A stretch of 64,000 nt of DNA from JAZDEY01 sp043808325 [NCBI: Candidatus Eiseniibacteriota bacterium] (GCA_043808325.1 JAZDEY010000048.1:18939-82938); one strand, 5' to 3'. Counted from the stretch's first letter, positions 1 through 64,000 are shown. Notes: generated by a model not told the origin, from the letters alone. Translations and numbers: made by a program.

Positions 1-1270
1 CCTCGGCATAGAGCCCGTGGTTGACGCTCCGTATGATCTCCTTCGGGTCGTGAGGCCCCGCTAGCATATAGGTGTTTCGCATCCGCGGCTGCGGCGGGAA
101 GCGGAAAGATTGCCGCCGGCCGCTGCCCGTGGGCCGCACGCCGTAGTATTGAGCGCTTATCCTGTCGTGGAGATAGCTTGTCATGATGCCGTCGGTGACG
201 AGATAGGTCCGTTCGGTGTCGTTGGCTTCATCGTCGATGTTGAGGGTTCCTCGGATATTGGGATTGGTCCCATCATCAACGATGGTTACGAAGGTCTCGG
301 CCACAGGCTTGCCGATCTTGTCCGAGAAGATCGAGATCTGCTTGCGGTTGAAGTCGGCCTCCATGCCGTGCCCGATGGCTTCGTGGAGGAGAATGCCTGA
401 GCCACCGGGCCCGAGCACCACTTCCATCTCGCCGGCTTCGGGCTTCACCGCATCAAAGAGAGCGACGGTGCGGCGCACGGCTTCCTTGGCCAGCAGATCG
501 ACATTCTCCTGAGTCAGGAACTCAAGACCCTGTCGGCCGGTCAGGTCAAAACCGTTCTGCTCGCGACGGCCGTTCTGCTCGGCCGTGGCACTCACGGATA
601 CGCGAACCATCGGGCGATAATCGTGAACTGCCCGGCCCTCTGATGTCGCTATCAGGATGTACGAGGTGGTGTTGGAAAAGCGCACCCGCGATTTGATGAT
701 GCGCGGATCGAGCGCACCCACCTGATCGTTTATGCTCAAGAGATAGGGAATCTTCTCGTCGATCGAGACCTCTTCCCAGGGCATGGCGATGGGATAATAG
801 TCGGGCGTCTTATGCAGACTGAGAGCCACGGGAGCCACGGTCTGGCCGGAGGACGCGATGTTGGCGGCCGTCCGCGCTGCGAGTTTCATCCCCTCGGGAG
901 TAATGGCCTCGGTGAAGGAATAGCCAGTTTGATCGCCTTTCAAGACCCGGATGCCGACCCCGAAGTCAACATCGGTGACTGCCCGATTGACGTTCTTGTC
1001 CTCGAGCGCGACCTCGTTCGCAATCGTGTGCTCGAAGAAGAGATCGCAGTAGTCGCCGCCTTGGGACAAGGCCTCGGCCATAACCTGCTGAATCGTTTTC
1101 TCGTCGACCCCGAAGTGAATGTAGAAGTCCCACAGGGTCAGGTCTGTCGGCGCAACAACTGCGAAGGCCCGGTCCGCGGCCGGCCCGAGAAAAGCGGGCA
1201 GCACAGCCGCAGCCACTATGCCTTTGGAGGACTGCTTGAGGAACGTGCGTCGTGAGATTCCGGATTTCAC
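1..1270 (-). CDS. TldD/PmbA-family metalloprotease-like protein, Tat-exported (3' end outside window)
   Basis: Homologue of TldD, the larger subunit of the TldD/TldE zinc peptidase that processes small peptides. The reading frame starts at a GTG (1268-1270) with AGGAGCT just upstream and runs off the left edge. Residues 1-35 form a twin-arginine signal (SRRTFLKQ, then an Ala-rich hydrophobic stretch), so export folded across the membrane is predicted, unlike the cytoplasmic E. coli enzyme. The family zinc motif HExxxH is present as HEAIGH near residue 290, within a Gly-rich segment typical of TldD. No partner TldE is visible because the gene is cut; it would be expected next to it. A weak -10-like TATAGT lies about 60 bases upstream of the start. 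Family call is firm; substrate is unknown. Confidence 0.9.
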   Translation of the reverse strand, partial: MKSGISRRTFLKQSSKGIVAAAVLPAFLGPAADRAFAVVAPTDLTLWDFYIHFGVDEKTIQQVMAEALSQGGDYCDLFFEHTIANEVALEDKNVNRAVTDVDFGVGIRVLKGDQTGYSFTEAITPEGMKLAARTAANIASSGQTVAPVALSLHKTPDYYPIAMPWEEVSIDEKIPYLLSINDQVGALDPRIIKSRVRFSNTTSYILIATSEGRAVHDYRPMVRVSVSATAEQNGRREQNGFDLTGRQGLEFLTQENVDLLAKEAVRRTVALFDAVKPEAGEMEVVLGPGGSGILLHEAIGHGMEADFNRKQISIFSDKIGKPVAETFVTIVDDGTNPNIRGTLNIDDEANDTERTYLVTDGIMTSYLHDRISAQYYGVRPTGSGRRQSFRFPPQPRMRNTYMLAGPHDPKEIIRSVNHGLYAE

Positions 1271-1677
1271 GGGAGCTCCTTTTGGTGCGTGACCTATTCG
1301 TTTCCGTCAGGGGTGAGCGTCCTGTGCACTATAGTCCTGCCAATTAAGGTACCCCAATCCGTGACTTTCGTCAATGCGCTACCGGGTCTGCGAACCCGAG
1401 CGAGCTTGTGGCGCCTCGGGGCGGAAGCCCTTCGCTCAGCAACTGATATTCGCTCCGGGCAATCCGCCCCATCGGCAGGCCAGATAATTGGGCGCGGGAG
1501 GAGGGTTGATGCGGAGGCGAATGGGGTTCTGAGCCGGAGCACAACCCCCGACCGAGCGCAACCATAGTGGCGCCCTTGACGAGGGCGGGGCACACGCGTA
1601 TCGTCTAGTCAAGCGTGATCCGGGCCAAAGGATCGAAGATCAAGTCGAGGATCAAGAGAGTCAACAGGAGGAGAGTG
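1271..1677. other. Divergent intergenic region, no gene recognised
   Basis: About 400 bases separating the leftward TldD-like gene from the rightward nitroreductase-like gene. Open frames here lack ribosome sites and have compositions typical of GC-rich noise. A TATAGT hexamer on the minus strand (1328-1333) is a possible -10 element for the TldD-like gene, with only a poor -35 match 18 bases before it. Nothing else is supported. Confidence 0.4.
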
Positions 1678-2340
1678 ATGACCGGAAGATTGCTTCGAAT
1701 TCTGAGTGTGAGTTTGGCAGTGCTGTTCCTTGCATCGGTGGCGGGTTCCGCGAAGGACCTTGCGGTGATAAAGCTGCCCAAACCACAGATGGAAGGCGGC
1801 AAGCCCTTGATGCAGGCGTTGAAGGAGCGGCAGACCGGCCGCGACTTCAGCCCTGAGAAGCTGCCCCTGCAGGTGATCTCGAATCTCCTGTGGGCTGCCG
1901 ATGGGATAAACCGTCCCGAGGCCGGCAAGCGCACGGCACCATCAGCGGTCAACTGGCAGGAGATCGATATCTATGTAACGCTCGCCGAAGGAGCCTATCT
2001 TTACGATGCCAAGACCAACGAGCTCAAGCCGGTGCTGGCCGAAGACATCCGCGCCAAGACCGGCGGCCAGCCGTTCGTCGGGACGGCGCCCATGAATCTG
2101 GTCTACGTGGCGGATTACGCCAGGATGGGCGAGAAGTCGTCGCTCGAGGATAAGACCTTCTATTCGGCATGCGACACCGGCTTCATCAGCCAGAATGTTT
2201 ATCTCTACTGTGCCTCTGAGGGCCTGGCGACCGTAGTGCGCGGGTATGTGGACAAGGAAGCCCTTGCCAAGACCTTGAACCTCAGGCCGGATCAGAAGGT
2301 GACGCTCGCTCAGACGGTCGGATATCCTATAAAGAAGTAG
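1678..2340 (+). CDS. Nitroreductase-family protein with signal peptide (SagB-like)
   Basis: About 220 residues. The start at 1678 is chosen because AGGAGGA lies directly upstream and the following residues (MTGRLLRILSVSLAVLFLAS) make a signal peptide; an in-frame start 63 bases upstream gives a basic leader without a good ribosome site. The mature part resembles FMN-dependent nitroreductase/SagB-type oxidoreductases: a QTGRDFS segment near the N terminus, a LLWAADGINRPEAGKRTAPSA segment (usual FMN phosphate and dimer region), DIYVTLAEGAYLYD, and a C-terminal QTVGYP. Export of a flavin nitroreductase is less common but known in anaerobes. It overlaps the 3' end of the convergent amylase gene by 14 bases. 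Substrate cannot be told. Confidence 0.8.
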   Translation: MTGRLLRILSVSLAVLFLASVAGSAKDLAVIKLPKPQMEGGKPLMQALKERQTGRDFSPEKLPLQVISNLLWAADGINRPEAGKRTAPSAVNWQEIDIYVTLAEGAYLYDAKTNELKPVLAEDIRAKTGGQPFVGTAPMNLVYVADYARMGEKSSLEDKTFYSACDTGFISQNVYLYCASEGLATVVRGYVDKEALAKTLNLRPDQKVTLAQTVGYPIKK

Positions 2341-3700
2341 CGTAGACTCGGTAAGCCCAAGGCTTGAGCGTGAGCCAGGTGTCTTTGGCAAGCGTGCTTG
2401 GCTTGCCGGTCAGAGCATCGGTATAGGTGCCGGCAAACTTGCGGCCTCGGAGCTCGACCTTCTGAGTGCGTAGCGATAGATTCGCGATCACGAAGACCTT
2501 GGCCTCGCCCTCTTCGCGAACGAAGGCAAATACGGCGCCATCGTTGGAGGTGGGCACGCGCTCCATCCGGCCTCCCGCGCTTCCGTTCCATAGCGCGGGA
2601 TTCTCCTGCTTGAGGTTAAGGATCGCCGCATAGAGCCTCGCAGCCTCGTGTTCTTTCCAGGCGATTGAGTCCTTGTCGAAGAAGGCCAGCCGTTTCGATA
2701 AGCCCGCTTCCTGGCCGCCATAGACCAGGGGGATGCCATCCACGGTCGCGGCAAGCGCGGCAAGGGCAGCAGCACCCTCGCCGAACATCTGCTGGGTGGT
2801 GCCGTTCCACGAGTTCTCATCGTGGTTCGAGGTGAAATACATGCGGTAGGCATCTTCGGGGTACTCGGCTGCATCACGCTCGAAATAGGTCCACAGGTCG
2901 GCGGGGCCGCTCGCACCTTCGGCAACACGCCGCATAAGCTTGAAGAGCCCCCACCCGTAGGTGGCATCGAAGGCCCGCGCGTGGAGCGCCGGGGATTCGC
3001 CCTCGGCCAGCATGAAAACGGGCTTGATTCTATCCAGTTCGGTGCGCGCGGCTTCCCAGAAATCGAGCGGCACCATCTCGGCCACGTCACACCTGAAGCC
3101 GTCGATATCGGTCTCACGGACCCAGAACTTCATCGCATCGATCATATAGGCGCGCAGCCCGGGATCGTCATAATTGAGGTCGATGACATCGGCCCAGTCG
3201 GGAACCGGCGGCGCGAAGTTGCCGGACGCGTCCCTGGTGTACCATTCGGGATGGTCGACCATGAGAGGATTGTCCCAGGCGGTGTGGTTGGCAACCCAAT
3301 CTATGATGACGTACATCCCCAGGTCGTGGACGTGCTTGACCAGAGCCTTGAAGTCCTCGAGCGTCCCGTATTCGGGATTGACCGCGAGATAGTCCCGGAC
3401 CGAGTAATAGCTCCCGAGCGTACCCTTGCGATTCTTCTCCCCTATCGGGTGGATGGGCATCAGCCAAAGAAGCTTGACACCCATTGCCTTGAGCCGAGGC
3501 AGGTGCTGCTCGAACTCCTTGAAGCTGCCGCCGGACGAATACTGGCGAAGGTTGACCTCATAGATGGCGGCGTCGCGGCTCCACGCGGGGTGAACCACTT
3601 GACTCGCGGGGCGCTCGGCGAGCGCAAGCGAGGCCGCAAGTGCAACAAAGAGGATGCTGCCGACAAGTGGTGATGCGCGCCCTCGACTCACTCTATCCAA
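2327..3700 (-). CDS. Secreted alpha-amylase family (GH13) glycoside hydrolase
   Basis: Glycoside hydrolase family 13 enzyme acting on alpha-glucans outside the cytoplasmic membrane. All four GH13 signature regions are visible: DWVANHT (region I), GFRCDVAE with the nucleophile Asp (II), MLAEGES with the acid/base Glu (III) and FTSNHDEN with the transition-state Asp (IV). A short beta-domain (ELRGRKFAGTYTDALTG) closes the protein, so it is a compact enzyme of about 457 residues without extra carbohydrate-binding modules. The N terminus carries a signal peptide. Start is uncertain: a TTG at 3700 has AGGGGG at good spacing; TTG at 3718 is also open. It follows the DUF169 gene closely and may be cotranscribed. 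Maltodextrin or starch is the likely substrate. Confidence 0.9.
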   Translation of the reverse strand: MDRVSRGRASPLVGSILFVALAASLALAERPASQVVHPAWSRDAAIYEVNLRQYSSGGSFKEFEQHLPRLKAMGVKLLWLMPIHPIGEKNRKGTLGSYYSVRDYLAVNPEYGTLEDFKALVKHVHDLGMYVIIDWVANHTAWDNPLMVDHPEWYTRDASGNFAPPVPDWADVIDLNYDDPGLRAYMIDAMKFWVRETDIDGFRCDVAEMVPLDFWEAARTELDRIKPVFMLAEGESPALHARAFDATYGWGLFKLMRRVAEGASGPADLWTYFERDAAEYPEDAYRMYFTSNHDENSWNGTTQQMFGEGAAALAALAATVDGIPLVYGGQEAGLSKRLAFFDKDSIAWKEHEAARLYAAILNLKQENPALWNGSAGGRMERVPTSNDGAVFAFVREEGEAKVFVIANLSLRTQKVELRGRKFAGTYTDALTGKPSTLAKDTWLTLKPWAYRVYATSL

Positions 3701-3721
3701 CGTGCCCCCTTCGGCCAACCC

Positions 3722-4480
3722 CTAAGACCGCGAAGCCTTGATCCTGGCCCTCACCTTTCCCCAAGATGGCAACGCGAGGAAACTCCCGTCCATGTTTTCA
3801 ACCATGTCGATGAACCTGGCCATCGGCACCGAGAATGCCAGATGATCGGGAGCAACGCAAGGCCGCGCCGACACGTCGAACATGCCGAGCACCGCCCGCG
3901 GGTGATCGGACTTGGACTCAAGATAGGAATAGTAGACCATCGAGGCGCAGCCCGAGGCCGAAGGGACGATGACCGCATTGACATCGGGCTGGTCGTAGTT
4001 GGCGAGTGAAAAGAGCCCCGAGAGCACGTCAGGCGGGGCGAAGAAGATCACGGCCAGTGGCTCCTCGTCGAGGTCAAGCATGTCCCATCTCTTAAAGACG
4101 ATGAACCTGCCCGGCACCTCAAAGGTCGGCAGGCGCCGCAGCTGCTCCATCACCAGCTGCGGAGATTTCTTGTATCGCTCACCCTCCATCTTGCCGGGTA
4201 TTCCTGTGGAAAGAAAGTACTCAAAGTCCGGCCGAAGCTTCTGGGCAAAACCCAGATAGCGTTTCCCTCCCCCACACTGGGTAGTCTCGACGTCCAGGGC
4301 AAGCGTCCCTCCCGCGCGCACCGCATCCAGGGCATCGACGACGCACTGGGTTACGGCGGCCGACTTGGCGCGCTCTTCCCAACCCCGGTCATTGGTGTAG
4401 TAATAAGCGATCGGAAGCTCCGCTCCGGGAAAGTACTTCTCCCAGAGTTCCAGAAACTGCTGCTTGAATCTCACATCCAT
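3722..4480 (-). CDS. DUF169 family protein
   Basis: A 252-residue soluble protein matching the DUF169 pattern common in anaerobic bacteria and archaea: an N-terminal ELPIAYYY segment, a central QCGGGKRYLGF Cys motif, RFIVFKRWDML, then AVIFFAPPDVLSGLF and a SASGCASMVYY stretch with a second conserved Cys. The family has no established reaction; the paired Cys motifs suggest metal or redox chemistry, which is inference. The ATG at 4480 is preceded by GGAGGA. It sits 34 bases after the CocE-like gene and just ahead of the amylase, so it may be in the same transcript. Confidence 0.85.
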   Translation of the reverse strand: MDVRFKQQFLELWEKYFPGAELPIAYYYTNDRGWEERAKSAAVTQCVVDALDAVRAGGTLALDVETTQCGGGKRYLGFAQKLRPDFEYFLSTGIPGKMEGERYKKSPQLVMEQLRRLPTFEVPGRFIVFKRWDMLDLDEEPLAVIFFAPPDVLSGLFSLANYDQPDVNAVIVPSASGCASMVYYSYLESKSDHPRAVLGMFDVSARPCVAPDHLAFSVPMARFIDMVENMDGSFLALPSWGKVRARIKASRS

Positions 4481-4514
4481 GTCGAATCTCCTCCGCTCGA
4501 GCCAGCCTGCCTCA

Positions 4515-7133
4515 TCAATCGATCTGGTCCTTGAAGTCCGGCTCGGGAATCACGGGCAGCAAAACATGCGACGGATGGTCCTTGTCGTGATAGATCCGCT
4601 GAACCGCGCTCATATACTTGGTCTCGGTCTCGTTGTGGCCCCCGGTATTGAGATTGCGCGAGAAGATCGGGAAGGAGGCCGAGCAGACCTCGACCCGGAG
4701 CCTGGCCCCCACGGGGACCGTGATCCCCGTTTGCCACATGTCGAGATGGTATTCATAGATTTCCCCGGGTGTGAGCATCTCGGGCTTGGAGAAGGAATTC
4801 CGGTACCTCGCGCGTATGACACCGTGGACCAGCGGGAAGACCCCGCCATCGGCATCCACTTGGGAGAGCCTCATAAACCAGTCGGTATCCTTGGCTGAGG
4901 AACCGGCATATAGCACTGCTGAGACCGGCCCGACAAGCGTCACGGGCTCCTCCCAGGGGCGGGTATCGTAGACAAGGATGTCGCTCCGATCGGAGTCCAC
5001 TTTGGCGTAGTAGCCCATCATCCGCGCCCGCTCTTCCTCGACCGAGATCTCTTCCCCGGGTGCCCCTGGCTGGCCGCTGCCTTCACCCCCTTCAGCGCCC
5101 TCGCCGCCTTCGGCGCCCTTCACGGCGTTATCGGCCTGCTTCCCTGCGTCCTCAACGAGGTCCTTCGGATCGAAGTAAAAGCCCGGATCGGGTGTGGGAT
5201 CGCCCGGATCATAGGTAAAGGTGTCGAACGCCATGCCGTCGGCAGGCGGAGAAGTATCCAGCCACCCATCGCCCGAAGAGGTATTGGCCTTCCCCTGGCT
5301 TGCCAGATAGAACTTGGTGAACTTGGTCTCGGGCAGCGGGTAGGTGTTGCCGGTCAACCACTTGTTGCTGCCCATGGCGAAGAGAGCAACCAAGGGCTCG
5401 CGATCGATCCCATTATCAATGCCCTTGAGCCACCGGTCGAGCCAGCGCACGTAACTGCGTTCAAGATCGACGATCGCCGAGGGGCCAAAATCGGTGACGC
5501 GCGGCCCCATGCGCGTAGCGCTCGCCGTGTGCCCCCACGGTCCCAGGACCAATTTCTGGTTGGCGTGTCCGTACTTGGTCATAGTGAGATAGTTTAGCTT
5601 CGAACCGATCCCATCGCCGTCGTACCAGCCCGATTGATGATAGACCGGGATATCGACCTTCGCCAGGCGCTCCAGGAAACTCGCGCGATCCCAGTAGGCG
5701 TCGTTATCCGGATGCTTGATCCAGTCGCGCCAGTAAGGGTTCGGCTTCCCCAGGACGATCTCATCGAGATCGATAACGGGTAGATGCCGTAGCAGCCTGG
5801 CATACTTCTTATCCATTATGTCCTGGAGGGATTTGCCCGAGAGATCGGCGGTCGCTTCCTGCTCAAGCACGTCCGCCCACCAGATTGCACCGAACAGGAA
5901 AAAAGCCCCATATTCGTACGGGATGTTGTAGTAGGGATCGGGGGGAGACACGTTGGGAATGATAGTCACGAGGTGCGGGGGCGCCTCGCGCGCGGCCCAC
6001 CACTGGACCCAGCCGACATAAGAAGCTCCGATCATCCCCACCTTGCCGTTGGACCATGGCTGCGCTGCCAGCCACTCGATCGTGTCGTATCCGTCGGCGG
6101 GCTCGTTGAAGAAAGGCTCCCACTTGCCACCCGACGCGAAGCGCCCGCGACAGTCTTGGGCCGCATAAACGTAGCCGCGCCGGGCGAAGTACTTGGCCTG
6201 GAGCTCGTTCATCTCCTTCTTATAGGGCGTCCTCACGAGAATCACGGGAAACTTGCCGGCCGCAGTGGGCCGGTAGATATCGACCGAGAGATTGACGCCG
6301 TCCCTCATCGAAACTGCAACATCGTCATCCAAAGTCACCTCGTAGGTCGGCTGCGAGAGCGTCGAATCTGCAGTCTCGGCAAGCCTGAGCGTCTCATAGC
6401 CGTCACGCACGTAGGCCGCATGCTGGGCCGGGACATCGCCGAAACAGATCCGGTTCTGGTCGTCAACCCAGATGGTTACATCGACACCCGGCAGGCTGTA
6501 GCGGTAGAGCGTGAAGTTCTGGGTGCGGCCCGCGACCGTCCGCTCCAAGGTCTCAAGCCGCTCGAGCGAGGCATCCATCACGACTGCCGGAATGATGAAG
6601 AGCGGGAAGATCTGCTTGCCGCCTGCGACCTGGTCGTAGGCCACCACGGCCTGACTCATCAGGGATGGACTGAAGTTCTCAAAGATGCGCGTGCCGGGCC
6701 GAAGTTCGACCGTCGAGGTCTCGGTCCCATGGGTTATCTTGGCCTTACCACCCTCACGCACCACCGCGGCGGGGCCCTGCGGAGTCTCGATCGACATCGC
6801 CGTCCAGTAACCTCTCTCGTCGACTGTGATGGCGAGCGAGGAGGAGATGGTCTGCCCTGCCATTGATATGCTGTAATCACCCGAGAAACTGCCGTCCGGC
6901 ATCCACTTCGACTGCGATCTCACGACCGGGTCTTCGTTGACGTAAAGCGTGAAGTGAGCATCATCCTGAAGCACGTTCAGGGGATAGGTGAGTTCCTCCG
7001 AGGTGACCGGTTCCGCCGCACGGCATGAGACCGCGAGAAATACCGCCATGATTGCGGCAGCGGCGAATGCGACAGCCGTAGATGCAATCGGAGCAAACCA
7101 AGACGAGACCGTGTGCCCGTGGGAGCGATTCAC
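4515..7133 (-). CDS. CocE/NonD-family serine hydrolase (X-Pro dipeptidyl-peptidase like), exported
   Basis: An 872-residue hydrolase with a signal peptide (hydrophobic Ala-rich segment at residues 15-40) and GTG start preceded by AAGGAGG. The C-terminal two thirds is the S15/CocE fold: an ISVDIYRPT-like entry strand, VRTPYKKE, DCRGRFASGG, the nucleophile elbow GASYVGW, and a C-terminal jelly-roll domain with DTRPWEEPVTLVGPV. The first ~270 residues are an unrelated beta-rich domain. A low-complexity Gly/Glu insert (AEGGEGAEGGEGSG) sits between catalytic and jelly-roll parts, where family members usually have a short loop. Family members cleave esters, amides or X-Pro dipeptides; the substrate here is unknown. 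Confidence 0.88.
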   Translation of the reverse strand: MNRSHGHTVSSWFAPIASTAVAFAAAAIMAVFLAVSCRAAEPVTSEELTYPLNVLQDDAHFTLYVNEDPVVRSQSKWMPDGSFSGDYSISMAGQTISSSLAITVDERGYWTAMSIETPQGPAAVVREGGKAKITHGTETSTVELRPGTRIFENFSPSLMSQAVVAYDQVAGGKQIFPLFIIPAVVMDASLERLETLERTVAGRTQNFTLYRYSLPGVDVTIWVDDQNRICFGDVPAQHAAYVRDGYETLRLAETADSTLSQPTYEVTLDDDVAVSMRDGVNLSVDIYRPTAAGKFPVILVRTPYKKEMNELQAKYFARRGYVYAAQDCRGRFASGGKWEPFFNEPADGYDTIEWLAAQPWSNGKVGMIGASYVGWVQWWAAREAPPHLVTIIPNVSPPDPYYNIPYEYGAFFLFGAIWWADVLEQEATADLSGKSLQDIMDKKYARLLRHLPVIDLDEIVLGKPNPYWRDWIKHPDNDAYWDRASFLERLAKVDIPVYHQSGWYDGDGIGSKLNYLTMTKYGHANQKLVLGPWGHTASATRMGPRVTDFGPSAIVDLERSYVRWLDRWLKGIDNGIDREPLVALFAMGSNKWLTGNTYPLPETKFTKFYLASQGKANTSSGDGWLDTSPPADGMAFDTFTYDPGDPTPDPGFYFDPKDLVEDAGKQADNAVKGAEGGEGAEGGEGSGQPGAPGEEISVEEERARMMGYYAKVDSDRSDILVYDTRPWEEPVTLVGPVSAVLYAGSSAKDTDWFMRLSQVDADGGVFPLVHGVIRARYRNSFSKPEMLTPGEIYEYHLDMWQTGITVPVGARLRVEVCSASFPIFSRNLNTGGHNETETKYMSAVQRIYHDKDHPSHVLLPVIPEPDFKDQID

Positions 7134-7192
7134 GCTTATCCTCCTTGATCTGGAGCCCGGCCGGCCGGTGTTGCCGGCACCTCTTACCCTGC

Positions 7193-8404
7193 TTACGCGA
7201 GGACCTTCGCGATCCTCTCTACTGCCCAGTCGATCTCCTCGTGCGAGATCACAAGCGGCGGAGCAAACCTTATCACCTGGTGATGGGTCTCCTTGGCAAG
7301 AACACCCAGCGACATCAACCGCTCGCAGAAGGGCCGCGCGGTACCGGAGCTCTCCTTCACTTCGACTCCGATCAAGAGCCCTTTGCCTCGGATCTCTTTC
7401 ACGTGTGGGGACCTGATTGCGGCAAGTTTATCCATGAAGTAGCAGCCGGCTTCGAGAGCGCGCTCCGGCAGGGCCTCATCCAGGATCACCCGGAGGGCCG
7501 CCGAGCCGATCGCACAGGCCAACGGGTTCCCTCCAAAGGTGCTGCCGTGATCTCCGGGCTTAAAGACGCCCATCACTTCCTTCGACGCGAGCATCCCTGA
7601 GACTGGATAGACTCCGCCGCCAAGCGCCTTGCCCACGATCAGGACGTCCGGCTTGATGCCGTCATATTCATAACAGAACATCTTGCCCGTCCTGCCGAGC
7701 CCGGTCTGAATCTCATCGAGCATGAGGAGGATATTGTTGGCCCAAACCAGTTTCGCCGCTTCCTTGAGGTAGCCTTCGCTCGGTACTAGTATGCCGGCCT
7801 CGCCCTGGATGGGCTCCACCAGGAAGCCGACGGTGTTGGGGGTTATGGCCTTTCGCAGGGCATCGAGATTGTTGTAGGGAATCATCTTGAATCCCGGCCC
7901 GAAGGGACCGAAGCCTTCGCGGTACTGCGCCTCGGATGAGAAGCCCACAACCGTGGTGGTCCTGCCGTGGAAGTTGTTCTCGCAGACGATTATCTCGGCC
8001 TGGTCCCTGGGCACACCCTTCACGAGGTAGCCCCACTTGCGAGCTGCCTTGATCGCGGTCTCGACAGCCTCAGCGCCGGTATTCATAAGGAGGATGCTCT
8101 CCTGGTCGGCTATCGTACACGCCAACTCGCAGAAAGGTCCGAACTGATCGTTATGGAAGGCCCTCGAGGTGAGCGTGAGACTGTCCATCTGGCGCCGCGC
8201 AGCCTCGAGAATCCTCGGGTGGCGGTGGCCCTGGTTCAAGGCCGAATAGGAACTGAGCATGTCCATGTATTTGCGGCCTTCGACGTCCCATACCCAGACA
8301 CCTTCACCGCGAGACAGCACCACCGGCAAAGGGTGATAGTTGTGAGCGGCATAATTGTCGGCGAGCTTTATAAGATCAGCCGATGATAGCTGGTTGGTTT
8401 TCAC
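7193..8404 (-). CDS. rocD: Ornithine aminotransferase (ornithine--oxo-acid transaminase)
   Basis: Class III PLP aminotransferase converting ornithine plus 2-oxoglutarate to glutamate semialdehyde. Features: NTGAEAVETAIK near residue 98 (PLP phosphate region), NFHGRTTT, LMLDEIQTGLGRTGK (Asp for the PLP ring nitrogen), and VGKALGGGVYPVSG with the Schiff-base Lys. The pattern YSALNQGHRHP is characteristic of ornithine aminotransferases rather than acetylornithine ones. The GTG at 8404 is preferred because GGAGGGAGGA precedes it by five bases; the longer TTG start would place that ribosome site inside the gene. About 403 residues, normal for the family. Neighbours do not form an arginine pathway, so it probably acts in proline/arginine catabolism on its own. 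Confidence 0.93.
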   Translation of the reverse strand: MKTNQLSSADLIKLADNYAAHNYHPLPVVLSRGEGVWVWDVEGRKYMDMLSSYSALNQGHRHPRILEAARRQMDSLTLTSRAFHNDQFGPFCELACTIADQESILLMNTGAEAVETAIKAARKWGYLVKGVPRDQAEIIVCENNFHGRTTTVVGFSSEAQYREGFGPFGPGFKMIPYNNLDALRKAITPNTVGFLVEPIQGEAGILVPSEGYLKEAAKLVWANNILLMLDEIQTGLGRTGKMFCYEYDGIKPDVLIVGKALGGGVYPVSGMLASKEVMGVFKPGDHGSTFGGNPLACAIGSAALRVILDEALPERALEAGCYFMDKLAAIRSPHVKEIRGKGLLIGVEVKESSGTARPFCERLMSLGVLAKETHHQVIRFAPPLVISHEEIDWAVERIAKVLA

Positions 8405-8571
8405 GGTTGTCCTCCCTCCAAGCAAGGCCCTTCCCCGGAACGGTGAAATTCCAGAGCGGTCGTCACGCTGTCTCGATAGCTTAAGCGGTTACAGGATACT
8501 ACTATTGAGGATAGCAAAAACGAGACTCGAAGGCAACGCTTTCGGCGGCGGTCTCACGCCGGCGGGCGCGG

Positions 8572-9624
8572 CTACGGCCGCTTCTCGACCTGCTTTAAGG
8601 TATCCTTGTACTGCTTGATGCCCGGAGCCAACTCCACCGCCCGGCGCAGCTCCACCACGGCCGAGTCCGGCTTACCCTCGCGATCATAGACCATGCCCAG
8701 CTGCCAGCGCGCCGCCGCCTCGTCGGGACCATCGGCGGCACCCCCCGCATCCAGGTATCGTTTGAAAGCCGATTCCGCCTCGTCAAGATTGGTATCAGCC
8801 GCGGCGTAAACCCGGCCCAGATGGAAGAGCGCGACGAGGTCATCGGGCCGATTGGTGAGAATCTGCTTGAAGACCGTGCCCGCCTGGTCCGGTTTCTTGT
8901 TCCGGTCGTAGAAGTAGGCAAGCCCATAAAGCGCCGTGGAGGTCGATGAAGTATCCAGGCCGACCGCACGGTTATACAGGGATTCCGCCCTGGCGATCTG
9001 CTGGTCCCGTTCCCAGTAGCTCGCCCAGGCGTAGGATCCGTAAAGGGGGTCCAGCGACTCCAGTACGGCTGCCTGCTCCTTGGCCTTCTCTTTGCTCCCG
9101 CCGAGCATGCCGGGAGCTATCAGATAGTACATGCACAGTTCGAACCGGGCCTCCTTGTTCGCGGAGTCAAGGGCGATCGCCTTCTCGTATTCCTGTCTGC
9201 CCTTGCGTGCCGCAAGCAAGGCCCCCACCATACCCGACTTCATGGTCTTGGCGACCGATGTCCGGGCAAGCCATAGGTGGTAATCCGAGACCGAATCGGC
9301 GAGTTTGACGGCGCGCTCGGCATGTTCGGCAGCCGTATTGTAGTCCTGCTCCCGCATGTAAATTCTGGCAAGCATGATTTCGGCTTCGTCGTCGCGGGGA
9401 TTCTGCTTCACCGCATCCAACAGGAGCGTCTTGGCTTCATCCCGCTTGCCCTCGGCCACAAGCTGTTTGGCTTGCAGGGCTGCGTCGCTGCCATAGAGGG
9501 CGCGGGGCAAAGCGAAAAGCGAGGTGCAGATAATCACCGAGACCAGGAGTGCCGCGACAACGGCCGGGGAAGGTCGGAAGGCGGACGCTCTCGACATCTT
9601 TGGGATCGGCTTGGAATGTGACAC
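8572..9624 (-). CDS. Tetratricopeptide-repeat protein, membrane-anchored or exported
   Basis: A 350-residue protein with an N-terminal hydrophobic segment (residues 22-45), then several TPR units: KDEAKTLLLDAVKQNPRDDEA, DYNTAAEHAERAVKLA, a middle block with IARAESLYNRAVGLD, KPDQAGTVFKQILTNRPDD, NLDEAESAFKRYLDAGG and PDSAVVELRRAVELAPG. TPRs act as protein-binding scaffolds; no catalytic domain is present. GTG start with GGAGGT nine bases upstream. The stop at 8572 is 146 bases before the aminotransferase start. Role unknown; periplasmic assembly factor is a reasonable guess. Confidence 0.85.
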   Translation of the reverse strand: MSHSKPIPKMSRASAFRPSPAVVAALLVSVIICTSLFALPRALYGSDAALQAKQLVAEGKRDEAKTLLLDAVKQNPRDDEAEIMLARIYMREQDYNTAAEHAERAVKLADSVSDYHLWLARTSVAKTMKSGMVGALLAARKGRQEYEKAIALDSANKEARFELCMYYLIAPGMLGGSKEKAKEQAAVLESLDPLYGSYAWASYWERDQQIARAESLYNRAVGLDTSSTSTALYGLAYFYDRNKKPDQAGTVFKQILTNRPDDLVALFHLGRVYAAADTNLDEAESAFKRYLDAGGAADGPDEAAARWQLGMVYDREGKPDSAVVELRRAVELAPGIKQYKDTLKQVEKRP

Positions 9625-9663
9625 TCGCGGACCTCCGTGTAGGCTCTCGCTCCCTGCTTCGGC

Positions 9664-10605
9664 TTACTGCGCGCCGCCCACGTGAGCCAGAGCGGGCACG
9701 TTATTTTTCAGTAGAAACTCCCTTACCAGGTTCAGGAAAAACCCGCGCTCTTCGAGAAAAGGGAAATGCCCGCTCTCGTTGAAGACCACGGCGCTCGCGT
9801 TCGTGATCCCATCGGTATAGGCCATCTGATCGCGCACTGGAACCGATAAATCATGTCTGCCGACGATCACCAGGGTCGGCTGCGCGATCTCAGGAAGCAC
9901 GGCGAAGAGATCGAGCGACTGCAGTTCCTCCCCCAGGCGCAAGCTGACCTCGGGTGCGTACTTGAGGCTCTCCAGTCGAATACCCTCCATCGCCTCCGGC
10001 CGGAAGAAGAGCGACGGCAGGATCGTTCGCATGATCGCGGCCTGCCTTTCAAACACCGACAGGCCCACGTTGTTGAGAATAGAAGTGATGTGATCTCGGG
10101 CATCGTCGGGAAGCCTATCCACGATGCTCTCGACCTTGGGCCCCGGCTGGAACGGGGAGATCGGGGTGATCAAGATCAGGGACTCAACGCGTGTCGGATG
10201 GGCGCGCGTGTACTCAAGCGCGATCACTGCGCCCCAACCGTGGGCTGCCAGCGACATCTTCTCCAGGCGGAGATAGCGCCTGAGGCTTTCCAGATCGCGC
10301 ACGTTATCCTCGATCCCTGAGGGCGTTGTCGCCGCCAGAGGCTCGGACTTACCGCAGCCCCGCTGATCGTAATAGACCAGCCTGATGTCCGAGTGCAGGC
10401 CGTCAAAGCCTTTGTACATTATGGATTTCTCGTAGCCGGGACCGTCGTGAATCACGACCAGAGGTTTGCCCGTGCCGAGCGCCCGGTATGCGAGCCTTAC
10501 GCCGTCGCCGTCGCCCATTCCGATGCGGACGTCAGGCGGAGAGCAGGATAGATAGCCCGCGGCTACCACCAGCAGAAGAAGCCACACCCATCTTTCTATC
10601 TTCAT
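9664..10605 (-). CDS. Alpha/beta-fold hydrolase lipoprotein, prolyl-iminopeptidase like, nucleophile Ser replaced by Gly
   Basis: A 313-residue alpha/beta hydrolase. The N terminus is a lipoprotein signal with a lipobox (GYLSC), so it should be tethered to a membrane. Prolyl iminopeptidase family marks: HDGPGYEKS (oxyanion-hole strand), YYDQRGCGKSEP, and the charge-relay residues VGRHDLSVP (Asp) and ESGHFPFLEE (His). The nucleophile elbow, normally GxSWGG, reads AHGWGA: the catalytic Ser is Gly. Codons on both sides are intact and the frame is open, so this is a single-residue change, not a frameshift. The protein is therefore predicted to be inactive or non-hydrolytic unless the base call is wrong. 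Confidence 0.85.
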   Translation of the reverse strand: MKIERWVWLLLLVVAAGYLSCSPPDVRIGMGDGDGVRLAYRALGTGKPLVVIHDGPGYEKSIMYKGFDGLHSDIRLVYYDQRGCGKSEPLAATTPSGIEDNVRDLESLRRYLRLEKMSLAAHGWGAVIALEYTRAHPTRVESLILITPISPFQPGPKVESIVDRLPDDARDHITSILNNVGLSVFERQAAIMRTILPSLFFRPEAMEGIRLESLKYAPEVSLRLGEELQSLDLFAVLPEIAQPTLVIVGRHDLSVPVRDQMAYTDGITNASAVVFNESGHFPFLEERGFFLNLVREFLLKNNVPALAHVGGAQ

Positions 10606-10659
10606 AGGGATCTCTGCGCTACCAGAACGTGTCTAGTTTCCCACGTACCGGCGAGAATG

Positions 10660-11862
10660 TCAATTATCCCTGTCGGAGCGCAGGCTGGAGAGCTTGACCC
10701 ACGGCCGCTCTTCCTCTCGGCCGAGGGCACTTAGCCTGGCGGCGGTCTCGGGATCGAGCTTGCCGCTTTCCACCAACTTCGCGAGATTCACGGGATTCAA
10801 CACCGCAACCCGATCCCAAAGTCCCAATTCCCTGACCACGGTCTCAAGCTCCGCCCTGCCGGGTTCATCCTTGCTGGGGAAACCCAGACCCTTATAGAAC
10901 CTCACCAAGACCTTGTGATCGCTTCCCCGCAGTTTCTCGACGCCGTGCTCGCGAGCATAGTGAATCAGGGCTTGTTTGAGCTGCTCGAGATCCGCCTCGA
11001 CCTCAAGTTTCCGTCGATGCAGTTCCACATAGGTATTGACCAACTTCACTCCCGGCTCGGCAAGAAACTTGTTGGGCGGAAGGCTGGCCATCAGCGTTGC
11101 ATGCTTCTTTGCCGGGCAGTGCTCAGGGTATGCGCACCAGTCACACAGCGCGCTCTCCTTCGGCCGGAACTCCCGGTCCTTCTCGATGGTATCGATCACC
11201 GCCATCACTTCCTGCTTCAAGGTCTTGAGCTCCTCCGGGGTTCGTCGGGATTTGAGCTCCTTGCCGAAAGCGAGATAATGCCAGACCAGATCGACGTCCT
11301 TGACATCGGGCCACATCCGCTCGAGGGCAAGATGATAAAGGGCGAGCTGCCGGTCCTTGTTCACCTCTTCCTGGGTCTTAAGCCGGCTTGAGGTCTTGTA
11401 ATCATGAATCTCATAGGTACCGTCTGCGGCAACCGCGAGCCTGTCGATCACGCCCCTTATCCAGTACTGCTCCGCCTGGTCCAGCGGGAAGGACACCAGG
11501 TACTCGAGAGCGAGCACGCGGGACGAGTCGAAGGGATAATGCTGGCTGTAGTAATCGGTGATGCATCTGCGGCCCACTTCCCGGTAATTCTCAGCGGCGT
11601 AATCGGTTCGCACGATCGTGACGCCCGAGTGCCAGTTCTCTTCCCAGACCTTCTCGTAGTAAGCAAGCACGTCTTCCAGCGTGGGCAGCTGCGTCATCCG
11701 GACATCCCGGTAGAGCTTCTCGAGGGCCTCGTGGACGCGGCCGCCGAGGAAGGCCTCAACTGACTCGGTCTCTTCAATCTCGACCTTGTCGATATACTGG
11801 AGCTTATACTGCCGAGGGCAGTTCCCGTAGGTCTCTAGTCGCGAATGTGAATAATTAGGCAT
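10660..11862 (-). CDS. PD-(D/E)XK nuclease, RecB/AddB-type with Fe-S cysteines
   Basis: A 400-residue member of the PDDEXK_1 (RecB-like nuclease, Cas4-like) family. It opens with SRLETYGNCPRQYKLQY, the usual first Cys-containing motif; then GGRVHEALE (conserved His), GVIDRLAV (metal-binding Asp) followed by IHDYKTS (D-x-K core), a Gln/Tyr helix (RQLALYHLALE), and a closing CDWCAYPEHCPAKKH. The four cysteines (one N-terminal, three C-terminal) fit a 4Fe-4S staple. ATG at 11862 has AGGAGGT seven bases upstream; an upstream in-frame ATG at 11892 lacks one. No helicase partner or cas genes are nearby, so it is a stand-alone nuclease with a likely repair role. Confidence 0.85.
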   Translation of the reverse strand: MPNYSHSRLETYGNCPRQYKLQYIDKVEIEETESVEAFLGGRVHEALEKLYRDVRMTQLPTLEDVLAYYEKVWEENWHSGVTIVRTDYAAENYREVGRRCITDYYSQHYPFDSSRVLALEYLVSFPLDQAEQYWIRGVIDRLAVAADGTYEIHDYKTSSRLKTQEEVNKDRQLALYHLALERMWPDVKDVDLVWHYLAFGKELKSRRTPEELKTLKQEVMAVIDTIEKDREFRPKESALCDWCAYPEHCPAKKHATLMASLPPNKFLAEPGVKLVNTYVELHRRKLEVEADLEQLKQALIHYAREHGVEKLRGSDHKVLVRFYKGLGFPSKDEPGRAELETVVRELGLWDRVAVLNPVNLAKLVESGKLDPETAARLSALGREEERPWVKLSSLRSDRDN

Positions 11863-11927
11863 GCTTACCTCCTGCCCAAGATGATACACCAAAAAGTGTC
11901 TATAGGGTATCCCAAAGGAGGCGGGTT

Positions 11928-13169
11928 CTACTTCCTCACAAGCTTCTGCGACATGCTGCCCGAGGGCCCCGATATTCGTATGAAGTAGACGCCCGCAGGC
12001 GCCCGGTGACGATCAAGCGATTGTCCGTCCCAGGTCAGGGTCGTCACGCTGCCGCCCGTTAGCGCCGGAAAGACGGTCACAAGCCGGCCCCGGACATCGA
12101 ATATCTTGATTGCTACAGGACCCGTCTGGGCGATCCGGAATTTAAGCGTGGCTTCGTTGGAGAAGGGGTTGGGATAGATGCTCACGAAGCCGGGCTCATA
12201 CACCGGCTCCACCCCGGAAGACCCCAGGCTGTAGATATCGCCGTTTATGGTGTATTGGCCGGGGGTAACGTCTATGGTGATATGCCCGTTGGCTACCTCA
12301 CCTTCGCCCGAAGGGATCGTTCCCCCGGTGCCGAGCTCGGTCTGATAGATGTAGCTATCGACCGCGACCAGCCGGTCGATTACGGCCTGGGTCGGGTGGC
12401 CGTAGGAGTTGCCGTTGCCCACATAGATCAGCGAGGCCTCAGGCAGGATGGCGTTCAGCAGAGTCGTGTTGGAGGCGCTGGCGCTGCCGTGATGATCGAC
12501 CTTGTAAACATCGACATCGCCGACTTCGGCGGCGACCAGGGATTCGATATCGTGGTAGCTGCCCGTGTTGCTGCCCGGGAGGTCGCCCGCGAGCATCATT
12601 TCGAATTCACCGTAGTCCAGCAGCAGTACGACCGAGAGGTTGTTCTCATCGTACCTGTCGGCGTCATACGGCGCGGCGAGATGACCATGGCTGTTCAAGG
12701 CGACGCACTTCAAGGTCGCGCCGCCACCAAGGTCTATAACCTGGCCTTCGGTCAAGGTCTGGCGCTTACTCCCGGTGGCAGTGGCATACTGAGTGTAAGC
12801 CTGCGTGGTGTAAGACCAACCACGGTCGAAGCACGCCACCCTTATCGAGTCACGCGTGAGGGTGTTAATTACCTCATCCATGCCGCCGATGTGATCGACA
12901 TGGTAGTGCGACGCAACGGTGTAGTCCAGCGCGTGAATGCCCTGGGACTGAAGATAAGGAATCACGGTTCCGGTGCCCTTGCCGGTGTAGCCCGCATCGA
13001 TGAGGACGGTCTTGCCCGTGGGCGAGATTATGAGCGTGCAGTCACCCTGGCCGACATCGAGCCCGACAATTCGGAGCCCGGCGTCCGATGTACCGGCAAG
13101 GCCCGCCAGCAAAACACAGCACAGAGAGAGAAAGACGAGATTCCTAAGGCCGAGGTGTCCAGTCTTCAT
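11928..13169 (-). CDS. Secreted ComEC/Rec2-type metallo-beta-lactamase protein with C-terminal sorting-type domain
   Basis: About 413 residues: signal peptide, metallo-beta-lactamase domain, then an Ig-like tail. The MBL part matches the soluble ComEC-like group: LDVGQGDCTLI, VLIDAGYTG, SHYHVDHIGGMDEV (zinc HxHxDH), MLAGDLPG, and VDHHGSASASNT. These proteins are usually phosphodiesterases or nucleases. The last 85 residues (SIYPNPFSNEATLKF, IFDVRGRLV, WDGQ, APAGVYFIR, QKLVRK) form the FlgD/T9SS type-A-like C-terminal domain that marks secreted proteins in FCB-group bacteria. The ATG at 13169 is chosen since it opens a signal peptide; upstream extension adds only basic residues. An extracellular DNA-related role is inferred. 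Confidence 0.82.
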   Translation of the reverse strand: MKTGHLGLRNLVFLSLCCVLLAGLAGTSDAGLRIVGLDVGQGDCTLIISPTGKTVLIDAGYTGKGTGTVIPYLQSQGIHALDYTVASHYHVDHIGGMDEVINTLTRDSIRVACFDRGWSYTTQAYTQYATATGSKRQTLTEGQVIDLGGGATLKCVALNSHGHLAAPYDADRYDENNLSVVLLLDYGEFEMMLAGDLPGSNTGSYHDIESLVAAEVGDVDVYKVDHHGSASASNTTLLNAILPEASLIYVGNGNSYGHPTQAVIDRLVAVDSYIYQTELGTGGTIPSGEGEVANGHITIDVTPGQYTINGDIYSLGSSGVEPVYEPGFVSIYPNPFSNEATLKFRIAQTGPVAIKIFDVRGRLVTVFPALTGGSVTTLTWDGQSLDRHRAPAGVYFIRISGPSGSMSQKLVRK

Positions 13170-13322
13170 GATGTCTGCAATCACCCTTCGCTGTCTGATG
13201 CTCAATCTCCGGCGTGCCGATACGCGTCCAATCCGCTGGAATACTACTAGTCTACCACGTTTGAAGGCCGAAATCAAGCAGTTGCTGGCCGCTACCCGAG
13301 AACGGAGAAGGCGCGAAAGAAA

Positions 13323-13346
13323 GGGGAGTCTTCGAAAAGACTCCCC
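13323..13346 (-). terminator. Intrinsic terminator of the 13369-13878 gene
   Basis: A perfect 10-bp stem (13323-13332 with 13337-13346, GGGGAGTCTT / AAGACTCCCC) with a 4-base loop. Read on the minus strand it is followed by TTTCTTTCG. It lies 23 bases after the stop codon of the leftward small secreted protein gene. Confidence 0.85.
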
Positions 13347-13368
13347 ACGCAGTGCCCCTTAGGTGGAC

Positions 13369-13878
13369 CTACTCAATCGGCTCGATTACATCTACCGTAA
13401 GCGGCATTGTCTCGAGCAACTCGTATTCGATGCCCTCGAAGAAGTAGGCGGCAGAAGCTCCACCGTCAAGCTCGTGCATAAGCTCGGCTTCGGTGAATTG
13501 ATGCTTCCCCTTGGGATTGAATCCCGTGGTGACGGTCACCGTCAGCGTCGCGGTGCCTCCAGCCGGAATGTCGCCCACCTCCCACTTCACCATGGTGGCC
13601 CCCATCTTGCCCTTGCCCATCTTCGCGGCAGCGGCCATGCCCTGGCTGGGTGCGCCGACAACTATCTCGTCAAGGTCAGCCCCCATACCGTCTTTGATCA
13701 CGACACCGGTGACGTCCTGATCCGAGGTTGCCGTTATCGTAATGTCCCAGGCTGCCTCTTCTCCTACCATCACCGTTGCCGGCCCCGACAGACTTGTCGT
13801 AAGTGTCACGCCGCCAAGGACCGGGTTGGCTATCCCCAGCCCAATTACAAGTGCCCCACAGATTGCCAATCTCTTCAT
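13369..13878 (-). CDS. Small secreted protein with DUF11-like beta-sandwich
   Basis: A 169-residue protein with a signal peptide (MKRLAICGALVIGLGIANPVLGG). The rest resembles a single DUF11/conserved-repeat domain: SGPATVMVGEEAAWDITIT, then VTGVVIKDGMGADL, WEVGDIPAGGTATLTVTV and a closing PLTVDVIEP strand. Such domains are surface or cell-wall beta-sandwiches without catalytic residues. ATG start has a strong AGGAGGTGA upstream. A clean terminator follows, so it is a single-gene transcript. A Met/Gly/Lys-rich loop (AAAAKMGKGKMGATM) is unusual. Function unknown. Confidence 0.75.
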   Translation of the reverse strand: MKRLAICGALVIGLGIANPVLGGVTLTTSLSGPATVMVGEEAAWDITITATSDQDVTGVVIKDGMGADLDEIVVGAPSQGMAAAAKMGKGKMGATMVKWEVGDIPAGGTATLTVTVTTGFNPKGKHQFTEAELMHELDGGASAAYFFEGIEYELLETMPLTVDVIEPIE

Positions 13879-14203
13879 CTCGCTATCACCTCCTTCCCAT
13901 CTTGGATTTCAAGAAAGCCGGGTTCTGAAGCCGACTTCCACTTGCTCTGTCGACTGCCGATCTGCCCGGATGACCGAGTTCAATCAGATCTGCCTTCGAG
14001 CAGCCGGAGAGACTTCTATGTGCAAGTCGTGTGCCTCGACAGGGGAGCAAGATGCGGGCAGGCATTTCCATTGGAGAGGCACAAGATAACTCGAAGGCCG
14101 GGTGTTGGATGCAGGATGCGACATACTTGGGGCAAGGCGCTGTGCATCGACAAGGTGGAATCAGTCAGGCACAATGCGTGGCGCGCACCGGTGACCACCC
14201 GGA
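13879..14203. other. Intergenic region, no gene recognised
   Basis: About 325 bases between the start of the small secreted protein gene and the stop of cysK, both leftward. It should contain the promoter of the small secreted protein gene, whose AGGAGGTGA lies at its left edge. Short open frames on both strands lack ribosome sites and recognisable domains. No convincing riboswitch or terminator was seen for cysK. Confidence 0.35.
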
Positions 14204-15154
14204 TCAGGGCCGCTGACTCGCAGGCTTCTGCACCTGGCCCCAGAGCTCGGTGCTCAGGTAGCGCTCACCGGTGTCGGGCAGCACGACCAGGATAAGTTTG
14301 TCCTTGCTGTCAGGCCTCCCGGCGATCTCGAGCGCGGCCCACATTGCCGCGCCGCAGGATATGCCGCAGAAGATGCCTTCCTCGCGCGCGAGCCGCCGGG
14401 CCGTCTGGACGGCATCATCAAAGGTCACCTGGATTATCTCATCGATCACCTGCCGGTCCAGAACCTCGGGCACAAAGCCGGCGCCGATACCCTGAATCTT
14501 GTGCTTCCCCGCTCGACCAGAAGAGAGCACCGGGGAATCGGATGGCTCGACCGCGACCATCCTGAGCGAGGGCTTCCTCGGCTTCAGGGCCCGGCCGACT
14601 CCGGTGATGGTGCCGCCGGTGCCGACTCCGCAGACCACGATGTCGACGCTGCCGTCGGTGTCGGCCCAGATCTCTTCGGCGGTGGTCCGCTGGTGAACCT
14701 CGGGATTCGCGGGGTTGTTGAATTGCATCGGGGCGAAGGAGTTGGGGGTCTTGCGGGCGATTTCCTCCGCAGCCTCGATCGCACCTTTCATGCCTTTGTC
14801 GCCCGGGGTCAAGACCAGTTCCGCGCCGAGAGCGACAAGCAGCGCTCTCCGTTCCATGCTCATGGTCTCCGGCATCGTGAGCAGCAGCTTATAGCCCCGA
14901 GCCGCGCATACAAAGGCGAGGCCGATACCGGTATTCCCGCTTGTGGGCTCGACCACAAGGGTATCGGCGTTGATCTTGCCGGCCTTCTCGCCGGTCTCGA
15001 TCATGGCAAGCGCGATTCTGTCCTTGACGCTGGACATGGGGTTAAAGAACTCCAGCTTGGCCGCAACCTTCGCGGGAAGCCCGCGCGCCAGCTTCTTGAT
15101 CCAGACCAGCGGTGTCCGTCCAATAAGTTGAGTTACGTCATCGGCGATTCTCAT
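14204..15154 (-). CDS. cysK: Cysteine synthase (O-acetylserine sulfhydrylase)
   Basis: PLP enzyme making L-cysteine from O-acetylserine and sulfide. Domain marks: [11 protein letters not shown] at the N terminus, NPMSSVKDR with the Schiff-base Lys, [13 protein letters not shown] (substrate carboxylate loop), [16 protein letters not shown] (PLP phosphate loop), and [14 protein letters not shown]. Length about 316 residues is normal for CysK. The start is the ATG at 15154 with GGAGGGGAGG upstream; the longer open frame to 15475 only reads through the cysE tail in another frame. It lies 61 bases after cysE, so the pair forms a cysteine-biosynthesis operon, and the two enzymes commonly form the cysteine synthase complex. 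Assimilated sulfide could also feed the cysteine desulfurase further right. Confidence 0.95.
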
Positions 15155-15215
15155 GGTTGGCCTCCCCTCCGGCAGAGGGCCCTCCGACGGATGGCCCGAC
15201 GGCGAGCCCTGCTCG

Positions 15216-16343
15216 TCAGCCGCGCTTCCTGGCTTTGGAAGGTCCGGCTGACCTACCCGGTCGCGCGGCCTTCTTGGATGCCCCACCGGCCGGCGTGCAG
15301 GTCCACTTGGGACGCATCTTGGAGCGCGTAGAGCTTGCGCCCTTACCAGCCGCCGGCGCCCAGCGACAGACCTCAACCGCTCTGCCCTGGGCCCGCTGGG
15401 CCGTCCTGGATACACCCGTGCCTTCCATAACGTGGCCCACCAGATCGGCCTTGAGGCTGAGCTCCGGGGGCTCAATCACAACCTTGGTTCGAGGAGCAAC
15501 GCTGCGCGTTATCCAGACATTGCCGCCTACGGTCGAGCCTTCGCCGATCACGGTATCGCCCCCCAGCACAGTCGCTCCGGCATAGATTGTCACTCTGCTC
15601 TCGATTGTGGGGTGGCGTCTTACGCCGCGCAGCAGGTTGCCTTTCTCGTCCTTGGGGAAGCTCAGGGCGCCGAGTGTTACACCCTGGTAGATCTTAACAT
15701 TGTCCCCGATCACCGTGGTCTCACCGATCACAACCCCCGTACCATGGTCGATGAAGAAATGCCGGCCGATCCTGGCCCCCGGATGGATGTCGATGCCGGT
15801 CAGGGCGTGCGCGTATTCGGACATTATCCGGGGCAGGAGCGGCACCCCCTGAAGGTAAAGCTCGTGGGCGATCCGGTGAACCATTATGGCTTTGATGCAG
15901 GGGTAACTGAAGATCACTTCGTCGAAGTTCTTGGCCGCGGGATCGCCGTCGAATGCGGCCTGTACGTCTCCCTCGAGCATCTTTCTCAGGGCGGGAATCT
16001 TCTCCATAAGCCTCAGGGCCTGATCCTCGCCGCGGCTCTGGCAGTTATCGCACACCCGATGTTCGCCTTCACATTCGTGCCGCAGGCTCTTGGCGACCTG
16101 ACCCGAGAGCTGATCATAGAGCCGCGACATCAGGACGCTGAGATGCGACTCCAGCTCCCAGGCTGGAATGTTCTGCTTGCCGAAATAGCCTATGAAGAGA
16201 ATCTCCTGGAAGAGCAAGAGTATCTCCTTCACCGACTCATCGGAAGGAACCGCGTACTTGCCCGCGCACCTGAAGAATTCGCTCTTTCGGCAAAGCCCCG
16301 CCAGTTGCTTTGATATCGCGCCTATTCGTTGCTTCCGTTCCAA
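15216..16343 (-). CDS. cysE: Serine O-acetyltransferase
   Basis: Acetylates serine with acetyl-CoA, the committed step before CysK. An alpha-helical N-terminal domain (to about residue 190) precedes the left-handed beta-helix: [17 protein letters not shown] (catalytic His/Asp region), [23 protein letters not shown], then [19 protein letters not shown]. The N-terminal half contains [11 protein letters not shown], a Cys trio not needed for the fold, as seen in EpsC-like homologues of anaerobes. The last 60 residues are an unusual basic tail ([20 protein letters not shown]). Start: TTG at 16343 with AGGAGGT seven bases ahead; the GTG at 16352 overlaps that ribosome site. Operon with cysK. Confidence 0.92.
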
Positions 16344-16384
16344 GTGGAGCACCTCCTAAGGCCTGCCTATGTTCCCTGCCGGCA

Positions 16385-17752
16385 TCATTGCTTACGGCGC
16401 TTGGCCGGTCCGGTCGGCTCCTGCGGCTGGACTCCCAAATCCTCAGCAACGTAGCCGACGATCTCTTCCATCATATTAAGTGAAGCCTTCTCGCGCGACT
16501 GAAGACTCTTGACGATGATCTTGGCGCGTATCCGCTTCGCGGGTGAGTCGGCGACGATAACGGGACCCCAGGCGGTCTTGAAAGCCTGAAGCCCCAGGTC
16601 GCGAAGGGCCTCAAAGAACCTGTCACGCCCGGCAAAGGAGAAAACCATCGACTCACTCCCCTTGACATACGCCGCAACTCCCTCGGCCGTCCTTGCAGTG
16701 TCGGGAATCTGGTCCCAGAAGATCTTTCGTAAGGCCTTGGCGTCGGCGACCGTCCTGTCGATATTGCTCACCAGTTCCTCAACCTCGATCGACTTGCCGT
16801 CCGAAACCCTGGGAATAAGGTAGGTAACCGCAGATGCTGCATATCCCCGGTCGTGGACCAGCTGCCCCAACTGAGAATCAAGCCGCCAGACGAAACCGAA
16901 GTTAAAGGCATCCTCTCCATTGCGACTGACAGTCAAGCCCACGGTCTCGATGTCCCGCGAGACCAGGCGGTATGCGGGTAGCCCGTATATGGCTTGATGT
17001 GGGCCCGGCGAGCGCACATACTGCATTTCGCCCTCGGTGAGCCCATAGGTCAGCATCCCACCCTTGAGCATATCGATCCCTGTGGCAATTATTGATTTGT
17101 CCAAGCCCGTGTTTGCCTGCGGGCCTTCTCCGGTACCCCCAAGTATGAAGATGGGATTGATGGCCCAGCCCATCGGACTGGCCGTGGAGCCGCTCCATGC
17201 CGGAGGGATCGGGACCCGCGCATAGACGCTGTCCCGCAGGGCGCCTTGAAGATAGAAAACCCCGTCGCCAAAATCATAGCCCGTTATGAGGAAGAAACCG
17301 TGATAAGCGTCATTCTTAAGGAACGGGGCGATCATCGGACGGCCCCGGTCGATCTCGCGTTTGACTAGCTCTTTGACCTCCTCGATCGGCTTATCCAGCT
17401 CCCAATGGGCATCGGCGAAACCTGAGGCATTTGCGGCCATCTTGAGGACATCAAGGGGATAGAGGTCACGAAGAGGCTCGTAAGCCTCTGTGGTATCATA
17501 GACAAACTTGAAACCTGCGCCCGAGACCGCCACGAGCCGATCGTAGGTCGACCGCCGTCCACTAAACTCGAGACACGTAGCCAGGGCATGCAGGGCCATC
17601 GAACCCGAGTCCAGATCAAGCGGAAAGGGTTTGACCCCGATTATTTGATTGGATCCGGTCGCCGGGCCGGCATCGGATCCGGACCCCGCAAGGACGCATG
17701 GCGCAAGAACCAGCAGCAGTATCGATATTCCCATGGGCCGAGACAATCCCAT
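16385..17752 (-). CDS. Secreted protein, possibly C39-like/BtrH-type fold, function unknown
   Basis: 455 residues with a signal peptide (MGISILLLVLAPCVLAG) and a strong AGGAGG before the ATG. The first half has a pattern reminiscent of C39-like and BtrH-type cysteine-peptidase folds: ALHALATCLEFSGRRSTYDRLVAVSG (a Cys near the start of a helix), a central PMIAPFLKNDAYHGFFLITGYD with a candidate His, and a following DGVFYLQGAL strand. Against this, the canonical peptidase Asn/Asp after His is not obvious. The second half is helical (VSNIDRTVADAKALRKIFWDQIP) with a basic C terminus. It reads divergently from the promoter at 17817. I do not recognise a closer family. Confidence 0.6.
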   Translation of the reverse strand: MGLSRPMGISILLLVLAPCVLAGSGSDAGPATGSNQIIGVKPFPLDLDSGSMALHALATCLEFSGRRSTYDRLVAVSGAGFKFVYDTTEAYEPLRDLYPLDVLKMAANASGFADAHWELDKPIEEVKELVKREIDRGRPMIAPFLKNDAYHGFFLITGYDFGDGVFYLQGALRDSVYARVPIPPAWSGSTASPMGWAINPIFILGGTGEGPQANTGLDKSIIATGIDMLKGGMLTYGLTEGEMQYVRSPGPHQAIYGLPAYRLVSRDIETVGLTVSRNGEDAFNFGFVWRLDSQLGQLVHDRGYAASAVTYLIPRVSDGKSIEVEELVSNIDRTVADAKALRKIFWDQIPDTARTAEGVAAYVKGSESMVFSFAGRDRFFEALRDLGLQAFKTAWGPVIVADSPAKRIRAKIIVKSLQSREKASLNMMEEIVGYVAEDLGVQPQEPTGPAKRRKQ

Positions 17753-17816
17753 TGGTCCCTCCTTTCAGTTCAGGTCAAGACGCGCCTGAGGGCGCACCCA
17801 CATTCTAAAGAAAACC

Positions 17817-17844
17817 TTGACACCAATTCCACTACTAATATACT
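17817..17844 (+). promoter_or_regulatory. Strong sigma70-like promoter for the 17888 gene
   Basis: Perfect -35 TTGACA (17817-17822), 16-base spacer and -10 TATACT (17839-17844, five of six). It sits 43 bases before the ATG of the small basic/desulforedoxin-like gene, whose ribosome site AGGAGGTGA is also near-perfect, implying high expression. It probably also serves the isochorismatase-family gene downstream. Confidence 0.75.
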
Positions 17845-17887
17845 CACGGCTTAAGCACAGCAAAACCCTGCGAGAGGAGGTGAGATC

Positions 17888-18121
17888 ATGCCCGCGAAGA
17901 AGGCCAAGAAGAAAGCGAACCCTAAGAAGAAAGCCGAGAAGGTCGCGAAGAAGACCACCACGAAGAAGAAGGTCGTGAAGAAGGCCGCCGTTGTGAGGCC
18001 CTTGAAGCCGTCCGGGTCCCAGTATTCATGCGTACTCTGCGGAGTCGAAGTTGCAATGACCAGATCAGGACTCGGAATCAGCAGGCTTATGTGCTGCGGC
18101 CAGCCGATGACGCGCACGTAA
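17888..18121 (+). CDS. Histone-H1-like Lys-rich tail fused to a desulforedoxin-like Cys domain
   Basis: A 77-residue protein in two parts. Residues 1-38 are almost only Lys, Ala, Pro, Val and Thr (AKKAKKKANPKKKAEK), as in bacterial H1-like DNA-binding proteins. Residues 45-77 hold YSCVLCGVEVAMTR and RLMCCGQPMTRT: a CxxC plus CC pair matching the desulforedoxin/desulfoferrodoxin N-terminal rubredoxin-type iron or zinc site, with 17 residues between the pairs against 15 in desulforedoxin. Strong promoter and AGGAGGTGA ribosome site precede it. It could be a nucleoid-associated redox sensor or simply a zinc-ribbon nucleoid protein. Codon content is dominated by AAG, unlike its neighbours. Confidence 0.8.
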   Translation: MPAKKAKKKANPKKKAEKVAKKTTTKKKVVKKAAVVRPLKPSGSQYSCVLCGVEVAMTRSGLGISRLMCCGQPMTRT

Positions 18122-18212
18122 ACGGCGCCCCAAGACCCAATTGATGCTTGCCTGACCAAGATGGGGGTTGTTTTTGCCTAAACTGAGGTGGTGTGAGAAT
18201 ACCGAGCGGTGG

Positions 18213-18833
18213 ATGAAGGAGATTGCCCGCTACAATACCCATTCGATGAACCTCACGAAGGGCGCGGCCTGCCTTATGGTCGTAGATATGCAGAACGAAT
18301 TTCTCGACAAGGGTGGCGCCGTCTTCTTTCATTATGCCACCGAGATCGTTCCCAACATCAAGCGCATACTCCTGGCATCAAGGAAAGCCTCAATCCCGGC
18401 AGTGTTCACGGGGCACGTGCATGAAGACCCAAGCCGCGACGGAGGGCTTACAGCCCAATGGTGGCCGGAGATCAAGAGGGGAGAGTCCTTGATCAAGGGC
18501 ACCAGAGGTGTTGAGGTATTCGACAAGGTCAGACCGCGCAAGGACGAGAAGATTGTCTGGAAACACCGTTACAGCGCCTTCTACAATACGGATCTGGAGA
18601 TCATCCTCAGAGGAATGCAGGTCAAGGACCTGATAATAACAGGCGTTCTCACCAACGTATGCTGCGAATCGACGGCACGCGACGCTTTCTTCCGGGACTT
18701 CCGGGTCTTCTTCGTCGCCGACGCTACGGCCACGACCGAGCCGGAGTTCCACATCGCCAGCCTGAAGAACCTTGCCTACGGGTTCGCCATGATACTTACC
18801 ACCGAGGAGATGCTCAGACAAATCGGCAGGTAA
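18213..18833 (+). CDS. Isochorismatase-family cysteine hydrolase
   Basis: About 206 residues of the nicotinamidase/isochorismatase alpha/beta fold. The catalytic triad is visible: Asp in CLMVVDMQNEF, Lys in VWKHRYSAF, and nucleophile Cys in LTNVCCESTARDA, preceded by the usual cis-peptide region VLTN. The metal site of nicotinamidases (DxHxxH) is not evident, so amidohydrolase on another amide is more likely than PncA. Start is uncertain: ATG 18213 or ATG 18246; the latter begins three residues before the fold. It is 91 bases downstream of the basic mini-protein gene and probably shares its promoter. Confidence 0.88.
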   Translation: MKEIARYNTHSMNLTKGAACLMVVDMQNEFLDKGGAVFFHYATEIVPNIKRILLASRKASIPAVFTGHVHEDPSRDGGLTAQWWPEIKRGESLIKGTRGVEVFDKVRPRKDEKIVWKHRYSAFYNTDLEIILRGMQVKDLIITGVLTNVCCESTARDAFFRDFRVFFVADATATTEPEFHIASLKNLAYGFAMILTTEEMLRQIGR

Positions 18834-18875
18834 GCGCCGCTCTACCCTCGTGATCGCATCAGGATGGGGTCGATC

Positions 18876-18989
18876 TTACCGCTTCGTCCCGCGTTTGGTC
18901 TGCTTCGATGCTTTCTTCTTGAGCCGCGTGACCCCGCTGGTGCCTCTCCAGATCTTGCCTCTTTTCGAGCGTCTGTCACCTTTTCCCAT
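18876..18989 (-). CDS. 30S ribosomal protein bTHX
   Basis: A 37-residue, very basic peptide starting MGKGDRRSKRGKIWRGTSG and ending in KKKASKQTKRGTKR. This matches the bTHX (Thx) family, a small protein that sits in a cavity at the top of the 30S head in Thermus and is widespread in Bacteroidota and relatives. The ATG overlaps the last codons of the FeFe-hydrogenase-like gene by 14 bases, in another frame, so the two are translationally coupled. A ribosomal protein at the end of an electron-transfer operon is unexpected. The peptide is short, but sequence match to the MGKGD-x-RGKIWRG pattern is strong. Confidence 0.88.
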   Translation of the reverse strand: MGKGDRRSKRGKIWRGTSGVTRLKKKASKQTKRGTKR

Positions 18990-20247
18990 TACTTATACCT
19001 CCGATCCAAATGCAGTCCTCAATCGTCGCCAGCCCGCGGACGATGTCGTCGGCCAGGGCCTCACATGTCGGCGCGCCACAGCAGCCGCAGTCGATTTTTG
19101 GAAGGGCGCCGGTGATCGCTTCCTTCTTCTTTTTCTTATCGATCGCCACCGCGCGATCCGGATCAAGCGGCCTCAGGGGCCGCGGCGCCAGATGTTGCTC
19201 AAGATCATAGTACCCGCTTCGGTATTTTGCAACAACTTCGTCCCGGCGTACGGAGGATCGTGATGCGTACTTCGCCAGATGGTTCATGATGTTGCTCCGC
19301 CCGACGTACATGTTCTCCACTACCAGCGGGCCGCCGATACAGCCTCCCATGCAGGCCGACACTTCGACATGATCGACGTCCCGCAGCTTCGAGTTCTCGA
19401 TGTCGTCGAGGACCTTGACCACGTCGGTCAGGCCCGACACCGCTATCGATCGCTGTTCCCCGAGCAGGCGCGTCATCTCGCCGAGCATTTCCCAGCCCGC
19501 CGAGAAGGTGAAACGCCGCAAGATATCCGCATCCATTTCCTGATCCTTGACGTCCTTTAGCGCCGCGAGCAGCGGACCGTAAACGTCCCTCATCGATACG
19601 GCGCCATCCAGACACGATCTTGATTTCTCGGCCGGCTGCTTGATCGAAACCATCTTGGCCGGACACGGAGTGATGTAGATCACGCCAATATCCTTGGGAT
19701 CGACCCCGGTCTCCCGGGAGAGATCTTCCTTGAATTCCTTCGCTGCTATCTCCCGTGGTATGTCGATCGGCAGGACCAGCTCGGTGAGGTCGGGATACTT
19801 CACCTGGATCAGCCTCACCACGGTGGGGCAGAACGACGAGATAAGCGGCAATCTTCCCTTATATGAAGACATGAACTCGTCCGTCACGATTGCCACTTCT
19901 TCGCACGCCCTGGAGACGTCGCACACGTAATCGAAACCGATCCGCTTGATCGCCTGGACAACGCGGCGGGGGTCCACGTCTGGCCGGAACTGGGAATAGA
20001 GCACCGGCGATGGGAGCGCCACCTTGTACCTGAAATCCAGGGATAGCGTGAAGGGATCGGTGACCGGCTCGATCGCGCCCCGGGGACACGCCTGGATGCA
20101 CTCGCCGCAATCGACGCACAGCTCCTCGTTGATCACTGCCTTTCCGGCGCGAACCCGGATTGCCTGAGTGGGGCAGACCCGCATGCACTTTCTTCTGCCG
20201 TCGCATTTCTCGCTCACGACTCTTATGGGGTGGTAGTACTTTGCCAT
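18976..20247 (-). CDS. FeFe-hydrogenase-like protein of the sensory/ancillary type
   Basis: 423 residues. N-terminal two 4Fe-4S motifs (CDGRRKCMRVCP, CVDCGECIQACP), then an Fe_hyd_lg_C domain, then a C-terminal Cys cluster (CGCCGAPTCEALADDI) like the PF04060 Fe-S domain. The H-cluster loops are altered: L1 SSFCPTV (the ligand Cys kept, the neighbouring proton-relay Cys replaced by Phe), L2 TPCPAK (ligand kept, downstream Glu missing), L3 SACMGGCIGG (both ligands kept). Thus an H-cluster or a 4Fe-4S could still bind, but normal H2 turnover is unlikely. Such proteins lie beside HATPase and DRTGG genes in clostridial hydrogenase operons, as here, and are thought to sense redox or H2. It is nearly last in the 18-gene operon. 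Confidence 0.87.
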   Translation of the reverse strand: MAKYYHPIRVVSEKCDGRRKCMRVCPTQAIRVRAGKAVINEELCVDCGECIQACPRGAIEPVTDPFTLSLDFRYKVALPSPVLYSQFRPDVDPRRVVQAIKRIGFDYVCDVSRACEEVAIVTDEFMSSYKGRLPLISSFCPTVVRLIQVKYPDLTELVLPIDIPREIAAKEFKEDLSRETGVDPKDIGVIYITPCPAKMVSIKQPAEKSRSCLDGAVSMRDVYGPLLAALKDVKDQEMDADILRRFTFSAGWEMLGEMTRLLGEQRSIAVSGLTDVVKVLDDIENSKLRDVDHVEVSACMGGCIGGPLVVENMYVGRSNIMNHLAKYASRSSVRRDEVVAKYRSGYYDLEQHLAPRPLRPLDPDRAVAIDKKKKKEAITGALPKIDCGCCGAPTCEALADDIVRGLATIEDCIWIGGISNGKR

Positions 20248-20253
20248 GGCCGC

Positions 20254-20685
20254 CTATTCCGGGAATATGGTTATGTCGAGCTTGGTGCCCTTGCCCAATT
20301 CCGACGTTATCTCGAATACGTCCGAGTTCTTCTTTATGTTGGGCAGGCCCATCCCGGCGCCAAAACCCATCTCTCTCATCTGGTGAGTCGCAGTCGAGTA
20401 GCCCTCCTGCATCGCGAGCTCGATGTCCGGTATGCCACGTCCCTCATCCTCGAAGCTTATGTGGATCTTGTTAGGCGTGGCCGAAAGGCGCACCACCGCC
20501 CTGTCCGCATACATCACCACGTTCATCTCCGCCTCGTACGAGGCTATCGCCGCTCGCCGAATTATGGGCGGTTCGAATCCGATCTCCTTGAGAATCGATT
20601 TTATCTGCGTGGATACCGTTCCGGCGTTGGAGAAATCCCTGCCAGAGATCGCGAATTCCTGATGGAAGAGAATATCTTCGTTCAT
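20254..20685 (-). CDS. ATP-binding protein of the HATPase/anti-sigma (RsbW-like) type
   Basis: 143 residues with a GHKL ATPase fold: an N-box helix AIASYEAEMNVVMYAD, a G1 box FEDEGRGIPD and a G2 box GFGAGMGLPNIKK. Length and lack of a dimerisation domain match RsbW/SpoIIAB-type kinases. In hydrogenase operons of anaerobes such genes accompany DRTGG and FeFe-hydrogenase-like genes, suggesting a phosphorylation-based sensory branch. The ATG overlaps the preceding DRTGG stop (ATGA), and only 6 bases separate it from the hydrogenase-like start, so all three are coupled. Confidence 0.87.
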   Translation of the reverse strand: MNEDILFHQEFAISGRDFSNAGTVSTQIKSILKEIGFEPPIIRRAAIASYEAEMNVVMYADRAVVRLSATPNKIHISFEDEGRGIPDIELAMQEGYSTATHQMREMGFGAGMGLPNIKKNSDVFEITSELGKGTKLDITIFPE

Positions 20686-21041
20686 GGTTGGACCAGATCG
20701 TTCTCCGACCTCAAGCCCTTTTCGAAAAGGCGCCCGCACGCCGTGAACATGGAGAGCGGGCTCGTCAGTAGCGGTATGCCCTTCTGCTCTGCAAGCTTTA
20801 TGGCATCCCGGCCGGGTTTCTTACCCCGAACGTATATTATGGCCTTCACTTCGGCCACGTGCGCCGTTACGACCGACTGAACGTTGGTGAGCCCCGTCAG
20901 GAGCACCGAACCGGGAGTCGTGAACGCCAGAACGTCGCTCATCAGGTCGGCCGCAAAGATCTCGTCAATGTCGTGATCCAGATGTTCCTTGCCCGCAACC
21001 ACCTTGCCGTCGACGATCTTCATTATCTCCTGAAGCTGCAA
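20682..21041 (-). CDS. DRTGG-domain protein (copy 2)
   Basis: 119 residues matching the stand-alone DRTGG domain (PF07085): IFAADLMSDVLAF, TPGSVLLTGLTNVQSVVTAH, IIYVRGKKPGRDAI, GIPLLTSPLSMF. The domain is a likely ligand-binding regulatory fold found next to CBS domains and in phosphotransacetylases. It starts with TTG just upstream of a second possible ATG at residue 7. A paralogue is at 36131-36469 near the start of the same operon, so the two DRTGG genes bracket the electron-transfer genes. Confidence 0.85.
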   Translation of the reverse strand: MQLQEIMKIVDGKVVAGKEHLDHDIDEIFAADLMSDVLAFTTPGSVLLTGLTNVQSVVTAHVAEVKAIIYVRGKKPGRDAIKLAEQKGIPLLTSPLSMFTACGRLFEKGLRSENDLVQP

Positions 21042-21110
21042 TTCTGCCCCCCCTTACCTTCCGACCGTCTATCCGCGGCCCAGAGCGCGGGCCGCCCATT
21101 CATCAATCAT

Positions 21111-23513
21111 CTATCGTTCAAGATACCGGCATGCGGACCCGGCCGCGGCGATGCCGTCAAGGAAGGCTTCCTCGGCCGTGACCGGCGTTCGCGCGAATCC
21201 GCAAGCAAAGACCCCGTCAAGCGGAGTCGCAAAAGGATCGGTGTGAGGCTTGCGCATCTCAAAGAATCCGAGCCGGTCAAGCGGCACTCCGATCTTGCCG
21301 GCCAGGTCGCTCGCGGCCGCGCTTCGACCGTGCGCCAGCGAAAGCACCAGCAGGTCGCCTTCGAGATCGAGGCTCGTGCCGCTCACGAGATCCAAAGCAA
21401 CTCGGACCGGGCCGCCGGTCCCCGCTATGCTCCCAGGGCCCCGGGGTCCTATCGTGGGCGGCCCGGCAATCTCAAGGAAACGCACACCCCGCTCAATCGC
21501 CTCAGTATAGAGCTCTTCGTCGGCGCCATACACCCTTATCCCTCTGTGCAAGATCGTGACCTCCGCCTCGGGGCGCACCTGCTTTACAGCCAGCGCATTC
21601 GTAAGAGCCTGCCTGCAACAGAACCGGCTGCAATAGGGATGTTCGGCATCCCGGGCACCCACGCACTGGAGCATCACAACCTTGCCCCAGGGCGCCTCGC
21701 CTCGGGCCAGTCTAGCCCTTAAGGCATCCTGCGATATGATCGATTTGGCCTCGCTGGGCTCAAGATCGGCCGATTGGTACGCCTCCGAACCGGTCGCAAC
21801 TATCAGGGCTCCCGCTTCGATCGCCTCATCACCCGCCGGAGTCGATACCCGCAGCCGGATCGCACCCGATAGCCTCTCGACGGAGGCAAGCTCGGCCGAC
21901 TTCAGTATCCTCGCATCAGGACTTGCCTCGACCGCCTTCACAAAGTCCTCGATTACCTTAAGCTCAGCAGGCTCGGCGCCAGCCGGCGCTCGGACGAAGT
22001 TCGCACCTACAGTGTCGGACTTCTCAATTACCACGACCTTGACCCCTCGCCGCCCAAGCTCGCCGGCCGCGGCAAGCCCGGAAACCCCACCACCAAGAAT
22101 GGCAACCACGCGCGGAGTGGCGGCATCCCCCGCCGATTCCAACGGTGCCGTCGATCCCGCAACCGGCCTCGATTCGCTCAACCCATCGATGGCTGACCTC
22201 AACCTGGTCTTTATGTCCTCTATGTCGTCGGCAAGATCGCGCTGCCCGAGAATCACCACTCGGCCGGGGGGCAGACCGAGGATGCTTGCAAAAAGCCCTT
22301 CATGACTGCCGCTGTGGCAACCAAGCACGACCAGCCCTGCGGTCCCATTGAGTCTGCGCGCGAGCTCGTCCCGTCCACCCTTGTAACACAGGAAGGGATA
22401 AACGCCACCGATGTCGAAACCCTTGGCCTTGAGCTTGGCCACAAGCGATCCATCGCTGCCGGCCAGTTGGAGTCCATATTCGCAAGCGTATATAAGAGGA
22501 TTGGCTCCGACGGCCCTCGTGCCGGATCTTGCGATCCCGCCCGCAGCGGAGAGTGCCTTTGATGCTCCGGCAATTGCCTCGATTATGCTCTGGGCGCCCG
22601 TTTCGGGCCCGTGAATCGGGCCTGCGAAGGTGACACCCTCTTTACCGGCGATAAGGTTGGCCATGGAGGGATCGACGAACCCGAACTTGTTGACCGCGAC
22701 CCCACCCACCCGTGCGAACCGCCTGAAGTCCCGTGTGGCCTGCAGGCCCACCGCCAGCACCACCAGGTCAAACGTATCCTCGGCTTCCTGCCCGTCCTTA
22801 AGATATCGGACCGCAACGGCCCCCGTCTTGGGATCCTCTTTGACCTCGGAGACGGCTACCTCGATGAAATCAATCCAGGCCTGGCCAAGGAGCCTTCGGA
22901 GCCCCAATTCGCCGGTCTTGCCGACAGGTCTCAAGCCCCTGTGAAAGACGCGGACCTCAACGTCCCCAATGGTTTCCTTCGCGCGCTCCGCCTGCAAGAG
23001 AGTTCTCGAACAGCACTCAGTCGAGCAGTAGTTGGCGCCTATCGCCTCCTCCCTCGATCCCACGCACTGAATGAACGCGATCTTCCTCGGGATCTCCCCG
23101 TCAAACGGGCGCACGATCAGGCCGCCAAAAGGACCGGTGGGGCTGGTCAGGCGTTCAAGCTCGAGACTGGTGATTACATTGGCGGCCTCGCCGTAACTGA
23201 GCTCTCGCTTGCGGCCCGCGCTGAAGATCTCGCCATCTGAAGTGAAGATGACGGCATCGGCTTCGATTGTGACACTGCTTTCCTGCTCATCGTAGACGAT
23301 TGCGCAGGCGTCGCACTCGGCAAGACACAGGCCGCAGCCGATGCAGCGCCGGCAGCTCAGGCACCGCGCGGCCTCAGCCCTCGCCAGTTCCTCCGTGTAC
23401 CCAAGTTCCACCTCGGCGAAATTGAGCTTGCGCTCCTCAAGCGGCAGCTCCGGCATTTTAGCCCGCTTGGCCGGTATGTCCGAGAACTCGGTGATGAATT
23501 TGGGCTTTTTCAT
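21111..23513 (-). CDS. Double HdrA-like flavoprotein (two HdrA modules in tandem)
   Basis: 800 residues built from two HdrA-related halves. First half: Cys-rich CLSCRRCIGCGLCLAECDAC, then no Rossmann GxGxxG but the HdrA later part (FIQCVGSREEA, YCSTECCSRTL, VFHRGLRPVG, KFGFVDPSMAN). A ~140-residue linker with FLCYKGGRDELAR and VVLGCHSGSHEG follows. Second half: a full FAD dinucleotide fold (VVAILGGGVSGLAAAGELG), the LQCVGARDAEHPYCSRFCC motif and the closing GVFACGFARTPVTAEE. It overlaps the preceding gene by ATGA. HdrA is the bifurcating flavin subunit of heterodisulfide reductase; a duplicated, partly degenerate form suggests a structural or second-flavin role. Confidence 0.88.
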   Translation of the reverse strand: MKKPKFITEFSDIPAKRAKMPELPLEERKLNFAEVELGYTEELARAEAARCLSCRRCIGCGLCLAECDACAIVYDEQESSVTIEADAVIFTSDGEIFSAGRKRELSYGEAANVITSLELERLTSPTGPFGGLIVRPFDGEIPRKIAFIQCVGSREEAIGANYCSTECCSRTLLQAERAKETIGDVEVRVFHRGLRPVGKTGELGLRRLLGQAWIDFIEVAVSEVKEDPKTGAVAVRYLKDGQEAEDTFDLVVLAVGLQATRDFRRFARVGGVAVNKFGFVDPSMANLIAGKEGVTFAGPIHGPETGAQSIIEAIAGASKALSAAGGIARSGTRAVGANPLIYACEYGLQLAGSDGSLVAKLKAKGFDIGGVYPFLCYKGGRDELARRLNGTAGLVVLGCHSGSHEGLFASILGLPPGRVVILGQRDLADDIEDIKTRLRSAIDGLSESRPVAGSTAPLESAGDAATPRVVAILGGGVSGLAAAGELGRRGVKVVVIEKSDTVGANFVRAPAGAEPAELKVIEDFVKAVEASPDARILKSAELASVERLSGAIRLRVSTPAGDEAIEAGALIVATGSEAYQSADLEPSEAKSIISQDALRARLARGEAPWGKVVMLQCVGARDAEHPYCSRFCCRQALTNALAVKQVRPEAEVTILHRGIRVYGADEELYTEAIERGVRFLEIAGPPTIGPRGPGSIAGTGGPVRVALDLVSGTSLDLEGDLLVLSLAHGRSAAASDLAGKIGVPLDRLGFFEMRKPHTDPFATPLDGVFACGFARTPVTAEEAFLDGIAAAGSACRYLER

Positions 23514-25267
23514 ACCCTGCTCAGGTGTTCCTTGTCGGATACACTATCTTGAGAAGTCTCTGTCAGATACTTCCTGATCGAATCCGCCGCGATATGACCT
23601 GCCCTTATGGCCTCGATCACCGTGCCAGGCCCGGTAACGTCGTCGCCGCCCGCGAAAATACCGGGCCGATTCGTGGCCATCGTCCTCTCATCGACGACAA
23701 AGGAATTCCATCTGGATATTTCAAACCCATGGCCCTGGTTGAGGAAGGAAAGATCGGGTTCCTGACTTATGGCCGGGATCACCAGATCGGCCTCGACCTC
23801 GAACTCCGATCCCTCGACCGGCACGGGGCTTCGCCTCCCGCTGGCATCCAGCTTGCCGAGCTTCATCCTGGTGCAAACCATGCCCTCGACCTTGCCGTTC
23901 TTGCCCGTGATCCTCACCGGGGCGGCCAGGTAGTCGATCTTCACGCCTTCCCGCTCGGCCTCATCGACTTCCCAGGGATTGGCAGGCATCTCGCGCCTCG
24001 AACGCCGGTAAAGGATAGTCACTTCTTCACAGCCCACCCTCAGGGCGGTGCGCGCCGAGTCGATGGCCGAGTTGCCGCCACCAATCACCACCACCTTGTT
24101 GCCGGGCTTGGTCTTATCCCCAAGGTTGACCCTTCTGAGGAACTCGATGCAATCGACGAAACCTGCGTAGTCGTCCTCGCCGGGGATCTTGAGTTTGAGC
24201 CCCTTGTGGGCGCCGACCCCGATGAACACCGCCTTGAAGCCCTGCTTGATAAGATCGTCTACCGTAAGATCCTTTGAGATCGGCGTGTTGTACCTTATCT
24301 CGACACCCAGTTCTTCGATGAAGGCAACATCGTTGCGCAGCACGTCGCGCGGCAACCTGTATTCGGGGATGCAGAGATAGAGCATGCCACCGGGCACCGG
24401 TGAGGCCTCAAAGATGGTCGGCCTGTAACCCTCGAGGGCAAGATCGTGGGCGACCGTGAGCCCGGCGGGGCCCGCGCCCACAACGGCAACTCTTATCTTC
24501 TTGTCCTTCTCTCGCGGCTTGGGCGGCGGGAGTTTGCCCTCTTTGCGCAGCGCGGTCTCGAAGGTCGCCGCAAACCGCTTCAAGGCGTCGATCGCGATCG
24601 GTTCATCCTGACGCCCACGGTTGCAGGCGGTCTCACAAGGATGATTGCACACCCTGCCGCACACCGCCGGCAAGGGGTTGTCTTCCCTGATGACCTTTAT
24701 GGCTTCCTCGTACTCGCCGCCGGCAAGGAGCGCAACGTACCGACGGATGTCTATGTGGACCGGGCATCGCTCCTGGCATGCGGGTGTTTCCTTCTCGATG
24801 TTGTAGCGCCCGCCGAAGGCGCGCGGCCCCTCAAAGTCTATCGCGGTCCGGAGCATCAAGCCCTCGTTGTAGGCGTCGTAGGGTTTTATGGGGCAAACCA
24901 GCAGGCACGCTCCGCAGGCGTTGCACTTCTCGCTGACCCGCGCCGGAGCGCACTTGAGCCTGACCTTGACCCTGGCTTCTTTCTTGGAGACGCTCTCGAC
25001 GCTTGAATTGGTAAGGACTCTGATGTTGGGATGGCGGAGCACGCCGCCCACGAGCATCGATGAAAGGCAGATCGCAGGAAAGCCCTCGGGCGTAACCCTG
25101 TCCTGCTTGAGGAGGAGCCCTCCCAGGAAGGGGGATTCCTCAACCAGATAGACCTGGGCGCCCGCATCGGCGGCCTCGAGCGCAGCCTTGAGGCCCGCGA
25201 TCCCACCACCCACGACCACTACGTCTCGTGTGCCGCGCTTCCCGCGCACTGCAGTCTGGTCACTCAT
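23510..25267 (-). CDS. Hybrid HdrA N-terminus / GltD-NfnB-like NAD(P)H oxidoreductase
   Basis: 585 residues. Residues 14-150 are the HdrA FAD entry ([18 protein letters not shown]) with a Cys at the position equivalent to the Sec of the HdrA at 27743 (FPAIC, then LRHPNIRVL), followed by CNACGACLLVCP. From about 160 the protein becomes GltD/NfnB: CQERCPVHIDIRRYV and CGRVCNHPCETACNRG (two 4Fe-4S), FAD motif VAVVGAGPAGLTVAHDLA, NAD(P) motif VVVIGGGNSAIDSARTA, and GIFAGGDDVTGPGTVIEAI. Such a subunit could exchange electrons with NAD(P)H and pass them to the Hdr core. It is coupled to the double HdrA gene downstream. The fusion is unusual. Confidence 0.9.
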   Translation of the reverse strand: MSDQTAVRGKRGTRDVVVVGGGIAGLKAALEAADAGAQVYLVEESPFLGGLLLKQDRVTPEGFPAICLSSMLVGGVLRHPNIRVLTNSSVESVSKKEARVKVRLKCAPARVSEKCNACGACLLVCPIKPYDAYNEGLMLRTAIDFEGPRAFGGRYNIEKETPACQERCPVHIDIRRYVALLAGGEYEEAIKVIREDNPLPAVCGRVCNHPCETACNRGRQDEPIAIDALKRFAATFETALRKEGKLPPPKPREKDKKIRVAVVGAGPAGLTVAHDLALEGYRPTIFEASPVPGGMLYLCIPEYRLPRDVLRNDVAFIEELGVEIRYNTPISKDLTVDDLIKQGFKAVFIGVGAHKGLKLKIPGEDDYAGFVDCIEFLRRVNLGDKTKPGNKVVVIGGGNSAIDSARTALRVGCEEVTILYRRSRREMPANPWEVDEAEREGVKIDYLAAPVRITGKNGKVEGMVCTRMKLGKLDASGRRSPVPVEGSEFEVEADLVIPAISQEPDLSFLNQGHGFEISRWNSFVVDERTMATNRPGIFAGGDDVTGPGTVIEAIRAGHIAADSIRKYLTETSQDSVSDKEHLSRV

Positions 25268-25291
25268 TTCCGGTCCATTCCGGTCGACCCA

Positions 25292-26074
25292 TCACTCATA
25301 CTTGGCACCAACTACAGCTCCCCACATCGGACTGTTACCTTCGACCTTCGCGACCTCGGCGAGGCCCATACGCTTGAGATCGGCCATCTGCCGCACGAGA
25401 ATCCTCGGCGCCACACCCATAGCAGCGGCGAGCTCTCGGACCGAATGCGGCATCGTCCCAAGTCTTGTGAGAATCTCCCGCAACCTGTATTCATCCATGG
25501 CTACCTCGTCATAGAGCCTTCCGACCTCGTGGGCCGTGAAGCGCTCACCGTAGAGATTCCCCTTCTCTTTGAATTCGACGATCTTGCCCAACACCCATCT
25601 CAGTTTTCTTCCGCCAAGCGCCTGCTTCGCCGATTCGAGCTTGATCGCCAGGTCCGCAGGACCGATGCCCTCGGCCTTGCCCAGAGCGCCTATCCGCGAG
25701 ATATCGGCCTGAAATGCCGTCACGTGTTCCGCAAACTTGTTGCCCTCGGCGCTTGACATCCAGCGCAACACAAGCCGCTCCGGACTTATTCCCGCGAGCG
25801 CGAGAATCTTCCTGGTGAGGTCGATCTTGGCTTCGGCGTGAAGATTGCCGGTCGAGTAATGGCATTCGCCTCGTTTGCAGGCCCCCACAAATACGCCGTC
25901 CGCACCCGCGACGAACGCTTCCACGATCATCACGAGATCGACTCTGCCCGAGCACATCACCCGTATCACACGCACGTCGGGCGGATATTGAAGCCTCGCT
26001 ACCCCGGCGAGGTCAGCTGCGCTGTATGCTCACCAGTTACAGCAGAAGGCTATTATGTTGGGTCGGTGGTCCAT
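25292..26074 (-). CDS. Selenocysteine-containing MvhD-type hydrogenase/Hdr delta subunit
   Basis: 260 residues when the TGA at 26030-26032 is read as selenocysteine (residue 15). The frame before the TGA reads MDHRPNIIAFCCNW and after it AYSAADLAGVARLQYPP, then RVMCSGRVDL and GACKRGECHY: this is the MvhD/VhuD family, whose CCNWC motif holds a 2Fe-2S cluster and whose last Cys is Sec in some methanogens and sulfate reducers. A 6-bp hairpin sits 17 bases after the TGA. The ATG at 26074 has AAGGAG upstream and overlaps the previous gene by 22 bases. The C-terminal ~110 residues (VRELAAAMGVAPRILVRQM) look like an added winged-helix domain. MvhD passes electrons between a dehydrogenase and HdrA. 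Gene callers will miss residues 1-35. Confidence 0.92.
25994..26012 (-). promoter_or_regulatory. SECIS-like hairpin in the mvhD-type gene
   Basis: On the minus strand, 17 bases after the TGA, CCTCGC pairs perfectly with GCGAGG around a 7-base loop CGGGGTA. The stem can extend by TGA/TCA across a 2-base bulge. Bacterial SECIS elements need a small loop with G in its first positions 16-37 bases after the UGA; this fits, the loop starting 23 bases after it. Confidence 0.75.
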
Positions 26075-27735
26075 GGTGCTCCTTCGAAGGCCGCTCGAAT
26101 CTGGGCGGCCAGCTGCTCATCGGTATAGTGCTTCATCCTGATCGCTCGTCGGTAACAGGTTGAGCCGCAGGTCCCGCAACCCTTGCAGGCAACCTCGATG
26201 GTGTGGGCCCGTTTGCCACGCTCGGTGTCGACCAGTTCAATCGCGCCATAGGGACACAGTGCAACGCACAGGCCGCATCCCCTGCAGTCTTCAACCGATA
26301 CAAATGAGACCGCGGGCTCGACCCTGACCCGACCCGCCGCAAGAAACGTCGATGCCCTGGCCGCGGCTCCGAGCGCTTGTTCCAGGCACTCCTCAACCGA
26401 GGCCGGCCAGCGCGCCGTGCCACAGAGGAAAATGCCGTCGGTCGCAAAATCCAAGGGTCTCAGTTTGATATGGGCCTCCAGGAAGAAACCATCCTCATCA
26501 ACCGGGACTTTAAGAATGCGCGAGAGCTCGCCGTTGGTGTCCCGAGGAACAAGTGGTGTCGAAAGCACCACGAGATCCGACTTGATCGTAAAGTCCTCGC
26601 CCAGGATGTCGCTCGCGACCTTGACCGCGCCGCGCCCGACCTCGGGCGGCTTCTCGGCGGAATACTTGATGAACCTCACCCCCGCGTCTTTGGCTTCCCG
26701 CAGGAGATTCTCGTTGGCGATTCCGTAACACATAAGGTCCCGATAAAGAACCGTCACCTCACCCACGCGCTTCTTGCGGAGCAGGATCGCGTTCTTGAGC
26801 GAAGTCATGCAGCAAATCCGCGAGCAGTAGATGCGTTCGTGGGTCCTCGCCCCGGCGCATTCGACCATTACCACGTTCTTGGCGGCCACTCGCGGCCTCT
26901 TGAGGAGGCGCTCCAACTCGAACTGGGTTATCACCCGCTTGCCGTCATAGCTATACAGGCCTTCGCCGGAAAGCGGCACGGCACCCGTCGCCAGGATGAT
27001 CACCCCGGCAACAATGGGCTCCACCTGCGAAGACACCGAGATCTGATAATTTCCGATGAAGCCCTTCACCTCGGTGACTTCGCTGGAGGTGAGCACTTTG
27101 ATGCGCCGGCTCTTCGCCACCCGCGCGACCATCTCGGCGATATATTCGCCTGCCTTCTTCTTCCAGGGATAAACCGAATTAAGCTCACGCACCAGCCCGC
27201 CGAGCCGGGCCTCCTTCTCAACAAGCACCACCTCAAAACCCCGCGCCGCGAGCTCGAGCGCCGCGGTCATGCCTGAGATTCCGCCGCCTATCACCAGCGC
27301 AAGCCGCTTGACGTCGCCCTCAATAGGCTCCATCGGCTCGAGATAGGCCGACCGCGCCACTCCCATCCGGATCAGGTCCTTGGCCTTGGCGGTCGCGACC
27401 TCCCGCTCCTGCTTGTGCACCCACGAGCAATGCTCCCGGATGTTGACGAATTCGAAATAGTAGGGATTCAGCCCCGCCTCAGCGCACGCCGCGCGGAATG
27501 TGGGCTCGTGGGTTCTCGGCGTACAAGCGGCGACCACCACTCGCGTGAGGGCGTTCTCGCCGATCGCTCGCCTTAGGTCATTGATGCCTGCCTCGGAACA
27601 GGAAAAGAGATTCTCTCGTACGAAGACCACGTTGGGGAGGCTCCGGGCATATTCAGCGATGCTCTTGGTATCGAGGAAACCCGCGATGTTGGAGCCGCAG
27701 TTGCAGACGAAGACTCCGACCCGGAGGTCGCCCAT
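26053..27735 (-). CDS. HdrA-like iron-sulfur flavoprotein (Cys-only paralogue)
   Basis: 560 residues from the ATG at 27735 (GAGG upstream). N-terminal domain FVCNCGSNIAGFLD and VVAACTPRTHEPTF is the HdrA Cys domain, followed by the FAD Rossmann motif LALVIGGGISGMTAALELA, an HdrA middle part (VECAGARTHERIYCSRICC), GIFLCGTARWPASVEE and two C-terminal 4Fe-4S ferredoxin motifs (CRGCGLCVALCP, CKGCGTCGSTCY). At the place where the Sec-HdrA has its in-frame TGA this protein instead has the RELNSVYPWKK type sequence, so it is a different HdrA subtype. It overlaps the Sec-mvhD gene. Likely an electron relay beside the bifurcating HdrA. Confidence 0.9.
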   Translation of the reverse strand: MGDLRVGVFVCNCGSNIAGFLDTKSIAEYARSLPNVVFVRENLFSCSEAGINDLRRAIGENALTRVVVAACTPRTHEPTFRAACAEAGLNPYYFEFVNIREHCSWVHKQEREVATAKAKDLIRMGVARSAYLEPMEPIEGDVKRLALVIGGGISGMTAALELAARGFEVVLVEKEARLGGLVRELNSVYPWKKKAGEYIAEMVARVAKSRRIKVLTSSEVTEVKGFIGNYQISVSSQVEPIVAGVIILATGAVPLSGEGLYSYDGKRVITQFELERLLKRPRVAAKNVVMVECAGARTHERIYCSRICCMTSLKNAILLRKKRVGEVTVLYRDLMCYGIANENLLREAKDAGVRFIKYSAEKPPEVGRGAVKVASDILGEDFTIKSDLVVLSTPLVPRDTNGELSRILKVPVDEDGFFLEAHIKLRPLDFATDGIFLCGTARWPASVEECLEQALGAAARASTFLAAGRVRVEPAVSFVSVEDCRGCGLCVALCPYGAIELVDTERGKRAHTIEVACKGCGTCGSTCYRRAIRMKHYTDEQLAAQIRAAFEGAPWTTDPT

Positions 27736-27742
27736 TACGCCC

Positions 27743-29038
27743 TCATGCATGCACAACCTCGCTCACATAGGCCGCGGCCCTCTCGGCAGCGCCACTGGCA
27801 CGGCTTACCGCTTCAGGAATGTCACACGGTCCTTTGCAGAAGCCGCACGCAAAGATACCCGGCACGTTGGTATCTGCCGGCTTACCCTCACGTGTCAGGA
27901 CGAAACCGTAATCGTCGGTCGCAACTCCAAGAATCTTGGCGAGGCCCTTGGCGCCGGCGGCCGGCATCGCTGCCGTCGCGAGCACCGCCATTTCCACCTT
28001 GAGCGATTCGACCCTTCGTGTCGTAGTGTCCTCGTACCACAAGACGGGATTGGCCCCCTCATCCTCGGCGATCTCGGCGACTCTTCCTCTCACGAAATTG
28101 ACGTCGTACTCTTCACGCGCCCGCTTCTCATAGTTCTGGAACCACTTGCCGAAATTCCGGAGATCGGTGTGGAACACGTAAGAGACCGCCTCCGGGTCGT
28201 GCTCCCGCGCGAGCATCGCGTCCTTGATGGAATACATGCAGCACACGCTCGAGCAGTAGCTACAGTTGTTGAGGTCCCGCGAACCCACACACTGAACATA
28301 AGCGACCTTCTTGGCGAGCTTACCATCCGAAGGCCTCAGGAGATGGCCTCCTGTGGGCCCGGTGGCATTAATCAGTCGCTCGTACTGAAGCCCGGTGATC
28401 ACGTTCTTGAACCTCCCGTAGCCATACTGGGTGAGCGCGGTGGGCTCCAGGATGTCGAGCCCCGTCGCCAGCACGATCGAGCCGACGTCGAGATCGAGCA
28501 CGGTGTCCTGCATTTCAAAATCGATCGCGCCCTTCTCGCAGAATTTCTCGCAAGTGCGGCACCGGCCCTTGGTGAAATAGATGCAGTGCTCCCGGTCAAT
28601 GGTCATGACGGCCGGGATCCCCTGCGAGAAGTAAAGATAGATCGCTTTGCGTTTCCTGAGCCGCATGTCGAATTCATCCAGAGCGCTCCCCGGGCACTTA
28701 GCGACGCACGCGCCACAGGCATTGCACACGTCCTCTTTGACGTAGCGTGCCTTCCGTCTCACCTTGAGCGAGAAGCCGCTCGCCGTCCGCTTCATGTCCT
28801 CGACGTCGCTATAGGCGAGAATCTTGATCTTGGGATGCCGACCGGCATCCAGCATCTTGGGCGCCAGAATTCATATCGAGCAATCATTGGTGGGGAAGGT
28901 CTTGTCGAGCCGCGCCATCACGCCCCCGATCGAAGGCTTCCTTTCAATGAGATAAACCTGAATCCCCATCTCCGCCAGATCGAGTGCGGCCTGAATGCCG
29001 GCAATTCCCCCGCCAACCACTGCAACCTTAGCCTCCAC
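27743..29038 (-). CDS. hdrA: Selenocysteine-containing HdrA
   Basis: 431 residues when the TGA at 28871-28873 is read as selenocysteine (residue 56). Before it: [18 protein letters not shown] (FAD), [18 protein letters not shown]; after it: [18 protein letters not shown]. Standard HdrA has Cys at this point (TNDCSIC), and Sec there is known in other HdrA proteins. Later parts: [46 protein letters not shown]. HdrA carries the bifurcating FAD. The GTG start has GGGAGGTGG five bases upstream and overlaps the HdrC-HdrB gene by 11 bases. Automatic calls will split it at the TGA into an 84-residue and a 370-residue piece. Confidence 0.93.
28833..28850 (-). promoter_or_regulatory. SECIS-like hairpin in the hdrA gene
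   Basis: On the minus strand GGATGCC pairs perfectly with GGCATCC around the loop GGTC; the loop begins 27 bases after the TGA. The GGU loop closely resembles that of the E. coli fdhF SECIS. Confidence 0.78.
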
Positions 29039-30182
29039 GCTTTCCACCTCCCAGAGACTCGGCCAGAAGCGTGACCACATCGGTGAGTTCGACTTGACCC
29101 AGCCCGTCCTGGTCACGCAATGCACACCGTAGATGGATGTTGCACTTGGGGCAAGCCGTTACAAGGGCCTCGGCCCCCGTTGCTATGGCCTCCCCAAGGC
29201 GTTCTATTTGGATCTTCTTGTTGACCCGCGAGCAGCTGACCCAACTGGATGAGCCGCAGCACAGAGCCTCTTTGCCTGATCGTGTCATCTCGACCAACTC
29301 AAGCTCGGGTATCGCCCGCAGAACCTCGCGGGGTTCGTTGACGATGTTATCATATCGTACCAGCCGGCAAGGGTCCTGGTAGGTTACCTTGATCTTGAGG
29401 GGTGCAAGACCCGCGGCTCCAGGCCCCACCTTGGCCAACCTCTCCGCCACCAGATTCAAGATATAGACCGGCTCGATTGCCATATCTCCTACAAGCGTGG
29501 GGTAGACCCGCTTGAACATGTAGTAGCACTCGGGGCAGGAGAAAACCACGCGTTTGGCTCCGGTTCGCTTGATCGCCCTGAGGTTCCGCTCGGCGAAATC
29601 GCGGACGGAATCGGTCTCCCCGGTCCAGTAAGCATCGTGGCCGCAGCAGACTTCTCCCTCGCTTACCGCCGGGACGATTCCAAGGTGATTCAAGACGCTC
29701 ACGCTTGCCCGCCCGATCCCGTTCCCCTTGAAGCCGATTTCGCGGAAGACGACCTCCAGGAACGGCAGGCAGCCCCCGAAGTAGTAGGTATCGCTCTGCT
29801 TGCGGGTTCTTACGCCTCGGCCAAACCAGGATGTGGACTTGCGGTGCGTGGCAAGCGTCTGAAGCTCGAGGATCGCCGCGATCTTCTCGGTATGCGTGCA
29901 CACACCCGTCTCACCCATCTCGCGCGCCTGCGCCCTTGCCGCCCGCACGAACGCCGTGTAGTCGACTTTCGAGGGACATCTCTGGTTGCACGTCCCACAG
30001 GTGAGACAGCTCCAGAGCTCCTTGTCGCAGAGCACGCTCGACTCTTTCATCAAGAGCGCCCTCTCGACCGTCAGGCGCGGCGAGTACTCGGGATCATACC
30101 GCGATACCGGGCAGCTTCCCGTACAGATCCCGCATTCAAGGCAATAGTGCGCTTTGGTCTTAACGGCGGCTTCCCGAAGCAA
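29028..30182 (-). CDS. Fused HdrC-HdrB (HdrD-like) heterodisulfide reductase subunit
   Basis: 384 residues. N-terminal HdrC part with two 4Fe-4S ferredoxin motifs ([24 protein letters not shown]). C-terminal HdrB part with two CCG domains: [25 protein letters not shown] and DPCRLVR..CCGSSSW..CPKCNIH, the ligands of the noncubane 4Fe-4S clusters that reduce disulfides. Methanogen HdrB and HdrC are separate genes; the fused form is like HdrD or bacterial relatives. TTG start with GGAGG eight bases upstream, overlapping the MvhD-like gene. Being the only CCG-domain protein in the operon, it is the probable terminal disulfide-reducing site. Confidence 0.92.
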
Positions 30183-30528
30183 CCCGCTTCCCTCCCATCT
30201 CGGTCGCTTTGAACCGCTTGAGATAATCCTTCAAAGCCTTCTCAAATTCCTGAGAAGTGCTGTCGGACACCTGATAGAACCCCAGCCTGTCCCTGGGGAT
30301 ACCCGAGAGCTCAAGAATCTCGCGGGTCTCCTCGACGATGTCCTTGCAGCGCTCCCCACCATTGTAGTAGTGACAATCGCCTTCGGCGCAGCCCAGGACC
30401 AGCACGCCCTCCAGGCCCTTGGCAAAGAGCTTCAAGAGGAAGGCTGTGGTCACCACACCCGTGCACTTGACCGGCACCGGCACAATATCGGGATCATAGG
30501 AGAAGCCGTCCTTTGCGGCATTCTCCAT
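30160..30528 (-). CDS. MvhD-like protein without the CCNWC motif and without a clear start codon
   Basis: The frame contains PVKCTGVVTTAFLLKLFAKG and LGCAEGDCHYYNGG, the MvhD core. Homology clearly extends upstream of the ATG at 30528: in frame, codons from 30579 give IKTRIAIVACKWHPLTAMEN, the first beta strand and Cys loop of MvhD, but with CKWHP in place of CCNWC. No ATG, GTG or TTG exists between the preceding in-frame stop and that strand; an ATC at 30577-30579 with an AGGGGGG run five bases upstream is the only plausible initiation point by homology. Either a rare start codon is used or the protein starts late. It likely is a degenerate, non-cluster-binding partner of the Sec-MvhD. Confidence 0.72.
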   Translation of the reverse strand: MENAAKDGFSYDPDIVPVPVKCTGVVTTAFLLKLFAKGLEGVLVLGCAEGDCHYYNGGERCKDIVEETREILELSGIPRDRLGFYQVSDSTSQEFEKALKDYLKRFKATEMGGKRVASGSRR

Positions 30529-30580
30529 TGCCGTCAGCGGATGCCACTTGCAGGCGACTATGGCTATGCGCGTCTTGATC

Positions 30581-32239
30581 TCAAGCCCCCCTTATCGCAG
30601 CTATCACCCGATCTGTGTCAGATGATGTATAGGCAAGTGACGCCGCGCCCGACGGACATACCGAAACGCATACCCCGCAACCTGTGCACTGGATCGGGAC
30701 GAGCTCGGCGCGCTTGAGACCGTCCTCCGCCGCCACGAGATCTATCGCCCCGTGCTGGCAAGCCTCGCTGCATCTTCCACACCCACGGCAGAGGTCCTTC
30801 TCCAGATTGGCGACCAAGGCCTCCCGCACAACGCGGCCGGCATGGATAAGATCGAAGGCTCTCGACGCCGCGCTATAGGCCTGAACGATGGACTCGTTGA
30901 TGGTCGCGGGCCAGTGAGCGCAACCGGCAACGAAGATGCCCCGTGGTGCAAACTCTTCGGGTCTCACCTTGAGGTGCGGCTCGATCATGAAGCCGAACTT
31001 GTCGGTCGGCATCTTTAGCATTTGGGCGAGATTGGTCGTGGACTCCGATGGCACCATGGGCACCGCAAGCACCACGAGATCATACGGGATGCGAGCTTCC
31101 ATCTCGGAGATCTCATCATAGACCTCAACTGTCTTCTCACCCACCACGGGCGGGCGCTCGGGCTTGTACCTTATGATTTCCACTCCCATCTGGCGTGCCC
31201 GATCAAGATCGCCCGCGTACTCTGCAAAACCCCGCGAGAGCACCGTTATCTTGGCATTCGGGAACTTCTGTTTGATCACGATGGTATTGACGACCGAGGC
31301 CGTACAGCACACCCGCGAGCAATAGGGGTGCGCTTCGTTCCTCGAGCCCGCGCACTGGATCATCACAATGTTCCGGCCAGGATCCTCACCGCGCCTCAAG
31401 ACCCCCTCGAGATCCATCTGGGTGACGACGCGTTTGTTCACTTCGAAACCGAAAAGACCCTCGGGAATGAGGAGACTTGCGCCGGTGGCAACGACGATCG
31501 CCCCCGCCTTGACCTTGGCGCCACCCGCGAGCTCTATCTCAAAATCCCCAACGTGACCCCTTACCGCGACGGGCTCGCTTCCGGTAAGGACGTCGACCCC
31601 GGCTGCCGCCAGGTCCCTGCGTTTGGCCTCGACGAATTCGGGCGAAGGCAGATACGCGGGATAGACCACGTTGAGATCACCCACGAGCCCGCCCAGGCCT
31701 TCCCGCTTTTCAATCAGCACCACCTTCACCCCTCGCACCGCAAGCGCTATGGCCGCTGATATTCCCGCCACTCCTCCGCCTATCACGGCGCACACCGGCA
31801 GGACTGCGGTCTCGATCCTGTCCACCATCGCGGCGCCGGCGAGGCGCGCCACCGCGGTAGCGACAATTCGAGCCGCATTCTGGATTGCCGCGGCCCTGGA
31901 TTTCTGACGGGCAACTCCACTCAAGTCCCTCATATCTGCAAAGTCCACGAGCGATGGGTGAATACCGAAACGCGCGAGCTCGGCTCTATAGAATCTCCCG
32001 AACAGCCGTTCACTGCAGCCGGCGACCACCACGCGATCAATTTTGCGCCTGGCGAACGCAGCGCCGATCTTCTCGATGTCGGCCTTAGAGCCGGGATATG
32101 CCACCGTCGTGACCGGCCCGACATCCGGATTCGCTTTGACGCTCTCGACAAGGAGGTCCCCGCCACAACCACAAACGATCACCGCCACCTTGGAGGTCGC
32201 GTCCGGCTTACTGCATGCCTTCCTTTTTCCACGCACCAT
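30581..32239 (-). CDS. HdrA-like iron-sulfur flavoprotein (second Cys-only paralogue)
   Basis: 552 residues, same layout as the 26053-27735 protein: an N-terminal Cys domain (VIVCGCGGDLLVES, VVVAGCSERLFGRF), FAD motif CAVIGGGVAGISAAIALAV, IQCAGSRNEAHPYCSRVCC, GIFVAGCAHWPATINE and two C-terminal 4Fe-4S motifs (CRGCGRCSEACQ, CTGCGVCVSVCP). The two paralogues flank the HdrCB/Sec-HdrA pair. Its stop is just upstream of the MvhD-like gene. A role as Fe-S/flavin relay to the NuoEFG-like module next to it is inferred from order. Confidence 0.9.
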   Translation of the reverse strand: MVRGKRKACSKPDATSKVAVIVCGCGGDLLVESVKANPDVGPVTTVAYPGSKADIEKIGAAFARRKIDRVVVAGCSERLFGRFYRAELARFGIHPSLVDFADMRDLSGVARQKSRAAAIQNAARIVATAVARLAGAAMVDRIETAVLPVCAVIGGGVAGISAAIALAVRGVKVVLIEKREGLGGLVGDLNVVYPAYLPSPEFVEAKRRDLAAAGVDVLTGSEPVAVRGHVGDFEIELAGGAKVKAGAIVVATGASLLIPEGLFGFEVNKRVVTQMDLEGVLRRGEDPGRNIVMIQCAGSRNEAHPYCSRVCCTASVVNTIVIKQKFPNAKITVLSRGFAEYAGDLDRARQMGVEIIRYKPERPPVVGEKTVEVYDEISEMEARIPYDLVVLAVPMVPSESTTNLAQMLKMPTDKFGFMIEPHLKVRPEEFAPRGIFVAGCAHWPATINESIVQAYSAASRAFDLIHAGRVVREALVANLEKDLCRGCGRCSEACQHGAIDLVAAEDGLKRAELVPIQCTGCGVCVSVCPSGAASLAYTSSDTDRVIAAIRGA

Positions 32240-32277
32240 TACATCTACATCCTGTTGCTTTCTGTCTCTCCCGGTCG

Positions 32278-32928
32278 CTAGGTCCCGGTGTAGTGATCCT
32301 CACAGATGGTGCACCGCAGGGTCTCACGAGCACCGCCGATCCTGTGCATGCTCCGCCGCGCAAAGACCTTGGTAAGATCGAAAGTCCGCGCCGGACAAAT
32401 GGTGGTGCACGTCCCGCACCCTATGCATACATTGGATTCTTGGCCGAAGGGCGGCTGTACCTCGCTCTTAGGACCACGATAGGCGACCCCGATCGCGCCC
32501 ACACCGACGATCTCCACGCAGGCCCTGACGCACATGCCGCAGAGGAAGCAGTCTTCATCACCCTTGGGAAAAGGATTCGACTTCACGCCAAGATCCTTAG
32601 CCGTCCGCTTGATGATCTCAATATCGGGGCAGCGCGCCAACAGGAGACTCACGATCATCTTGCGGATTCCGGCGATCCTTGGGGTCTCGGTCTTGACCAC
32701 CATTCCCTCTTCCGCAGGGGTGACGCACGATGCCATGGTTCGCGTTCTCCCACCGGCCGCAACCTCAACTACACAAAGCCTGCAGGAGCCGACCGGCTCA
32801 AGGGCTTCGTGGTAGCACAGGGTTGGGATCTTGATTCCGCTTGCCCGCGCCGCCTCGAGCACGCTTTCGCCCTTCTTGACCTTCCGCTTCCTGCCGTTAA
32901 GCACGAGCGTTAAGATGTCATCCGCCAT
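32278..32928 (-). CDS. NuoG/HydA N-terminal-type Fe-S protein without catalytic domain
   Basis: 216 residues: 2Fe-2S ferredoxin fold (TLCYHEALEPVGSCRLCVVEV), the His-Cys 4Fe-4S region (LLARCPDIEI), then two 4Fe-4S motifs (CFLCGMCVRACV, CIGCGTCTTICP). This is the N-terminal part of NuoG and FeFe hydrogenase HydA; the H-cluster or molybdopterin domain that normally follows is absent, the frame ending in a short Cys-containing tail (LRCTICEDH). It starts 6 bases after nuoF, which fits a NuoEFG-like diaphorase handing electrons to an Hdr complex instead of a hydrogenase. Start at 32928 (ATG, GGAGTGAG upstream). Confidence 0.9.
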   Translation of the reverse strand: MADDILTLVLNGRKRKVKKGESVLEAARASGIKIPTLCYHEALEPVGSCRLCVVEVAAGGRTRTMASCVTPAEEGMVVKTETPRIAGIRKMIVSLLLARCPDIEIIKRTAKDLGVKSNPFPKGDEDCFLCGMCVRACVEIVGVGAIGVAYRGPKSEVQPPFGQESNVCIGCGTCTTICPARTFDLTKVFARRSMHRIGGARETLRCTICEDHYTGT

Positions 32929-32933
32929 AAGAC

Positions 32934-34772
32934 TCACTCCACGTAGATCGCGTCTCCCGCGATCGCATCGAACTTGCAGACCTCGTAGCACGCGCCGCAC
33001 TTGATGCACTTTGTCGGATCAAGATTGTGCGGCTGCGACCGCGGCCCCGCTATCGCCTGGACGGGACAGGCCCGCACGCACCTCTGGCAGCCGGTGCATT
33101 TCTCGGCCACGACGCGATAGACTATCAGCGCTTTACAGACCTTGGCCGGACAGCGCTTCTTATAGATATGGGCTTCATATTCGTCCCTGAAGTACTGGAG
33201 GGTCGTAAGCACGGGATTGGGTGAGGTTGCTCCGAGCCCGCAGAGCGAGGATTCCTTTATCACGCTTCCGAGATTCTCTAAGAGTTCGATGTCACCGCGC
33301 CGGCCCTCGCCCTTGACGATCCTCCCCAGGATTTCCCGCATCCGGCGTATGCCCTCGCGACAAGGCGTGCACTTGCCGCAGGATTCCTCCTCCAGGAAAC
33401 TCACAAAGTAGTGAGCTACGTCGACCATGCAGGTCTCGTCATCCATTACGATGAGCCCCCCGGAACCCATGATGGAACCTGCCTTCGAGAGTTCCTCATA
33501 ATCAACCGGGAGATCCACGAGCGAAGCCGGGATGCAACCCCCCGACGGCCCACCGGTCTGCACGGCTTTGAGCTGTCGGTCCTTAAAGACACCGCCGCCT
33601 ATGTCGTAGACTATCTGTCGGAGCGTGGTCCCCATCTCCACCTCAATCAGGCCCGTATTCTTGACCTTGCCCACCAGCGAGAAGACCTTGGTGCCCTTGC
33701 TCTTCTCGGTACCCAACGACGCATACCAGTCGCCGCCATGAAGCACGATCGGCGACACGTTGGCCCAGGTCTCGACGTTATTGATGTTGGTGGGCTTGCC
33801 CCAGAGTCCCTTCTGGGCGGGGAAGGGCGGGCGCGGGCGCGGCCTCCCGTCCTTGCCTTCGATCGAGGCCATAAGAGCCGTCTCCTCACCGCAGACGAAC
33901 GCTCCGGCACCACGCACCACGTTTATGTCAAAGGAAAACTCCGTCCCCAGGATGCTCTCGCCCAGGAGGCCGCGCCCGCGCGCCGCCTCGATCGCCTTGG
34001 TCACCCTCTCAAGAGCGAGCGGGTACTCTTCGCGCACGTACACGTAGCCGCAGTCCGCGCCGATCGCCCGCGCCCCGAGCGCCATACCTTCAACGACCGC
34101 ATGAGGATCGGACTCAAGGAGACTCCGATCCATAAACGCACCAGGGTCGCCCTCGTCGGCGTTACAGATCACGTACTTGCCGCTCGGTCCCAGCGAGTTG
34201 CGGCAGATTTCCCACTTGACCCCTGTGGGGAAGCCCGCACCACCACGGCCCCGCAGGCCCGAGCGCTTGACCTCGCCAAGGATCTCCTCGGGCTTCATCT
34301 CGGTGAGCCCCTTGGCCAGGGCAAGATACCCATCGTTGGCTATGTAGTCGTCGATACTCTCGGCATCGATCCGCCCGCGGTTACGCATCGCAATCAGCAC
34401 CTGGTTCTTGAAGAAGCCGCTCGCCGTGAGCGCGGGCAGGGAATCTACTCCGGGCATGTCCCGGACAACCAGCCGCTCGACGACCTGTCCCCCTACCACG
34501 TGCCTCTTCCAGATCTCCGCCGCGTCTTTGGCCGTGACCTTCCCATAGACCGTGCCCTCGGGCTCCACGATGACAATCGGGCCCAGATGGCACAAGGTGT
34601 TGCAGTCGCCCTTCGCGAGTGCGACCTTGGCCGGAACCCCAGTCCCACCCGAAGTCCCACTCCGCCCGCGGAGCGCCGCAAATGCCTCGAAGACTTCGCG
34701 CGCGCCACCCGAGACACACGCCGTCCCGTAGCACACGCGCACCTTGCGGTTCATCAATCCTGGCTCATTCAT
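32934..34772 (-). CDS. NuoF-like NAD/FMN-binding diaphorase subunit with extra ferredoxin domains
   Basis: 612 residues, HydB/NuoF type. An N-terminal thioredoxin-like 2Fe-2S domain (VCYGTACVSGGA, CNTLCHLGP), then the NADH/FMN core (GLRGRGGAGFPTGVKW, CNADEGDPGAFMDR, VYVREEYPLA, GAGAFVCGEETALM), the SLBB part, the 4Fe-4S motif ESCGKCTPCREG and a C-terminal pair of 4Fe-4S motifs (CTGCQRCVRACP, CIKCGACYEVC). This form is used in bifurcating NAD-linked enzymes. The ATG overlaps the nuoE stop by 8 bases, so the two are translationally coupled. It is the predicted NADH site of the complex. Confidence 0.93.
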   Translation of the reverse strand: MNEPGLMNRKVRVCYGTACVSGGAREVFEAFAALRGRSGTSGGTGVPAKVALAKGDCNTLCHLGPIVIVEPEGTVYGKVTAKDAAEIWKRHVVGGQVVERLVVRDMPGVDSLPALTASGFFKNQVLIAMRNRGRIDAESIDDYIANDGYLALAKGLTEMKPEEILGEVKRSGLRGRGGAGFPTGVKWEICRNSLGPSGKYVICNADEGDPGAFMDRSLLESDPHAVVEGMALGARAIGADCGYVYVREEYPLALERVTKAIEAARGRGLLGESILGTEFSFDINVVRGAGAFVCGEETALMASIEGKDGRPRPRPPFPAQKGLWGKPTNINNVETWANVSPIVLHGGDWYASLGTEKSKGTKVFSLVGKVKNTGLIEVEMGTTLRQIVYDIGGGVFKDRQLKAVQTGGPSGGCIPASLVDLPVDYEELSKAGSIMGSGGLIVMDDETCMVDVAHYFVSFLEEESCGKCTPCREGIRRMREILGRIVKGEGRRGDIELLENLGSVIKESSLCGLGATSPNPVLTTLQYFRDEYEAHIYKKRCPAKVCKALIVYRVVAEKCTGCQRCVRACPVQAIAGPRSQPHNLDPTKCIKCGACYEVCKFDAIAGDAIYVE

Positions 34773-35646
34773 AACGGCTAACGACCTGCGGGATCTTCTC
34801 CTGGGTCATCTTCCCATAGAAGTGCCCATCGACGGTGAATACCGGGGCAAGCCCACAACACCCGACGCACCTTACGGATTCAAGCGAGAAACGATCGTCA
34901 TAGGTGGTCTCGCCGGCGGGGATGCCGAGCAAGCGTTCGAAGCTCTCCAGGAGCTTCCCTCCGCCTCTCACGTGGCAGGCGGTCCCCAAGCACACGTGGA
35001 CCATGTGCCGGCCCCTCGGGCGAAGGCTGAAGGCCTTGTAGAAAGTCGCGATCCCGTAGACCCGGGGCAGCGACACGTTGACCCGGCGTGCTACAAATCT
35101 CAAAGCATCCTGCGGCAGGTAGCGAAGGTCCTTCTGGATATCCTGGAGATAAGAGATAAGCATCGAATCCGAATAGTGACCGCGTGAGAGAATCTCGTCG
35201 ATCGCTGCAAGGCTTGACGCGTCGTCGAAGGTTCTGATCTTGCGCTCGCGGGCCTTCTGCCGGGTCTCGGCCTCCATGCGCTCCTTCTCGAGGGCGTGAG
35301 CGACCACATCCAGCAGGTGCGCGATCGGGCCATGCTTGGCGATGTAGTTATAGGCTCCGCGGCGCATCGCTTCAACTGCCCCTTCCACCGTAGGACTCAT
35401 GGTTTCACCCACGATCGGAAGCCCCGGCGCGACGTCGTGCAAAGCCTTAAGCAGCGCCAGGCCCTCATTGTAGGGAAGATCGAGATCCAGGATCACCAGG
35501 TGAGGAGGCCGCGTGCTGACCTCATTGAGGAGGACGGTCCCTTCAGGCACGGCTCTTACGGCATATCCCGCGCCGCGAAGCGCTGCTTCAAGCTCGGCGC
35601 CTCTCGCGATGCTCTTTTCGAACACTGAAATCGCAAGTTCGTTCAA
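34765..35646 (-). CDS. Response-regulator receiver domain fused to NuoE
   Basis: 293 residues. Residues 1-125 form a REC domain: LVILDLDLPYNEGLALLKAL holds the phospho-acceptor Asp, ETMSPT the switch region, NYIAKHG the conserved Lys. After a charged helix (EKERMEAETRQKARERK) comes NuoE: ILSRGHYSDSMLISYLQDIQ, VARRVNVSLPRVYGIATFYKAF and the 2Fe-2S ligands VCLGTACHVRGG and RCVGCCGLAP. All four NuoE Cys are present. TTG start with AAAGGT upstream. A phosphorylation-controlled 2Fe-2S subunit would let a sensor kinase gate electron flow; the HATPase in the same operon is a candidate partner. Function of the fusion is inference. Confidence 0.9.
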   Translation of the reverse strand: MNELAISVFEKSIARGAELEAALRGAGYAVRAVPEGTVLLNEVSTRPPHLVILDLDLPYNEGLALLKALHDVAPGLPIVGETMSPTVEGAVEAMRRGAYNYIAKHGPIAHLLDVVAHALEKERMEAETRQKARERKIRTFDDASSLAAIDEILSRGHYSDSMLISYLQDIQKDLRYLPQDALRFVARRVNVSLPRVYGIATFYKAFSLRPRGRHMVHVCLGTACHVRGGGKLLESFERLLGIPAGETTYDDRFSLESVRCVGCCGLAPVFTVDGHFYGKMTQEKIPQVVSRYE

Positions 35647-35674
35647 GGGGCAACCTTTCTAAGCTTGTAAGACC

Positions 35675-36043
35675 TCAATAGGTGCTCTCGCAACCGGCGC
35701 CAAGCGCGAATTCGCCGACGGGCTTGCCGCCAAGTACGTGCTCCGAATAGATCCGCCTCGCCTTGGCGGCATTAAGATCGGCGTACTTGACAGGCGGTGC
35801 GCCCGCCATCTCAACTGTCATCATAGGTTCGCGGGAACAGAAACCGGCACAGCCCGTGGTCTTTATCCTTACTCCGGATGAGCCTAACTCATTCGCAGCA
35901 CTCACCACTGCATCAAGGACTTCCTGGGCGCCCGAGGCAATACCGCAGGTTCCCATGTGGACAACGACGAGTGCCTTCTCGTGGGGGGCGTGCTTGAGGC
36001 TCGTGTGGAGAACCTTGAGGCTCTGGGCGTTCAGTTTGCTCAT
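35675..36043 (-). CDS. Thioredoxin-like 2Fe-2S ferredoxin
   Basis: 122 residues of the NuoE-like (2Fe-2S) ferredoxin family often found between nuoE and nuoF in hydrogenase operons: VVVHMGTCGIASGAQEVLD, VRIKTTGCAGFCSREPMMTV. Two Cys motifs are present; the first Cys of the classical CxxxxC is His/Met, as in this subfamily. Start at ATG 36043. Likely an electron shuttle or assembly partner for the NuoEFG-like module; it sits 28 bases ahead of the REC-NuoE gene. Confidence 0.87.
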   Translation of the reverse strand: MSKLNAQSLKVLHTSLKHAPHEKALVVVHMGTCGIASGAQEVLDAVVSAANELGSSGVRIKTTGCAGFCSREPMMTVEMAGAPPVKYADLNAAKARRIYSEHVLGGKPVGEFALGAGCESTY

Positions 36044-36130
36044 GGCGCTCACCCGCCCGGCTTGTGAGGGCAAGCCCGCTGCCCTCGGGATGTGAGCCTT
36101 CGGTCAAACGGGAGTTCCCTCTCGGCAACC

Positions 36131-36469
36131 CTATATAGTGGGCCGGACTCCGGCCTCGTAAAGCTTCACGGCGACCTGGAAAGTATCAAGGTCGGTTGTG
36201 AACAGGGTCAACTTGGCCCTGTCTGCCATGAGTATGGTGTCCTCGGGTACCTTCTTGCCTCTCACTATTATGACTGCGGAAACGTCCACCAGGTTCGCGG
36301 CCGCAGCAATGTTCTTGTGGGTCTGCACAGTGACCCAGACGTTGCCGGCCTTGGCGCCTGCCATCACGTCGCTTACCATGTCCGATATGAAGGCACCGCT
36401 GATCTCCTTGTCATGCACCTCATTGAGAGGCTTAAGTTTTAGCTTGGTCTCCAGGTCCTTAACAGTCAC
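36131..36469 (-). CDS. DRTGG-domain protein (copy 1)
   Basis: 112 residues: VKDLETKLKLKPL, ISGAFISDMVSDVMAGAKAG, AVIIVRGKKVPEDTI, LTLFTTDLDTFQV. Same stand-alone DRTGG fold as the protein at 20682 but only moderately similar. GTG start with AGGAGG seven bases upstream. Its place near the operon head supports a regulatory role (nucleotide or metabolite sensing). Confidence 0.85.
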   Translation of the reverse strand: MTVKDLETKLKLKPLNEVHDKEISGAFISDMVSDVMAGAKAGNVWVTVQTHKNIAAAANLVDVSAVIIVRGKKVPEDTILMADRAKLTLFTTDLDTFQVAVKLYEAGVRPTI

Positions 36470-36493
36470 CTTCGAGCCTCCTTGGATTGCGTT

Positions 36494-37027
36494 CTAGGTC
36501 TCCGGTGTAAGACTCAACATACCGACGTCTCTTAGGATCTCCCCCCGACAGGTCTCGGGGTTCTTCCTGAGCGAGCCGGGCAGCACCAGAATCTTCTTAC
36601 CCGGCGTGCGCAGCCGCGACGTGAAGTACGACGTGAGCACATCCAGTTTCTCTGCCGGCAGATCGATTTCGTTTCCGGACTTATAGGACAGCCCCGCATA
36701 GACCCAGATGTTCTGGCCTTCGCATATCTGGGATATGATGTTGATGTAGCAGTTGCCATCGCAGGCCATGCATTGCATCAGGCCCATCAGGTCTTCGAAG
36801 GACACAACCCTGCCGCACTTGCCGCACTTCATGTTGAACTTGATCGATTGGGCGCTCCCCGCATAGTCCCAGTAGTGGTCCCCTTCCTTGTATTCTTCCT
36901 TGGGTGCGGTCTCTTCGTAAGAGAAGTAGATCCGCGAAAGATTGCAGTGGTAACACTTCTCGGTGACGATGAAGCCGTCCTTCACATCCGTCATCTTCCA
37001 GGTGTGCGGGCACTTGTCCTGAATCAT
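36494..37027 (-). CDS. Cys-rich hypothetical protein, first gene of the Hdr/Nuo operon
   Basis: 177 residues with repeated Cys pairs: CPHTW, KCYHCNLSRIYF, MKCGKCGRVVSFEDL and QCMACDGNC. These look like zinc-ribbon knuckles or Fe-S ligands. The C-terminal third (YFTSRLRTPGKKILVLPG) lacks Cys until LRKNPETCRGEI. Start at ATG 37027 with AGAGGT upstream, 24 bases from the next gene. I do not recognise a named family. Its position suggests a transcriptional or assembly factor for the operon, which is inference. Confidence 0.65.
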   Translation of the reverse strand: MIQDKCPHTWKMTDVKDGFIVTEKCYHCNLSRIYFSYEETAPKEEYKEGDHYWDYAGSAQSIKFNMKCGKCGRVVSFEDLMGLMQCMACDGNCYINIISQICEGQNIWVYAGLSYKSGNEIDLPAEKLDVLTSYFTSRLRTPGKKILVLPGSLRKNPETCRGEILRDVGMLSLTPET

Positions 37028-37414
37028 GCTGATACCTCTGCTCGTCCCTGTATTCGATTGCCTTGACTTACTTAATTCACTCGGTCTGTCCAATCCGTTC
37101 GAGTCACTAAACTTGCCCGATTTAGGTAATTCAATTCCCTATCGGATGTACTCGATCTGGATGTGTCCAGCCCCTCGCCTGACAGATTCAGTAAGAGATA
37201 CAAGTCAAGCGTATCATAGTGAGAATAGTCGAGCTCGCGGGCAGTGTCAAGCTTCAAGCCGCGAAGGTGGGCCTGTGCCGAAACTCTGCGGAGCGATTGG
37301 CCATTCGACTCGGGCAGTATGGCTTCCCTGGCGGAACACCACTTGCAGGACAGGTGAGTATGCGATAGCATCCTGTTCGTGTGGATCGGCACAGTCCAAG
37401 GCGGTCGGTTGGAA
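37028..37414. other. Divergent intergenic region; probable promoter of the Hdr/Nuo operon
   Basis: About 390 bases, AT-richer than the surroundings near 37060-37140. On the minus strand TTGAAT, 17 bases, TTTAGT (four of six matches each) about 80 bases before the first operon gene is a possible promoter, weakly supported. No gene recognised. Confidence 0.35.
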
Positions 37415-37636
37415 ATGGAAAACCCCATCAAAGAACTCTGCTCACAGTCGGAAAAGCGCGGCCTGAAGGGCCGGGTGGTCTCCATCCGGCGTCTCGCTGA
37501 CCTAAGGGATGAGATCGAAGGCCGTCACGCCCAGGGCCTCTTCGACGAGGGCTTTCCCCGGAAAGACAGGATAGGCTGCTACGCCACCGCTTTCCGGCAA
37601 GGCCGGATACGGACTGAGAGAGGAGATGAACTATGA
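37415..37636 (+). pseudogene. N-terminal remnant resembling a double-4Fe-4S (epoxyqueuosine-reductase-like) protein
   Basis: Residues after the ATG at 37415 (ENPIKELCSQSEKRGLKGR, VVSIRRLADLRDEIEG, GLFDEGF) resemble the N terminus of QueG-like proteins with a double 4Fe-4S cluster domain, which continue for another 200 residues. Here the similarity stops after about 45 residues and the frame ends in unrelated sequence. No ribosome site is seen. The stop overlaps the ATG of the next small gene by 4 bases. Best read as a truncated gene; homology is from memory of the pattern and moderately certain. Confidence 0.45.
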
Positions 37637-37779
37637 ACAGACGCGCACTGGGGCTTCTGGGACTGTTTGGCATATTCGGAATGCTGGGAATGCTCGAAGG
37701 CCGCGAGGCCCTCTACGGTCTCTATGGGCTTTTCGGGCTCTTCGCCCTTTTTGGACTGCCGAGCCGCCCGGAGAAATAG
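37633..37779 (+). CDS. Tiny Gly/Leu/Phe-rich membrane protein
   Basis: 48 residues (start MNRRALGLLGLFGIFGMLG, middle LEGREALYGLYG, end LFGLFALFGLPSRPEK). Two short hydrophobic helices with a repeated LxGLFG pattern separated by LEGRE suggest a helical hairpin in the membrane. AGGAG lies seven bases before the ATG. Similar small membrane proteins with FGLFGL repeats are known but of unknown role. Confidence 0.6.
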   Translation: MNRRALGLLGLFGIFGMLGMLEGREALYGLYGLFGLFALFGLPSRPEK

Positions 37780-37837
37780 GGAAGATGAGCCAGACATTCG
37801 AGATAGGCATTGTCTAGCCCGATGTCAAGAAGGAAGC

Positions 37838-38404
37838 ATGATTGAGAAAACTCCGATTCTGTTCCTTGTGCGGCCAAGTCCCTTCGGGGCCTTCGCCGTG
37901 CTTTGGGAGCGCGAGCGAGGCCGGCCAAGAATCAGCCGCGTAGTGCTATCGAAGCCCAAGCGCCCCGCTCCCCAGGCAGTCAAACAGGCCTTCCCTGGAG
38001 CGCAGTCATCCTCCTGCCCCGAGATCGACGACGTCGCCCGCCAGATCGAGGCTTTTCTCGAAGGAGACAGTATCCGTTTCTCTCTCACGCTCGCCCGGCT
38101 TGATCTGTGCTCGCCGTTCCAGCAGGCGGTCCTGCGCGCCGAACACGGAATCCCGCGGGGCTGCGTGAGCACCTACTTACGGATTGCCCGCCATTTGAGG
38201 AGGCCTTCGGGGGCACGCGCCGTGGGGATGGCTCTGGCGCGGAATCCCTTCCCCATCATAATCCCGTGTCATCGGGCGATACGCACCGACGGAACCCTCG
38301 GCGGCTACCAGGGCGGGCTCGCTATGAAGCGCACGCTCCTGGAGATGGAACGCATCCAGTTCGACAGCGCCGGCCGCCTCACCACAGGCAAGTACTACTA
38401 CTGA
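37838..38404 (+). CDS. ogt: Methylated-DNA--protein-cysteine methyltransferase (Ogt-type)
   Basis: 188 residues. Suicide DNA-repair enzyme removing O6-methyl from guanine. The C-terminal domain holds the active-site motif IIPCHRAI, the DNA-binding helix FQQAVLRAEHGIPRGCVSTY with RPSGARAVGMALARNP, and the closing LGGYQGGLAMKRTLL. Length and N-terminal domain fit Ogt/MGMT rather than Ada. ATG at 37838 with AAGGAAG upstream. C-terminal extension of about 20 residues ends in GKYYY. Neighbours are gene remnants, so it is probably transcribed with the tiny membrane protein. Confidence 0.92.
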   Translation: MIEKTPILFLVRPSPFGAFAVLWERERGRPRISRVVLSKPKRPAPQAVKQAFPGAQSSSCPEIDDVARQIEAFLEGDSIRFSLTLARLDLCSPFQQAVLRAEHGIPRGCVSTYLRIARHLRRPSGARAVGMALARNPFPIIIPCHRAIRTDGTLGGYQGGLAMKRTLLEMERIQFDSAGRLTTGKYYY

Positions 38405-38546
38405 CTTAAGAACATCTCCTCACAAATGGATTTCGAAGTTCGACGCCGTCCACTTTTTCACTGGAAAATCGGAGCGCGGGGCTGCAATATAAATAGAATA
38501 TGCAAGATTCGCAAGCGATGCGCTCAGCACAGTCAATAAGCCTCGT

Positions 38547-39020
38547 TTCGTCTACGATACCCTAGACGTATGCACGCGGCTTGCCAGGCACATCCTACAG
38601 GAGCTGGCGGGATCGCGCTCGAGGGCAAGCGGCCTCCTCGCTGCCCTGATCAGTCTCATAATTCCCTTCCTCTTCCTGATGTTCACCAAGGATAAGGGCT
38701 ATCTGGTGGCCTGGCCGATCTTCGGTACCAGTAACCAGCTACTTGCCAGTCTGATCCTGCTGGCACTCTCGGTATGGCTTATCAAATCCGGAAGGAATCC
38801 GATCTATACGCTCGTCCCGATGGTCTTCATGATGGTGATGACGGTGTGGTCTCTTGTGACCCTGACCACGCCCTTCTACAAGGCGCTTCCGAGCATCGCC
38901 GGCGGCGGGATCAGCTCCGACATAGTGATTTCGGGCATTTGCGGCAGTATCCTGCTCGGCCTGAGCCTTGCTCTGGTTTGGGAAGCGGCCAAGACACTGG
39001 TGCGCAGGCGCACCGCTTGA
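38547..39020 (+). pseudogene. C-terminal remnant of carbon-starvation protein CstA
   Basis: The frame reads FVYDTLDVCTRLARHILQEL, then LFLMFTKDKGYLVAWPIFG, TSNQLLASLILLALSVWL and a hydrophobic C terminus ending in RRRTA: this is the last ~160 residues of CstA, a ~600-residue peptide/pyruvate transporter. Upstream of 38547 the match stops abruptly and no start codon or ribosome site precedes it; the first Met (38679) is inside a membrane segment. The 5' two thirds is missing, so it is a truncated gene. Confidence 0.8.
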
Positions 39021-39028
39021 TCGTCCAA

Positions 39029-40312
39029 CTACCTGTATGCCTTGACGTACTGGCGGTAGCTGGTATTGAGGATCAGGAAGGGAAGCAGATAGCGGACCCT
39101 CGCCCCCAGGCCTAACAACCGCATCGCGCAACTCCCGACGGAGTAGAACTGGTCCTCAATCCACCTGCGGCCTTCCTCCAACTCCTCAGGTGTCATCTTG
39201 GCAGGCTTGAAGACCGTGTGGGCGATGTCGTATTTCTCCCAATCGTGGTTTAGGATTCGGTTCTCTTGATTCAGCTTCTGGTAGAGCTTGGTGCCCGGAA
39301 ACGGCGTCAAGATGCCGAACTGGGCGAAGTCGATCTTGGACTTGACGATGAAATCCAGCGTGCGCTTGAAGCAGTCCTTGTCGTCGTGGTCGAATCCGAA
39401 TATGAAGGCTCCCTCGACCGAGATCCCGTGATCGTGGATCCTCTTGATGTGTTCCTTGAATTTGTCGACCACGTTGAAACCTTTGCCGACCTCCTTGAGG
39501 CAGTCGGGAACGATCGACTCAAAGCCTACGAAAACGCCTCGGCAGCCGGCCTTCCGCATCAGTCTCAAGAGCTCGAAATCCTTGCCTATGCTTATGGGAG
39601 CCTGGCATATCCATCTGATGTTCAAGGGCGCAAGCGCGGTGAAGAGCTGCTTGGCATGCGGGTGACTTCCCGCGATGTTGTCATCGACGAAGGCCACGAA
39701 TTTCGAGGCCAGGGAGCGCACCTCTTCGACCACCGACTGGACCGACCGAAACCGGAACTTGGTACCGAAGAAACGCTGGACGCTACAGAAGTCGCATCCG
39801 AAGGGACATCCGCGTGACGTCTGGACCACCGCCTTCACAAAATACCCTTTGTGCTCGAAGATGTCCCGCCTGGGCGCGAATATCTGGGAAGGATCGGGCT
39901 TAGCCCCCTTGTAGAATCGCTTCATCTTGCCGGCCTTGAAGTCCTCAAGCACCTGTCCCCACGCGCCCTCGGCTTCACCCAGGACAACCGAGTCGGCATG
40001 TTGGATGGCCTCCAGGGGCAGAGCCGATGGGTGCATTCCACCAAGGACAACCCTCGCTCCTCGAGTCCGATAGTGCTGTGCTATCTCGTAGGCTCGCGGA
40101 GCGGAGGCGGTAAGACAAGTTATCCCGACAAGATCGGGCGCATCCGAAAAGTCGAGGTCATGCATGTTCTCATCCAAGAGATTGATGTCAATGTCGGGCG
40201 GCGTGAGCGATGCAAGCACCCCGAGCGAAAGCGGTGGGATCTGGAAAGCTCTTCCGGTGAGACCCTGCTTCCCGCTCTTGCGCCTCGCGGGAGCAATAAG
40301 GGAAATCTCCAA
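39029..40312 (-). CDS. B12-binding-domain radical SAM protein
   Basis: 427 residues. An N-terminal cobalamin-binding-like domain (IPPLSLGVLASLTP, ITCLTASAPRAYEIA, VVLGGMHPSALP, VVLGEAEG) is followed by a radical SAM core with CxxxCxxC as CPFGCDFCSV and GVFVGFES; the C-terminal helical part resembles DUF4070 (TPFPGTKLYQKL). TTG start with AGGAGG four bases upstream. Such proteins carry out methylations or ring formations on lipids, hopanoids or cofactors; the substrate here cannot be told. It abuts the CstA remnant (convergent). Confidence 0.9.
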   Translation of the reverse strand: MEISLIAPARRKSGKQGLTGRAFQIPPLSLGVLASLTPPDIDINLLDENMHDLDFSDAPDLVGITCLTASAPRAYEIAQHYRTRGARVVLGGMHPSALPLEAIQHADSVVLGEAEGAWGQVLEDFKAGKMKRFYKGAKPDPSQIFAPRRDIFEHKGYFVKAVVQTSRGCPFGCDFCSVQRFFGTKFRFRSVQSVVEEVRSLASKFVAFVDDNIAGSHPHAKQLFTALAPLNIRWICQAPISIGKDFELLRLMRKAGCRGVFVGFESIVPDCLKEVGKGFNVVDKFKEHIKRIHDHGISVEGAFIFGFDHDDKDCFKRTLDFIVKSKIDFAQFGILTPFPGTKLYQKLNQENRILNHDWEKYDIAHTVFKPAKMTPEELEEGRRWIEDQFYSVGSCAMRLLGLGARVRYLLPFLILNTSYRQYVKAYR

Positions 40313-40415
40313 GCAGCCTCCTGCAGCCTCCTATCGATTCTCCGTTGCAGCCTAACAGGTCAAGTATGGGCAATCTGTGGGCGCGAGTCAAGGCCTTCGC
40401 GGTCGGGGACCGATT

Positions 40416-41669
40416 TCAGACGCTTGTCTCTTCGAGTGGTTTGTGGCGTCTGAAGCTCCAGTACAGTAGCAAGTCATAAACGATCTTCAACCCACCTGAG
40501 AAAACGAAGGGCATACCCATCAACATCGGATTCGAAAGCAGGAGCCCGGTCAAGGCGGGCGATATGGAGGCGCCCACCGAGCGCGCGATGGTCGTCACAC
40601 CGGAGGCGGCCGAACGTTCGTCGGGAGCGACCACCGCCATGGTGTAAGATTGCCGAGTGGGCACGTCCATTTGCGAGATGCTGAAACGAACCAGCAAAAC
40701 GCCGATCGCAAGATGAAGGGTCGGCATAAAGGGAACCAGGCACAGCAGCACGTTGGATGGGAGATGCGTGAAAACCATGGTGTTGATCAAGCCTATCCGG
40801 GCTGCGATGCGCGCAGCGAGGAGGCCTGAGACTCCCGCAAGAACATTCGCACCGAAGAAGATGCGGCCGAGTGTTCCAACGTCTACCCCGAATTTGATAT
40901 GGAACCAATAGGCCATGATACTCTGCACCACGAATCCGCCGCCAAAGGCGTCCAGGGCAAAGAGGCCGCTGAGTCTCATCACTATGCCCCTCGAGCGGTG
41001 GAGGCCGAAGAGATGCCGGGTTGCCCTGCCGTCCCCCGGAGCACCCGGGGCCACGGGCTGGGTGCACCCTGCTTCGACCGATTGCGACAGGAACGTGAAC
41101 ATCAGTGCAAGAGCCACGCCACCGAGGGCGTAGCCGACCAGCAGAACCCGATATGAATCGAGAGCCGAGTACCCGGACTTCTGAAGAGCGTGAGCCAGCG
41201 CCCCACCGCTCAACGATCCAAGCGCCGTGGCAAAGGCGCCCACGAGGTTATACCACGCAAATACATGGGTGCGCCGCGTGCCGGGTAGGAGCTGCGACAG
41301 CGAGGCCTGCTCGATTGAAAGAAACGGTCCGATCTCATAGCCGCTTGGGCTTATGACGCCGATGATCGCAGCGGCCATCAGTAGCACGGGATTGCGTGTC
41401 AGGACGAAAACCACGCCTCCCAGGACCATCAGGGCCGCGCCAAGAATCAGCATCCGCCGTCTGCCGATTCTGTCGGCGGAAGTGGTGATCGCAAGCGTGA
41501 CCACCGCGTCGCCAAGCAGTGTAAGCGTAAAGAGCAGCCCGATCTGGGCGCCAGTCAGACCGACTTCGGCGAGATACAGGGCCAGAGCTACTGCCAGAAA
41601 ACCGTAGACAAACATGCGCGTGATGCGGGTGGCAAAGAGAAGGGATATATCAGGTCTTGAATGCGCCAT
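40416..41669 (-). CDS. MFS transporter
   Basis: 417 residues with 12 predicted membrane segments and the MFS signature between helices 2 and 3 (SADRIGRRRMLILG). A central loop (EAGCTQPVAPGAPGDGR) separates the two six-helix halves. ATG at 41669. It follows the class V aminotransferase by 84 bases. Substrate unknown; drug or metabolite export is usual for this group. Confidence 0.87.
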   Translation of the reverse strand: MAHSRPDISLLFATRITRMFVYGFLAVALALYLAEVGLTGAQIGLLFTLTLLGDAVVTLAITTSADRIGRRRMLILGAALMVLGGVVFVLTRNPVLLMAAAIIGVISPSGYEIGPFLSIEQASLSQLLPGTRRTHVFAWYNLVGAFATALGSLSGGALAHALQKSGYSALDSYRVLLVGYALGGVALALMFTFLSQSVEAGCTQPVAPGAPGDGRATRHLFGLHRSRGIVMRLSGLFALDAFGGGFVVQSIMAYWFHIKFGVDVGTLGRIFFGANVLAGVSGLLAARIAARIGLINTMVFTHLPSNVLLCLVPFMPTLHLAIGVLLVRFSISQMDVPTRQSYTMAVVAPDERSAASGVTTIARSVGASISPALTGLLLSNPMLMGMPFVFSGGLKIVYDLLLYWSFRRHKPLEETSV

Positions 41670-41753
41670 CGGGCCCGCCTCGTCCTATCTCAGGCGACCT
41701 GCCGGGCAATCCTTCGAATGATGCCGCTGCCCGCGAGGGGCGGCGAAGACCCG

Positions 41754-42923
41754 TCAGGCGTCGACTTTGCAGTTCTTCTTAAGGGCGGCGATATCTCTGA
41801 CCGCTCCAAGCGCGGTGTCGATATGGTCTTGGGTGTTGAAGGGGCCGATACTGAGCCGAACGGTACCGTGGATCTTGTCGGTCCCATATTGCACATGCAC
41901 CAGCGGGGCGCACTGGAGCCCGGTGCGACAGGCGATGTTGTAATCGACGTCCAGCATCGTCCCCACGTCCCCTGCCTCCCAACCTTTGATATTGAAGCTC
42001 AAGACCGCGATGTGATTCTCGACGGTGTCGGCACCATAGAGAGTCACTTTGTCGATCCGGCCGAGGCCCTCGCGCAGCCTCTTGAAGAGATCCATTTCCT
42101 GCCTGCGGATAGCGCCGATCCCGCGCTCAAGAATCCACTCAAGCCCGGCGCGCAGGCCGGCTACGCCGACTATATTGAGCGTGCCGCATTCCATTCGGTA
42201 GGGGAACTCCTCCAGATGAAACGGATAGGCCGAACGCACGCCGGTACCGCCGAATCGCGTGCCGCGAATCGACACGCTCGGGTTTATGTACGAGCCTCCG
42301 ATGCCGGTTGGGCCCATCAGGCACTTGTGCCCCGTGAAGGCCAAGAGGTCTATGTTCATTTCCTGAACATCGATTCTCTCAACGCCGGCGGTCTGGCTGG
42401 CATCGACAGCGAAATGGACCCCTGCCTCGCGGCAGATCCCTCCAATTGCTCCGATCGGCTGCACCGTACCGATCACATTGGAGCCATGATTCACAATCAC
42501 CATCTTGGTATTCTTCTCGATCGCCTTTCTGATATCGTCGGGATCGACGTAGCCCTTTTGGTTGAACGGCACGTAGGTCACCTCAATCACCCCGTCGTGT
42601 TTCAGATGATGGAGCGGTCTCAGGACCGAATTGTGCTCGAGGTTGGTGGTGATCACGTGATCACCCTTTTCCAGCATGCCCTGAATGATCATATTGAGCG
42701 AGTCGCTGGCGTTGTAGCTGAAGGTCAGGTAGTTGGGATCGGTTCCGTTGAAGAACTCGGTCAGCATCTTCCGGGTACCGAGGACTATTCCCTCGGTCTC
42801 GAGGGCGGCATCGTATCCGGAGCGGCCGGGATTGACCCCATTTCTTTGATAGAACTCGTACATGTAGTCGTAGACACTCTGAGGTTTCGGAAACGTGGTA
42901 GCCGCATTATCGAGATAGATCAT
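41754..42923 (-). CDS. Class V aminotransferase / cysteine desulfurase of the EF2568 type
   Basis: 389 residues. PLP enzyme related to SufS/NifS: MIYLDNAATTFPKP start, NLEHNSVLRPL, VDASQTAGVERIDV, Schiff-base LAFTGHKCLMGPTG and the active-site Cys loop CRTGLQCAPLVH. The pattern GTVRLSIGPFNTQDHID places it in the am_tr_V_EF2568 group (TIGR01977), which in other genomes tends to accompany selenium-related genes. Here two selenoprotein genes lie in the window, so a selenium- or sulfur-supply role is tempting but inferred. ATG 42923 with AGGAG close by; 42 bases after the DsrK-like gene. Confidence 0.88.
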   Translation of the reverse strand: MIYLDNAATTFPKPQSVYDYMYEFYQRNGVNPGRSGYDAALETEGIVLGTRKMLTEFFNGTDPNYLTFSYNASDSLNMIIQGMLEKGDHVITTNLEHNSVLRPLHHLKHDGVIEVTYVPFNQKGYVDPDDIRKAIEKNTKMVIVNHGSNVIGTVQPIGAIGGICREAGVHFAVDASQTAGVERIDVQEMNIDLLAFTGHKCLMGPTGIGGSYINPSVSIRGTRFGGTGVRSAYPFHLEEFPYRMECGTLNIVGVAGLRAGLEWILERGIGAIRRQEMDLFKRLREGLGRIDKVTLYGADTVENHIAVLSFNIKGWEAGDVGTMLDVDYNIACRTGLQCAPLVHVQYGTDKIHGTVRLSIGPFNTQDHIDTALGAVRDIAALKKNCKVDA

Positions 42924-42964
42924 CTCTCCTATTGTATCTCCTCGTGGCACTTCATGGTAGTGAA

Positions 42965-44302
42965 TTATCGCTCGGAACTCTCGTGATCGCCAATCTTCCT
43001 GTCCTCCAGTACGAGGGCATCGGCTACGACCTCAGCGACTGTCTTGATCTCGACATTGAGTTTGTAAACTTGATTGAGTTCCATAAGCTGATCTACGCAA
43101 TTGTGACAGGGGGTGACCACAACCCCGGCGCCGGTTCGGCGGATCTGCTCGGCCTTGATTTCACCCACTCCGATGCGGCGGTCGCGGTATTCACTCATAG
43201 CGAGCTGTCCGCCTCCACCGCCACAACAGAAGTTGTCCGCGCGATTGGGCGTCATCTCAACGAAGTCGGTCACCGCCCTCTTGAGCACGAAGCGCTGCTC
43301 TTCGATCACCCCTCCGGCTCTGACCAGGTTGCAGGGATCGTGCAGGGTCACGCGCTTCTGGTTCCTCGAGGGGTCAAGGCGGATGCGACCGGTCCGGATG
43401 TACTCCGCTATCAACTCGACGACGGAGACCACCGGCTGAGGCGAGGCCTTCCCGATCCAGTTGGGCGCCTCCCACCTGGTCGCGCGATACCCATGGCCGC
43501 ATTCAGCCAGAACCAGCGTCTCGGCCCGTAGCTTCGCCACCTCGGCATAAAGTCTCTGGGCCAGCTCCCGGGCCTCGTCGTCACTGCCGGAGAAATATGC
43601 ATAATTGGTCACGTCGTAGCAGTCGGTAGAGATAGTCCAGGACTCTTGCGCCGCGTAGAAGATCTTGGCCTGGGCGCTGATCGAAAGAGGAAAGAACTTC
43701 GGCTCTCGCGGATTGAGAGTATATAGAACGTGTCTCCCCGGTACATCAAGCGGGATCGCGGCCCTGTCGTCTCCCACCTCCAACCGCAGGTCCTCTTCCA
43801 GCCAGCGCAGCGTATCGATCAGCTCCTCACGGGGAATAGCCATGTTGTTGCCGGAGCTGATCGCGGCATCCACGGTCGACTGGAGGCCCTTGGGCACCAG
43901 GCCCAGCTCCAGGAGCATAGCCCGGGCCGTGCGCACCAGCAGGGGGATGTCCACGCCGATCGAACAGTGAAGCGAACAGCGGCCGCACATGCTGCAGCCG
44001 CCGAAAATGACATCCACCATCTCTTCGATCGCTTTGGCATCCAAGTCCCGGGCGCCGATCCACCGAGGGGCGAGCCTGCCCAGGACCGTGTAATACCGGC
44101 GGTAGAGGCGCGCTACCTGGTCGGCTTTGTTGCCAGGAATGAACTTGGCCTCACGGTAGTGCAGGTAGTAAGTACAGGATTCGCCGCACAGCCCGCAGTG
44201 AACGCAGCTGCTGAGATGGGTACGGAGTCTGCCATTGAGCCTCTTCTCCAGCGCCTTCAGCGATTTCCTCTGCCCGGCGGTTAGGTCCCTCATTGTCGCC
44301 AC
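42965..44302 (-). CDS. TmcB/DsrK/HdrD-like Fe-S protein
   Basis: 445 residues. Two 4Fe-4S ferredoxin motifs (CVHCGLCGESC, CSMCGRCSLHC) precede CCG domains: LAECGHGYRATRW, HDPCNLVR, NFCCGGGGGQLAM, CHNCVDQL. This is the catalytic subunit type of membrane complexes such as TmcABCD and DsrMKJOP that reduce or oxidise the DsrC trisulfide/disulfide. GTG start overlapping the membrane subunit gene. With the DsrC and membrane subunit upstream it forms a compact three-gene module without DsrAB nearby. Confidence 0.88.
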   Translation of the reverse strand: MATMRDLTAGQRKSLKALEKRLNGRLRTHLSSCVHCGLCGESCTYYLHYREAKFIPGNKADQVARLYRRYYTVLGRLAPRWIGARDLDAKAIEEMVDVIFGGCSMCGRCSLHCSIGVDIPLLVRTARAMLLELGLVPKGLQSTVDAAISSGNNMAIPREELIDTLRWLEEDLRLEVGDDRAAIPLDVPGRHVLYTLNPREPKFFPLSISAQAKIFYAAQESWTISTDCYDVTNYAYFSGSDDEARELAQRLYAEVAKLRAETLVLAECGHGYRATRWEAPNWIGKASPQPVVSVVELIAEYIRTGRIRLDPSRNQKRVTLHDPCNLVRAGGVIEEQRFVLKRAVTDFVEMTPNRADNFCCGGGGGQLAMSEYRDRRIGVGEIKAEQIRRTGAGVVVTPCHNCVDQLMELNQVYKLNVEIKTVAEVVADALVLEDRKIGDHESSER

Positions 44303-44919
44303 GATCTATCCCCTTTGACGGACCAGACTCCCCGCCGACCATAGAAAAGACCAAGATGAAAACGGGCTGACGCGAAGTACAACGCATGCCGCAATTTTCC
44401 GACCGGAATGTAGAGTAGCAGAATGCCTCCGTACACGAACAATGCGGATGCCAGGCTCCGATCGAGGAGCGCCGCCAGCGTGAGGGCCTGGAAGCCAGTG
44501 ACCACGAGATTGCTGAAGTAGTCATCCGGGCTCGAGAAGTAACGCAATTTCGAATTGGTGATGCGCCTGAGGAGGAGAACAACCCCGAACACACTGGTTA
44601 ACCCCAAAAGACCCGCCGACGCCGAGGCTGCGATCGCCGGCAGATTCGCGGCAAAGAAGAGGGCGACCATCCAGAAGAAGCTCAGGAAGGTTCCGATGTG
44701 ATACCCGACCCCAAGCAGGTATACGGCGGCGTGAAGGCGCGCGGATTCCTTTTTCCAGGGTAGCATCGCGCAGGTCAGCGAATAGAGGACAGCCGGCCGG
44801 CCCTTTGGGACCGCCAGGTCACCGACCCCACCGCCAAGAAGAGATCGGGCGATCATATACGCCGAAACCACTATGAAGACGGCGAAGCCGGCCAGGAGAA
44901 ACCATTGAGCCGCAGACAC
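44290..44919 (-). CDS. TmcC/DsrM-like membrane b-type cytochrome subunit
   Basis: 209 residues with five to six hydrophobic helices (FLLAGFAVFIVVSAYMIA, AAVYLLGVGYHIGTFLSFFW, ANLPAIAASASAGLLGLTSV, SALFVYGGILLLYIPV) and conserved His in LHAAVYLLGVGYH and GKLRHALYFASARFH that could bind heme b. Start at GTG 44919, AAAGGA upstream; the upstream extension is the shadow of dsrC. It would link the quinone pool to the DsrK-like subunit. Coupled to both neighbours by overlap or short spacing. Confidence 0.83.
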   Translation of the reverse strand: MSAAQWFLLAGFAVFIVVSAYMIARSLLGGGVGDLAVPKGRPAVLYSLTCAMLPWKKESARLHAAVYLLGVGYHIGTFLSFFWMVALFFAANLPAIAASASAGLLGLTSVFGVVLLLRRITNSKLRYFSSPDDYFSNLVVTGFQALTLAALLDRSLASALFVYGGILLLYIPVGKLRHALYFASARFHLGLFYGRRGVWSVKGDRSWRQ

Positions 44920-44932
44920 GTGTCCTTTCCGC

Positions 44933-45250
44933 TCAGACGCAGCCGTCAGGCTTAGGAAGCCCCGCGATCTTGCATGCTCCTTTGGCCGGACCCAAGGGAA
45001 ACATCTGATAGATCTCCGCCAGGCGAAGGCCGGTATGCTGGCAGATCTTGCGCACCATGGGAGCCATGTCATTCTCCTGCCAGTATTGACGGATGAACCG
45101 GATGACCATCCAATGCTTATCGGTCAGTTCACCGGTGCCGTCGGCGGCAGCGAAAATCCGCGCCACCGTCTCGTTCCAGATCTCGGGCTGCTCGAGGAAA
45201 CCGTCGCCGTCAACCTCGAATTGCCGTCCATCGATCTCGATCTTAGGCAC
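44933..45250 (-). CDS. DsrC/TusE-family sulfur-carrier protein
   Basis: 105 residues: MPKIEIDGRQFEVDGDGFLE, ELTDKHWMVIRFIRQYWQ, then the C-terminal arm MFPLGPAKGACKIAGLPKPDGCV. Both arm cysteines are present: the conserved one in GACK and the penultimate Cys, so this is true DsrC, able to form the intramolecular disulfide or trisulfide, not just TusE. In sulfur anaerobes DsrC accepts sulfur from DsrAB; none is in this window, but the neighbouring Tmc/Dsr-like pair would process the oxidised arm. First gene of the module. Confidence 0.93.
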   Translation of the reverse strand: MPKIEIDGRQFEVDGDGFLEQPEIWNETVARIFAAADGTGELTDKHWMVIRFIRQYWQENDMAPMVRKICQHTGLRLAEIYQMFPLGPAKGACKIAGLPKPDGCV

Positions 45251-45352
45251 CAGCCACTTTCCCTATCTGAAGGAACCGTCCGAATTGACCTCATAGAAAA
45301 TATACATTACGGGACATGGGGTCAAGCCAGCTTGCTCCACGTCGCCCGCCGA

Positions 45353-47509
45353 TCAACGCCCGACGGATTGATACCTCATGCCGAGCTGGTCGAAGATAAA
45401 CCCCAGGACATCGGCCTCTTCTTCGATCTGATCATCCAGGGCCGTTCCGATACCGTGCCCGGCATTGGGATTGGTCCTCAGGAGCACCGGCAGTCCCGAT
45501 GAGGTCGCTGCCTGAAGCCGGGCCGTCATCTTGCGGGATTGCATCGGCTCGACGCGGATGTCATTATCGCCGGTCATCATCAGGACCGCCGGATAGGCCG
45601 TACCATCCTTCACGTGATGATAAGGCGAGTAGGCATAGAGCGCCCCGAATTGCTCGCGATCCGTTACCGTCCCAAACTCGGTGACATTGAAGACGCCATT
45701 GTCGAAGAGTTCGGTCCGCAGAGCATCGTAGATGCCCACGTGGCTTACGACCGCACGGAACAACGCCGGCCGCTGGGTGAGCACCGCTCCCATCAGGAGC
45801 CCGCCATTGCTGCCGCCTTCGATCGCAAGCTTCGCAGGATCGGTGTAGCCCTGGTCGACGAGGTGCTCGACACATGCGATGAAGTCGTCAAAGACGTTCT
45901 GCTTGTGGGTGAGATTGCCGGCCTGGTGCCAGTCCTCACCGAATTCGCCGCCGCCGCGCAAGTTGGTGTCGACATAGACGCCGCCCTGCTCGATCCACAG
46001 CCGCAGCCAGTCCTGAAACCCGGGTGCCTGGTTGACACCGTAGCCACCATAGCCGGTGAGCAGCACGGGATTTCGGCCATCAAGGATGAGCCCTTTCCTG
46101 CGAAGGATGCTCATGGGAATCGAGGTCCCGTCTTTGGATATCGCGGCATCCCGTATGATTTCGGTGTCGCTGAAATCCGCCGGCGTGGTGACGGCCAATG
46201 CGGTCTTCCTTGATGTGCCCTTGGCCGGATCGTAAGCGTAGTACGCCATAGGCTCAAGATAGGTCTCATTGCTGTACAGGATCGCGTCGCCGTCGAGTGG
46301 TTCAATTTGCCACACCGCCGAAACCGGCTTGATCGGGATCTGGCCAAGACTCTTGCCGGCGAGATCGAAAACGCGCATCCGGTGTGGGCCGCCCTCCACA
46401 TCAACCGAGTACAGCCGACTCGGGGTCACCTCGAAGTAATCTATCACCGCGGAGCCTTGTGGAATTAGGGTTCTGGCCGCGGCGAGCGCGGGGCCGGCAA
46501 GCGGTACGAACAGGATCGCTCCCCGCGGCATACCCTTCCGCGAAAGCATATAGAGCTTGCCGTCCTTGCCGAGCACCGCCGAGACGACTTTATCCTGGAA
46601 CTCCGCAACCTGGCTCCAGTTACCTTCGGGGTTCATCAGATAGTAGGCGAATTCGCCGCCGTCCCCATTGGCCACAGAAGCCAGGAGATAGGCGCCATCG
46701 TCGGTGGTCTCGAGCTCTATTTCGGCTATCTTCGGAAATTCCTTCCCGATTACGTAGGTGTCCTGAACGGGAGGCGTACCGAGCCGGTGAAAGTAAACCT
46801 GCTGGTAGAAGCTCATGTCCTCCTCGGGACGCTCGTTGCCCTGCGGATAGCGCGTGTAGTAGAAGCCCGTGGCGTCTCTCTTCCAGGCAACGTCGCCGCC
46901 GGCAGTCGCATACTGAGCACGTGGGACGACGTCCTTGAGTTGGCTCCCGGTCGCCACGTCAAAAACATGGACCGAGCCGTCTTCACTCCCGCGCTCGGAG
47001 AGCGAGACCGCAACCAGCCTTCCATCAAGCGATGGAACGTACCAGTCTATGGCGGTCGGTACCTGTGGACTCAGGAGATCGGTATCGACCAGCACTCGTT
47101 CAGACCCGGGATCGTCGGCGGATCTCATCGCCACCAGCATTGGGTGATTCTTGGGCGGCTGATCCTTCATTGCAAAGAGCACCCCAGGACGCGCCGTCAC
47201 CCAAAAATACCTGGGGCCCCGGGTGTAGAGTTCCTTGAGGCGGTTGAGGATGGGCCCCCGAGACCGGATCTCATCGAGATACCCGCGGCTGAGCGCATTC
47301 TCTTCCCGAAGCCACTGCTTGACCGCGGGGTCGTTCAAGTCTTCAAGCCAACGGTAGTCTTCGGTCACCGTGATTCCATGGTACACGTCCGTAGCGGGCT
47401 GCCTGAGCGCTTGGGGATAATCCCAAGCCAGGGCTGCGGCGTCACCCCAGAGCCCGAATGCCACTGTAACCACAGATACCGCGACGGTTGCCGCGAGGAT
47501 TCTCTTCAT
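45353..47509 (-). CDS. Prolyl oligopeptidase (S9A), exported
   Basis: 718 residues: signal peptide (MKRILAATVAVSVVTVAFG), seven-bladed propeller, then the alpha/beta hydrolase domain with nucleophile EGGSNGGLLMG, Asp in GDNDIRVEP and His in NPNAGHGIG. It cleaves after proline in short peptides. The GYGGYGVNQAP and NLRGGGEFGEDWH motifs are family hallmarks. ATG 47509 is chosen as it opens the signal peptide. Stand-alone gene; together with the CocE and TldD-like proteins it points to a peptide-scavenging lifestyle. Confidence 0.93.
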   Translation of the reverse strand: MKRILAATVAVSVVTVAFGLWGDAAALAWDYPQALRQPATDVYHGITVTEDYRWLEDLNDPAVKQWLREENALSRGYLDEIRSRGPILNRLKELYTRGPRYFWVTARPGVLFAMKDQPPKNHPMLVAMRSADDPGSERVLVDTDLLSPQVPTAIDWYVPSLDGRLVAVSLSERGSEDGSVHVFDVATGSQLKDVVPRAQYATAGGDVAWKRDATGFYYTRYPQGNERPEEDMSFYQQVYFHRLGTPPVQDTYVIGKEFPKIAEIELETTDDGAYLLASVANGDGGEFAYYLMNPEGNWSQVAEFQDKVVSAVLGKDGKLYMLSRKGMPRGAILFVPLAGPALAAARTLIPQGSAVIDYFEVTPSRLYSVDVEGGPHRMRVFDLAGKSLGQIPIKPVSAVWQIEPLDGDAILYSNETYLEPMAYYAYDPAKGTSRKTALAVTTPADFSDTEIIRDAAISKDGTSIPMSILRRKGLILDGRNPVLLTGYGGYGVNQAPGFQDWLRLWIEQGGVYVDTNLRGGGEFGEDWHQAGNLTHKQNVFDDFIACVEHLVDQGYTDPAKLAIEGGSNGGLLMGAVLTQRPALFRAVVSHVGIYDALRTELFDNGVFNVTEFGTVTDREQFGALYAYSPYHHVKDGTAYPAVLMMTGDNDIRVEPMQSRKMTARLQAATSSGLPVLLRTNPNAGHGIGTALDDQIEEEADVLGFIFDQLGMRYQSVGR

Positions 47510-47617
47510 GCTTGCTTCTCTCCTCCTCTCGTCGGTCATTTTCCTCATAAGCGCTCGATCAGCGCTTCACTGGCGCTTCTCCGCCAGTAGCGCCTGCTGT
47601 CTGGGCTGTACTATCGA

Positions 47618-48091
47618 TCATTGGCTCCCCCTCGTTCGGTCCTCTGAACAAACCGTGCGCCACATGACAAAATGCGGCCCCGTGGTTGGGACCTCGAACT
47701 CTTTACCCTCGACAGCGAATCCGAGAGACTCATAGAAGGGAACGGCCGGCTTGCGGGCATTGCACCACAGGATCGTGCCGCCCTCGCGGGCAACATGGGC
47801 AATGCATGCGCGAACCATCGCTTCCCCGTAGCCTTTGCGACGGAATTCCGGCAGCACCGCCATCCCGCGGAGCTGCCAGCCGGCTTCGTCGGTCCCCCCG
47901 GGCATCGGTCTATGGACTACCGATGCGATCCCCGCGAGTCTACCGTCCACAAACGCTCCTGTGTGTAGACTCTCAGGCTCGAGGTCGCCTGGGTAGACCA
48001 GTGTCTCGGGTGCTTGGTGAGGTCGGAGGATCAAGTGTCGCAGCAGTCGCGTCTCTTCCGCAGCGATCGGACGGATCTCACACTCGCTCAT
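47618..48091 (-). CDS. GNAT-family N-acetyltransferase
   Basis: 157 residues: GAFVDGRLAGIASVVHR, then WQLRGMAVLPEFRRKGYGEAMV with the acetyl-CoA pyrophosphate loop RRKGYG, and PFYESLGFAVEGKEFEVP. Substrate unknown. ATG at 48091. Lies between the peptidase and the terminator of the ferritin-like gene. Confidence 0.88.
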   Translation of the reverse strand: MSECEIRPIAAEETRLLRHLILRPHQAPETLVYPGDLEPESLHTGAFVDGRLAGIASVVHRPMPGGTDEAGWQLRGMAVLPEFRRKGYGEAMVRACIAHVAREGGTILWCNARKPAVPFYESLGFAVEGKEFEVPTTGPHFVMWRTVCSEDRTRGSQ

Positions 48092-48204
48092 TCGACGATG
48101 CCCTCACACGAACCTGGCTATTTGCACAGCCAGGAACTGAGCAGTCCTAGCCGGCACCGGCCCAAGTATACTCCGACTGCGAGGCTTTTGAAACCTAAAC
48201 AAGA

Positions 48205-48230
48205 AACGGACGGGATTGCTCCCGCCCGTC
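48205..48230 (-). terminator. Intrinsic terminator of the ferritin-like gene
   Basis: On the minus strand an 11-bp stem, 48220-48230 with 48205-48215, closed by a GCAA tetraloop and two G.U pairs, is followed by TCTTGTTT. It lies 65 bases after the stop of the ferritin-like gene. Confidence 0.7.
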
Positions 48231-48295
48231 TAACCCAAGAAATCCTTTTCTCGGATTTTGCTGCGCGTCGGGGACCCCTTGCAAGGATCCCGGGT

Positions 48296-48715
48296 CTATA
48301 TTTCCTCGAGAAGGCTTATGAAGGTGTCGTGATGGCCTTCTTCGTCACTCAGGATGTTCTCAAACATCAACCTGGTGACCTCATCGCCATCTTTTCTGGC
48401 CACTTCGATGATCTGCTTGTAAAGTTTGATTGCGCTCTCTTCGTCTTTCTTGTCGCGAGCGATCATCTCCTTAAGAGTCTTGCCGACGAAGATAGGGTCC
48501 GGCTTTGTGGTCGGGATGCCCCCGAAGTAATAGAGCCGCTCGGCTATTGTCTCGGCGTGCTTCATTTCCTGGACCGCTACACTCTTGAGCTCGTCCTTCA
48601 CGGCGAAATGCTTCACGCCGCTCCACTGAACGTGCTGCCACATATACTGGACCGCGACCTGGATTTCCCTTGCGATCGCCATGTTCAGCATACCCATCAA
48701 CTTCTTGGATGCCAT
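48296..48715 (-). CDS. Ferritin-like/bacterioferritin-type diiron protein
   Basis: 139 residues, four-helix bundle. Iron ligands fit bacterioferritin spacing: REIQVAVQYMW (Glu), EMKHAETIAERL (Glu and His), ESAIKLYKQIIEVA (Glu), ILSDEEGHHDTFISLLEE (Glu, His). No heme-binding Met is evident. It stores iron or detoxifies oxidants in the cytoplasm. ATG 48715 with GGAGGTGG upstream. Its own promoter and terminator make it monocistronic. Confidence 0.9.
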   Translation of the reverse strand: MASKKLMGMLNMAIAREIQVAVQYMWQHVQWSGVKHFAVKDELKSVAVQEMKHAETIAERLYYFGGIPTTKPDPIFVGKTLKEMIARDKKDEESAIKLYKQIIEVARKDGDEVTRLMFENILSDEEGHHDTFISLLEEI

Positions 48716-48762
48716 ATACTCCACCTCCGGTTCCTTTGTCAACCCTTGGTTTGGTGCTCTCC

Positions 48763-48791
48763 TTGTAACACGTCCCGAACGTTTGTGTCAA
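48763..48791 (-). promoter_or_regulatory. Candidate promoter of the ferritin-like gene
   Basis: On the minus strand a perfect -35 TTGACA (48786-48791), 17 bases, then a poor -10 TTACAA (48763-48768). The box lies about 50 bases before the start codon. Confidence 0.4.
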
Positions 48792-48803
48792 GCGATTAGT
48801 GCG

Positions 48804-49547
48804 TCAAACCCTCACTATCGGTGATGCCTCCTGATCGAACGGATTGGTCCGCATCGCCAGAGAGAACAGGTATGGATAATTCAACTTGAGATACCTCATG
48901 TAATCCAGCCACTCGCTCACCAGCCGTCCGTAGGCACGCTTGATATCGGCGGCGAGGTGCGCAAAGTCGGTACCCGGAAGCGTGCGGAACTCCGGCCTGC
49001 TCTCCAGTTCCTCGGTCACGTGGAACACCGCTCTCAGGAGCTCTGTGAAGGTTTCGTGCTCTAGCAGGGTCGGATTCTCCAGAAGCCGGACCATGAAATC
49101 CCGGTTGGCCGTTAGCAGATCCCGCAGGTGCTCGAGGTCGATCCTTCGGATGTCGACCCCATAGTCATACTTCCTTAGACCCGCCGCCACGGTCTCGAAC
49201 TCCCTGTCAGTCCAGTTCTGTCGGACAATCAGATCCTTTCGAACGGTTTGAAGCTCGGGATCGAAGTCGGAGAGATAGACCAGCAGCCTCGTTCCGACCA
49301 CACTGAAGAACGCACCGATCACCATGTTGAGCTTCTCAAGCCGCGAGCGCTTCTCCCGCTCGCTCAGCAGTTGTTGGATAATCAAGGTGACCAGCAGGAC
49401 CTCGATGGGAACGAAGGCAATGTCATGCAGCAAGTAGAAGAAGAGGTAGTGGACGTCCCTGAACACGGCATAGTGAACTATGTAGAGAATCGCCGACGCA
49501 AGGACCAGTATAACCCCCAGTCGGACCTGCCAATTCAGCCGCTTCAT
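48804..49547 (-). CDS. Two-helix membrane protein with cytoplasmic domain, function unknown
   Basis: 247 residues. Two N-terminal membrane helices (LGVILVLASAILYIVHYAVF and LHDIAFVPIEVLLVTLIIQQ) followed by a charged coiled-coil (LLSEREKRSRLEKLNMV) and a helical domain of ~170 residues rich in Asp/Arg (IRRIDLEHLRDLLTANRDFM). No catalytic motif. ATG at 49547. I do not recognise the family beyond its topology; a signalling or scaffold role is a guess. Confidence 0.7.
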   Translation of the reverse strand: MKRLNWQVRLGVILVLASAILYIVHYAVFRDVHYLFFYLLHDIAFVPIEVLLVTLIIQQLLSEREKRSRLEKLNMVIGAFFSVVGTRLLVYLSDFDPELQTVRKDLIVRQNWTDREFETVAAGLRKYDYGVDIRRIDLEHLRDLLTANRDFMVRLLENPTLLEHETFTELLRAVFHVTEELESRPEFRTLPGTDFAHLAADIKRAYGRLVSEWLDYMRYLKLNYPYLFSLAMRTNPFDQEASPIVRV

Positions 49548-49670
49548 CCGCCATCGCCCCCGGTTGAGGAACCCGATTCATTGCCGGTCGAGTATTTTCT
49601 GCGCTTAAGGCTACTCATCTTCGCCGACCATCGCGAGAACCCTGTCCACCCGCGGTGATTGTCTTGATGT

Positions 49671-50639
49671 CTAAAGATCCCTGCCCTTTCCCGAGTCGGT
49701 GATCTTTACCAAATCCTGGGGGTAAGGCTCGAAGAAACGTTGTTGCGCCAGGTAGGCTTGGCCGAACCGCACGATATAGGACTTGACTATGCCGACCGGA
49801 ACGCTCAGCGGCGTCCTCTCCTGGCGGTAATCCTCCAGCGCGGTTAGGAAGTAGGCCTTCTCCTCCTTCGAGAGCCCGTCTGAAAAGTAGCCGAGAGCGT
49901 GCATCAGGACGTTGACGCATGAAGTGTATCTGGGCGCCGTAGCGAGTGCCTTGCGAAGATGAAGGGCATAGTCATCCAGGACCGCAGCGATTCCCTTCTT
50001 GTCCGGATTCGCGACAATCCGACCGAGCGCCCTCATCTCTTTCTGGTTGTATGCCATAAGCAGAAGCTTGTTCTCAGCCTGAAACCGAACCAGCTCGCGC
50101 ATCGACGTGGCGGCCGCCACCTGACGGAAAGCTGCGAGAGTGAAGGTGCACGTAAGAAAGTGCTCGCGAATCCGAAAGTTGAGGAGACGTCCCTCATCCT
50201 CCACTGGAAGACCACCGAATGAGGCAAGCACGGCCCCACCAAAGAAACCAGCCCCCTTGCCCGCCGGCGTTTTGCTCTCGGCGGATTGAAAGACCTTCAC
50301 TTCCTTGATCCCGCAGGAAGGCGATCTGTACTTGAGGATGAAGCCACCCACATCACCGACCGAACTCAGATACGATGATGCGAAGCCCTCCATCTTGACC
50401 GTCAGATCCTTCCCGGTTGACGGCTGAACAAGCCTTCGCTCGCGACCGGCCGCAACGATGCGTATGGGAGCGCGGGGAACTCCCAGTCCGATCTCGACCT
50501 CGGGACAGACTGGAGTGAAGTCCACGTGGGGTTTGAGGGCGCTGACTACAGGACTCGAGATCATAGCCCCGTCGTACCTGCAACGATCGAACTCGAGACA
50601 TCGGCTGACGACCACTCCCGGTCTTGCGAACTGAGTCAT
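49671..50639 (-). CDS. DUF523-DUF1722 (YbgA-type) protein
   Basis: 322 residues. N-terminal DUF523: VVVSRCLEFDRCRYDG, FTPVCPEVEIGLGVPR, YRSPSCGIKEVKVF, a Cys-rich fold that may bind a metal cluster. C-terminal DUF1722: FRIREHFLTCTFTLAAFRQV, AENKLLLMAYNQKEMRALG, YLAQQRFFEPYPQDL. This fused arrangement is common in bacteria. ATG 50639; the 49 extra upstream codons lack ribosome signals. Function not established. Confidence 0.88.
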   Translation of the reverse strand: MTQFARPGVVVSRCLEFDRCRYDGAMISSPVVSALKPHVDFTPVCPEVEIGLGVPRAPIRIVAAGRERRLVQPSTGKDLTVKMEGFASSYLSSVGDVGGFILKYRSPSCGIKEVKVFQSAESKTPAGKGAGFFGGAVLASFGGLPVEDEGRLLNFRIREHFLTCTFTLAAFRQVAAATSMRELVRFQAENKLLLMAYNQKEMRALGRIVANPDKKGIAAVLDDYALHLRKALATAPRYTSCVNVLMHALGYFSDGLSKEEKAYFLTALEDYRQERTPLSVPVGIVKSYIVRFGQAYLAQQRFFEPYPQDLVKITDSGKGRDL

Positions 50640-50709
50640 CGGCACATTACCTGTTGATGAGGCTGCTGCCCGGCGGGCACAACCCAAGGACCCCGCGGCG
50701 CCTGAGGCT

Positions 50710-53700
50710 TCATTGCCTTCTTCCCCAGAAGAAGATGAGCATGTTGTCGATGTGAGCTCGCCAGTTGCCCCAGCTATGACCCTCATTGAACTCTTTGTAC
50801 TCTAGCGTATAGCCCTTCTCAACGAGTGTATCCCTCAAGGTTCGGTTCTCATCGACAAGATCGCCGAATGTGCCGCAGTCCAAATAGAAGTCGAGGGGTC
50901 GCTTTGCCGCGCCCTTGACGGCTTCAATCAGTCGTCCCTCTTCTATGGCGAAGGCCCCGGATTGCGAGCCGCACTTGCCGAAGACCTGCGGATGGTCGAA
51001 GGCGATCATTACCGATATCTCGCCACCCAGGGAGGCTCCCACGATTGCCGTCTTCGCGGGATCGCGCGCGACATCATATTTGGCTCGGACGAAGGGCAGA
51101 ATCTCGTCGACCACCATCTGTTCGTAGGCTTTGTTGAGCCAGTATTCGGAGTTTCGGTCGACCGGATCGATGAAGACGGCAACCACCGGCGGAATGAAGC
51201 CCGCCGCGATAAGATTGTCAAGCACGTTGACCATGGAGCCCAGGGTGATGTACTCACCGCCATCCTGGACGAAAATGCTGTGGGTCGGCTTGGGCCCTGC
51301 CGGCAGGTACACCTGGATCTTCCTGGTGTTCGAAATGATCTTGCTCCGGAACTCGTGAGTCTCGATTGTGCCGTGCCTGATCGAATCAACATAGGCAATC
51401 TCCCACGGCTCCCTATAATCCGGCATGCTGAAAGCCGAGTTATCTCCGAACCCGCCTCTCACGGTCTTCGGATTTAAAGGATCGAGCATCCAGGCATTAT
51501 CCACATAGAACTTGTAGTCGATGCGGGCATCCAGGGGGAGCGCCAGCGTGCGATAGTAGAGATCGGTCTCATCAAGCCGCTGCATCTGGTCCGCGCCGGT
51601 GTCCCAGCGGTTGAGGTCCGAGGGCACGCAGACCCGCGAGCCCACCCGACCACGATAAACAAAGGTGATCAGACTGTCTTCGACCAAAGGGAAGCGGTCG
51701 CGATGCTTGGTGATGAAGTCCGATACGATTTTATCCCGATCTTTGGGGCTCGCCTCAGCTACAGCCTTGGCGAGAGCGTCGATCTTGGGACTCGCGCCAT
51801 ACGTGGCCGTTGGCACGAGGAACACCGGATTGCTGAAGACCAGGGGCGTGCCGCCCCGGCCATAGATCTCGGCGCGGATGAAACAAGGCCGGTCAACTTG
51901 AATCGGTATGGCGCCGCCCCGGTATTGGATCGGCCCGGACCGGGTCTTCTCAATCTCCCTGCCCGGCTTCAGGCTCACTTGAACCAGCCTGACGTCCACG
52001 CTATCGGGCATCGGTTCCATGAAGATCCAACCCCTAACCTCGCGCGGAGCATCGACTACGAGCGTATCCCCCATCATCACACTCTCAACCCCGAAGGCGA
52101 ACTTACCCTTCCACAGGAACGGGTCGCCAAAAGCCATGTGCCCCGCCCTGATCGCTGCGAGCAGATCGTCCGCTCCCCTGCTCTCGGCCCAGATCCAGGA
52201 TGCGAACGGATTGGGCAGCATGTCCGGCCCCCAGACACCACCGTGGCTGTCGCTCGTGCCTGTTCCCACCAGCCGAATGCCATTCGCGAGGGCAAGATCC
52301 CACAATCTCAGGTGATCGTCAAGCGAACCTATGCCTCGAAAGAGGTAGCCGACTTCCAGCATATCGGCGCCGAGTCCCTTGTATTCGAGGAGCGGCGTTG
52401 CGACTTCCCAGAATTGGTCTTCGGTCACGGCGGAACCACCCATCGCCCGCACCCGCGGCGAACGCCCTGTCGTTTCACCCTCGTATTCTTCTGCACTGCC
52501 GGCCGGCTGCTCATTCCGGCTTTCAGCCGTCTCTCCCGCACCCGCCGGTTCGCCGAACCCCTGACGGCCTGCCGGGGTCCGCTTCATGGGGTTGCGATGC
52601 GCGCCAAAGGGGTGGTTGAAGGAGACCAGCCCGCCCCTCTTATGAACCTCGTTGACCCAGAGGTCACGTCTCATGTTCCTGTCAAGACCGATGCCGCCAA
52701 AGTTCCTGGTGCTGTCCGGGTAGTACGCATTCATATGCGGCAGCACGGGAAGATGGAACAGACCTATCTCGACTCCCACGTACTCCGTGATCCCCAGGTC
52801 GCCGGAGTAGCGGCGGGCGAGGTGATCGATAACCCGATACTGGTTTTCGCCCATAGGTTGGTCGCTTCGGAGCACAAGGCTGTCCAGTCTAACCGATATC
52901 GACTTCCCATTACGGGCGCCCATTTGGATACTGAAGGAACTGAGCGTATTGTCGTTACCCGCTCGAAGGGGCGCCAGGGCCTCGGCCAGATCGAAGACGA
53001 TCGGCGTGGAGCGGCCGGTCACCCTCAGTTGCCGGACGACCGTTGTGTCACCGGCTTCCGGCTCGCCGGGCGTCTCTCCCGGCGCGATCAGGTCGAACCT
53101 CACGTGATGCTGACCCATAGGGTGCCAGGAGAAATCGAAGCAGAACCTGATGTAGGCATCGGGGCCCGGTTGATCGGCATCCAGCCAGGCAAGCAGCTTG
53201 AGGCCGCTCGTGACGGGACGGCAGAAACTGTTGGTGCGGACCTTGCCCACCCTCGAGACGGGCGTGAGGGTTATCGCCTCGAAATCCCGGGTTCCCGGTT
53301 CGGTCTGGAGCTTGATGGACAAGCCTCCATCTTCCAGGTTGGCGTACCAGCCGCTATCGGGTCTATCGACCGCAAGAGCCGCGAGATCCCGTCCCAGGCG
53401 GCCCCCAAGGAATACGGAATTGAAACCGATCGCAATCTGCGCCGAGCCAAAGTCAATCTTGAGATCCTCGAAAGTCTCATAGATCTGGGCATGATCGGTC
53501 CACCAGATCACGTCGAAGCCGTTCTTGGCGGCCTCCGAAGACTGCGATTCCATCGACGCCGGCAGCGTGTTCCCGTTGTGGTTGGAGTGCCCGTGGAGAT
53601 GAAGCTGGGTAAGATAGCACTTAGATTCGCCTAGCACTTGCCCCGCGAGGCCCGGCACCGAGGGGCTGTGTGTGTGAGTATGAGGCAGAGGCGAGCACAC

Positions 53701-53775
53701 TCCGCCCGCGAGGATAAGAAGACACCAGGCTAGCTTACGGGCTCTCACCACCCCTCCCAGAGGCCTCGTTGCCAT
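50710..53775 (-). CDS. PHP-type (CehA/McbA-like) metallohydrolase fused to CBM48-esterase D
   Basis: 1021 residues, exported (hydrophobic segment WCLLILAGGVCS). First ~650 residues: a PHP-type metal-binding domain (LHLHGHSNHNGN, WWTDHAQ, FNHPFGAHRNP, GTSDSHGG) interrupted by a beta-sandwich insertion. Then a CBM48-like domain (VYRGRVGSRVCVPSDLNRWD, YYRTLALPLDARIDYKFYVD) and a Fes/esterase-D domain with nucleophile GASLGGE, a later Asp (YLDCGTFGD) and His in NEGHSWGNWR. CBM48-esterase pairs are typical of enterochelin-esterase-like enzymes; the added PHP half is rare. Substrate unknown, perhaps acylated or phosphorylated sugars. Confidence 0.85.
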   Translation of the reverse strand: MATRPLGGVVRARKLAWCLLILAGGVCSPLPHTHTHSPSVPGLAGQVLGESKCYLTQLHLHGHSNHNGNTLPASMESQSSEAAKNGFDVIWWTDHAQIYETFEDLKIDFGSAQIAIGFNSVFLGGRLGRDLAALAVDRPDSGWYANLEDGGLSIKLQTEPGTRDFEAITLTPVSRVGKVRTNSFCRPVTSGLKLLAWLDADQPGPDAYIRFCFDFSWHPMGQHHVRFDLIAPGETPGEPEAGDTTVVRQLRVTGRSTPIVFDLAEALAPLRAGNDNTLSSFSIQMGARNGKSISVRLDSLVLRSDQPMGENQYRVIDHLARRYSGDLGITEYVGVEIGLFHLPVLPHMNAYYPDSTRNFGGIGLDRNMRRDLWVNEVHKRGGLVSFNHPFGAHRNPMKRTPAGRQGFGEPAGAGETAESRNEQPAGSAEEYEGETTGRSPRVRAMGGSAVTEDQFWEVATPLLEYKGLGADMLEVGYLFRGIGSLDDHLRLWDLALANGIRLVGTGTSDSHGGVWGPDMLPNPFASWIWAESRGADDLLAAIRAGHMAFGDPFLWKGKFAFGVESVMMGDTLVVDAPREVRGWIFMEPMPDSVDVRLVQVSLKPGREIEKTRSGPIQYRGGAIPIQVDRPCFIRAEIYGRGGTPLVFSNPVFLVPTATYGASPKIDALAKAVAEASPKDRDKIVSDFITKHRDRFPLVEDSLITFVYRGRVGSRVCVPSDLNRWDTGADQMQRLDETDLYYRTLALPLDARIDYKFYVDNAWMLDPLNPKTVRGGFGDNSAFSMPDYREPWEIAYVDSIRHGTIETHEFRSKIISNTRKIQVYLPAGPKPTHSIFVQDGGEYITLGSMVNVLDNLIAAGFIPPVVAVFIDPVDRNSEYWLNKAYEQMVVDEILPFVRAKYDVARDPAKTAIVGASLGGEISVMIAFDHPQVFGKCGSQSGAFAIEEGRLIEAVKGAAKRPLDFYLDCGTFGDLVDENRTLRDTLVEKGYTLEYKEFNEGHSWGNWRAHIDNMLIFFWGRRQ

Positions 53776-53837
53776 TTAGATATCTCTTGGCAGGCTCTTG
53801 TGCGTCAGTGAAGCGTCCGCGGCTAGTCAGCTGCTCG

Positions 53838-53996
53838 TCAGCGGCGGGCTGTTCTCCCCGTTGCCAGAGTGACGGGAACGAAGCGCACCCTATCCATTCT
53901 TGCCTCGGGACCGGCGACAAGGATCAGCTTGAGCACGCAGTCGCCGGCTGTAAGGTCGATCGGGCTGCGCCCGGCAGCCTCAATATATGGAGTCTG
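53838..53996 (-). other. In-frame continuation of the 53997-54938 gene beyond its TGA
   Basis: After the TGA at 53997-53999 the same frame stays open for 52 codons to a second TGA at 53838-53840: QTPYIEAAGRSPIDL, TAGDCVLKLILVAG, ARMDRVRFVPV. This completes the CBM6-like beta-sandwich (aromatic loop, L-T-A-G turn, final D-R-V-R-F strand). A perfect 6-bp hairpin (GGCTGC/GCAGCC, loop CGGGC, 53963-53979) starts 17 bases after the TGA. Confidence 0.7.
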
Positions 53997-54938
53997 TCAA
54001 CCAATCTCTGCGCCGTGGTCAACGTCAAACACGGCGCTTGGATCCGGGGACCCACAACCAACTATCTCGATCGAGACTTCCATGGTATCGCCGACTCCGG
54101 CCTGGTATTGCAGAAAGGCCTGATAGGCACCCGACACGGGGATGCGCACCGGCACTTTGATCCACTCACCCTCACGATCCATTCCATCGACGGCCTTGCC
54201 GCCGCTTGCGCCATTGCACTCCCCACCAATGATCGAAAAGCCGCCAATATTATGGCTCTCAGTGAAATCCTCCATTTCGATGCTGAACTCTCTCGCCGGT
54301 GCATAGACCGTAACCCGAGCGATACCTGCCTTCTCCGGGCAGGTGAGGCTGGTCGCCTTTACGAGAACGGCAAAGTCCATGTCGGTCGTGGCGGGCGCGA
54401 CATACTTGCCGCGGGGTGAGATGCCCCCGACCGATACCGGATCGCCCCACACGGGTATGACCGACCAGATCACGCTATCGGGGTCACAGTAGGAGACGAT
54501 AGCCGAGAAGTCCACCGTATCCCCGGGTGATGCCGGAGCTGTCTCAGGAGATACGACCACATATGGCTCGTCCTGGGGCAACACTATCGTTATCCAGGCA
54601 GAACCCTCAAGCGTGGTGTCCGCAACCGCCCTGGCGCGAAGCGTGACGTAGCCACCCGGTGGAACCGCGTGCGGGCCGGTATAGAGCCCCTCCGGCGTTA
54701 TCATCCCCTTGCCGGGAGTTCCACCCTGGATTCCCTCGACGTACCAGTCGACCAGCGGGGTCTCGCTGCCATAAGTCGCGACGAACTCCTGTGAGGAGCT
54801 GGCAGCGAGAGTGACGGAATCCGGAGTAACGACAAGCTGCTCGGGCGATGGACCCGGGCCCTTGTCCTCCCCGCACTGAAGCGTGACCAAAAGGCTTGCT
54901 GCAAACAAGGCCGCCCAGAGCGTTCTCATTGTTCGCAT
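53997..54938 (-). CDS. Lipoprotein with Ig-like and CBM6-like domains, cut by an in-frame TGA
   Basis: 313 residues to the first TGA. Lipoprotein signal (LWAALFAASLLVTLQC), two Ig/BIG2-type domains (LVVTPDSVTLAASSSQEFVA; YVVVSPETAPASPGDTVDF), then a CBM6-like module: FSIEMEDFTESHNIGG, GGKAVDGMDREGEWIKVPV, YQAFLQYQAGVGDTMEVSIEI. The TGA falls right after GAEIG, where CBM6 domains have a Trp (GWQT); the next codons read QTPYIE, so the domain is cut near its end. Reading: nonsense mutation (TGG to TGA) or, less likely, recoding. ATG 54938 with GGAGG upstream. Confidence 0.8.
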   Translation of the reverse strand: MRTMRTLWAALFAASLLVTLQCGEDKGPGPSPEQLVVTPDSVTLAASSSQEFVATYGSETPLVDWYVEGIQGGTPGKGMITPEGLYTGPHAVPPGGYVTLRARAVADTTLEGSAWITIVLPQDEPYVVVSPETAPASPGDTVDFSAIVSYCDPDSVIWSVIPVWGDPVSVGGISPRGKYVAPATTDMDFAVLVKATSLTCPEKAGIARVTVYAPAREFSIEMEDFTESHNIGGFSIIGGECNGASGGKAVDGMDREGEWIKVPVRIPVSGAYQAFLQYQAGVGDTMEVSIEIVGCGSPDPSAVFDVDHGAEIG

Positions 54939-54989
54939 GGCTTCATGCCTCCACTTGCTGACGGCTTGAGCACCAATGCGTGCCACAGT

Positions 54990-56525
54990 CTAGCGCTTTC
55001 GCCAGAAGAGATCCAACGCCCCTACTTTCGCCTCGACGGCATCAAGGATTTCCCAGCTCGATATCTTCTTGGCTATCGCCTGAATATCGTAATACATTAC
55101 CCGGTCCTTCTTGAGCGGCTTGACAACTTTGCGGATTTCCTGGTGTGCAGCGAAAGGTCCCACACCAGGCACCTCTTCCCTGAAGTCCAGAGCCTGGGCC
55201 GCGCTCATCATTTCGATAGCGAGCACATGGACGACGTTCCAGATGATCTCCTTTGCCTTGCGCGCGGCGATCGGGCCCATGCACACGTGGTCTTCCTGGT
55301 CGGCAGCCATGCTGAAGTTATCTACGATCGCCGGATGCGAGAGCAGCTTGTTCTCGGAGCACAGCGAAGCCGCGGTGTACTGTGCAACCATAAGCCCCGA
55401 GTTAAGACCTTCGCCCTTTACCAGGAAGCCCGGTAGCCCAACATTGAGATTGGGATTCAGCAGCCGGTTGATGTGGCGTTCACTCAAGCCCCCGACTTCG
55501 CTCATCGCTATCGCAAGGAGATCTAGCACCAGGGCAACAGGCTGGCCGTGGAAATTGCCGCACGCCACCTGCTCGCGGTCGGCAGCGAAAAAGAGCGGAT
55601 TGTCGGCCGCCGAATTCATCTCGATCTCGATCTGCTGCCTGATGTAATGCAGGGCGTCAAGCGAAGGCCCGTAGATCTGGGGAATGCAGCGCAGACTGTA
55701 GGCGTCCTGGACCTTGCCGCCAGCGCTTGCAAGTTTCGAACCCTTGAGGAGCCGCCTCATATTTCCGGCCACGGTATTCTGGCCATTGTATGCCCTCACC
55801 ATGTGCGCTCGCGGGTCGAATGCTCTCGGAGGAGTCCTCAGAGCGTCCGCACTCATCGCGCTTGCGATCATCGCAGTCTTGAAAACCCGGTAGGAATCAT
55901 AGAGCCGCAAGGCTCCGCAGCCGGTGAACATCTGCGATCCGTTAATCAGCCCCAGGCCTTCTTTGAAACTTAAGGTGACCGGCTTGAGCCCGGCCTTCTT
56001 GAGGGCTTCCTTGCCGCTCACCATCTTTCCCTTGTAGAAGGCCCTCCCCTCGCCCATCACCACCTCCGCCATCTGGGAAAGCGGGGATAGATCCCCACTG
56101 GTGCCGACCGAGCCCTTCTCATTGATTGCCGGTATCACATTGCGGTTGAGCATACCGATCAAGGTCTGGACAGTGCTGAGCCGGACGGCCGAATAGCCCT
56201 TGGCGATCACGTTCGCCCTGAGGAGCATCGCCGCCCTGACCTCATCTTCCTCGAAGAACTTGCCGACGCCGGCTGAGTGGCTGTAGACGATCCGGCGCTG
56301 AAGTTCCTTACCCATCTCGGGGGACACCCTGACCCGCGCCAGCTCCCCGATGCCGGTCGTGACGCCATAGATCATCTGGCCTTCACGCACCAGGTCCTCG
56401 ACCGTATGTCTGCACTTCACAACCGCGCGCCTGGCCTTATCGGTAAGCGCCACTCTCGCATGGTTACGCGCGACCTCATGCACCTGTTCGATGGTCAGGC
56501 TATTTCCGTCGATCTTTACCAACAT
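54990..56525 (-). CDS. Histidine/aromatic amino acid ammonia-lyase homologue with TSG triad
   Basis: 511 residues, HAL/PAL family. Signs: YGVTTGIGELA (catalytic Tyr loop), GSVGTSGDLSPL for the MIO-forming tripeptide, NGSQMFTG, NPNLNVGLPGFL, LNSGLMVAQYTAASLCSENK (Glu) and QEDHVCMG. The MIO triad is normally Ala-Ser-Gly; here it is Thr-Ser-Gly. The rest of the active site looks intact, so activity is likely but substrate (His, Phe, Tyr) is uncertain. ATG with GGAGGAGAG upstream. No hut genes are adjacent. Confidence 0.88.
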   Translation of the reverse strand: MLVKIDGNSLTIEQVHEVARNHARVALTDKARRAVVKCRHTVEDLVREGQMIYGVTTGIGELARVRVSPEMGKELQRRIVYSHSAGVGKFFEEDEVRAAMLLRANVIAKGYSAVRLSTVQTLIGMLNRNVIPAINEKGSVGTSGDLSPLSQMAEVVMGEGRAFYKGKMVSGKEALKKAGLKPVTLSFKEGLGLINGSQMFTGCGALRLYDSYRVFKTAMIASAMSADALRTPPRAFDPRAHMVRAYNGQNTVAGNMRRLLKGSKLASAGGKVQDAYSLRCIPQIYGPSLDALHYIRQQIEIEMNSAADNPLFFAADREQVACGNFHGQPVALVLDLLAIAMSEVGGLSERHINRLLNPNLNVGLPGFLVKGEGLNSGLMVAQYTAASLCSENKLLSHPAIVDNFSMAADQEDHVCMGPIAARKAKEIIWNVVHVLAIEMMSAAQALDFREEVPGVGPFAAHQEIRKVVKPLKKDRVMYYDIQAIAKKISSWEILDAVEAKVGALDLFWRKR

Positions 56526-56764
56526 TTCTCTCCTCCCTCATCACGCATCTGCTAAGTGTTCACAAAAGCACACTGATGTATCAATCTACCAAACGAGATC
56601 GGCACGGTCAATTGACAAAGCGCGCTACGTGACCGAAATTAGGGGCAAGACCGCTTGCGGGGGATTCCCCGGGAAGCGTGGGAAATGGAATGGGACGTAT
56701 CCCCGGTCTTGACACGGCGCGGAGGCAGAAAATGGGGTGTGTCCCTGTTTTTGGGGGGCAGTAG
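56526..56764. repeat. Intergenic region with G-rich GGGACnnnTCCCC-type motifs
   Basis: The right half (56650-56760) contains GGGGGATTCCCCGGG, GGGACGTATCCCC and GGGGTGTGTCCCTG within 100 bases, each partly palindromic. Such short motifs occur as mobile-element or repetitive-extragenic remnants in other genomes. Not tested against the rest of this genome. The left part holds the upstream region of the ammonia-lyase gene. Confidence 0.3.
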
Positions 56765-58156
56765 TTGTCTGAGTTGATCGATAGCCAGATAACCGAATCG
56801 TATTCCGTGCGGCGCGTCTTTCCCGACCACAAAAAGGGCGGCTACGCTGAGGTATGGTACCTGGCTTATCCCGCAGTACTCACCATGGTCGGCCAGACCA
56901 TGCTGACCTTCGTCGACGCCGTGATGGTGGGCAGGCTGGGACCGGTCCAGCTGGCAGGCGTCGGCATCGCCGGCACTCTCGTGTGGGGCCTTTTCACGTT
57001 CTTCATTGGCCTCGTAAACGGGGTCAACACCTTTGTGGCGCAGGACTTCGGCGCCGGGCGTTACCGGAACGTGGGCAAGATGACCTGGCAGGGCATACAC
57101 CTGGCGATCGCATCGGGCATCTTCCTCGCCGTAATGAGCATCTTTAGCCCCCACTTCGTCAGGCTGATGGGCGCCAGTGCGGAGGTCCAGGAGATTGCCT
57201 CGTCATTCTTGAGGATCAGGCTGCTGGGAGGCATCTTCATGGTCTCCTGGATGTGCTTTTCCGCGTTTCTCCGGGGCATGGGTGATACCATGACGCCGCT
57301 TAAGGTCACGCTGGTGGCCAATGGCATCAACATCCTCGCCAATTACTGTCTCATATTCGGCAAGCTGGGATTCCCGCGCCTCGGCACCAACGGTTCGGCG
57401 ATCGGCACGGTCTTCGCGACCGGCGTGGGCACAGCAATGTTTCTGTCGATCTTCCTGTCGAAGAAAAACTCTACGCGATATGCGACTCGGGCCCACTGGC
57501 GGCCCGATCTCGGTGCCCTGAGAAGACTGGTCCGCATCAGCGTCCCCATAGGCGTCCAGTGGTTTCTCGACCAGGGGGGCTTCATCGTTTTCTACGCCGT
57601 AATCGCCAGGATCAGCACCATGGGAGTGGCGGCAAGTGAGGTGGCCATACGATTCATGTCACTCTCCTTCATGCCGATCGTCGGCATGTCAATCGCCGCA
57701 ACGACTCTTGTGGGTCAGTATATCGGTTCGAAGGATACTCACTTTGCGATCCGCAGCGCTCGATCGGCGACCCGGCTTGGCCTGCTTTATACGGCGGGTA
57801 TGGCCCTGGCTTTCGCGGCAATCCCGGACAAGCTCATTTCACTGATCAACTCTGATCCCGAGGTCATTCGAATCGGGACTCCGATCCTGAGGATGGCCGC
57901 CCTGTTCCAGATATTCGATGGAATCGGTATCATAAGTAACGGCTGTTTGCGAGGGGCGGGCGATACCTTGTGGACAATGATCGTCGGGATTGGCTATGTC
58001 TGGGGGATGTTCGTACCCTTGGCCTATCTCAGCGCCGTCGTCCTCAAGTTTGGCGTTGTGGGAGCCTGGGCGGGTGCGACGCTCTACATAATAGCACTCG
58101 GCATCACCTTCTTCCTGAGGTTCCGCGGCGGCAAGTGGCAGAAGATGAAAATCTGA
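56765..58156 (+). CDS. MATE-family efflux transporter
   Basis: 463 residues with 12 membrane helices in two MatE halves: YLAYPAVLTMVGQTMLTFVD, GLVNGVNTFVAQDFGAGR, FLRGMGDTMTPLKVTLVANG in the first; RLVRISVPIGVQWFLDQGGF and GCLRGAGDTLWTMIVGIGYV in the second. Na+- or H+-driven drug/metabolite export. TTG start with a G-run upstream. Confidence 0.9.
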   Translation: MSELIDSQITESYSVRRVFPDHKKGGYAEVWYLAYPAVLTMVGQTMLTFVDAVMVGRLGPVQLAGVGIAGTLVWGLFTFFIGLVNGVNTFVAQDFGAGRYRNVGKMTWQGIHLAIASGIFLAVMSIFSPHFVRLMGASAEVQEIASSFLRIRLLGGIFMVSWMCFSAFLRGMGDTMTPLKVTLVANGINILANYCLIFGKLGFPRLGTNGSAIGTVFATGVGTAMFLSIFLSKKNSTRYATRAHWRPDLGALRRLVRISVPIGVQWFLDQGGFIVFYAVIARISTMGVAASEVAIRFMSLSFMPIVGMSIAATTLVGQYIGSKDTHFAIRSARSATRLGLLYTAGMALAFAAIPDKLISLINSDPEVIRIGTPILRMAALFQIFDGIGIISNGCLRGAGDTLWTMIVGIGYVWGMFVPLAYLSAVVLKFGVVGAWAGATLYIIALGITFFLRFRGGKWQKMKI

Positions 58157-58285
58157 CGGCCCGGCGACGCCGTAACTGGCGCCTTATGGTCCCGACCCGG
58201 GTACCCATTAAGCTCTGGCAACCCCGCGCCCGATGGTATAAGATGTGACACGTTTGGCCAGGCACAATTAAGATAGGACGGCTTG

Positions 58286-59446
58286 ATGGCAGAAGGCCCA
58301 GCAGGAAATCGACCCGCGAACGTACTCTATGTCGCCCACGACATAGGCTTCATCGGGGGCGCCGAGCGGCAGCTCCTGGAGCTCTTCCGGGGCCTCGATC
58401 GGCAGAGATTCACGCCTGTTCTGGTCTGTCTCGAGTCGGGCGGACCGGTGGCTGAACGGGCGGCCGAGATGGGCGTCCGGGTCGACCACGTCGGGAGAAG
58501 CTGGCGATGGGACCTTGCCGTCGCATGGAAGCTGCGGAACCTCATAGCGCGCGAGCACATTTCCATCGTTCACGGGTATCTTGGCCTTCCGGGATTCTAC
58601 GGTGCGGTCGGCGGGAAACTTGCCGGCGCCCGTGTTATAGCCACGATAAGGATAGCCGGCCCCCGGAGACGCCTGAGCGACATCAGCGAGAGATTCGCTT
58701 TCTTGATTGCGGATTGCATAATCTCCAATTCCAAGGCCGGTGCGGATTACTATTTCAGCCACTACCCCGGCAGGAGCAAGACCAGGATCATCTATAACGG
58801 CTATGAGCCCGCCGACTTCGATCTCGCCCAGCGGAAATCAAGGACCGATCTCGGGCTTCCCGAGCAGGTCCCGCTGATCGGCCACGTCGCTAATCTGAGC
58901 TATCTCAAGGACTACCCCACTCTTCTGCGGGCCCTCGCAATCGTCTTTCGCGAGGAGGCGGAGGCCATAGCCGTGATCGTGGGGGAAGGGAACAAGCGAC
59001 CGGAATATGAATCTCTCGCAAGGGAACTCAGCATACATCCGAGAACGCTCTTCCTGGGTCACCGGCGCGACGTTCTCGATCTTGTAAGGCAGTTCGACGT
59101 CTGCGCGCTGGCCTCCCACGCCGAGTACAGCGAGGGGCTCTCAAACAGCATCGCCGAGTACATGGGTATGGCCAAACCTGTTGTGGCCACGGCGATAGGC
59201 GGGAACGTCGAACTCGTGGATGACGGCGTGACCGGTTTCCTGACGCCGCCGGGCAAACCCGAGCCCCTGGCAGAGAAGATGCTCACCCTGCTGCGCCGGC
59301 CCGATCTCAGGCAGGCAATGGGAGCCAAGGGCAGGAGATTTTTCGAGGCTAATCTCACTCTGGAGAAAATGGTGACCGAGACCCAGAGGGCATATGACGA
59401 TCTCCTTGCCGGAACGCCGCGACCGACCCTTGAGGCCCGCCGCTAG
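58286..59446 (+). CDS. GT4-family glycosyltransferase
   Basis: 386 residues: VLYVAHDIGFIGGAERQLLE (N-terminal Gly-rich loop), IIYNGYEPADFDLA, VPLIGHVANLSYLKDYPT, LGHRRDVLDLVRQFDVCALA and the donor-phosphate EYSEGLSNSIAEYMGMAK (E-x7-E). Retaining transferase, GT-B fold, probably for surface glycans. ATG at 58286 with AGGA eight bases upstream. Convergent with lemA, overlapping by 4 bases. Confidence 0.92.
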   Translation: MAEGPAGNRPANVLYVAHDIGFIGGAERQLLELFRGLDRQRFTPVLVCLESGGPVAERAAEMGVRVDHVGRSWRWDLAVAWKLRNLIAREHISIVHGYLGLPGFYGAVGGKLAGARVIATIRIAGPRRRLSDISERFAFLIADCIISNSKAGADYYFSHYPGRSKTRIIYNGYEPADFDLAQRKSRTDLGLPEQVPLIGHVANLSYLKDYPTLLRALAIVFREEAEAIAVIVGEGNKRPEYESLARELSIHPRTLFLGHRRDVLDLVRQFDVCALASHAEYSEGLSNSIAEYMGMAKPVVATAIGGNVELVDDGVTGFLTPPGKPEPLAEKMLTLLRRPDLRQAMGAKGRRFFEANLTLEKMVTETQRAYDDLLAGTPRPTLEARR

Positions 59447-60015
59447 AACTTCACCTCGGGAACCTTCTCCGCACCCGGAGCAGATTCAAAGTAAGGCATG
59501 GGCTGGGTTAAGCCTCGCCGCTTTGCGAAGAACTTGCCGAAGACCTCGCGGATATAGGTATTGAAGGCGCGCACGGCATCATTGTATCGGACGCGCTCGG
59601 TCGAGATCCGATTCTCGGCGCCCTCAAGCTGGGCCATCAGCGTCTGGAAATTCTCGACAGCTTTAAGCTCGGGGTAGTTTTCCACGACAACCATCAGCCG
59701 CCCCAGTGCCTGATCCATCGCACGGGCATTGTCTATCTTCTGCTGGACGGTCGTTGCCTGGCCCCACTGACTCCTAAGCCTCGTGATCTCCTCGAAGAGG
59801 CCCTTTTCATGGGCGGCATAGCCCTGCACGGTGTTAACGAGGTTCGGAATCAGATCGTTCCGCCGCTGGAGCATCGTCTCGACCTGCGCCCACTTCTCGC
59901 TCACGGTTTCGTGAAGCCTGACCACCCGGTTGAGCCCACTGACGTACCATCCCACAAACCCCAGTACTATGGCCGCCAGGATTGCTATGCTTATCCAGGC
60001 ACCCGCTGCTCTCAT
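59443..60015 (-). CDS. LemA family protein
   Basis: 190 residues: one N-terminal membrane helix (ISIAILAAIVLGFVGWYVSG), then the LemA helical bundle with EKWAQVETMLQRRNDLIPNL and ENYPELKAVENFQTLMAQLE. Function unsettled. ATG with GGAGGTGACC upstream; next to the TPM-domain gene, its usual partner. Confidence 0.93.
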   Translation of the reverse strand: MRAAGAWISIAILAAIVLGFVGWYVSGLNRVVRLHETVSEKWAQVETMLQRRNDLIPNLVNTVQGYAAHEKGLFEEITRLRSQWGQATTVQQKIDNARAMDQALGRLMVVVENYPELKAVENFQTLMAQLEGAENRISTERVRYNDAVRAFNTYIREVFGKFFAKRRGLTQPMPYFESAPGAEKVPEVKF

Positions 60016-60099
60016 CCGGTCACCTCCATTTGCTGATCACACTCCACAATTGAGTACACGTGCTCACGCATGCGCCCGTCCGTCTTCGCTTGCCGGCCT

Positions 60100-60921
60100 T
60101 TACCACCCGCCGCCGGCGCCACCTCCCCCACAGGACCCACCGCCAAATCCACCGAATCCGCCACCGAACCCTCCCCCTGACGAACCGCCAAGGCCTCCGA
60201 TCCAGAAGCCGCCACCCCGCCCACTTCGATATCCAAACCGCGAAGCAAACGATACAATGACGACAACCAGGGTCAACAGGAAAACAAGCATGCCGAATAC
60301 GAGGCGCACCGGCGACCCCACACCGCCACTTCGATCACGTTCCCCGCCACCACCTCCAAGCACAAGGTTCTCGGGCACCGAATCGCCGTAGGCGTACGCC
60401 TGACCGCTCTCCCTCAGGACCCGATCCGCAATCATGTTAACTGCCGTGACAAGCGCCTGGTCGTATTGCCCTCGTCTGAAGCCCGGTAGAAGGACCTCGC
60501 GATAGATCAGGTGGGCGTCCGCATCGGGGATCGCGCCCTCAAGGCCGTAGCCGGTCTTGATCCACATCTGGTGATCCTCGACAGCCACCAGTATCAGGAT
60601 GCCGTTGTCCTTGCCCCTCTCCCCGATCCCCCAGTCCATGAAGAGCCTGACCGAATAGGGTTCTATGGCCTCGCCGCCCGTGGTCTTAGTCGTGGCTACC
60701 ACGATCTCGGCTCCGGTCTTGGCCTTGACCTCTTCGGCAATCCTGGTGATCGTTGCCTCGGCGCGTGGGGATAAAATGTCGGCAAAGTCATTGACCATCC
60801 CAACCGGGCTTGGGAGGCTGGGCTTCTGGCCGCGCGCTTCAAGGAGTGCGGGGGTGTAGATGATCCCGAGCGAAAGGATAGTCGCCAGCAGCAGGACTGA
60901 AACAAGCCTTGTTCGATTCAT
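60100..60921 (-). CDS. TPM-domain (YgcG-type) membrane protein with Gly-rich tail
   Basis: 273 residues: signal/anchor, TPM domain (VNDFADILSPRAEATI, TGAEIVVATTKTT, DNGILILVAVEDHQMWIKTG), a membrane helix (VFGMLVFLLTLVVVIVSFAS) and a Gly-rich C terminus with a lone Cys (FGGGSCGGGGAGGGW). Pairs with LemA in many bacteria. Role unsettled. Confidence 0.92.
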   Translation of the reverse strand: MNRTRLVSVLLLATILSLGIIYTPALLEARGQKPSLPSPVGMVNDFADILSPRAEATITRIAEEVKAKTGAEIVVATTKTTGGEAIEPYSVRLFMDWGIGERGKDNGILILVAVEDHQMWIKTGYGLEGAIPDADAHLIYREVLLPGFRRGQYDQALVTAVNMIADRVLRESGQAYAYGDSVPENLVLGGGGGERDRSGGVGSPVRLVFGMLVFLLTLVVVIVSFASRFGYRSGRGGGFWIGGLGGSSGGGFGGGFGGFGGGSCGGGGAGGGW

Positions 60922-60939
60922 GTTCGGGTGCCATCCATC

Positions 60940-61680
60940 CTAAAGCTGATCCAGCAGGCCGGTGAGGTTCTCCACGTCGTCAATATATGTGGCAAGCACG
61001 CGATGTGCGTTCTTGCCGTCGATTCTTTCATCTCCCGATCTGTCACGAAGCACAGCACTAAAGGTCTTGGTATCGGCACCAAAGACTTTACCCACCGTCT
61101 CTACCACCTCGGTTTTTCTCAGGGGGATCTCCCCACCCTTGAGCCGGAGCATCGCCTTAAGAACCGGAATCAGCGAGGTCACCGAAGTATGCAGAACCTG
61201 CTCGGCGCCCTTCCGCTTGGCACCGAGCTCCAGATAGCCTTGCCGCGTTCTAAGGGCCGCCGCACGCAGCTGGGATTCGCATTCCAGCCTGAGGTAATCC
61301 CGTCCGACTTCGATCGTTGAGAAGAAATCATCGCCGTACAGCAGGACCTGGCTGTCCTTGATCTCAAGGTACTCTATGGGGAAAACATCCAGCGACGACT
61401 TGATATAGTCCGGAGTAACCAGCAGCGGGGGAACGATCCGCCGCCTCCTGCCCATCGCGACTACATCCAGGATGCAGGCAAGAGATCCGGTCGCAAGATT
61501 TCCTACAACTACGACCAGATTGATGTTGGACTTCTTGGGAATGAAATCGGGACCCGTGGCGCTGCCATATACCGAAATCGCTTTAACGCTCGCGCCGAGT
61601 GCTCCCAGCAGCCTCGCACAATAGGCTTCGACATCCACCCGTACCGAAGCATGAAGCCGTTCCAGATTTCTCATAGCCAT
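60940..61680 (-). CDS. Nucleotidyltransferase-fold protein, function unknown
   Basis: 246 residues. The segment AISVYGSATGPDFIPKKSNINLVVVV fits the nucleotidyltransferase core (GSxxxxDF), with N-I-N in place of the second Asp pair, so metal binding may be impaired. The rest is helical (IKSSLDVFPIEYLEIKD, LYGDDFFSTIEVG). ATG 61680 with GGAGGT upstream. Family is uncertain; possibly a non-catalytic relative. Confidence 0.6.
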   Translation of the reverse strand: MAMRNLERLHASVRVDVEAYCARLLGALGASVKAISVYGSATGPDFIPKKSNINLVVVVGNLATGSLACILDVVAMGRRRRIVPPLLVTPDYIKSSLDVFPIEYLEIKDSQVLLYGDDFFSTIEVGRDYLRLECESQLRAAALRTRQGYLELGAKRKGAEQVLHTSVTSLIPVLKAMLRLKGGEIPLRKTEVVETVGKVFGADTKTFSAVLRDRSGDERIDGKNAHRVLATYIDDVENLTGLLDQL

Positions 61681-61814
61681 CGCTCGATACCTCCGATGCC
61701 TCACAGGCCCGCGAACTGCCGCAAGCCGCCTCACGCGCGATGCTCGGTCCACAGGTTCGGCCGGCAAGCATCGTACCGGGTACGCTAAGCTACGAGGGCC
61801 AGCACACCGACGGA

Positions 61815-63050
61815 CTATCGAGTTGCAACGGCCGCGAGTTCCCGGTAGCTCAGCGCGCCAAGCAGGGTATCCCTCACCCCATAGAAGTCCTGCCTGTGTT
61901 CGGCGCTCACCGGCTCGGCGCGTGGGCAGTCTATGTTAAGGGGATTTACATAGGAGCCGAATTTCTTGATCCGGAAATCGAGATGGGGTCCGGTTGAAAG
62001 ACCGGTCGATCCGACATAGCCGATCACGTCCCCCTGGTTCACTCGTGCCCCGCTTCGTATGCCGCGGGCATAACCCGAAAGATGACCGTAACAGGAGGTG
62101 TAGGTACCGTTGTGCCGTACCTCGACATAATTGCCGAAGCCGCCGTTCCAGCCGGCCTCGACCACGCGGCCATCACCTATCGACACGATCGGCGTGCCGC
62201 GGGGCGCCGAGTAATCCACGCCAAGATGCGGCCTATACGTCTTCAGGATCGGGTGGAATCTGCTGTTGGAGAAGAAGCTCGAAATGCGCCGGTAGCTGAG
62301 CGGCGACTTGAGGAAGACCCGTCTGGCGGAGTTGCCGTCGTAGTCGTAGTAGCTGGGATCTCCCGCTTCGTCTTCGAACCTGAAGATCAAGTGCTCATCG
62401 CCGGCATTGACATACTTGGCGCAGAGAATGTCGCTTATCTCCACCTCGCCGCTCGGGTATTGCAGCTCGTCGAAGACTATGGTGAAGGTGTCGCCGACCC
62501 TGGGATCGGTCACAAAGTCGATCTCCCATGCGAAGACATCAGCTAGCTTGAGCGCGATGCGAGGATCCTCACCCACGTCGGCAAAAGCGTCCCACAGCGA
62601 GGACTTGAGCACTCCCTCCACTCGCCTGGTAACTCCCACGGGTTCCACCTGGCCTTGGCTAACCACATATCCCAGGGAATCGCTGTGTACCTTGAAGAGC
62701 TGCTTGAATCCTTTTCTGTAGAGGAGCGAGACTATCGTTCCCGTCTCGTCAATCGAAGCGGTATAAGAGTCCCCGGTGCCGCAGGACCTCAGATTGAGCC
62801 TCTTGCCCAAAGCCGCAATCACATTGAGGGCCTTGGAGGCCGCTATCCCCTTGGAGAGGAGCGAGGCATAGAGCGACTCCCCGCGCGAGAGGGTGTCCTC
62901 TACGCTTTTCTGGGTAATCTCGGTCTTGGCAGGTGGAACAGGCTCACGCTCGATCACAGGCTGGTGGGGTCTGAAGATCAAGAGAATTGACAGGCCCACG
63001 CAGGCTATCACAAAGAATTTGACAATGTAGTACGCTATTCGTGCTCTCAT
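61815..63050 (-). CDS. M23 peptidoglycan endopeptidase, membrane-anchored
   Basis: 411 residues: one membrane helix (IVKFFVIACVGLSILLIF), an OapA/LysM-like middle and the LytM domain: RPHLGVDYSAPRGTPI (zinc His and Asp), VEVRHNGTYTSCYGHLSGYA and GPHLDFRIKK. The last motif is H-x-D instead of the common HxH, a variant seen elsewhere. Trims or cuts peptidoglycan cross-links in the periplasm. ATG 63050. Confidence 0.9.
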   Translation of the reverse strand: MRARIAYYIVKFFVIACVGLSILLIFRPHQPVIEREPVPPAKTEITQKSVEDTLSRGESLYASLLSKGIAASKALNVIAALGKRLNLRSCGTGDSYTASIDETGTIVSLLYRKGFKQLFKVHSDSLGYVVSQGQVEPVGVTRRVEGVLKSSLWDAFADVGEDPRIALKLADVFAWEIDFVTDPRVGDTFTIVFDELQYPSGEVEISDILCAKYVNAGDEHLIFRFEDEAGDPSYYDYDGNSARRVFLKSPLSYRRISSFFSNSRFHPILKTYRPHLGVDYSAPRGTPIVSIGDGRVVEAGWNGGFGNYVEVRHNGTYTSCYGHLSGYARGIRSGARVNQGDVIGYVGSTGLSTGPHLDFRIKKFGSYVNPLNIDCPRAEPVSAEHRQDFYGVRDTLLGALSYRELAAVATR

Positions 63051-63135
63051 GCTTCCAAGCTTGGCTGAGATTACGATTGAACTGCGAATTCACACGTCGA
63101 GCAATTTAAGCCGGAGCCTTCCGGAATTGCAAGCT

Positions 63136-63885
63136 TTAATTTACGATTATCAGTTTTTGGGTGGCGCCGCCGACGCCGGTCTCAATCCTGAGATAATAGA
63201 CGCCGCTCGCAACCTTTTTCCCTCGGGAGTCGGTCCCATCCCAATCTAGGCGATGCATGCCGCGGACCACATCGCCCTCCCACAACTGCCTCACCAGTCT
63301 TCCCTCGGCTGTGACAAGGTTCAGCCTGACGCGGATAAGGTTCTGCATGGCATCTCCCGCCTGCATCACGTCATATACAATGGTCGTATTCTCACTGAAG
63401 GGATTTGGATAATTCCGGAAGAGCCCGAGGCTCGGGGTGCCAAGCGGCGTGCTTGCGATTTCATCTCCCCTGAACAGGGCGAACTCACCGAAGCTGTCCA
63501 CGTAGGAAATGACTCGCTGCCTGCTGGTATCCAGGAAGGAGCCGAGAGGATGTGGCTCTCCCTCAACCACTCGCGCTATTGCGAGATTCTCGGGCAGGCC
63601 ACCACCGTTGTGGCGGATGGACACTTCGACGAAATCGCCGAGCGCTAACTGACGAGGGGATATGCTGAACATCTTCTCCCCCTCACCCACAGTTGCGCGC
63701 ACGGGGCCCGCTAAATCGAACACAAGCAGGTAGGCATCGTTCTTGATCACGCCCTTGCCTATGACGACCTCGAGATCCCCATCGGCGCTCGTGGCGATGC
63801 CGCCGGCGCCGGCGGAAACCAGGGACGAGGCAAACCGCAGCGAGGAAAGCCCGAGGTTGGAGGGTGTGCCAAAGTTAGTTGAGAT
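63136..63885 (-). pseudogene. 5'-truncated secreted protein with C-terminal sorting-type domain
   Basis: The frame is open from a stop at 63886-63888 to 63136, coding STNFGTPSNLGLSSLRFAS, VVIGKGVIKNDAYLLVFDLAG and the FlgD/T9SS-like tail: LFRNYPNPFSENTTIVYD, LVTAEGRLVRQLWEG, WDGTDSRGKKVASGVYYLRI, QKLIIVN. No ATG, signal peptide or ribosome site begins it; the sequence upstream of the domain resembles the interior of a larger exported protein. Best read as a truncated gene; the late GTG at 63750 could at most make a 204-residue fragment. Confidence 0.65.
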
Positions 63886-63956
63886 TTAAGACGGCTCCAG
63901 TACCTGGTATTGTGGAGTTGGCAAACGGCCACAAGGGCCAGGGAAAGGAGCCTAAG

Positions 63957-64000
63957 ATGAGTATGGGAGTGGTAGGACGTAGAATCAAGGGAAAGGTGAA
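63957..64000 (+). CDS. Start of a rightward gene, truncated by the window edge
   Basis: ATG at 63957 preceded by AAGGAG six bases upstream; 14 codons visible (MSMGVVGRRIKGKV) and open to the edge. Too short to identify. Confidence reflects the good ribosome site only. Confidence 0.5.
   Translation, partial: MSMGVVGRRIKGKV

What the first reader, a model, noticed from the sequence alone, without database searches (positions are those of the whole stretch)
18876..37027. Eighteen-gene operon combining NuoEFG-like diaphorase, four HdrA-type proteins, HdrCB, two MvhD and a GltD hybrid
Known NADH-linked Hdr systems (e.g. Flx-Hdr, Mvh-Hdr) use one HdrA and a few partners. Here four HdrA-type modules, one of them doubled, plus a separate GltD/NfnB-like subunit and a truncated NuoG appear in one leftward array with repeated ATGA-type overlaps. 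No H-cluster or formate dehydrogenase catalytic domain is present, so NAD(P)H and a disulfide (HdrB) are the visible ends; the reductant/oxidant pair could be new.
Basis: partly seen in the sequence, partly recalled or inferred. Interest (0 to 1): 0.85.

Follow-up and report, generated by a model that had tools for sequence, protein, structure and literature searches.

The report
Selenium-containing NAD(P)H–Hdr electron-bifurcation operon
A little-known group of uncultured anaerobic bacteria carries a conserved 17-gene operon that seems to encode one large electron-splitting machine combining parts for NADH, NADPH, ferredoxin and a disulfide-type acceptor, a combination I found no description of in the papers I could search.

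Summary
The leftward cluster is real. It has 17 genes (18976-37027), not 18, because two genes each contain an in-frame TGA where homologues have Cys: HdrA (28871-28873) and MvhD (26030-26032).

The diaphorase is a bifurcation-type BfuABC (HydABC-like), not plain NuoEFG. The 'GltD hybrid' plus the doubled HdrA is a GltD-inserted ('type III') HdrA split over two genes. HdrCB has both complete CCG motifs.

'No H-cluster domain' is wrong at domain level: the last gene encodes an Fe_hyd_lg_C protein keeping four H-cluster cysteines. The maturase HydF was not found, however, in 8 of 9 related genomes, so it is probably not a hydrogenase.

All 17 genes recur in the same order in two other MAGs, and g15 occurs in 7 of 8 held genomes of that phylum. 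HdrA modules fused to BfuA or BfuC in other clusters argue that Bfu and Hdr form one enzyme; a genome with the two parts apart argues against.

Best reading: an Hdr-Bfu electron hub coupling NAD(H), ferredoxin and NADP(H) to an HdrB-type acceptor. Direction and acceptor are unknown. New variant of a known kind.

The parts
36494..37027 (-). g1, 177 aa Cys-rich (zinc-ribbon-like by eye) protein of unknown family, first gene
   Evidence: No Pfam or NCBIfam hit; 68-71% identical in L001-L003; AlphaFold model unusable, pLDDT 44.6
36131..36469 (-). g2, DRTGG-domain protein (accessory/regulatory)
   Evidence: PF07085 27 bits, over cut-off
35675..36073 (-). g3, small thioredoxin-like [2Fe-2S] protein (NuoE type); start uncertain
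   Evidence: PF01257 E 1.7e-4, below the curated cut-off; present in L001, L003, L109, not detected in L002 or L067
34765..35646 (-). g4, BfuC (NuoE-like) with an N-terminal response-regulator receiver domain
   Evidence: PF01257 157.6 bits and PF00072 53.8 bits
32934..34772 (-). g5, BfuB (HydB-type NuoF: N-terminal 2Fe-2S domain, FMN domain, NADH_4Fe-4S, C-terminal two 4Fe-4S)
   Evidence: Best solved match 7t2r_B (NiFe hydrogenase subunit B) 791.8 bits over residues 10-604, against 416.6 for the best complex I chain; Pfam
32278..32928 (-). g6, BfuA (short NuoG: one 2Fe-2S and two 4Fe-4S motifs, no His-Cys cluster motif seen)
   Evidence: Fer2_4 75 bits, Fer4; cysteine positions
30581..32239 (-). 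g7, HdrA-type FAD protein with C-terminal 4Fe-4S pair; K409 equivalent is V here, K in 5 of 5 orthologues read
30160..30579 (-). g8, MvhD (FlpD); possible non-canonical ATC start at 30579-30577
   Evidence: PF02662 102.6 bits; in the window no ATG/GTG/TTG before the first Cys; ATC in 5 of 6 sequences read
29028..30182 (-). g9, HdrC-HdrB fusion with two complete CCG motifs
   Evidence: PF02754, two stretches; motifs at residues 138-219 and 272-347
27743..29038 (-). g10, HdrA FAD core plus inserted ferredoxin, probable selenoprotein; K409 equivalent kept; start uncertain
28871..28873 (-). in-frame TGA (probable Sec) in g10, aligned to Cys of solved HdrA
   Evidence: TGA in the window and in L001, L002, L003, L061, L063, L066, L067, L068, also L004; Cys codons in L005, L007, L014, L043
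28833..28850 (-). candidate SECIS hairpin of g10: 7-bp stem, GGTC loop
   Evidence: 97.1% of cells paired, one pair with compensatory change in 2 of 10, 15 of 500 shuffles as high; no Rfam match; folding energy mostly not below shuffles
26053..27750 (-). g12, HdrA-type protein (N-terminal domain, FAD, C-terminal 4Fe-4S pair); K409 equivalent kept
25292..26074 (-). g13, MvhD with C-terminal extension, probable selenoprotein
   Evidence: PF02662 168.9 bits with TGA read through
26030..26032 (-). in-frame TGA (probable Sec) in g13 (CCNW-U-AYSAAD); Cys in L039
   Evidence: L002 CCRW-TGA
25994..26012 (-). candidate SECIS hairpin of g13: 6-bp stem, 7-nt loop
   Evidence: 100% of cells paired, one pair with compensatory change in 3 of 10, 8 of 500 shuffles as high; energies not below shuffles
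23510..25267 (-). g14, N-half of an HdrA followed by an inserted GltD (NADP(H)-type by its GxGxxA motif)
   Evidence: HdrA2 139-301 at residues 13-169 and PRK12771 44-456 at 158-579; best solved match 9n5u_A 'NfnA' 379.8 bits, also 8oh5_C 343.6; motif
21111..23513 (-). g15, GltD tail, HdrA C-half, degenerate HdrA N-terminal domain, second HdrA FAD module
   Evidence: PRK12771 471-544 at 14-87 and HdrA2 284-558 at 51-322; middle domain hhalign prob 96.0 to HdrA N-domain, 5.7 to FlpD; Foldseek of a medium-confidence model (pLDDT 55.7) to HdrA
20682..21041 (-). g16, second DRTGG-domain protein; start uncertain
   Evidence: PF07085 37.1 bits
20254..20685 (-). g17, HATPase_c (anti-sigma/kinase-like ATPase)
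   Evidence: PF02518 35.7 bits
18976..20247 (-). g18, Fer4 / Fe_hyd_lg_C / FeS protein, hydrogenase-like but probably not a hydrogenase
   Evidence: PF02906 105 bits, PF04060 45.6 bits; C140, C195, C299, C303 kept; HydF not found in 8 of 9 related genomes

Best explanation
The operon most likely encodes one soluble multi-subunit electron-bifurcating oxidoreductase, an 'Hdr-Bfu' enzyme, with its own regulatory genes.

Shown by sequence: a BfuABC diaphorase with the domains that handle NAD(H) and ferredoxin in solved relatives; an HdrA with a GltD inserted, whose GltD resembles the NADP(H) domain of Stn-type transhydrogenase; two further HdrA FAD modules (g10, g12) keeping the Lys used as a marker of bifurcating FAD; two MvhD electron carriers; and an HdrCB with both active-site cluster motifs.

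Inferred mechanism: electrons from NADH (with or against ferredoxin) enter through BfuBC and BfuA, pass by Fe-S clusters and MvhD to the HdrA flavins, and are split there. The high-potential branch goes through HdrC to HdrB and a disulfide-like or other two-electron acceptor. The low-potential branch goes to ferredoxin and/or, through the GltD-bearing HdrA, to NADP+. Reduction of the acceptor drives the reaction and would let an anaerobic cell re-oxidise NADH while making NADPH or reduced ferredoxin. The reverse direction is possible.

Selenocysteine probably sits at one HdrA and one MvhD site. g1-g3 and g16-g18 are taken as accessory or sensory.
For: Order of all 17 genes conserved in L001 and L003; 17 of 17 over two contigs in G006 and 16 of 17 (no g3) over two contigs in G002. 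g15 in 7 of 8 held genomes of the phylum. A divergent copy with the same order, without detectable g3 and g16, in G114. g5 scores 791.8 bits to a bifurcating HydB chain against 416.6 to complex I. GltD closest to 9n5u_A and 9bov_A, with 8oh5_C third; 8oh5_C has the 1172 residues given for StnC in PMC10482914. K409 equivalents and HA3 cysteines in g10 and g12. Two complete CCG motifs. HdrA-N::BfuC and BfuA::HdrA-C ORFs in genomes of the same phylum, and BfuA::HdrA::HdrA ORFs in L039 and L012. In G112 such a fusion lies with BfuB, GltD, two DRTGG and HATPase genes. TGA codons conserved; SelB and tRNA-Sec in most relatives.
Against: No biochemistry, transcripts or complex structure. In G068 (one 5.04-Mb contig) the core g9-g15 stands apart from the Bfu genes, and its g9 matches over only 203 of 384 residues. 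G010 has core and Bfu genes on separate contigs. In the window three of five HdrA modules lack the K409 equivalent (g7 V, g15 L and T), and g12 of G010 has R. The HdrB acceptor is unidentified; DsrC occurs in 2 of 9 related genomes. SECIS support is modest. The window's own genome is not held, and completeness of the related genomes was not told.
Confidence: 0.55

Rival explanations
1. Two separate enzymes share one operon: a BfuABC plus HdrA (g7) and MvhD (g8) enzyme, and an HdrCB-HdrA(Sec)-HdrA-MvhD(Sec)-GltD-HdrA enzyme that uses NADP(H) alone as mid-potential donor.
For: In G068 the g9-g15 core lies at about 4.13-4.14 Mb downstream of a SpoIIE gene, and BfuABC lies at about 1.375 Mb. G010 has the core and BfuABC on separate contigs.
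Against: Single operon in the window, L001, L003 and the divergent G114. Bfu and Hdr parts are covalently fused in other clusters of the same phylum and elsewhere. Separate loci do not exclude one complex.
Confidence: 0.25
2. The complex runs as a confurcating oxidase: it oxidises a thiol or other HdrB substrate together with NADPH or reduced ferredoxin to make NADH, as proposed for reverse electron transfer in syntrophs.
For: Bfu enzymes are described as reversible (Schut 2022, abstract). [quoted passage not shown]
Against: Nothing in the anatomy sets a direction. No dedicated oxidation pathway lies in the operon.
Confidence: 0.12
3. It is an H2-linked system in which g18 is the hydrogenase or an H2 sensor and the rest is an electron-bifurcating hydrogenase with Hdr.
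For: g18 has Fe_hyd_lg_C with four H-cluster cysteines. Hydrogen-sensing FeFe proteins lie beside BfuABC genes in Hydrogenedentota (PMC11406978, passages). A NiFe-hydrogenase family match occurs elsewhere in 6 of 9 related genomes, so these cells may well handle H2.
Against: No HydF over cut-off in G001, G002, G003, G006, G007, G009, G010, G068. g18 is the only Fe_hyd_lg_C match in G001, G002, G003, G006, G007 and G009. In G114, which has HydF, g18 has lost an L3 cysteine.
Confidence: 0.05
4. It is a relative of the Bam class II aryl-CoA reductase: Bfu plus Hdr feed a tungsten enzyme encoded elsewhere.
For: Bam is the one Bfu enzyme named with an HdrA module in the parts of Schut 2022 that I read.
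Against: No aldehyde-oxidoreductase-type (BamB) domain among the operon and flank proteins scanned. Bam as described there has no GltD. A BamB gene elsewhere in the genomes was not searched for.
Confidence: 0.05

Closest known systems
Bam-Bfu, class II benzoyl-CoA reductase BamBCDEFGHI (Geobacter, Desulfosarcina)
   Same: BfuABC (subunits I, H, G) plus an HdrA-type module in one complex (Schut 2022, section 5 part 2); BamD as HdrB-like and BamF as selenocysteine-containing MvhD-like are recalled, not from a call
   Different: No tungsten-enzyme gene here; a GltD-inserted HdrA, two MvhD, more HdrA modules, DRTGG/HATPase/Fe_hyd accessory genes
[quoted passage not shown]
   Same: BfuBC core plus GltD NADP(H) module (PMC10482914, passages; g5 and g14 match chains of 8oh5)
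   Different: GltD is fused to HdrA rather than to the NuoG-like subunit; HdrCB, MvhD and further HdrA modules are present
Type III HdrA (GltD inserted in HdrA; ANME-1, Bathyarchaeota)
   Same: GltD inserted in the HdrA core (PMC12054007, passages; here)
   Different: Split over two genes, bacterial, GxGxxA (NADP type) rather than GxGxxG, K409 lost in the window's copy, and combined with BfuABC
Flx-Hdr (FlxABCD-HdrABC) and Mvh-Hdr
   Same: NAD(P)H- or H2-fed HdrABC (Flx-Hdr recalled; Mvh-Hdr also)
   Different: Here the donor module is bifurcation-type BfuABC, with several HdrA and a GltD; no hydrogenase subunit
Group C3 sensory [FeFe]-hydrogenase (BfuT) for g18
   Same: Fe_hyd_lg_C protein in a Bfu gene cluster (PMC11406978, passages)
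   Different: HydF not found in 8 of 9 related genomes, so no H-cluster is expected; the group assignment of g18 was not tested

Membership tests
Bfu family | BfuB with FMN (51K), SLBB, NADH_4Fe-4S and C-terminal 4Fe-4S domains | tested here: inconclusive
   PF01512, PF10589 and Fer4 over cut-off; SLBB PF10531 23.6 bits, under its cut-off of 27. Full-length match to solved bifurcating HydB
Bfu family | BfuC (NuoE-type) and BfuA with Fer2 plus Fer4 | tested here: met
   g4 PF01257 157.6 bits; g6 Fer2_4 75 bits and Fer4. Two 4Fe-4S and one 2Fe-2S motif, no His-Cys cluster seen, read as Type 2-like
Bfu family | coupled turnover of NAD(H), ferredoxin and a third substrate | not testable with these tools
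   needs purified enzyme
HdrABC electron-bifurcating heterodisulfide reductase | HdrA FAD module with K409 (and E356) and HA3 cysteines | tested here: met
   g10 and g12 keep K409 and the cysteines; g7 V, g15 L and T do not (numbering). E356 judged by eye only for g10 and g12 (sequences)
HdrABC electron-bifurcating heterodisulfide reductase | HdrB with two complete CCG motifs, HdrC ferredoxin domain | tested here: met
HdrABC electron-bifurcating heterodisulfide reductase | reduces CoM-S-S-CoB or another disulfide | not testable with these tools
   acceptor unknown; DsrC in 2 of 9 related genomes
Type III HdrA | GltD inserted within the HdrA core | tested here: met
   g14 and g15 together cover HdrA2 139-301 and 284-558 with GltD between, though over two genes
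Type III HdrA | K409 conserved and GxGxxG NAD motif, as reported for the nine archaeal sequences of PMC12054007 | tested here: not met
   K409 position is L; second Rossmann motif GGGNSA. The G068 copy keeps K
Bam class II benzoyl-CoA reductase | tungsten aldehyde-oxidoreductase-type subunit in the cluster | tested here: not met
   no such domain among the operon and flank proteins scanned
[FeFe]-hydrogenase (g18) | four cysteines holding the H-cluster [4Fe-4S] | tested here: met
   C140, C195, C299, C303 in the window (assignment to the H-cluster motifs recalled); all four in 7 of 8 sequences read, the window included, one L3 cysteine lost in L067
[FeFe]-hydrogenase (g18) | HydF maturase in the genome | tested here: not met
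   over cut-off in 0 of 8 (G001-G003, G006, G007, G009, G010, G068) and in G114; the window's own genome could not be searched
Bacterial selenoproteins (g10, g13) | in-frame TGA aligned with Cys of homologues | tested here: met
Bacterial selenoproteins (g10, g13) | SECIS hairpin just downstream of the TGA | tested here: inconclusive
   hairpins with one compensatory pair each; no Rfam match; energies not below shuffles as a rule
Bacterial selenoproteins (g10, g13) | SelB and tRNA-Sec in the genome | tested here: inconclusive
   in relatives: SelB over cut-off in G001 and G003, two fragments in G002 (3 genomes searched); tRNA-Sec over cut-off in 8 of 9, not G003. Own genome not held

The most novel reading that the evidence does not exclude
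The operon represents a distinct class of bifurcating enzyme, 'Hdr-Bfu', in which two kinds of bifurcation centre (the BfuBC FMN/Fe-S centre and HdrA FADs) act in series in one complex and connect four redox pools: NAD(H), NADP(H), ferredoxin and an HdrB acceptor. The class includes forms in which HdrA is physically interrupted by, and fused to, BfuC and BfuA. It serves as the central redox hub of a small uncultured phylum.
Probability: 0.35. Interest if true: 0.82.

Novelty: new variant of a known kind. Interest (0 to 1): 0.62.

Why it matters
[quoted passage not shown] A soluble set without the tungsten enzyme, with visible NAD(H), NADP(H), ferredoxin and HdrB ends, would be a cleaner system for testing whether the two kinds of bifurcation centre work in series. 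The BfuA::HdrA and HdrA-N::BfuC fusions make a physical link directly testable. It would also suggest how sediment bacteria of this group, six of nine of which have NiFe- but not [FeFe]-hydrogenase maturation genes, balance their redox pools, and it adds two probable selenoproteins that automatic annotation would break into fragments.

Tried and rejected
Rejected: the middle of g15 as a FlpD/MvhD domain. I first read it so by eye; hhalign gave prob 5.7 for FlpD and 96.0 for the HdrA N-terminal domain, after I dropped a wrongly included row (L068, a g7 cross-hit; with it the value was 99.2).

Rejected: DsrC as general acceptor (2 of 9). Rejected: a fixed tie to the Wood-Ljungdahl pathway (acetyl-CoA synthase family over cut-off in 4 of 9). 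Rejected: g18 as a working hydrogenase. Mended on checking: I had called these bacteria hydrogenase-poor, but 6 of 9 related genomes have NiFe-hydrogenase family matches.

Led nowhere: AlphaFold of g1 (pLDDT 44.6); Rfam for SECIS; promoter-like and terminator-like scans, 7 found against 5.3 expected and 15 against 14.6 (the best promoter-like site, 10 of 12, is at 37250-37222 upstream of g1); naming the phylum from MAG names. The HdrA review of Appel et al. 2021 is not held, so I saw nothing of it beyond citations; it may describe related clusters.

In one search some rows under g7, g10, g12 and g15 (among them L064, L065, L068, L107, L110, L112) are cross-hits to other HdrA modules; I counted only rows at the syntenic gene. 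The motif search missed g12 in L001 and L064, g10 in L061 and g15 in L063, which are left out of counts.

Full report
What is there. Between 18976 and 37027 the minus strand carries 17 genes; with the starts I chose, junctions are overlaps or gaps of at most 87 nt. In order from 37027: g1 unknown Cys-rich protein; g2 DRTGG; g3 small [2Fe-2S] thioredoxin-like; g4 response-regulator domain fused to NuoE (BfuC); g5 NuoF with N-terminal 2Fe-2S and C-terminal 4Fe-4S domains (BfuB); g6 short NuoG (BfuA); g7 HdrA type; g8 MvhD; g9 HdrCB; g10 HdrA core; g12 HdrA type; g13 MvhD; g14 HdrA N-half plus GltD; g15 GltD tail plus HdrA C-half plus HdrA; g16 DRTGG; g17 HATPase; g18 Fe_hyd_lg_C protein. The label g11 is not used, because two ORFs proved to be one gene.

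Two probable selenoproteins. The 84-aa and 370-aa HdrA ORFs lie in one frame with a single TGA between them, and MvhD 25292-26074 has a TGA near its start. Both TGA sit where homologues have Cys: solved HdrA chains for g10 and the MvhD of L039 for g13. The HdrA TGA was read in the window and eight operon or core loci (L001, L002, L003, L061, L063, L066, L067, L068) and also in L004; HdrA of L005, L007, L014 and L043 has Cys there. The MvhD TGA was read in the window and eight loci and in L002. Downstream hairpins are conserved with one compensatory pair each; 15 and 8 of 500 shuffles reached the observed covariation. Folding energies are mostly not better than shuffles and Rfam has no fitting match. 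SelB is over cut-off in G001 and G003 and in two fragments in G002. tRNA-Sec is over cut-off in 8 of 9 related genomes, G003 being the exception.

The diaphorase is a bifurcation-type one. The nine best solved matches of g5 run over the whole protein or nearly so and are hydrogenase HydB chains or BfuB-like chains deposited under other names (NfnB, HoxF, NADH dehydrogenase); the best, 7t2r_B, reaches 791.8 bits over residues 10-604, the best complex I chain 416.6 bits. By eye the cluster cysteines of 7t2r_B are kept in that alignment. g6 has one 2Fe-2S and two 4Fe-4S motifs, like the Type 2 BfuA of Schut et al. 2022 (PMC9304861; abstract, section 4 part 1 of 2, section 5 parts 1-2 of 3 and passages seen).

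The GltD hybrid is a split type III HdrA. g14 residues 13-169 match HdrA2 139-301 and 158-579 match a GltD protein (PRK12771 44-456); g15 14-87 match PRK12771 471-544, and 51-322 match HdrA2 284-558. So a GltD sits inside an HdrA, and the gene is cut near the GltD end. In other genomes ORFs of 1478-1518 aa match g15; in the three read for order (L036, L037, L038) the GltD precedes the HdrA parts. The rest of g15 is a degenerate HdrA N-terminal domain (hhalign prob 96.0; FlpD 5.7) and a second HdrA FAD module. A 2025 study of methane-metabolising archaea names GltD-inserted HdrA 'type III' (PMC12054007; passages seen). There K409 and E356 are taken as marks of bifurcating FAD. In the window K409 is kept in g10 and g12, not in g7 (V) or g15 (L, T) (numbering). 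Among syntenic rows with a readable motif, K is kept in 8 of 8 g10 and 7 of 8 g12 (R in L063), the window included, and in 5 of 5 g7 orthologues outside the window. The GltD has GxGxxA, which that paper takes as the NADP type. Its three best solved relatives are 9n5u_A (named NfnA), 9bov_A and 8oh5_C; 8oh5_C has 1172 residues, the length given for StnC (PMC10482914, passages).

The hydrogenase-like gene. g18 has the Fe_hyd_lg_C domain (E 6.6e-30) with C140, C195, C299 and C303 in the H-cluster positions. All four are kept in 7 of 8 sequences read, the window included; L067 has lost one. HydF is over cut-off in none of G001, G002, G003, G006, G007, G009, G010 and G068, and in G114. g18 is the only Fe_hyd_lg_C match in G001, G002, G003, G006, G007 and G009. 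I take it as an accessory or sensor protein without an H-cluster. NiFe-hydrogenase family matches occur in 6 of 9 of these genomes, so H2 metabolism as such is not excluded.

Conservation. One genome-collection scan with g12 gave 19 loci; three (L001, L002, L003, all 'bacterium' MAGs) have this operon, the other 16 hold other Hdr genes. L001 and L003 show all 17 genes in order; L002 is cut by its contig end and lacks a detectable g3. Of 145 relatives of G003, 44 gave a match to g15 at E 1e-20; beyond the operon carriers most listed matches are partial or near 30% identity, and I did not read each. Reading loci showed the operon in contig pieces in G006, G007 and G009, a rearranged or partial form in G010, the core only in G068, and a divergent copy without detectable g3 and g16 in G114. 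G112 has a g15 fragment at 57% identity at a contig edge, not followed up. Of 192 relatives of G114, 14 matched g15 at E 1e-70; no further operon was read there. The phylum of G003 has 8 genomes held; g15 matches at E 1e-110 in 7. Flanking genes of the window are shared with L001 (isochorismatase, 68%) and L003 (radical SAM/B12 protein, 70%), so the window probably belongs to the same group. I could not name the phylum.

Bfu and Hdr as one enzyme. In the same phylum simpler clusters carry fusions: in L125 (G001) one ORF joins an HdrA N-half to NuoE (BfuC), the next is BfuB, the next joins BfuA to an HdrA C-half, then HdrCB, with an ETF alpha gene upstream; L124 (G003) has like fusions in two clusters (one of them judged by tblastn and ORF only) and L126 (G009) has the same order by tblastn. 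L039 (G112) and L012 have BfuA joined to two HdrA modules in one ORF. In G112 these lie with GltD, two DRTGG and HATPase genes, and with BfuB in L114, in a different order. Such fusions are strong hints of physical contact. Against this, G068 keeps the core and BfuABC in two places, and its g9 matches only over 203 residues.

How it may work. Shown: the binding modules and cluster motifs. Inferred: electrons enter from NADH at BfuB, pass BfuA and MvhD to HdrA flavins, and are split towards HdrB (high potential) and ferredoxin or NADP+ (low potential). The exergonic acceptor is unknown; both CCG motifs of g9 are complete, so a disulfide or similar two-electron substrate is likely. DsrC is present in 2 of 9 related genomes and acetyl-CoA synthase in 4 of 9, so neither explains the operon in general. 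Direction is not determined by the sequence.

Novelty. The parts are known kinds. The combination of BfuABC, type III HdrA, HdrCB, two MvhD and two Sec sites is not described in what I saw. Searches behind that statement: with passages or sections of PMC9304861, PMC12054007, PMC10482914, PMC11406978, PMC5736913 and PMC9727166. Subscription papers, Appel et al. 2021 among them, were not available.

Noticed in passing
window 30577-30579 (minus strand): MvhD g8 has no ATG/GTG/TTG before its first conserved Cys in the window; an in-frame ATC after a G-rich Shine-Dalgarno-like stretch is shared by the window, L001, L003, L066 and L068 (5 of 6 read, not L002), a candidate AUC start coupled to the g7 stop. 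L003 and L066 also have in-frame GTG codons a few residues later, so it is not proven.
   Followed up: partly
L125 6158-14039 (G001:C171:150000-166000): A second cluster: ETF alpha, HdrA-N::BfuC fusion, BfuB, BfuA::HdrA-C fusion, HdrCB. HdrA seems to be interrupted by the Bfu genes, possibly an ETF-linked Hdr-Bfu enzyme.
   Followed up: partly
L124 11241-19471 (G003:C95): Another HdrA/Bfu fusion cluster, followed by MvhD and two Fe-S proteins, one with Fer4_22, that may be sulfite-reductase-like (recalled, not tested).
   Followed up: no
L113 and L114 (G112 C64 and C35): BfuA::HdrA::HdrA ORFs (1081 aa in L113/L039) beside MvhD, DRTGG, HATPase and GltD genes, with BfuB in L114: an independent arrangement of the same parts.
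   Followed up: partly
L107 3348-9812 (G068): An HdrA fragment runs into an ORF with DUF11 domains next to a Por_Secre_tail ORF, directly after BfuABC; looks like a rearrangement breakpoint.
   Followed up: no
window 34765-35646: Response-regulator receiver domain fused to the NuoE subunit, in an operon that also has a histidine-kinase-type ATPase (g17): possible phospho-control of the diaphorase.
   Followed up: no
window 17888-18121: 77-aa ORF with a Lys-rich, histone-like N-terminus joined to a desulfoferrodoxin N-terminal domain.
   Followed up: no
window 25292-25690: The Sec-containing MvhD carries a C-terminal extension of roughly 130 aa without a Pfam match.
   Followed up: no
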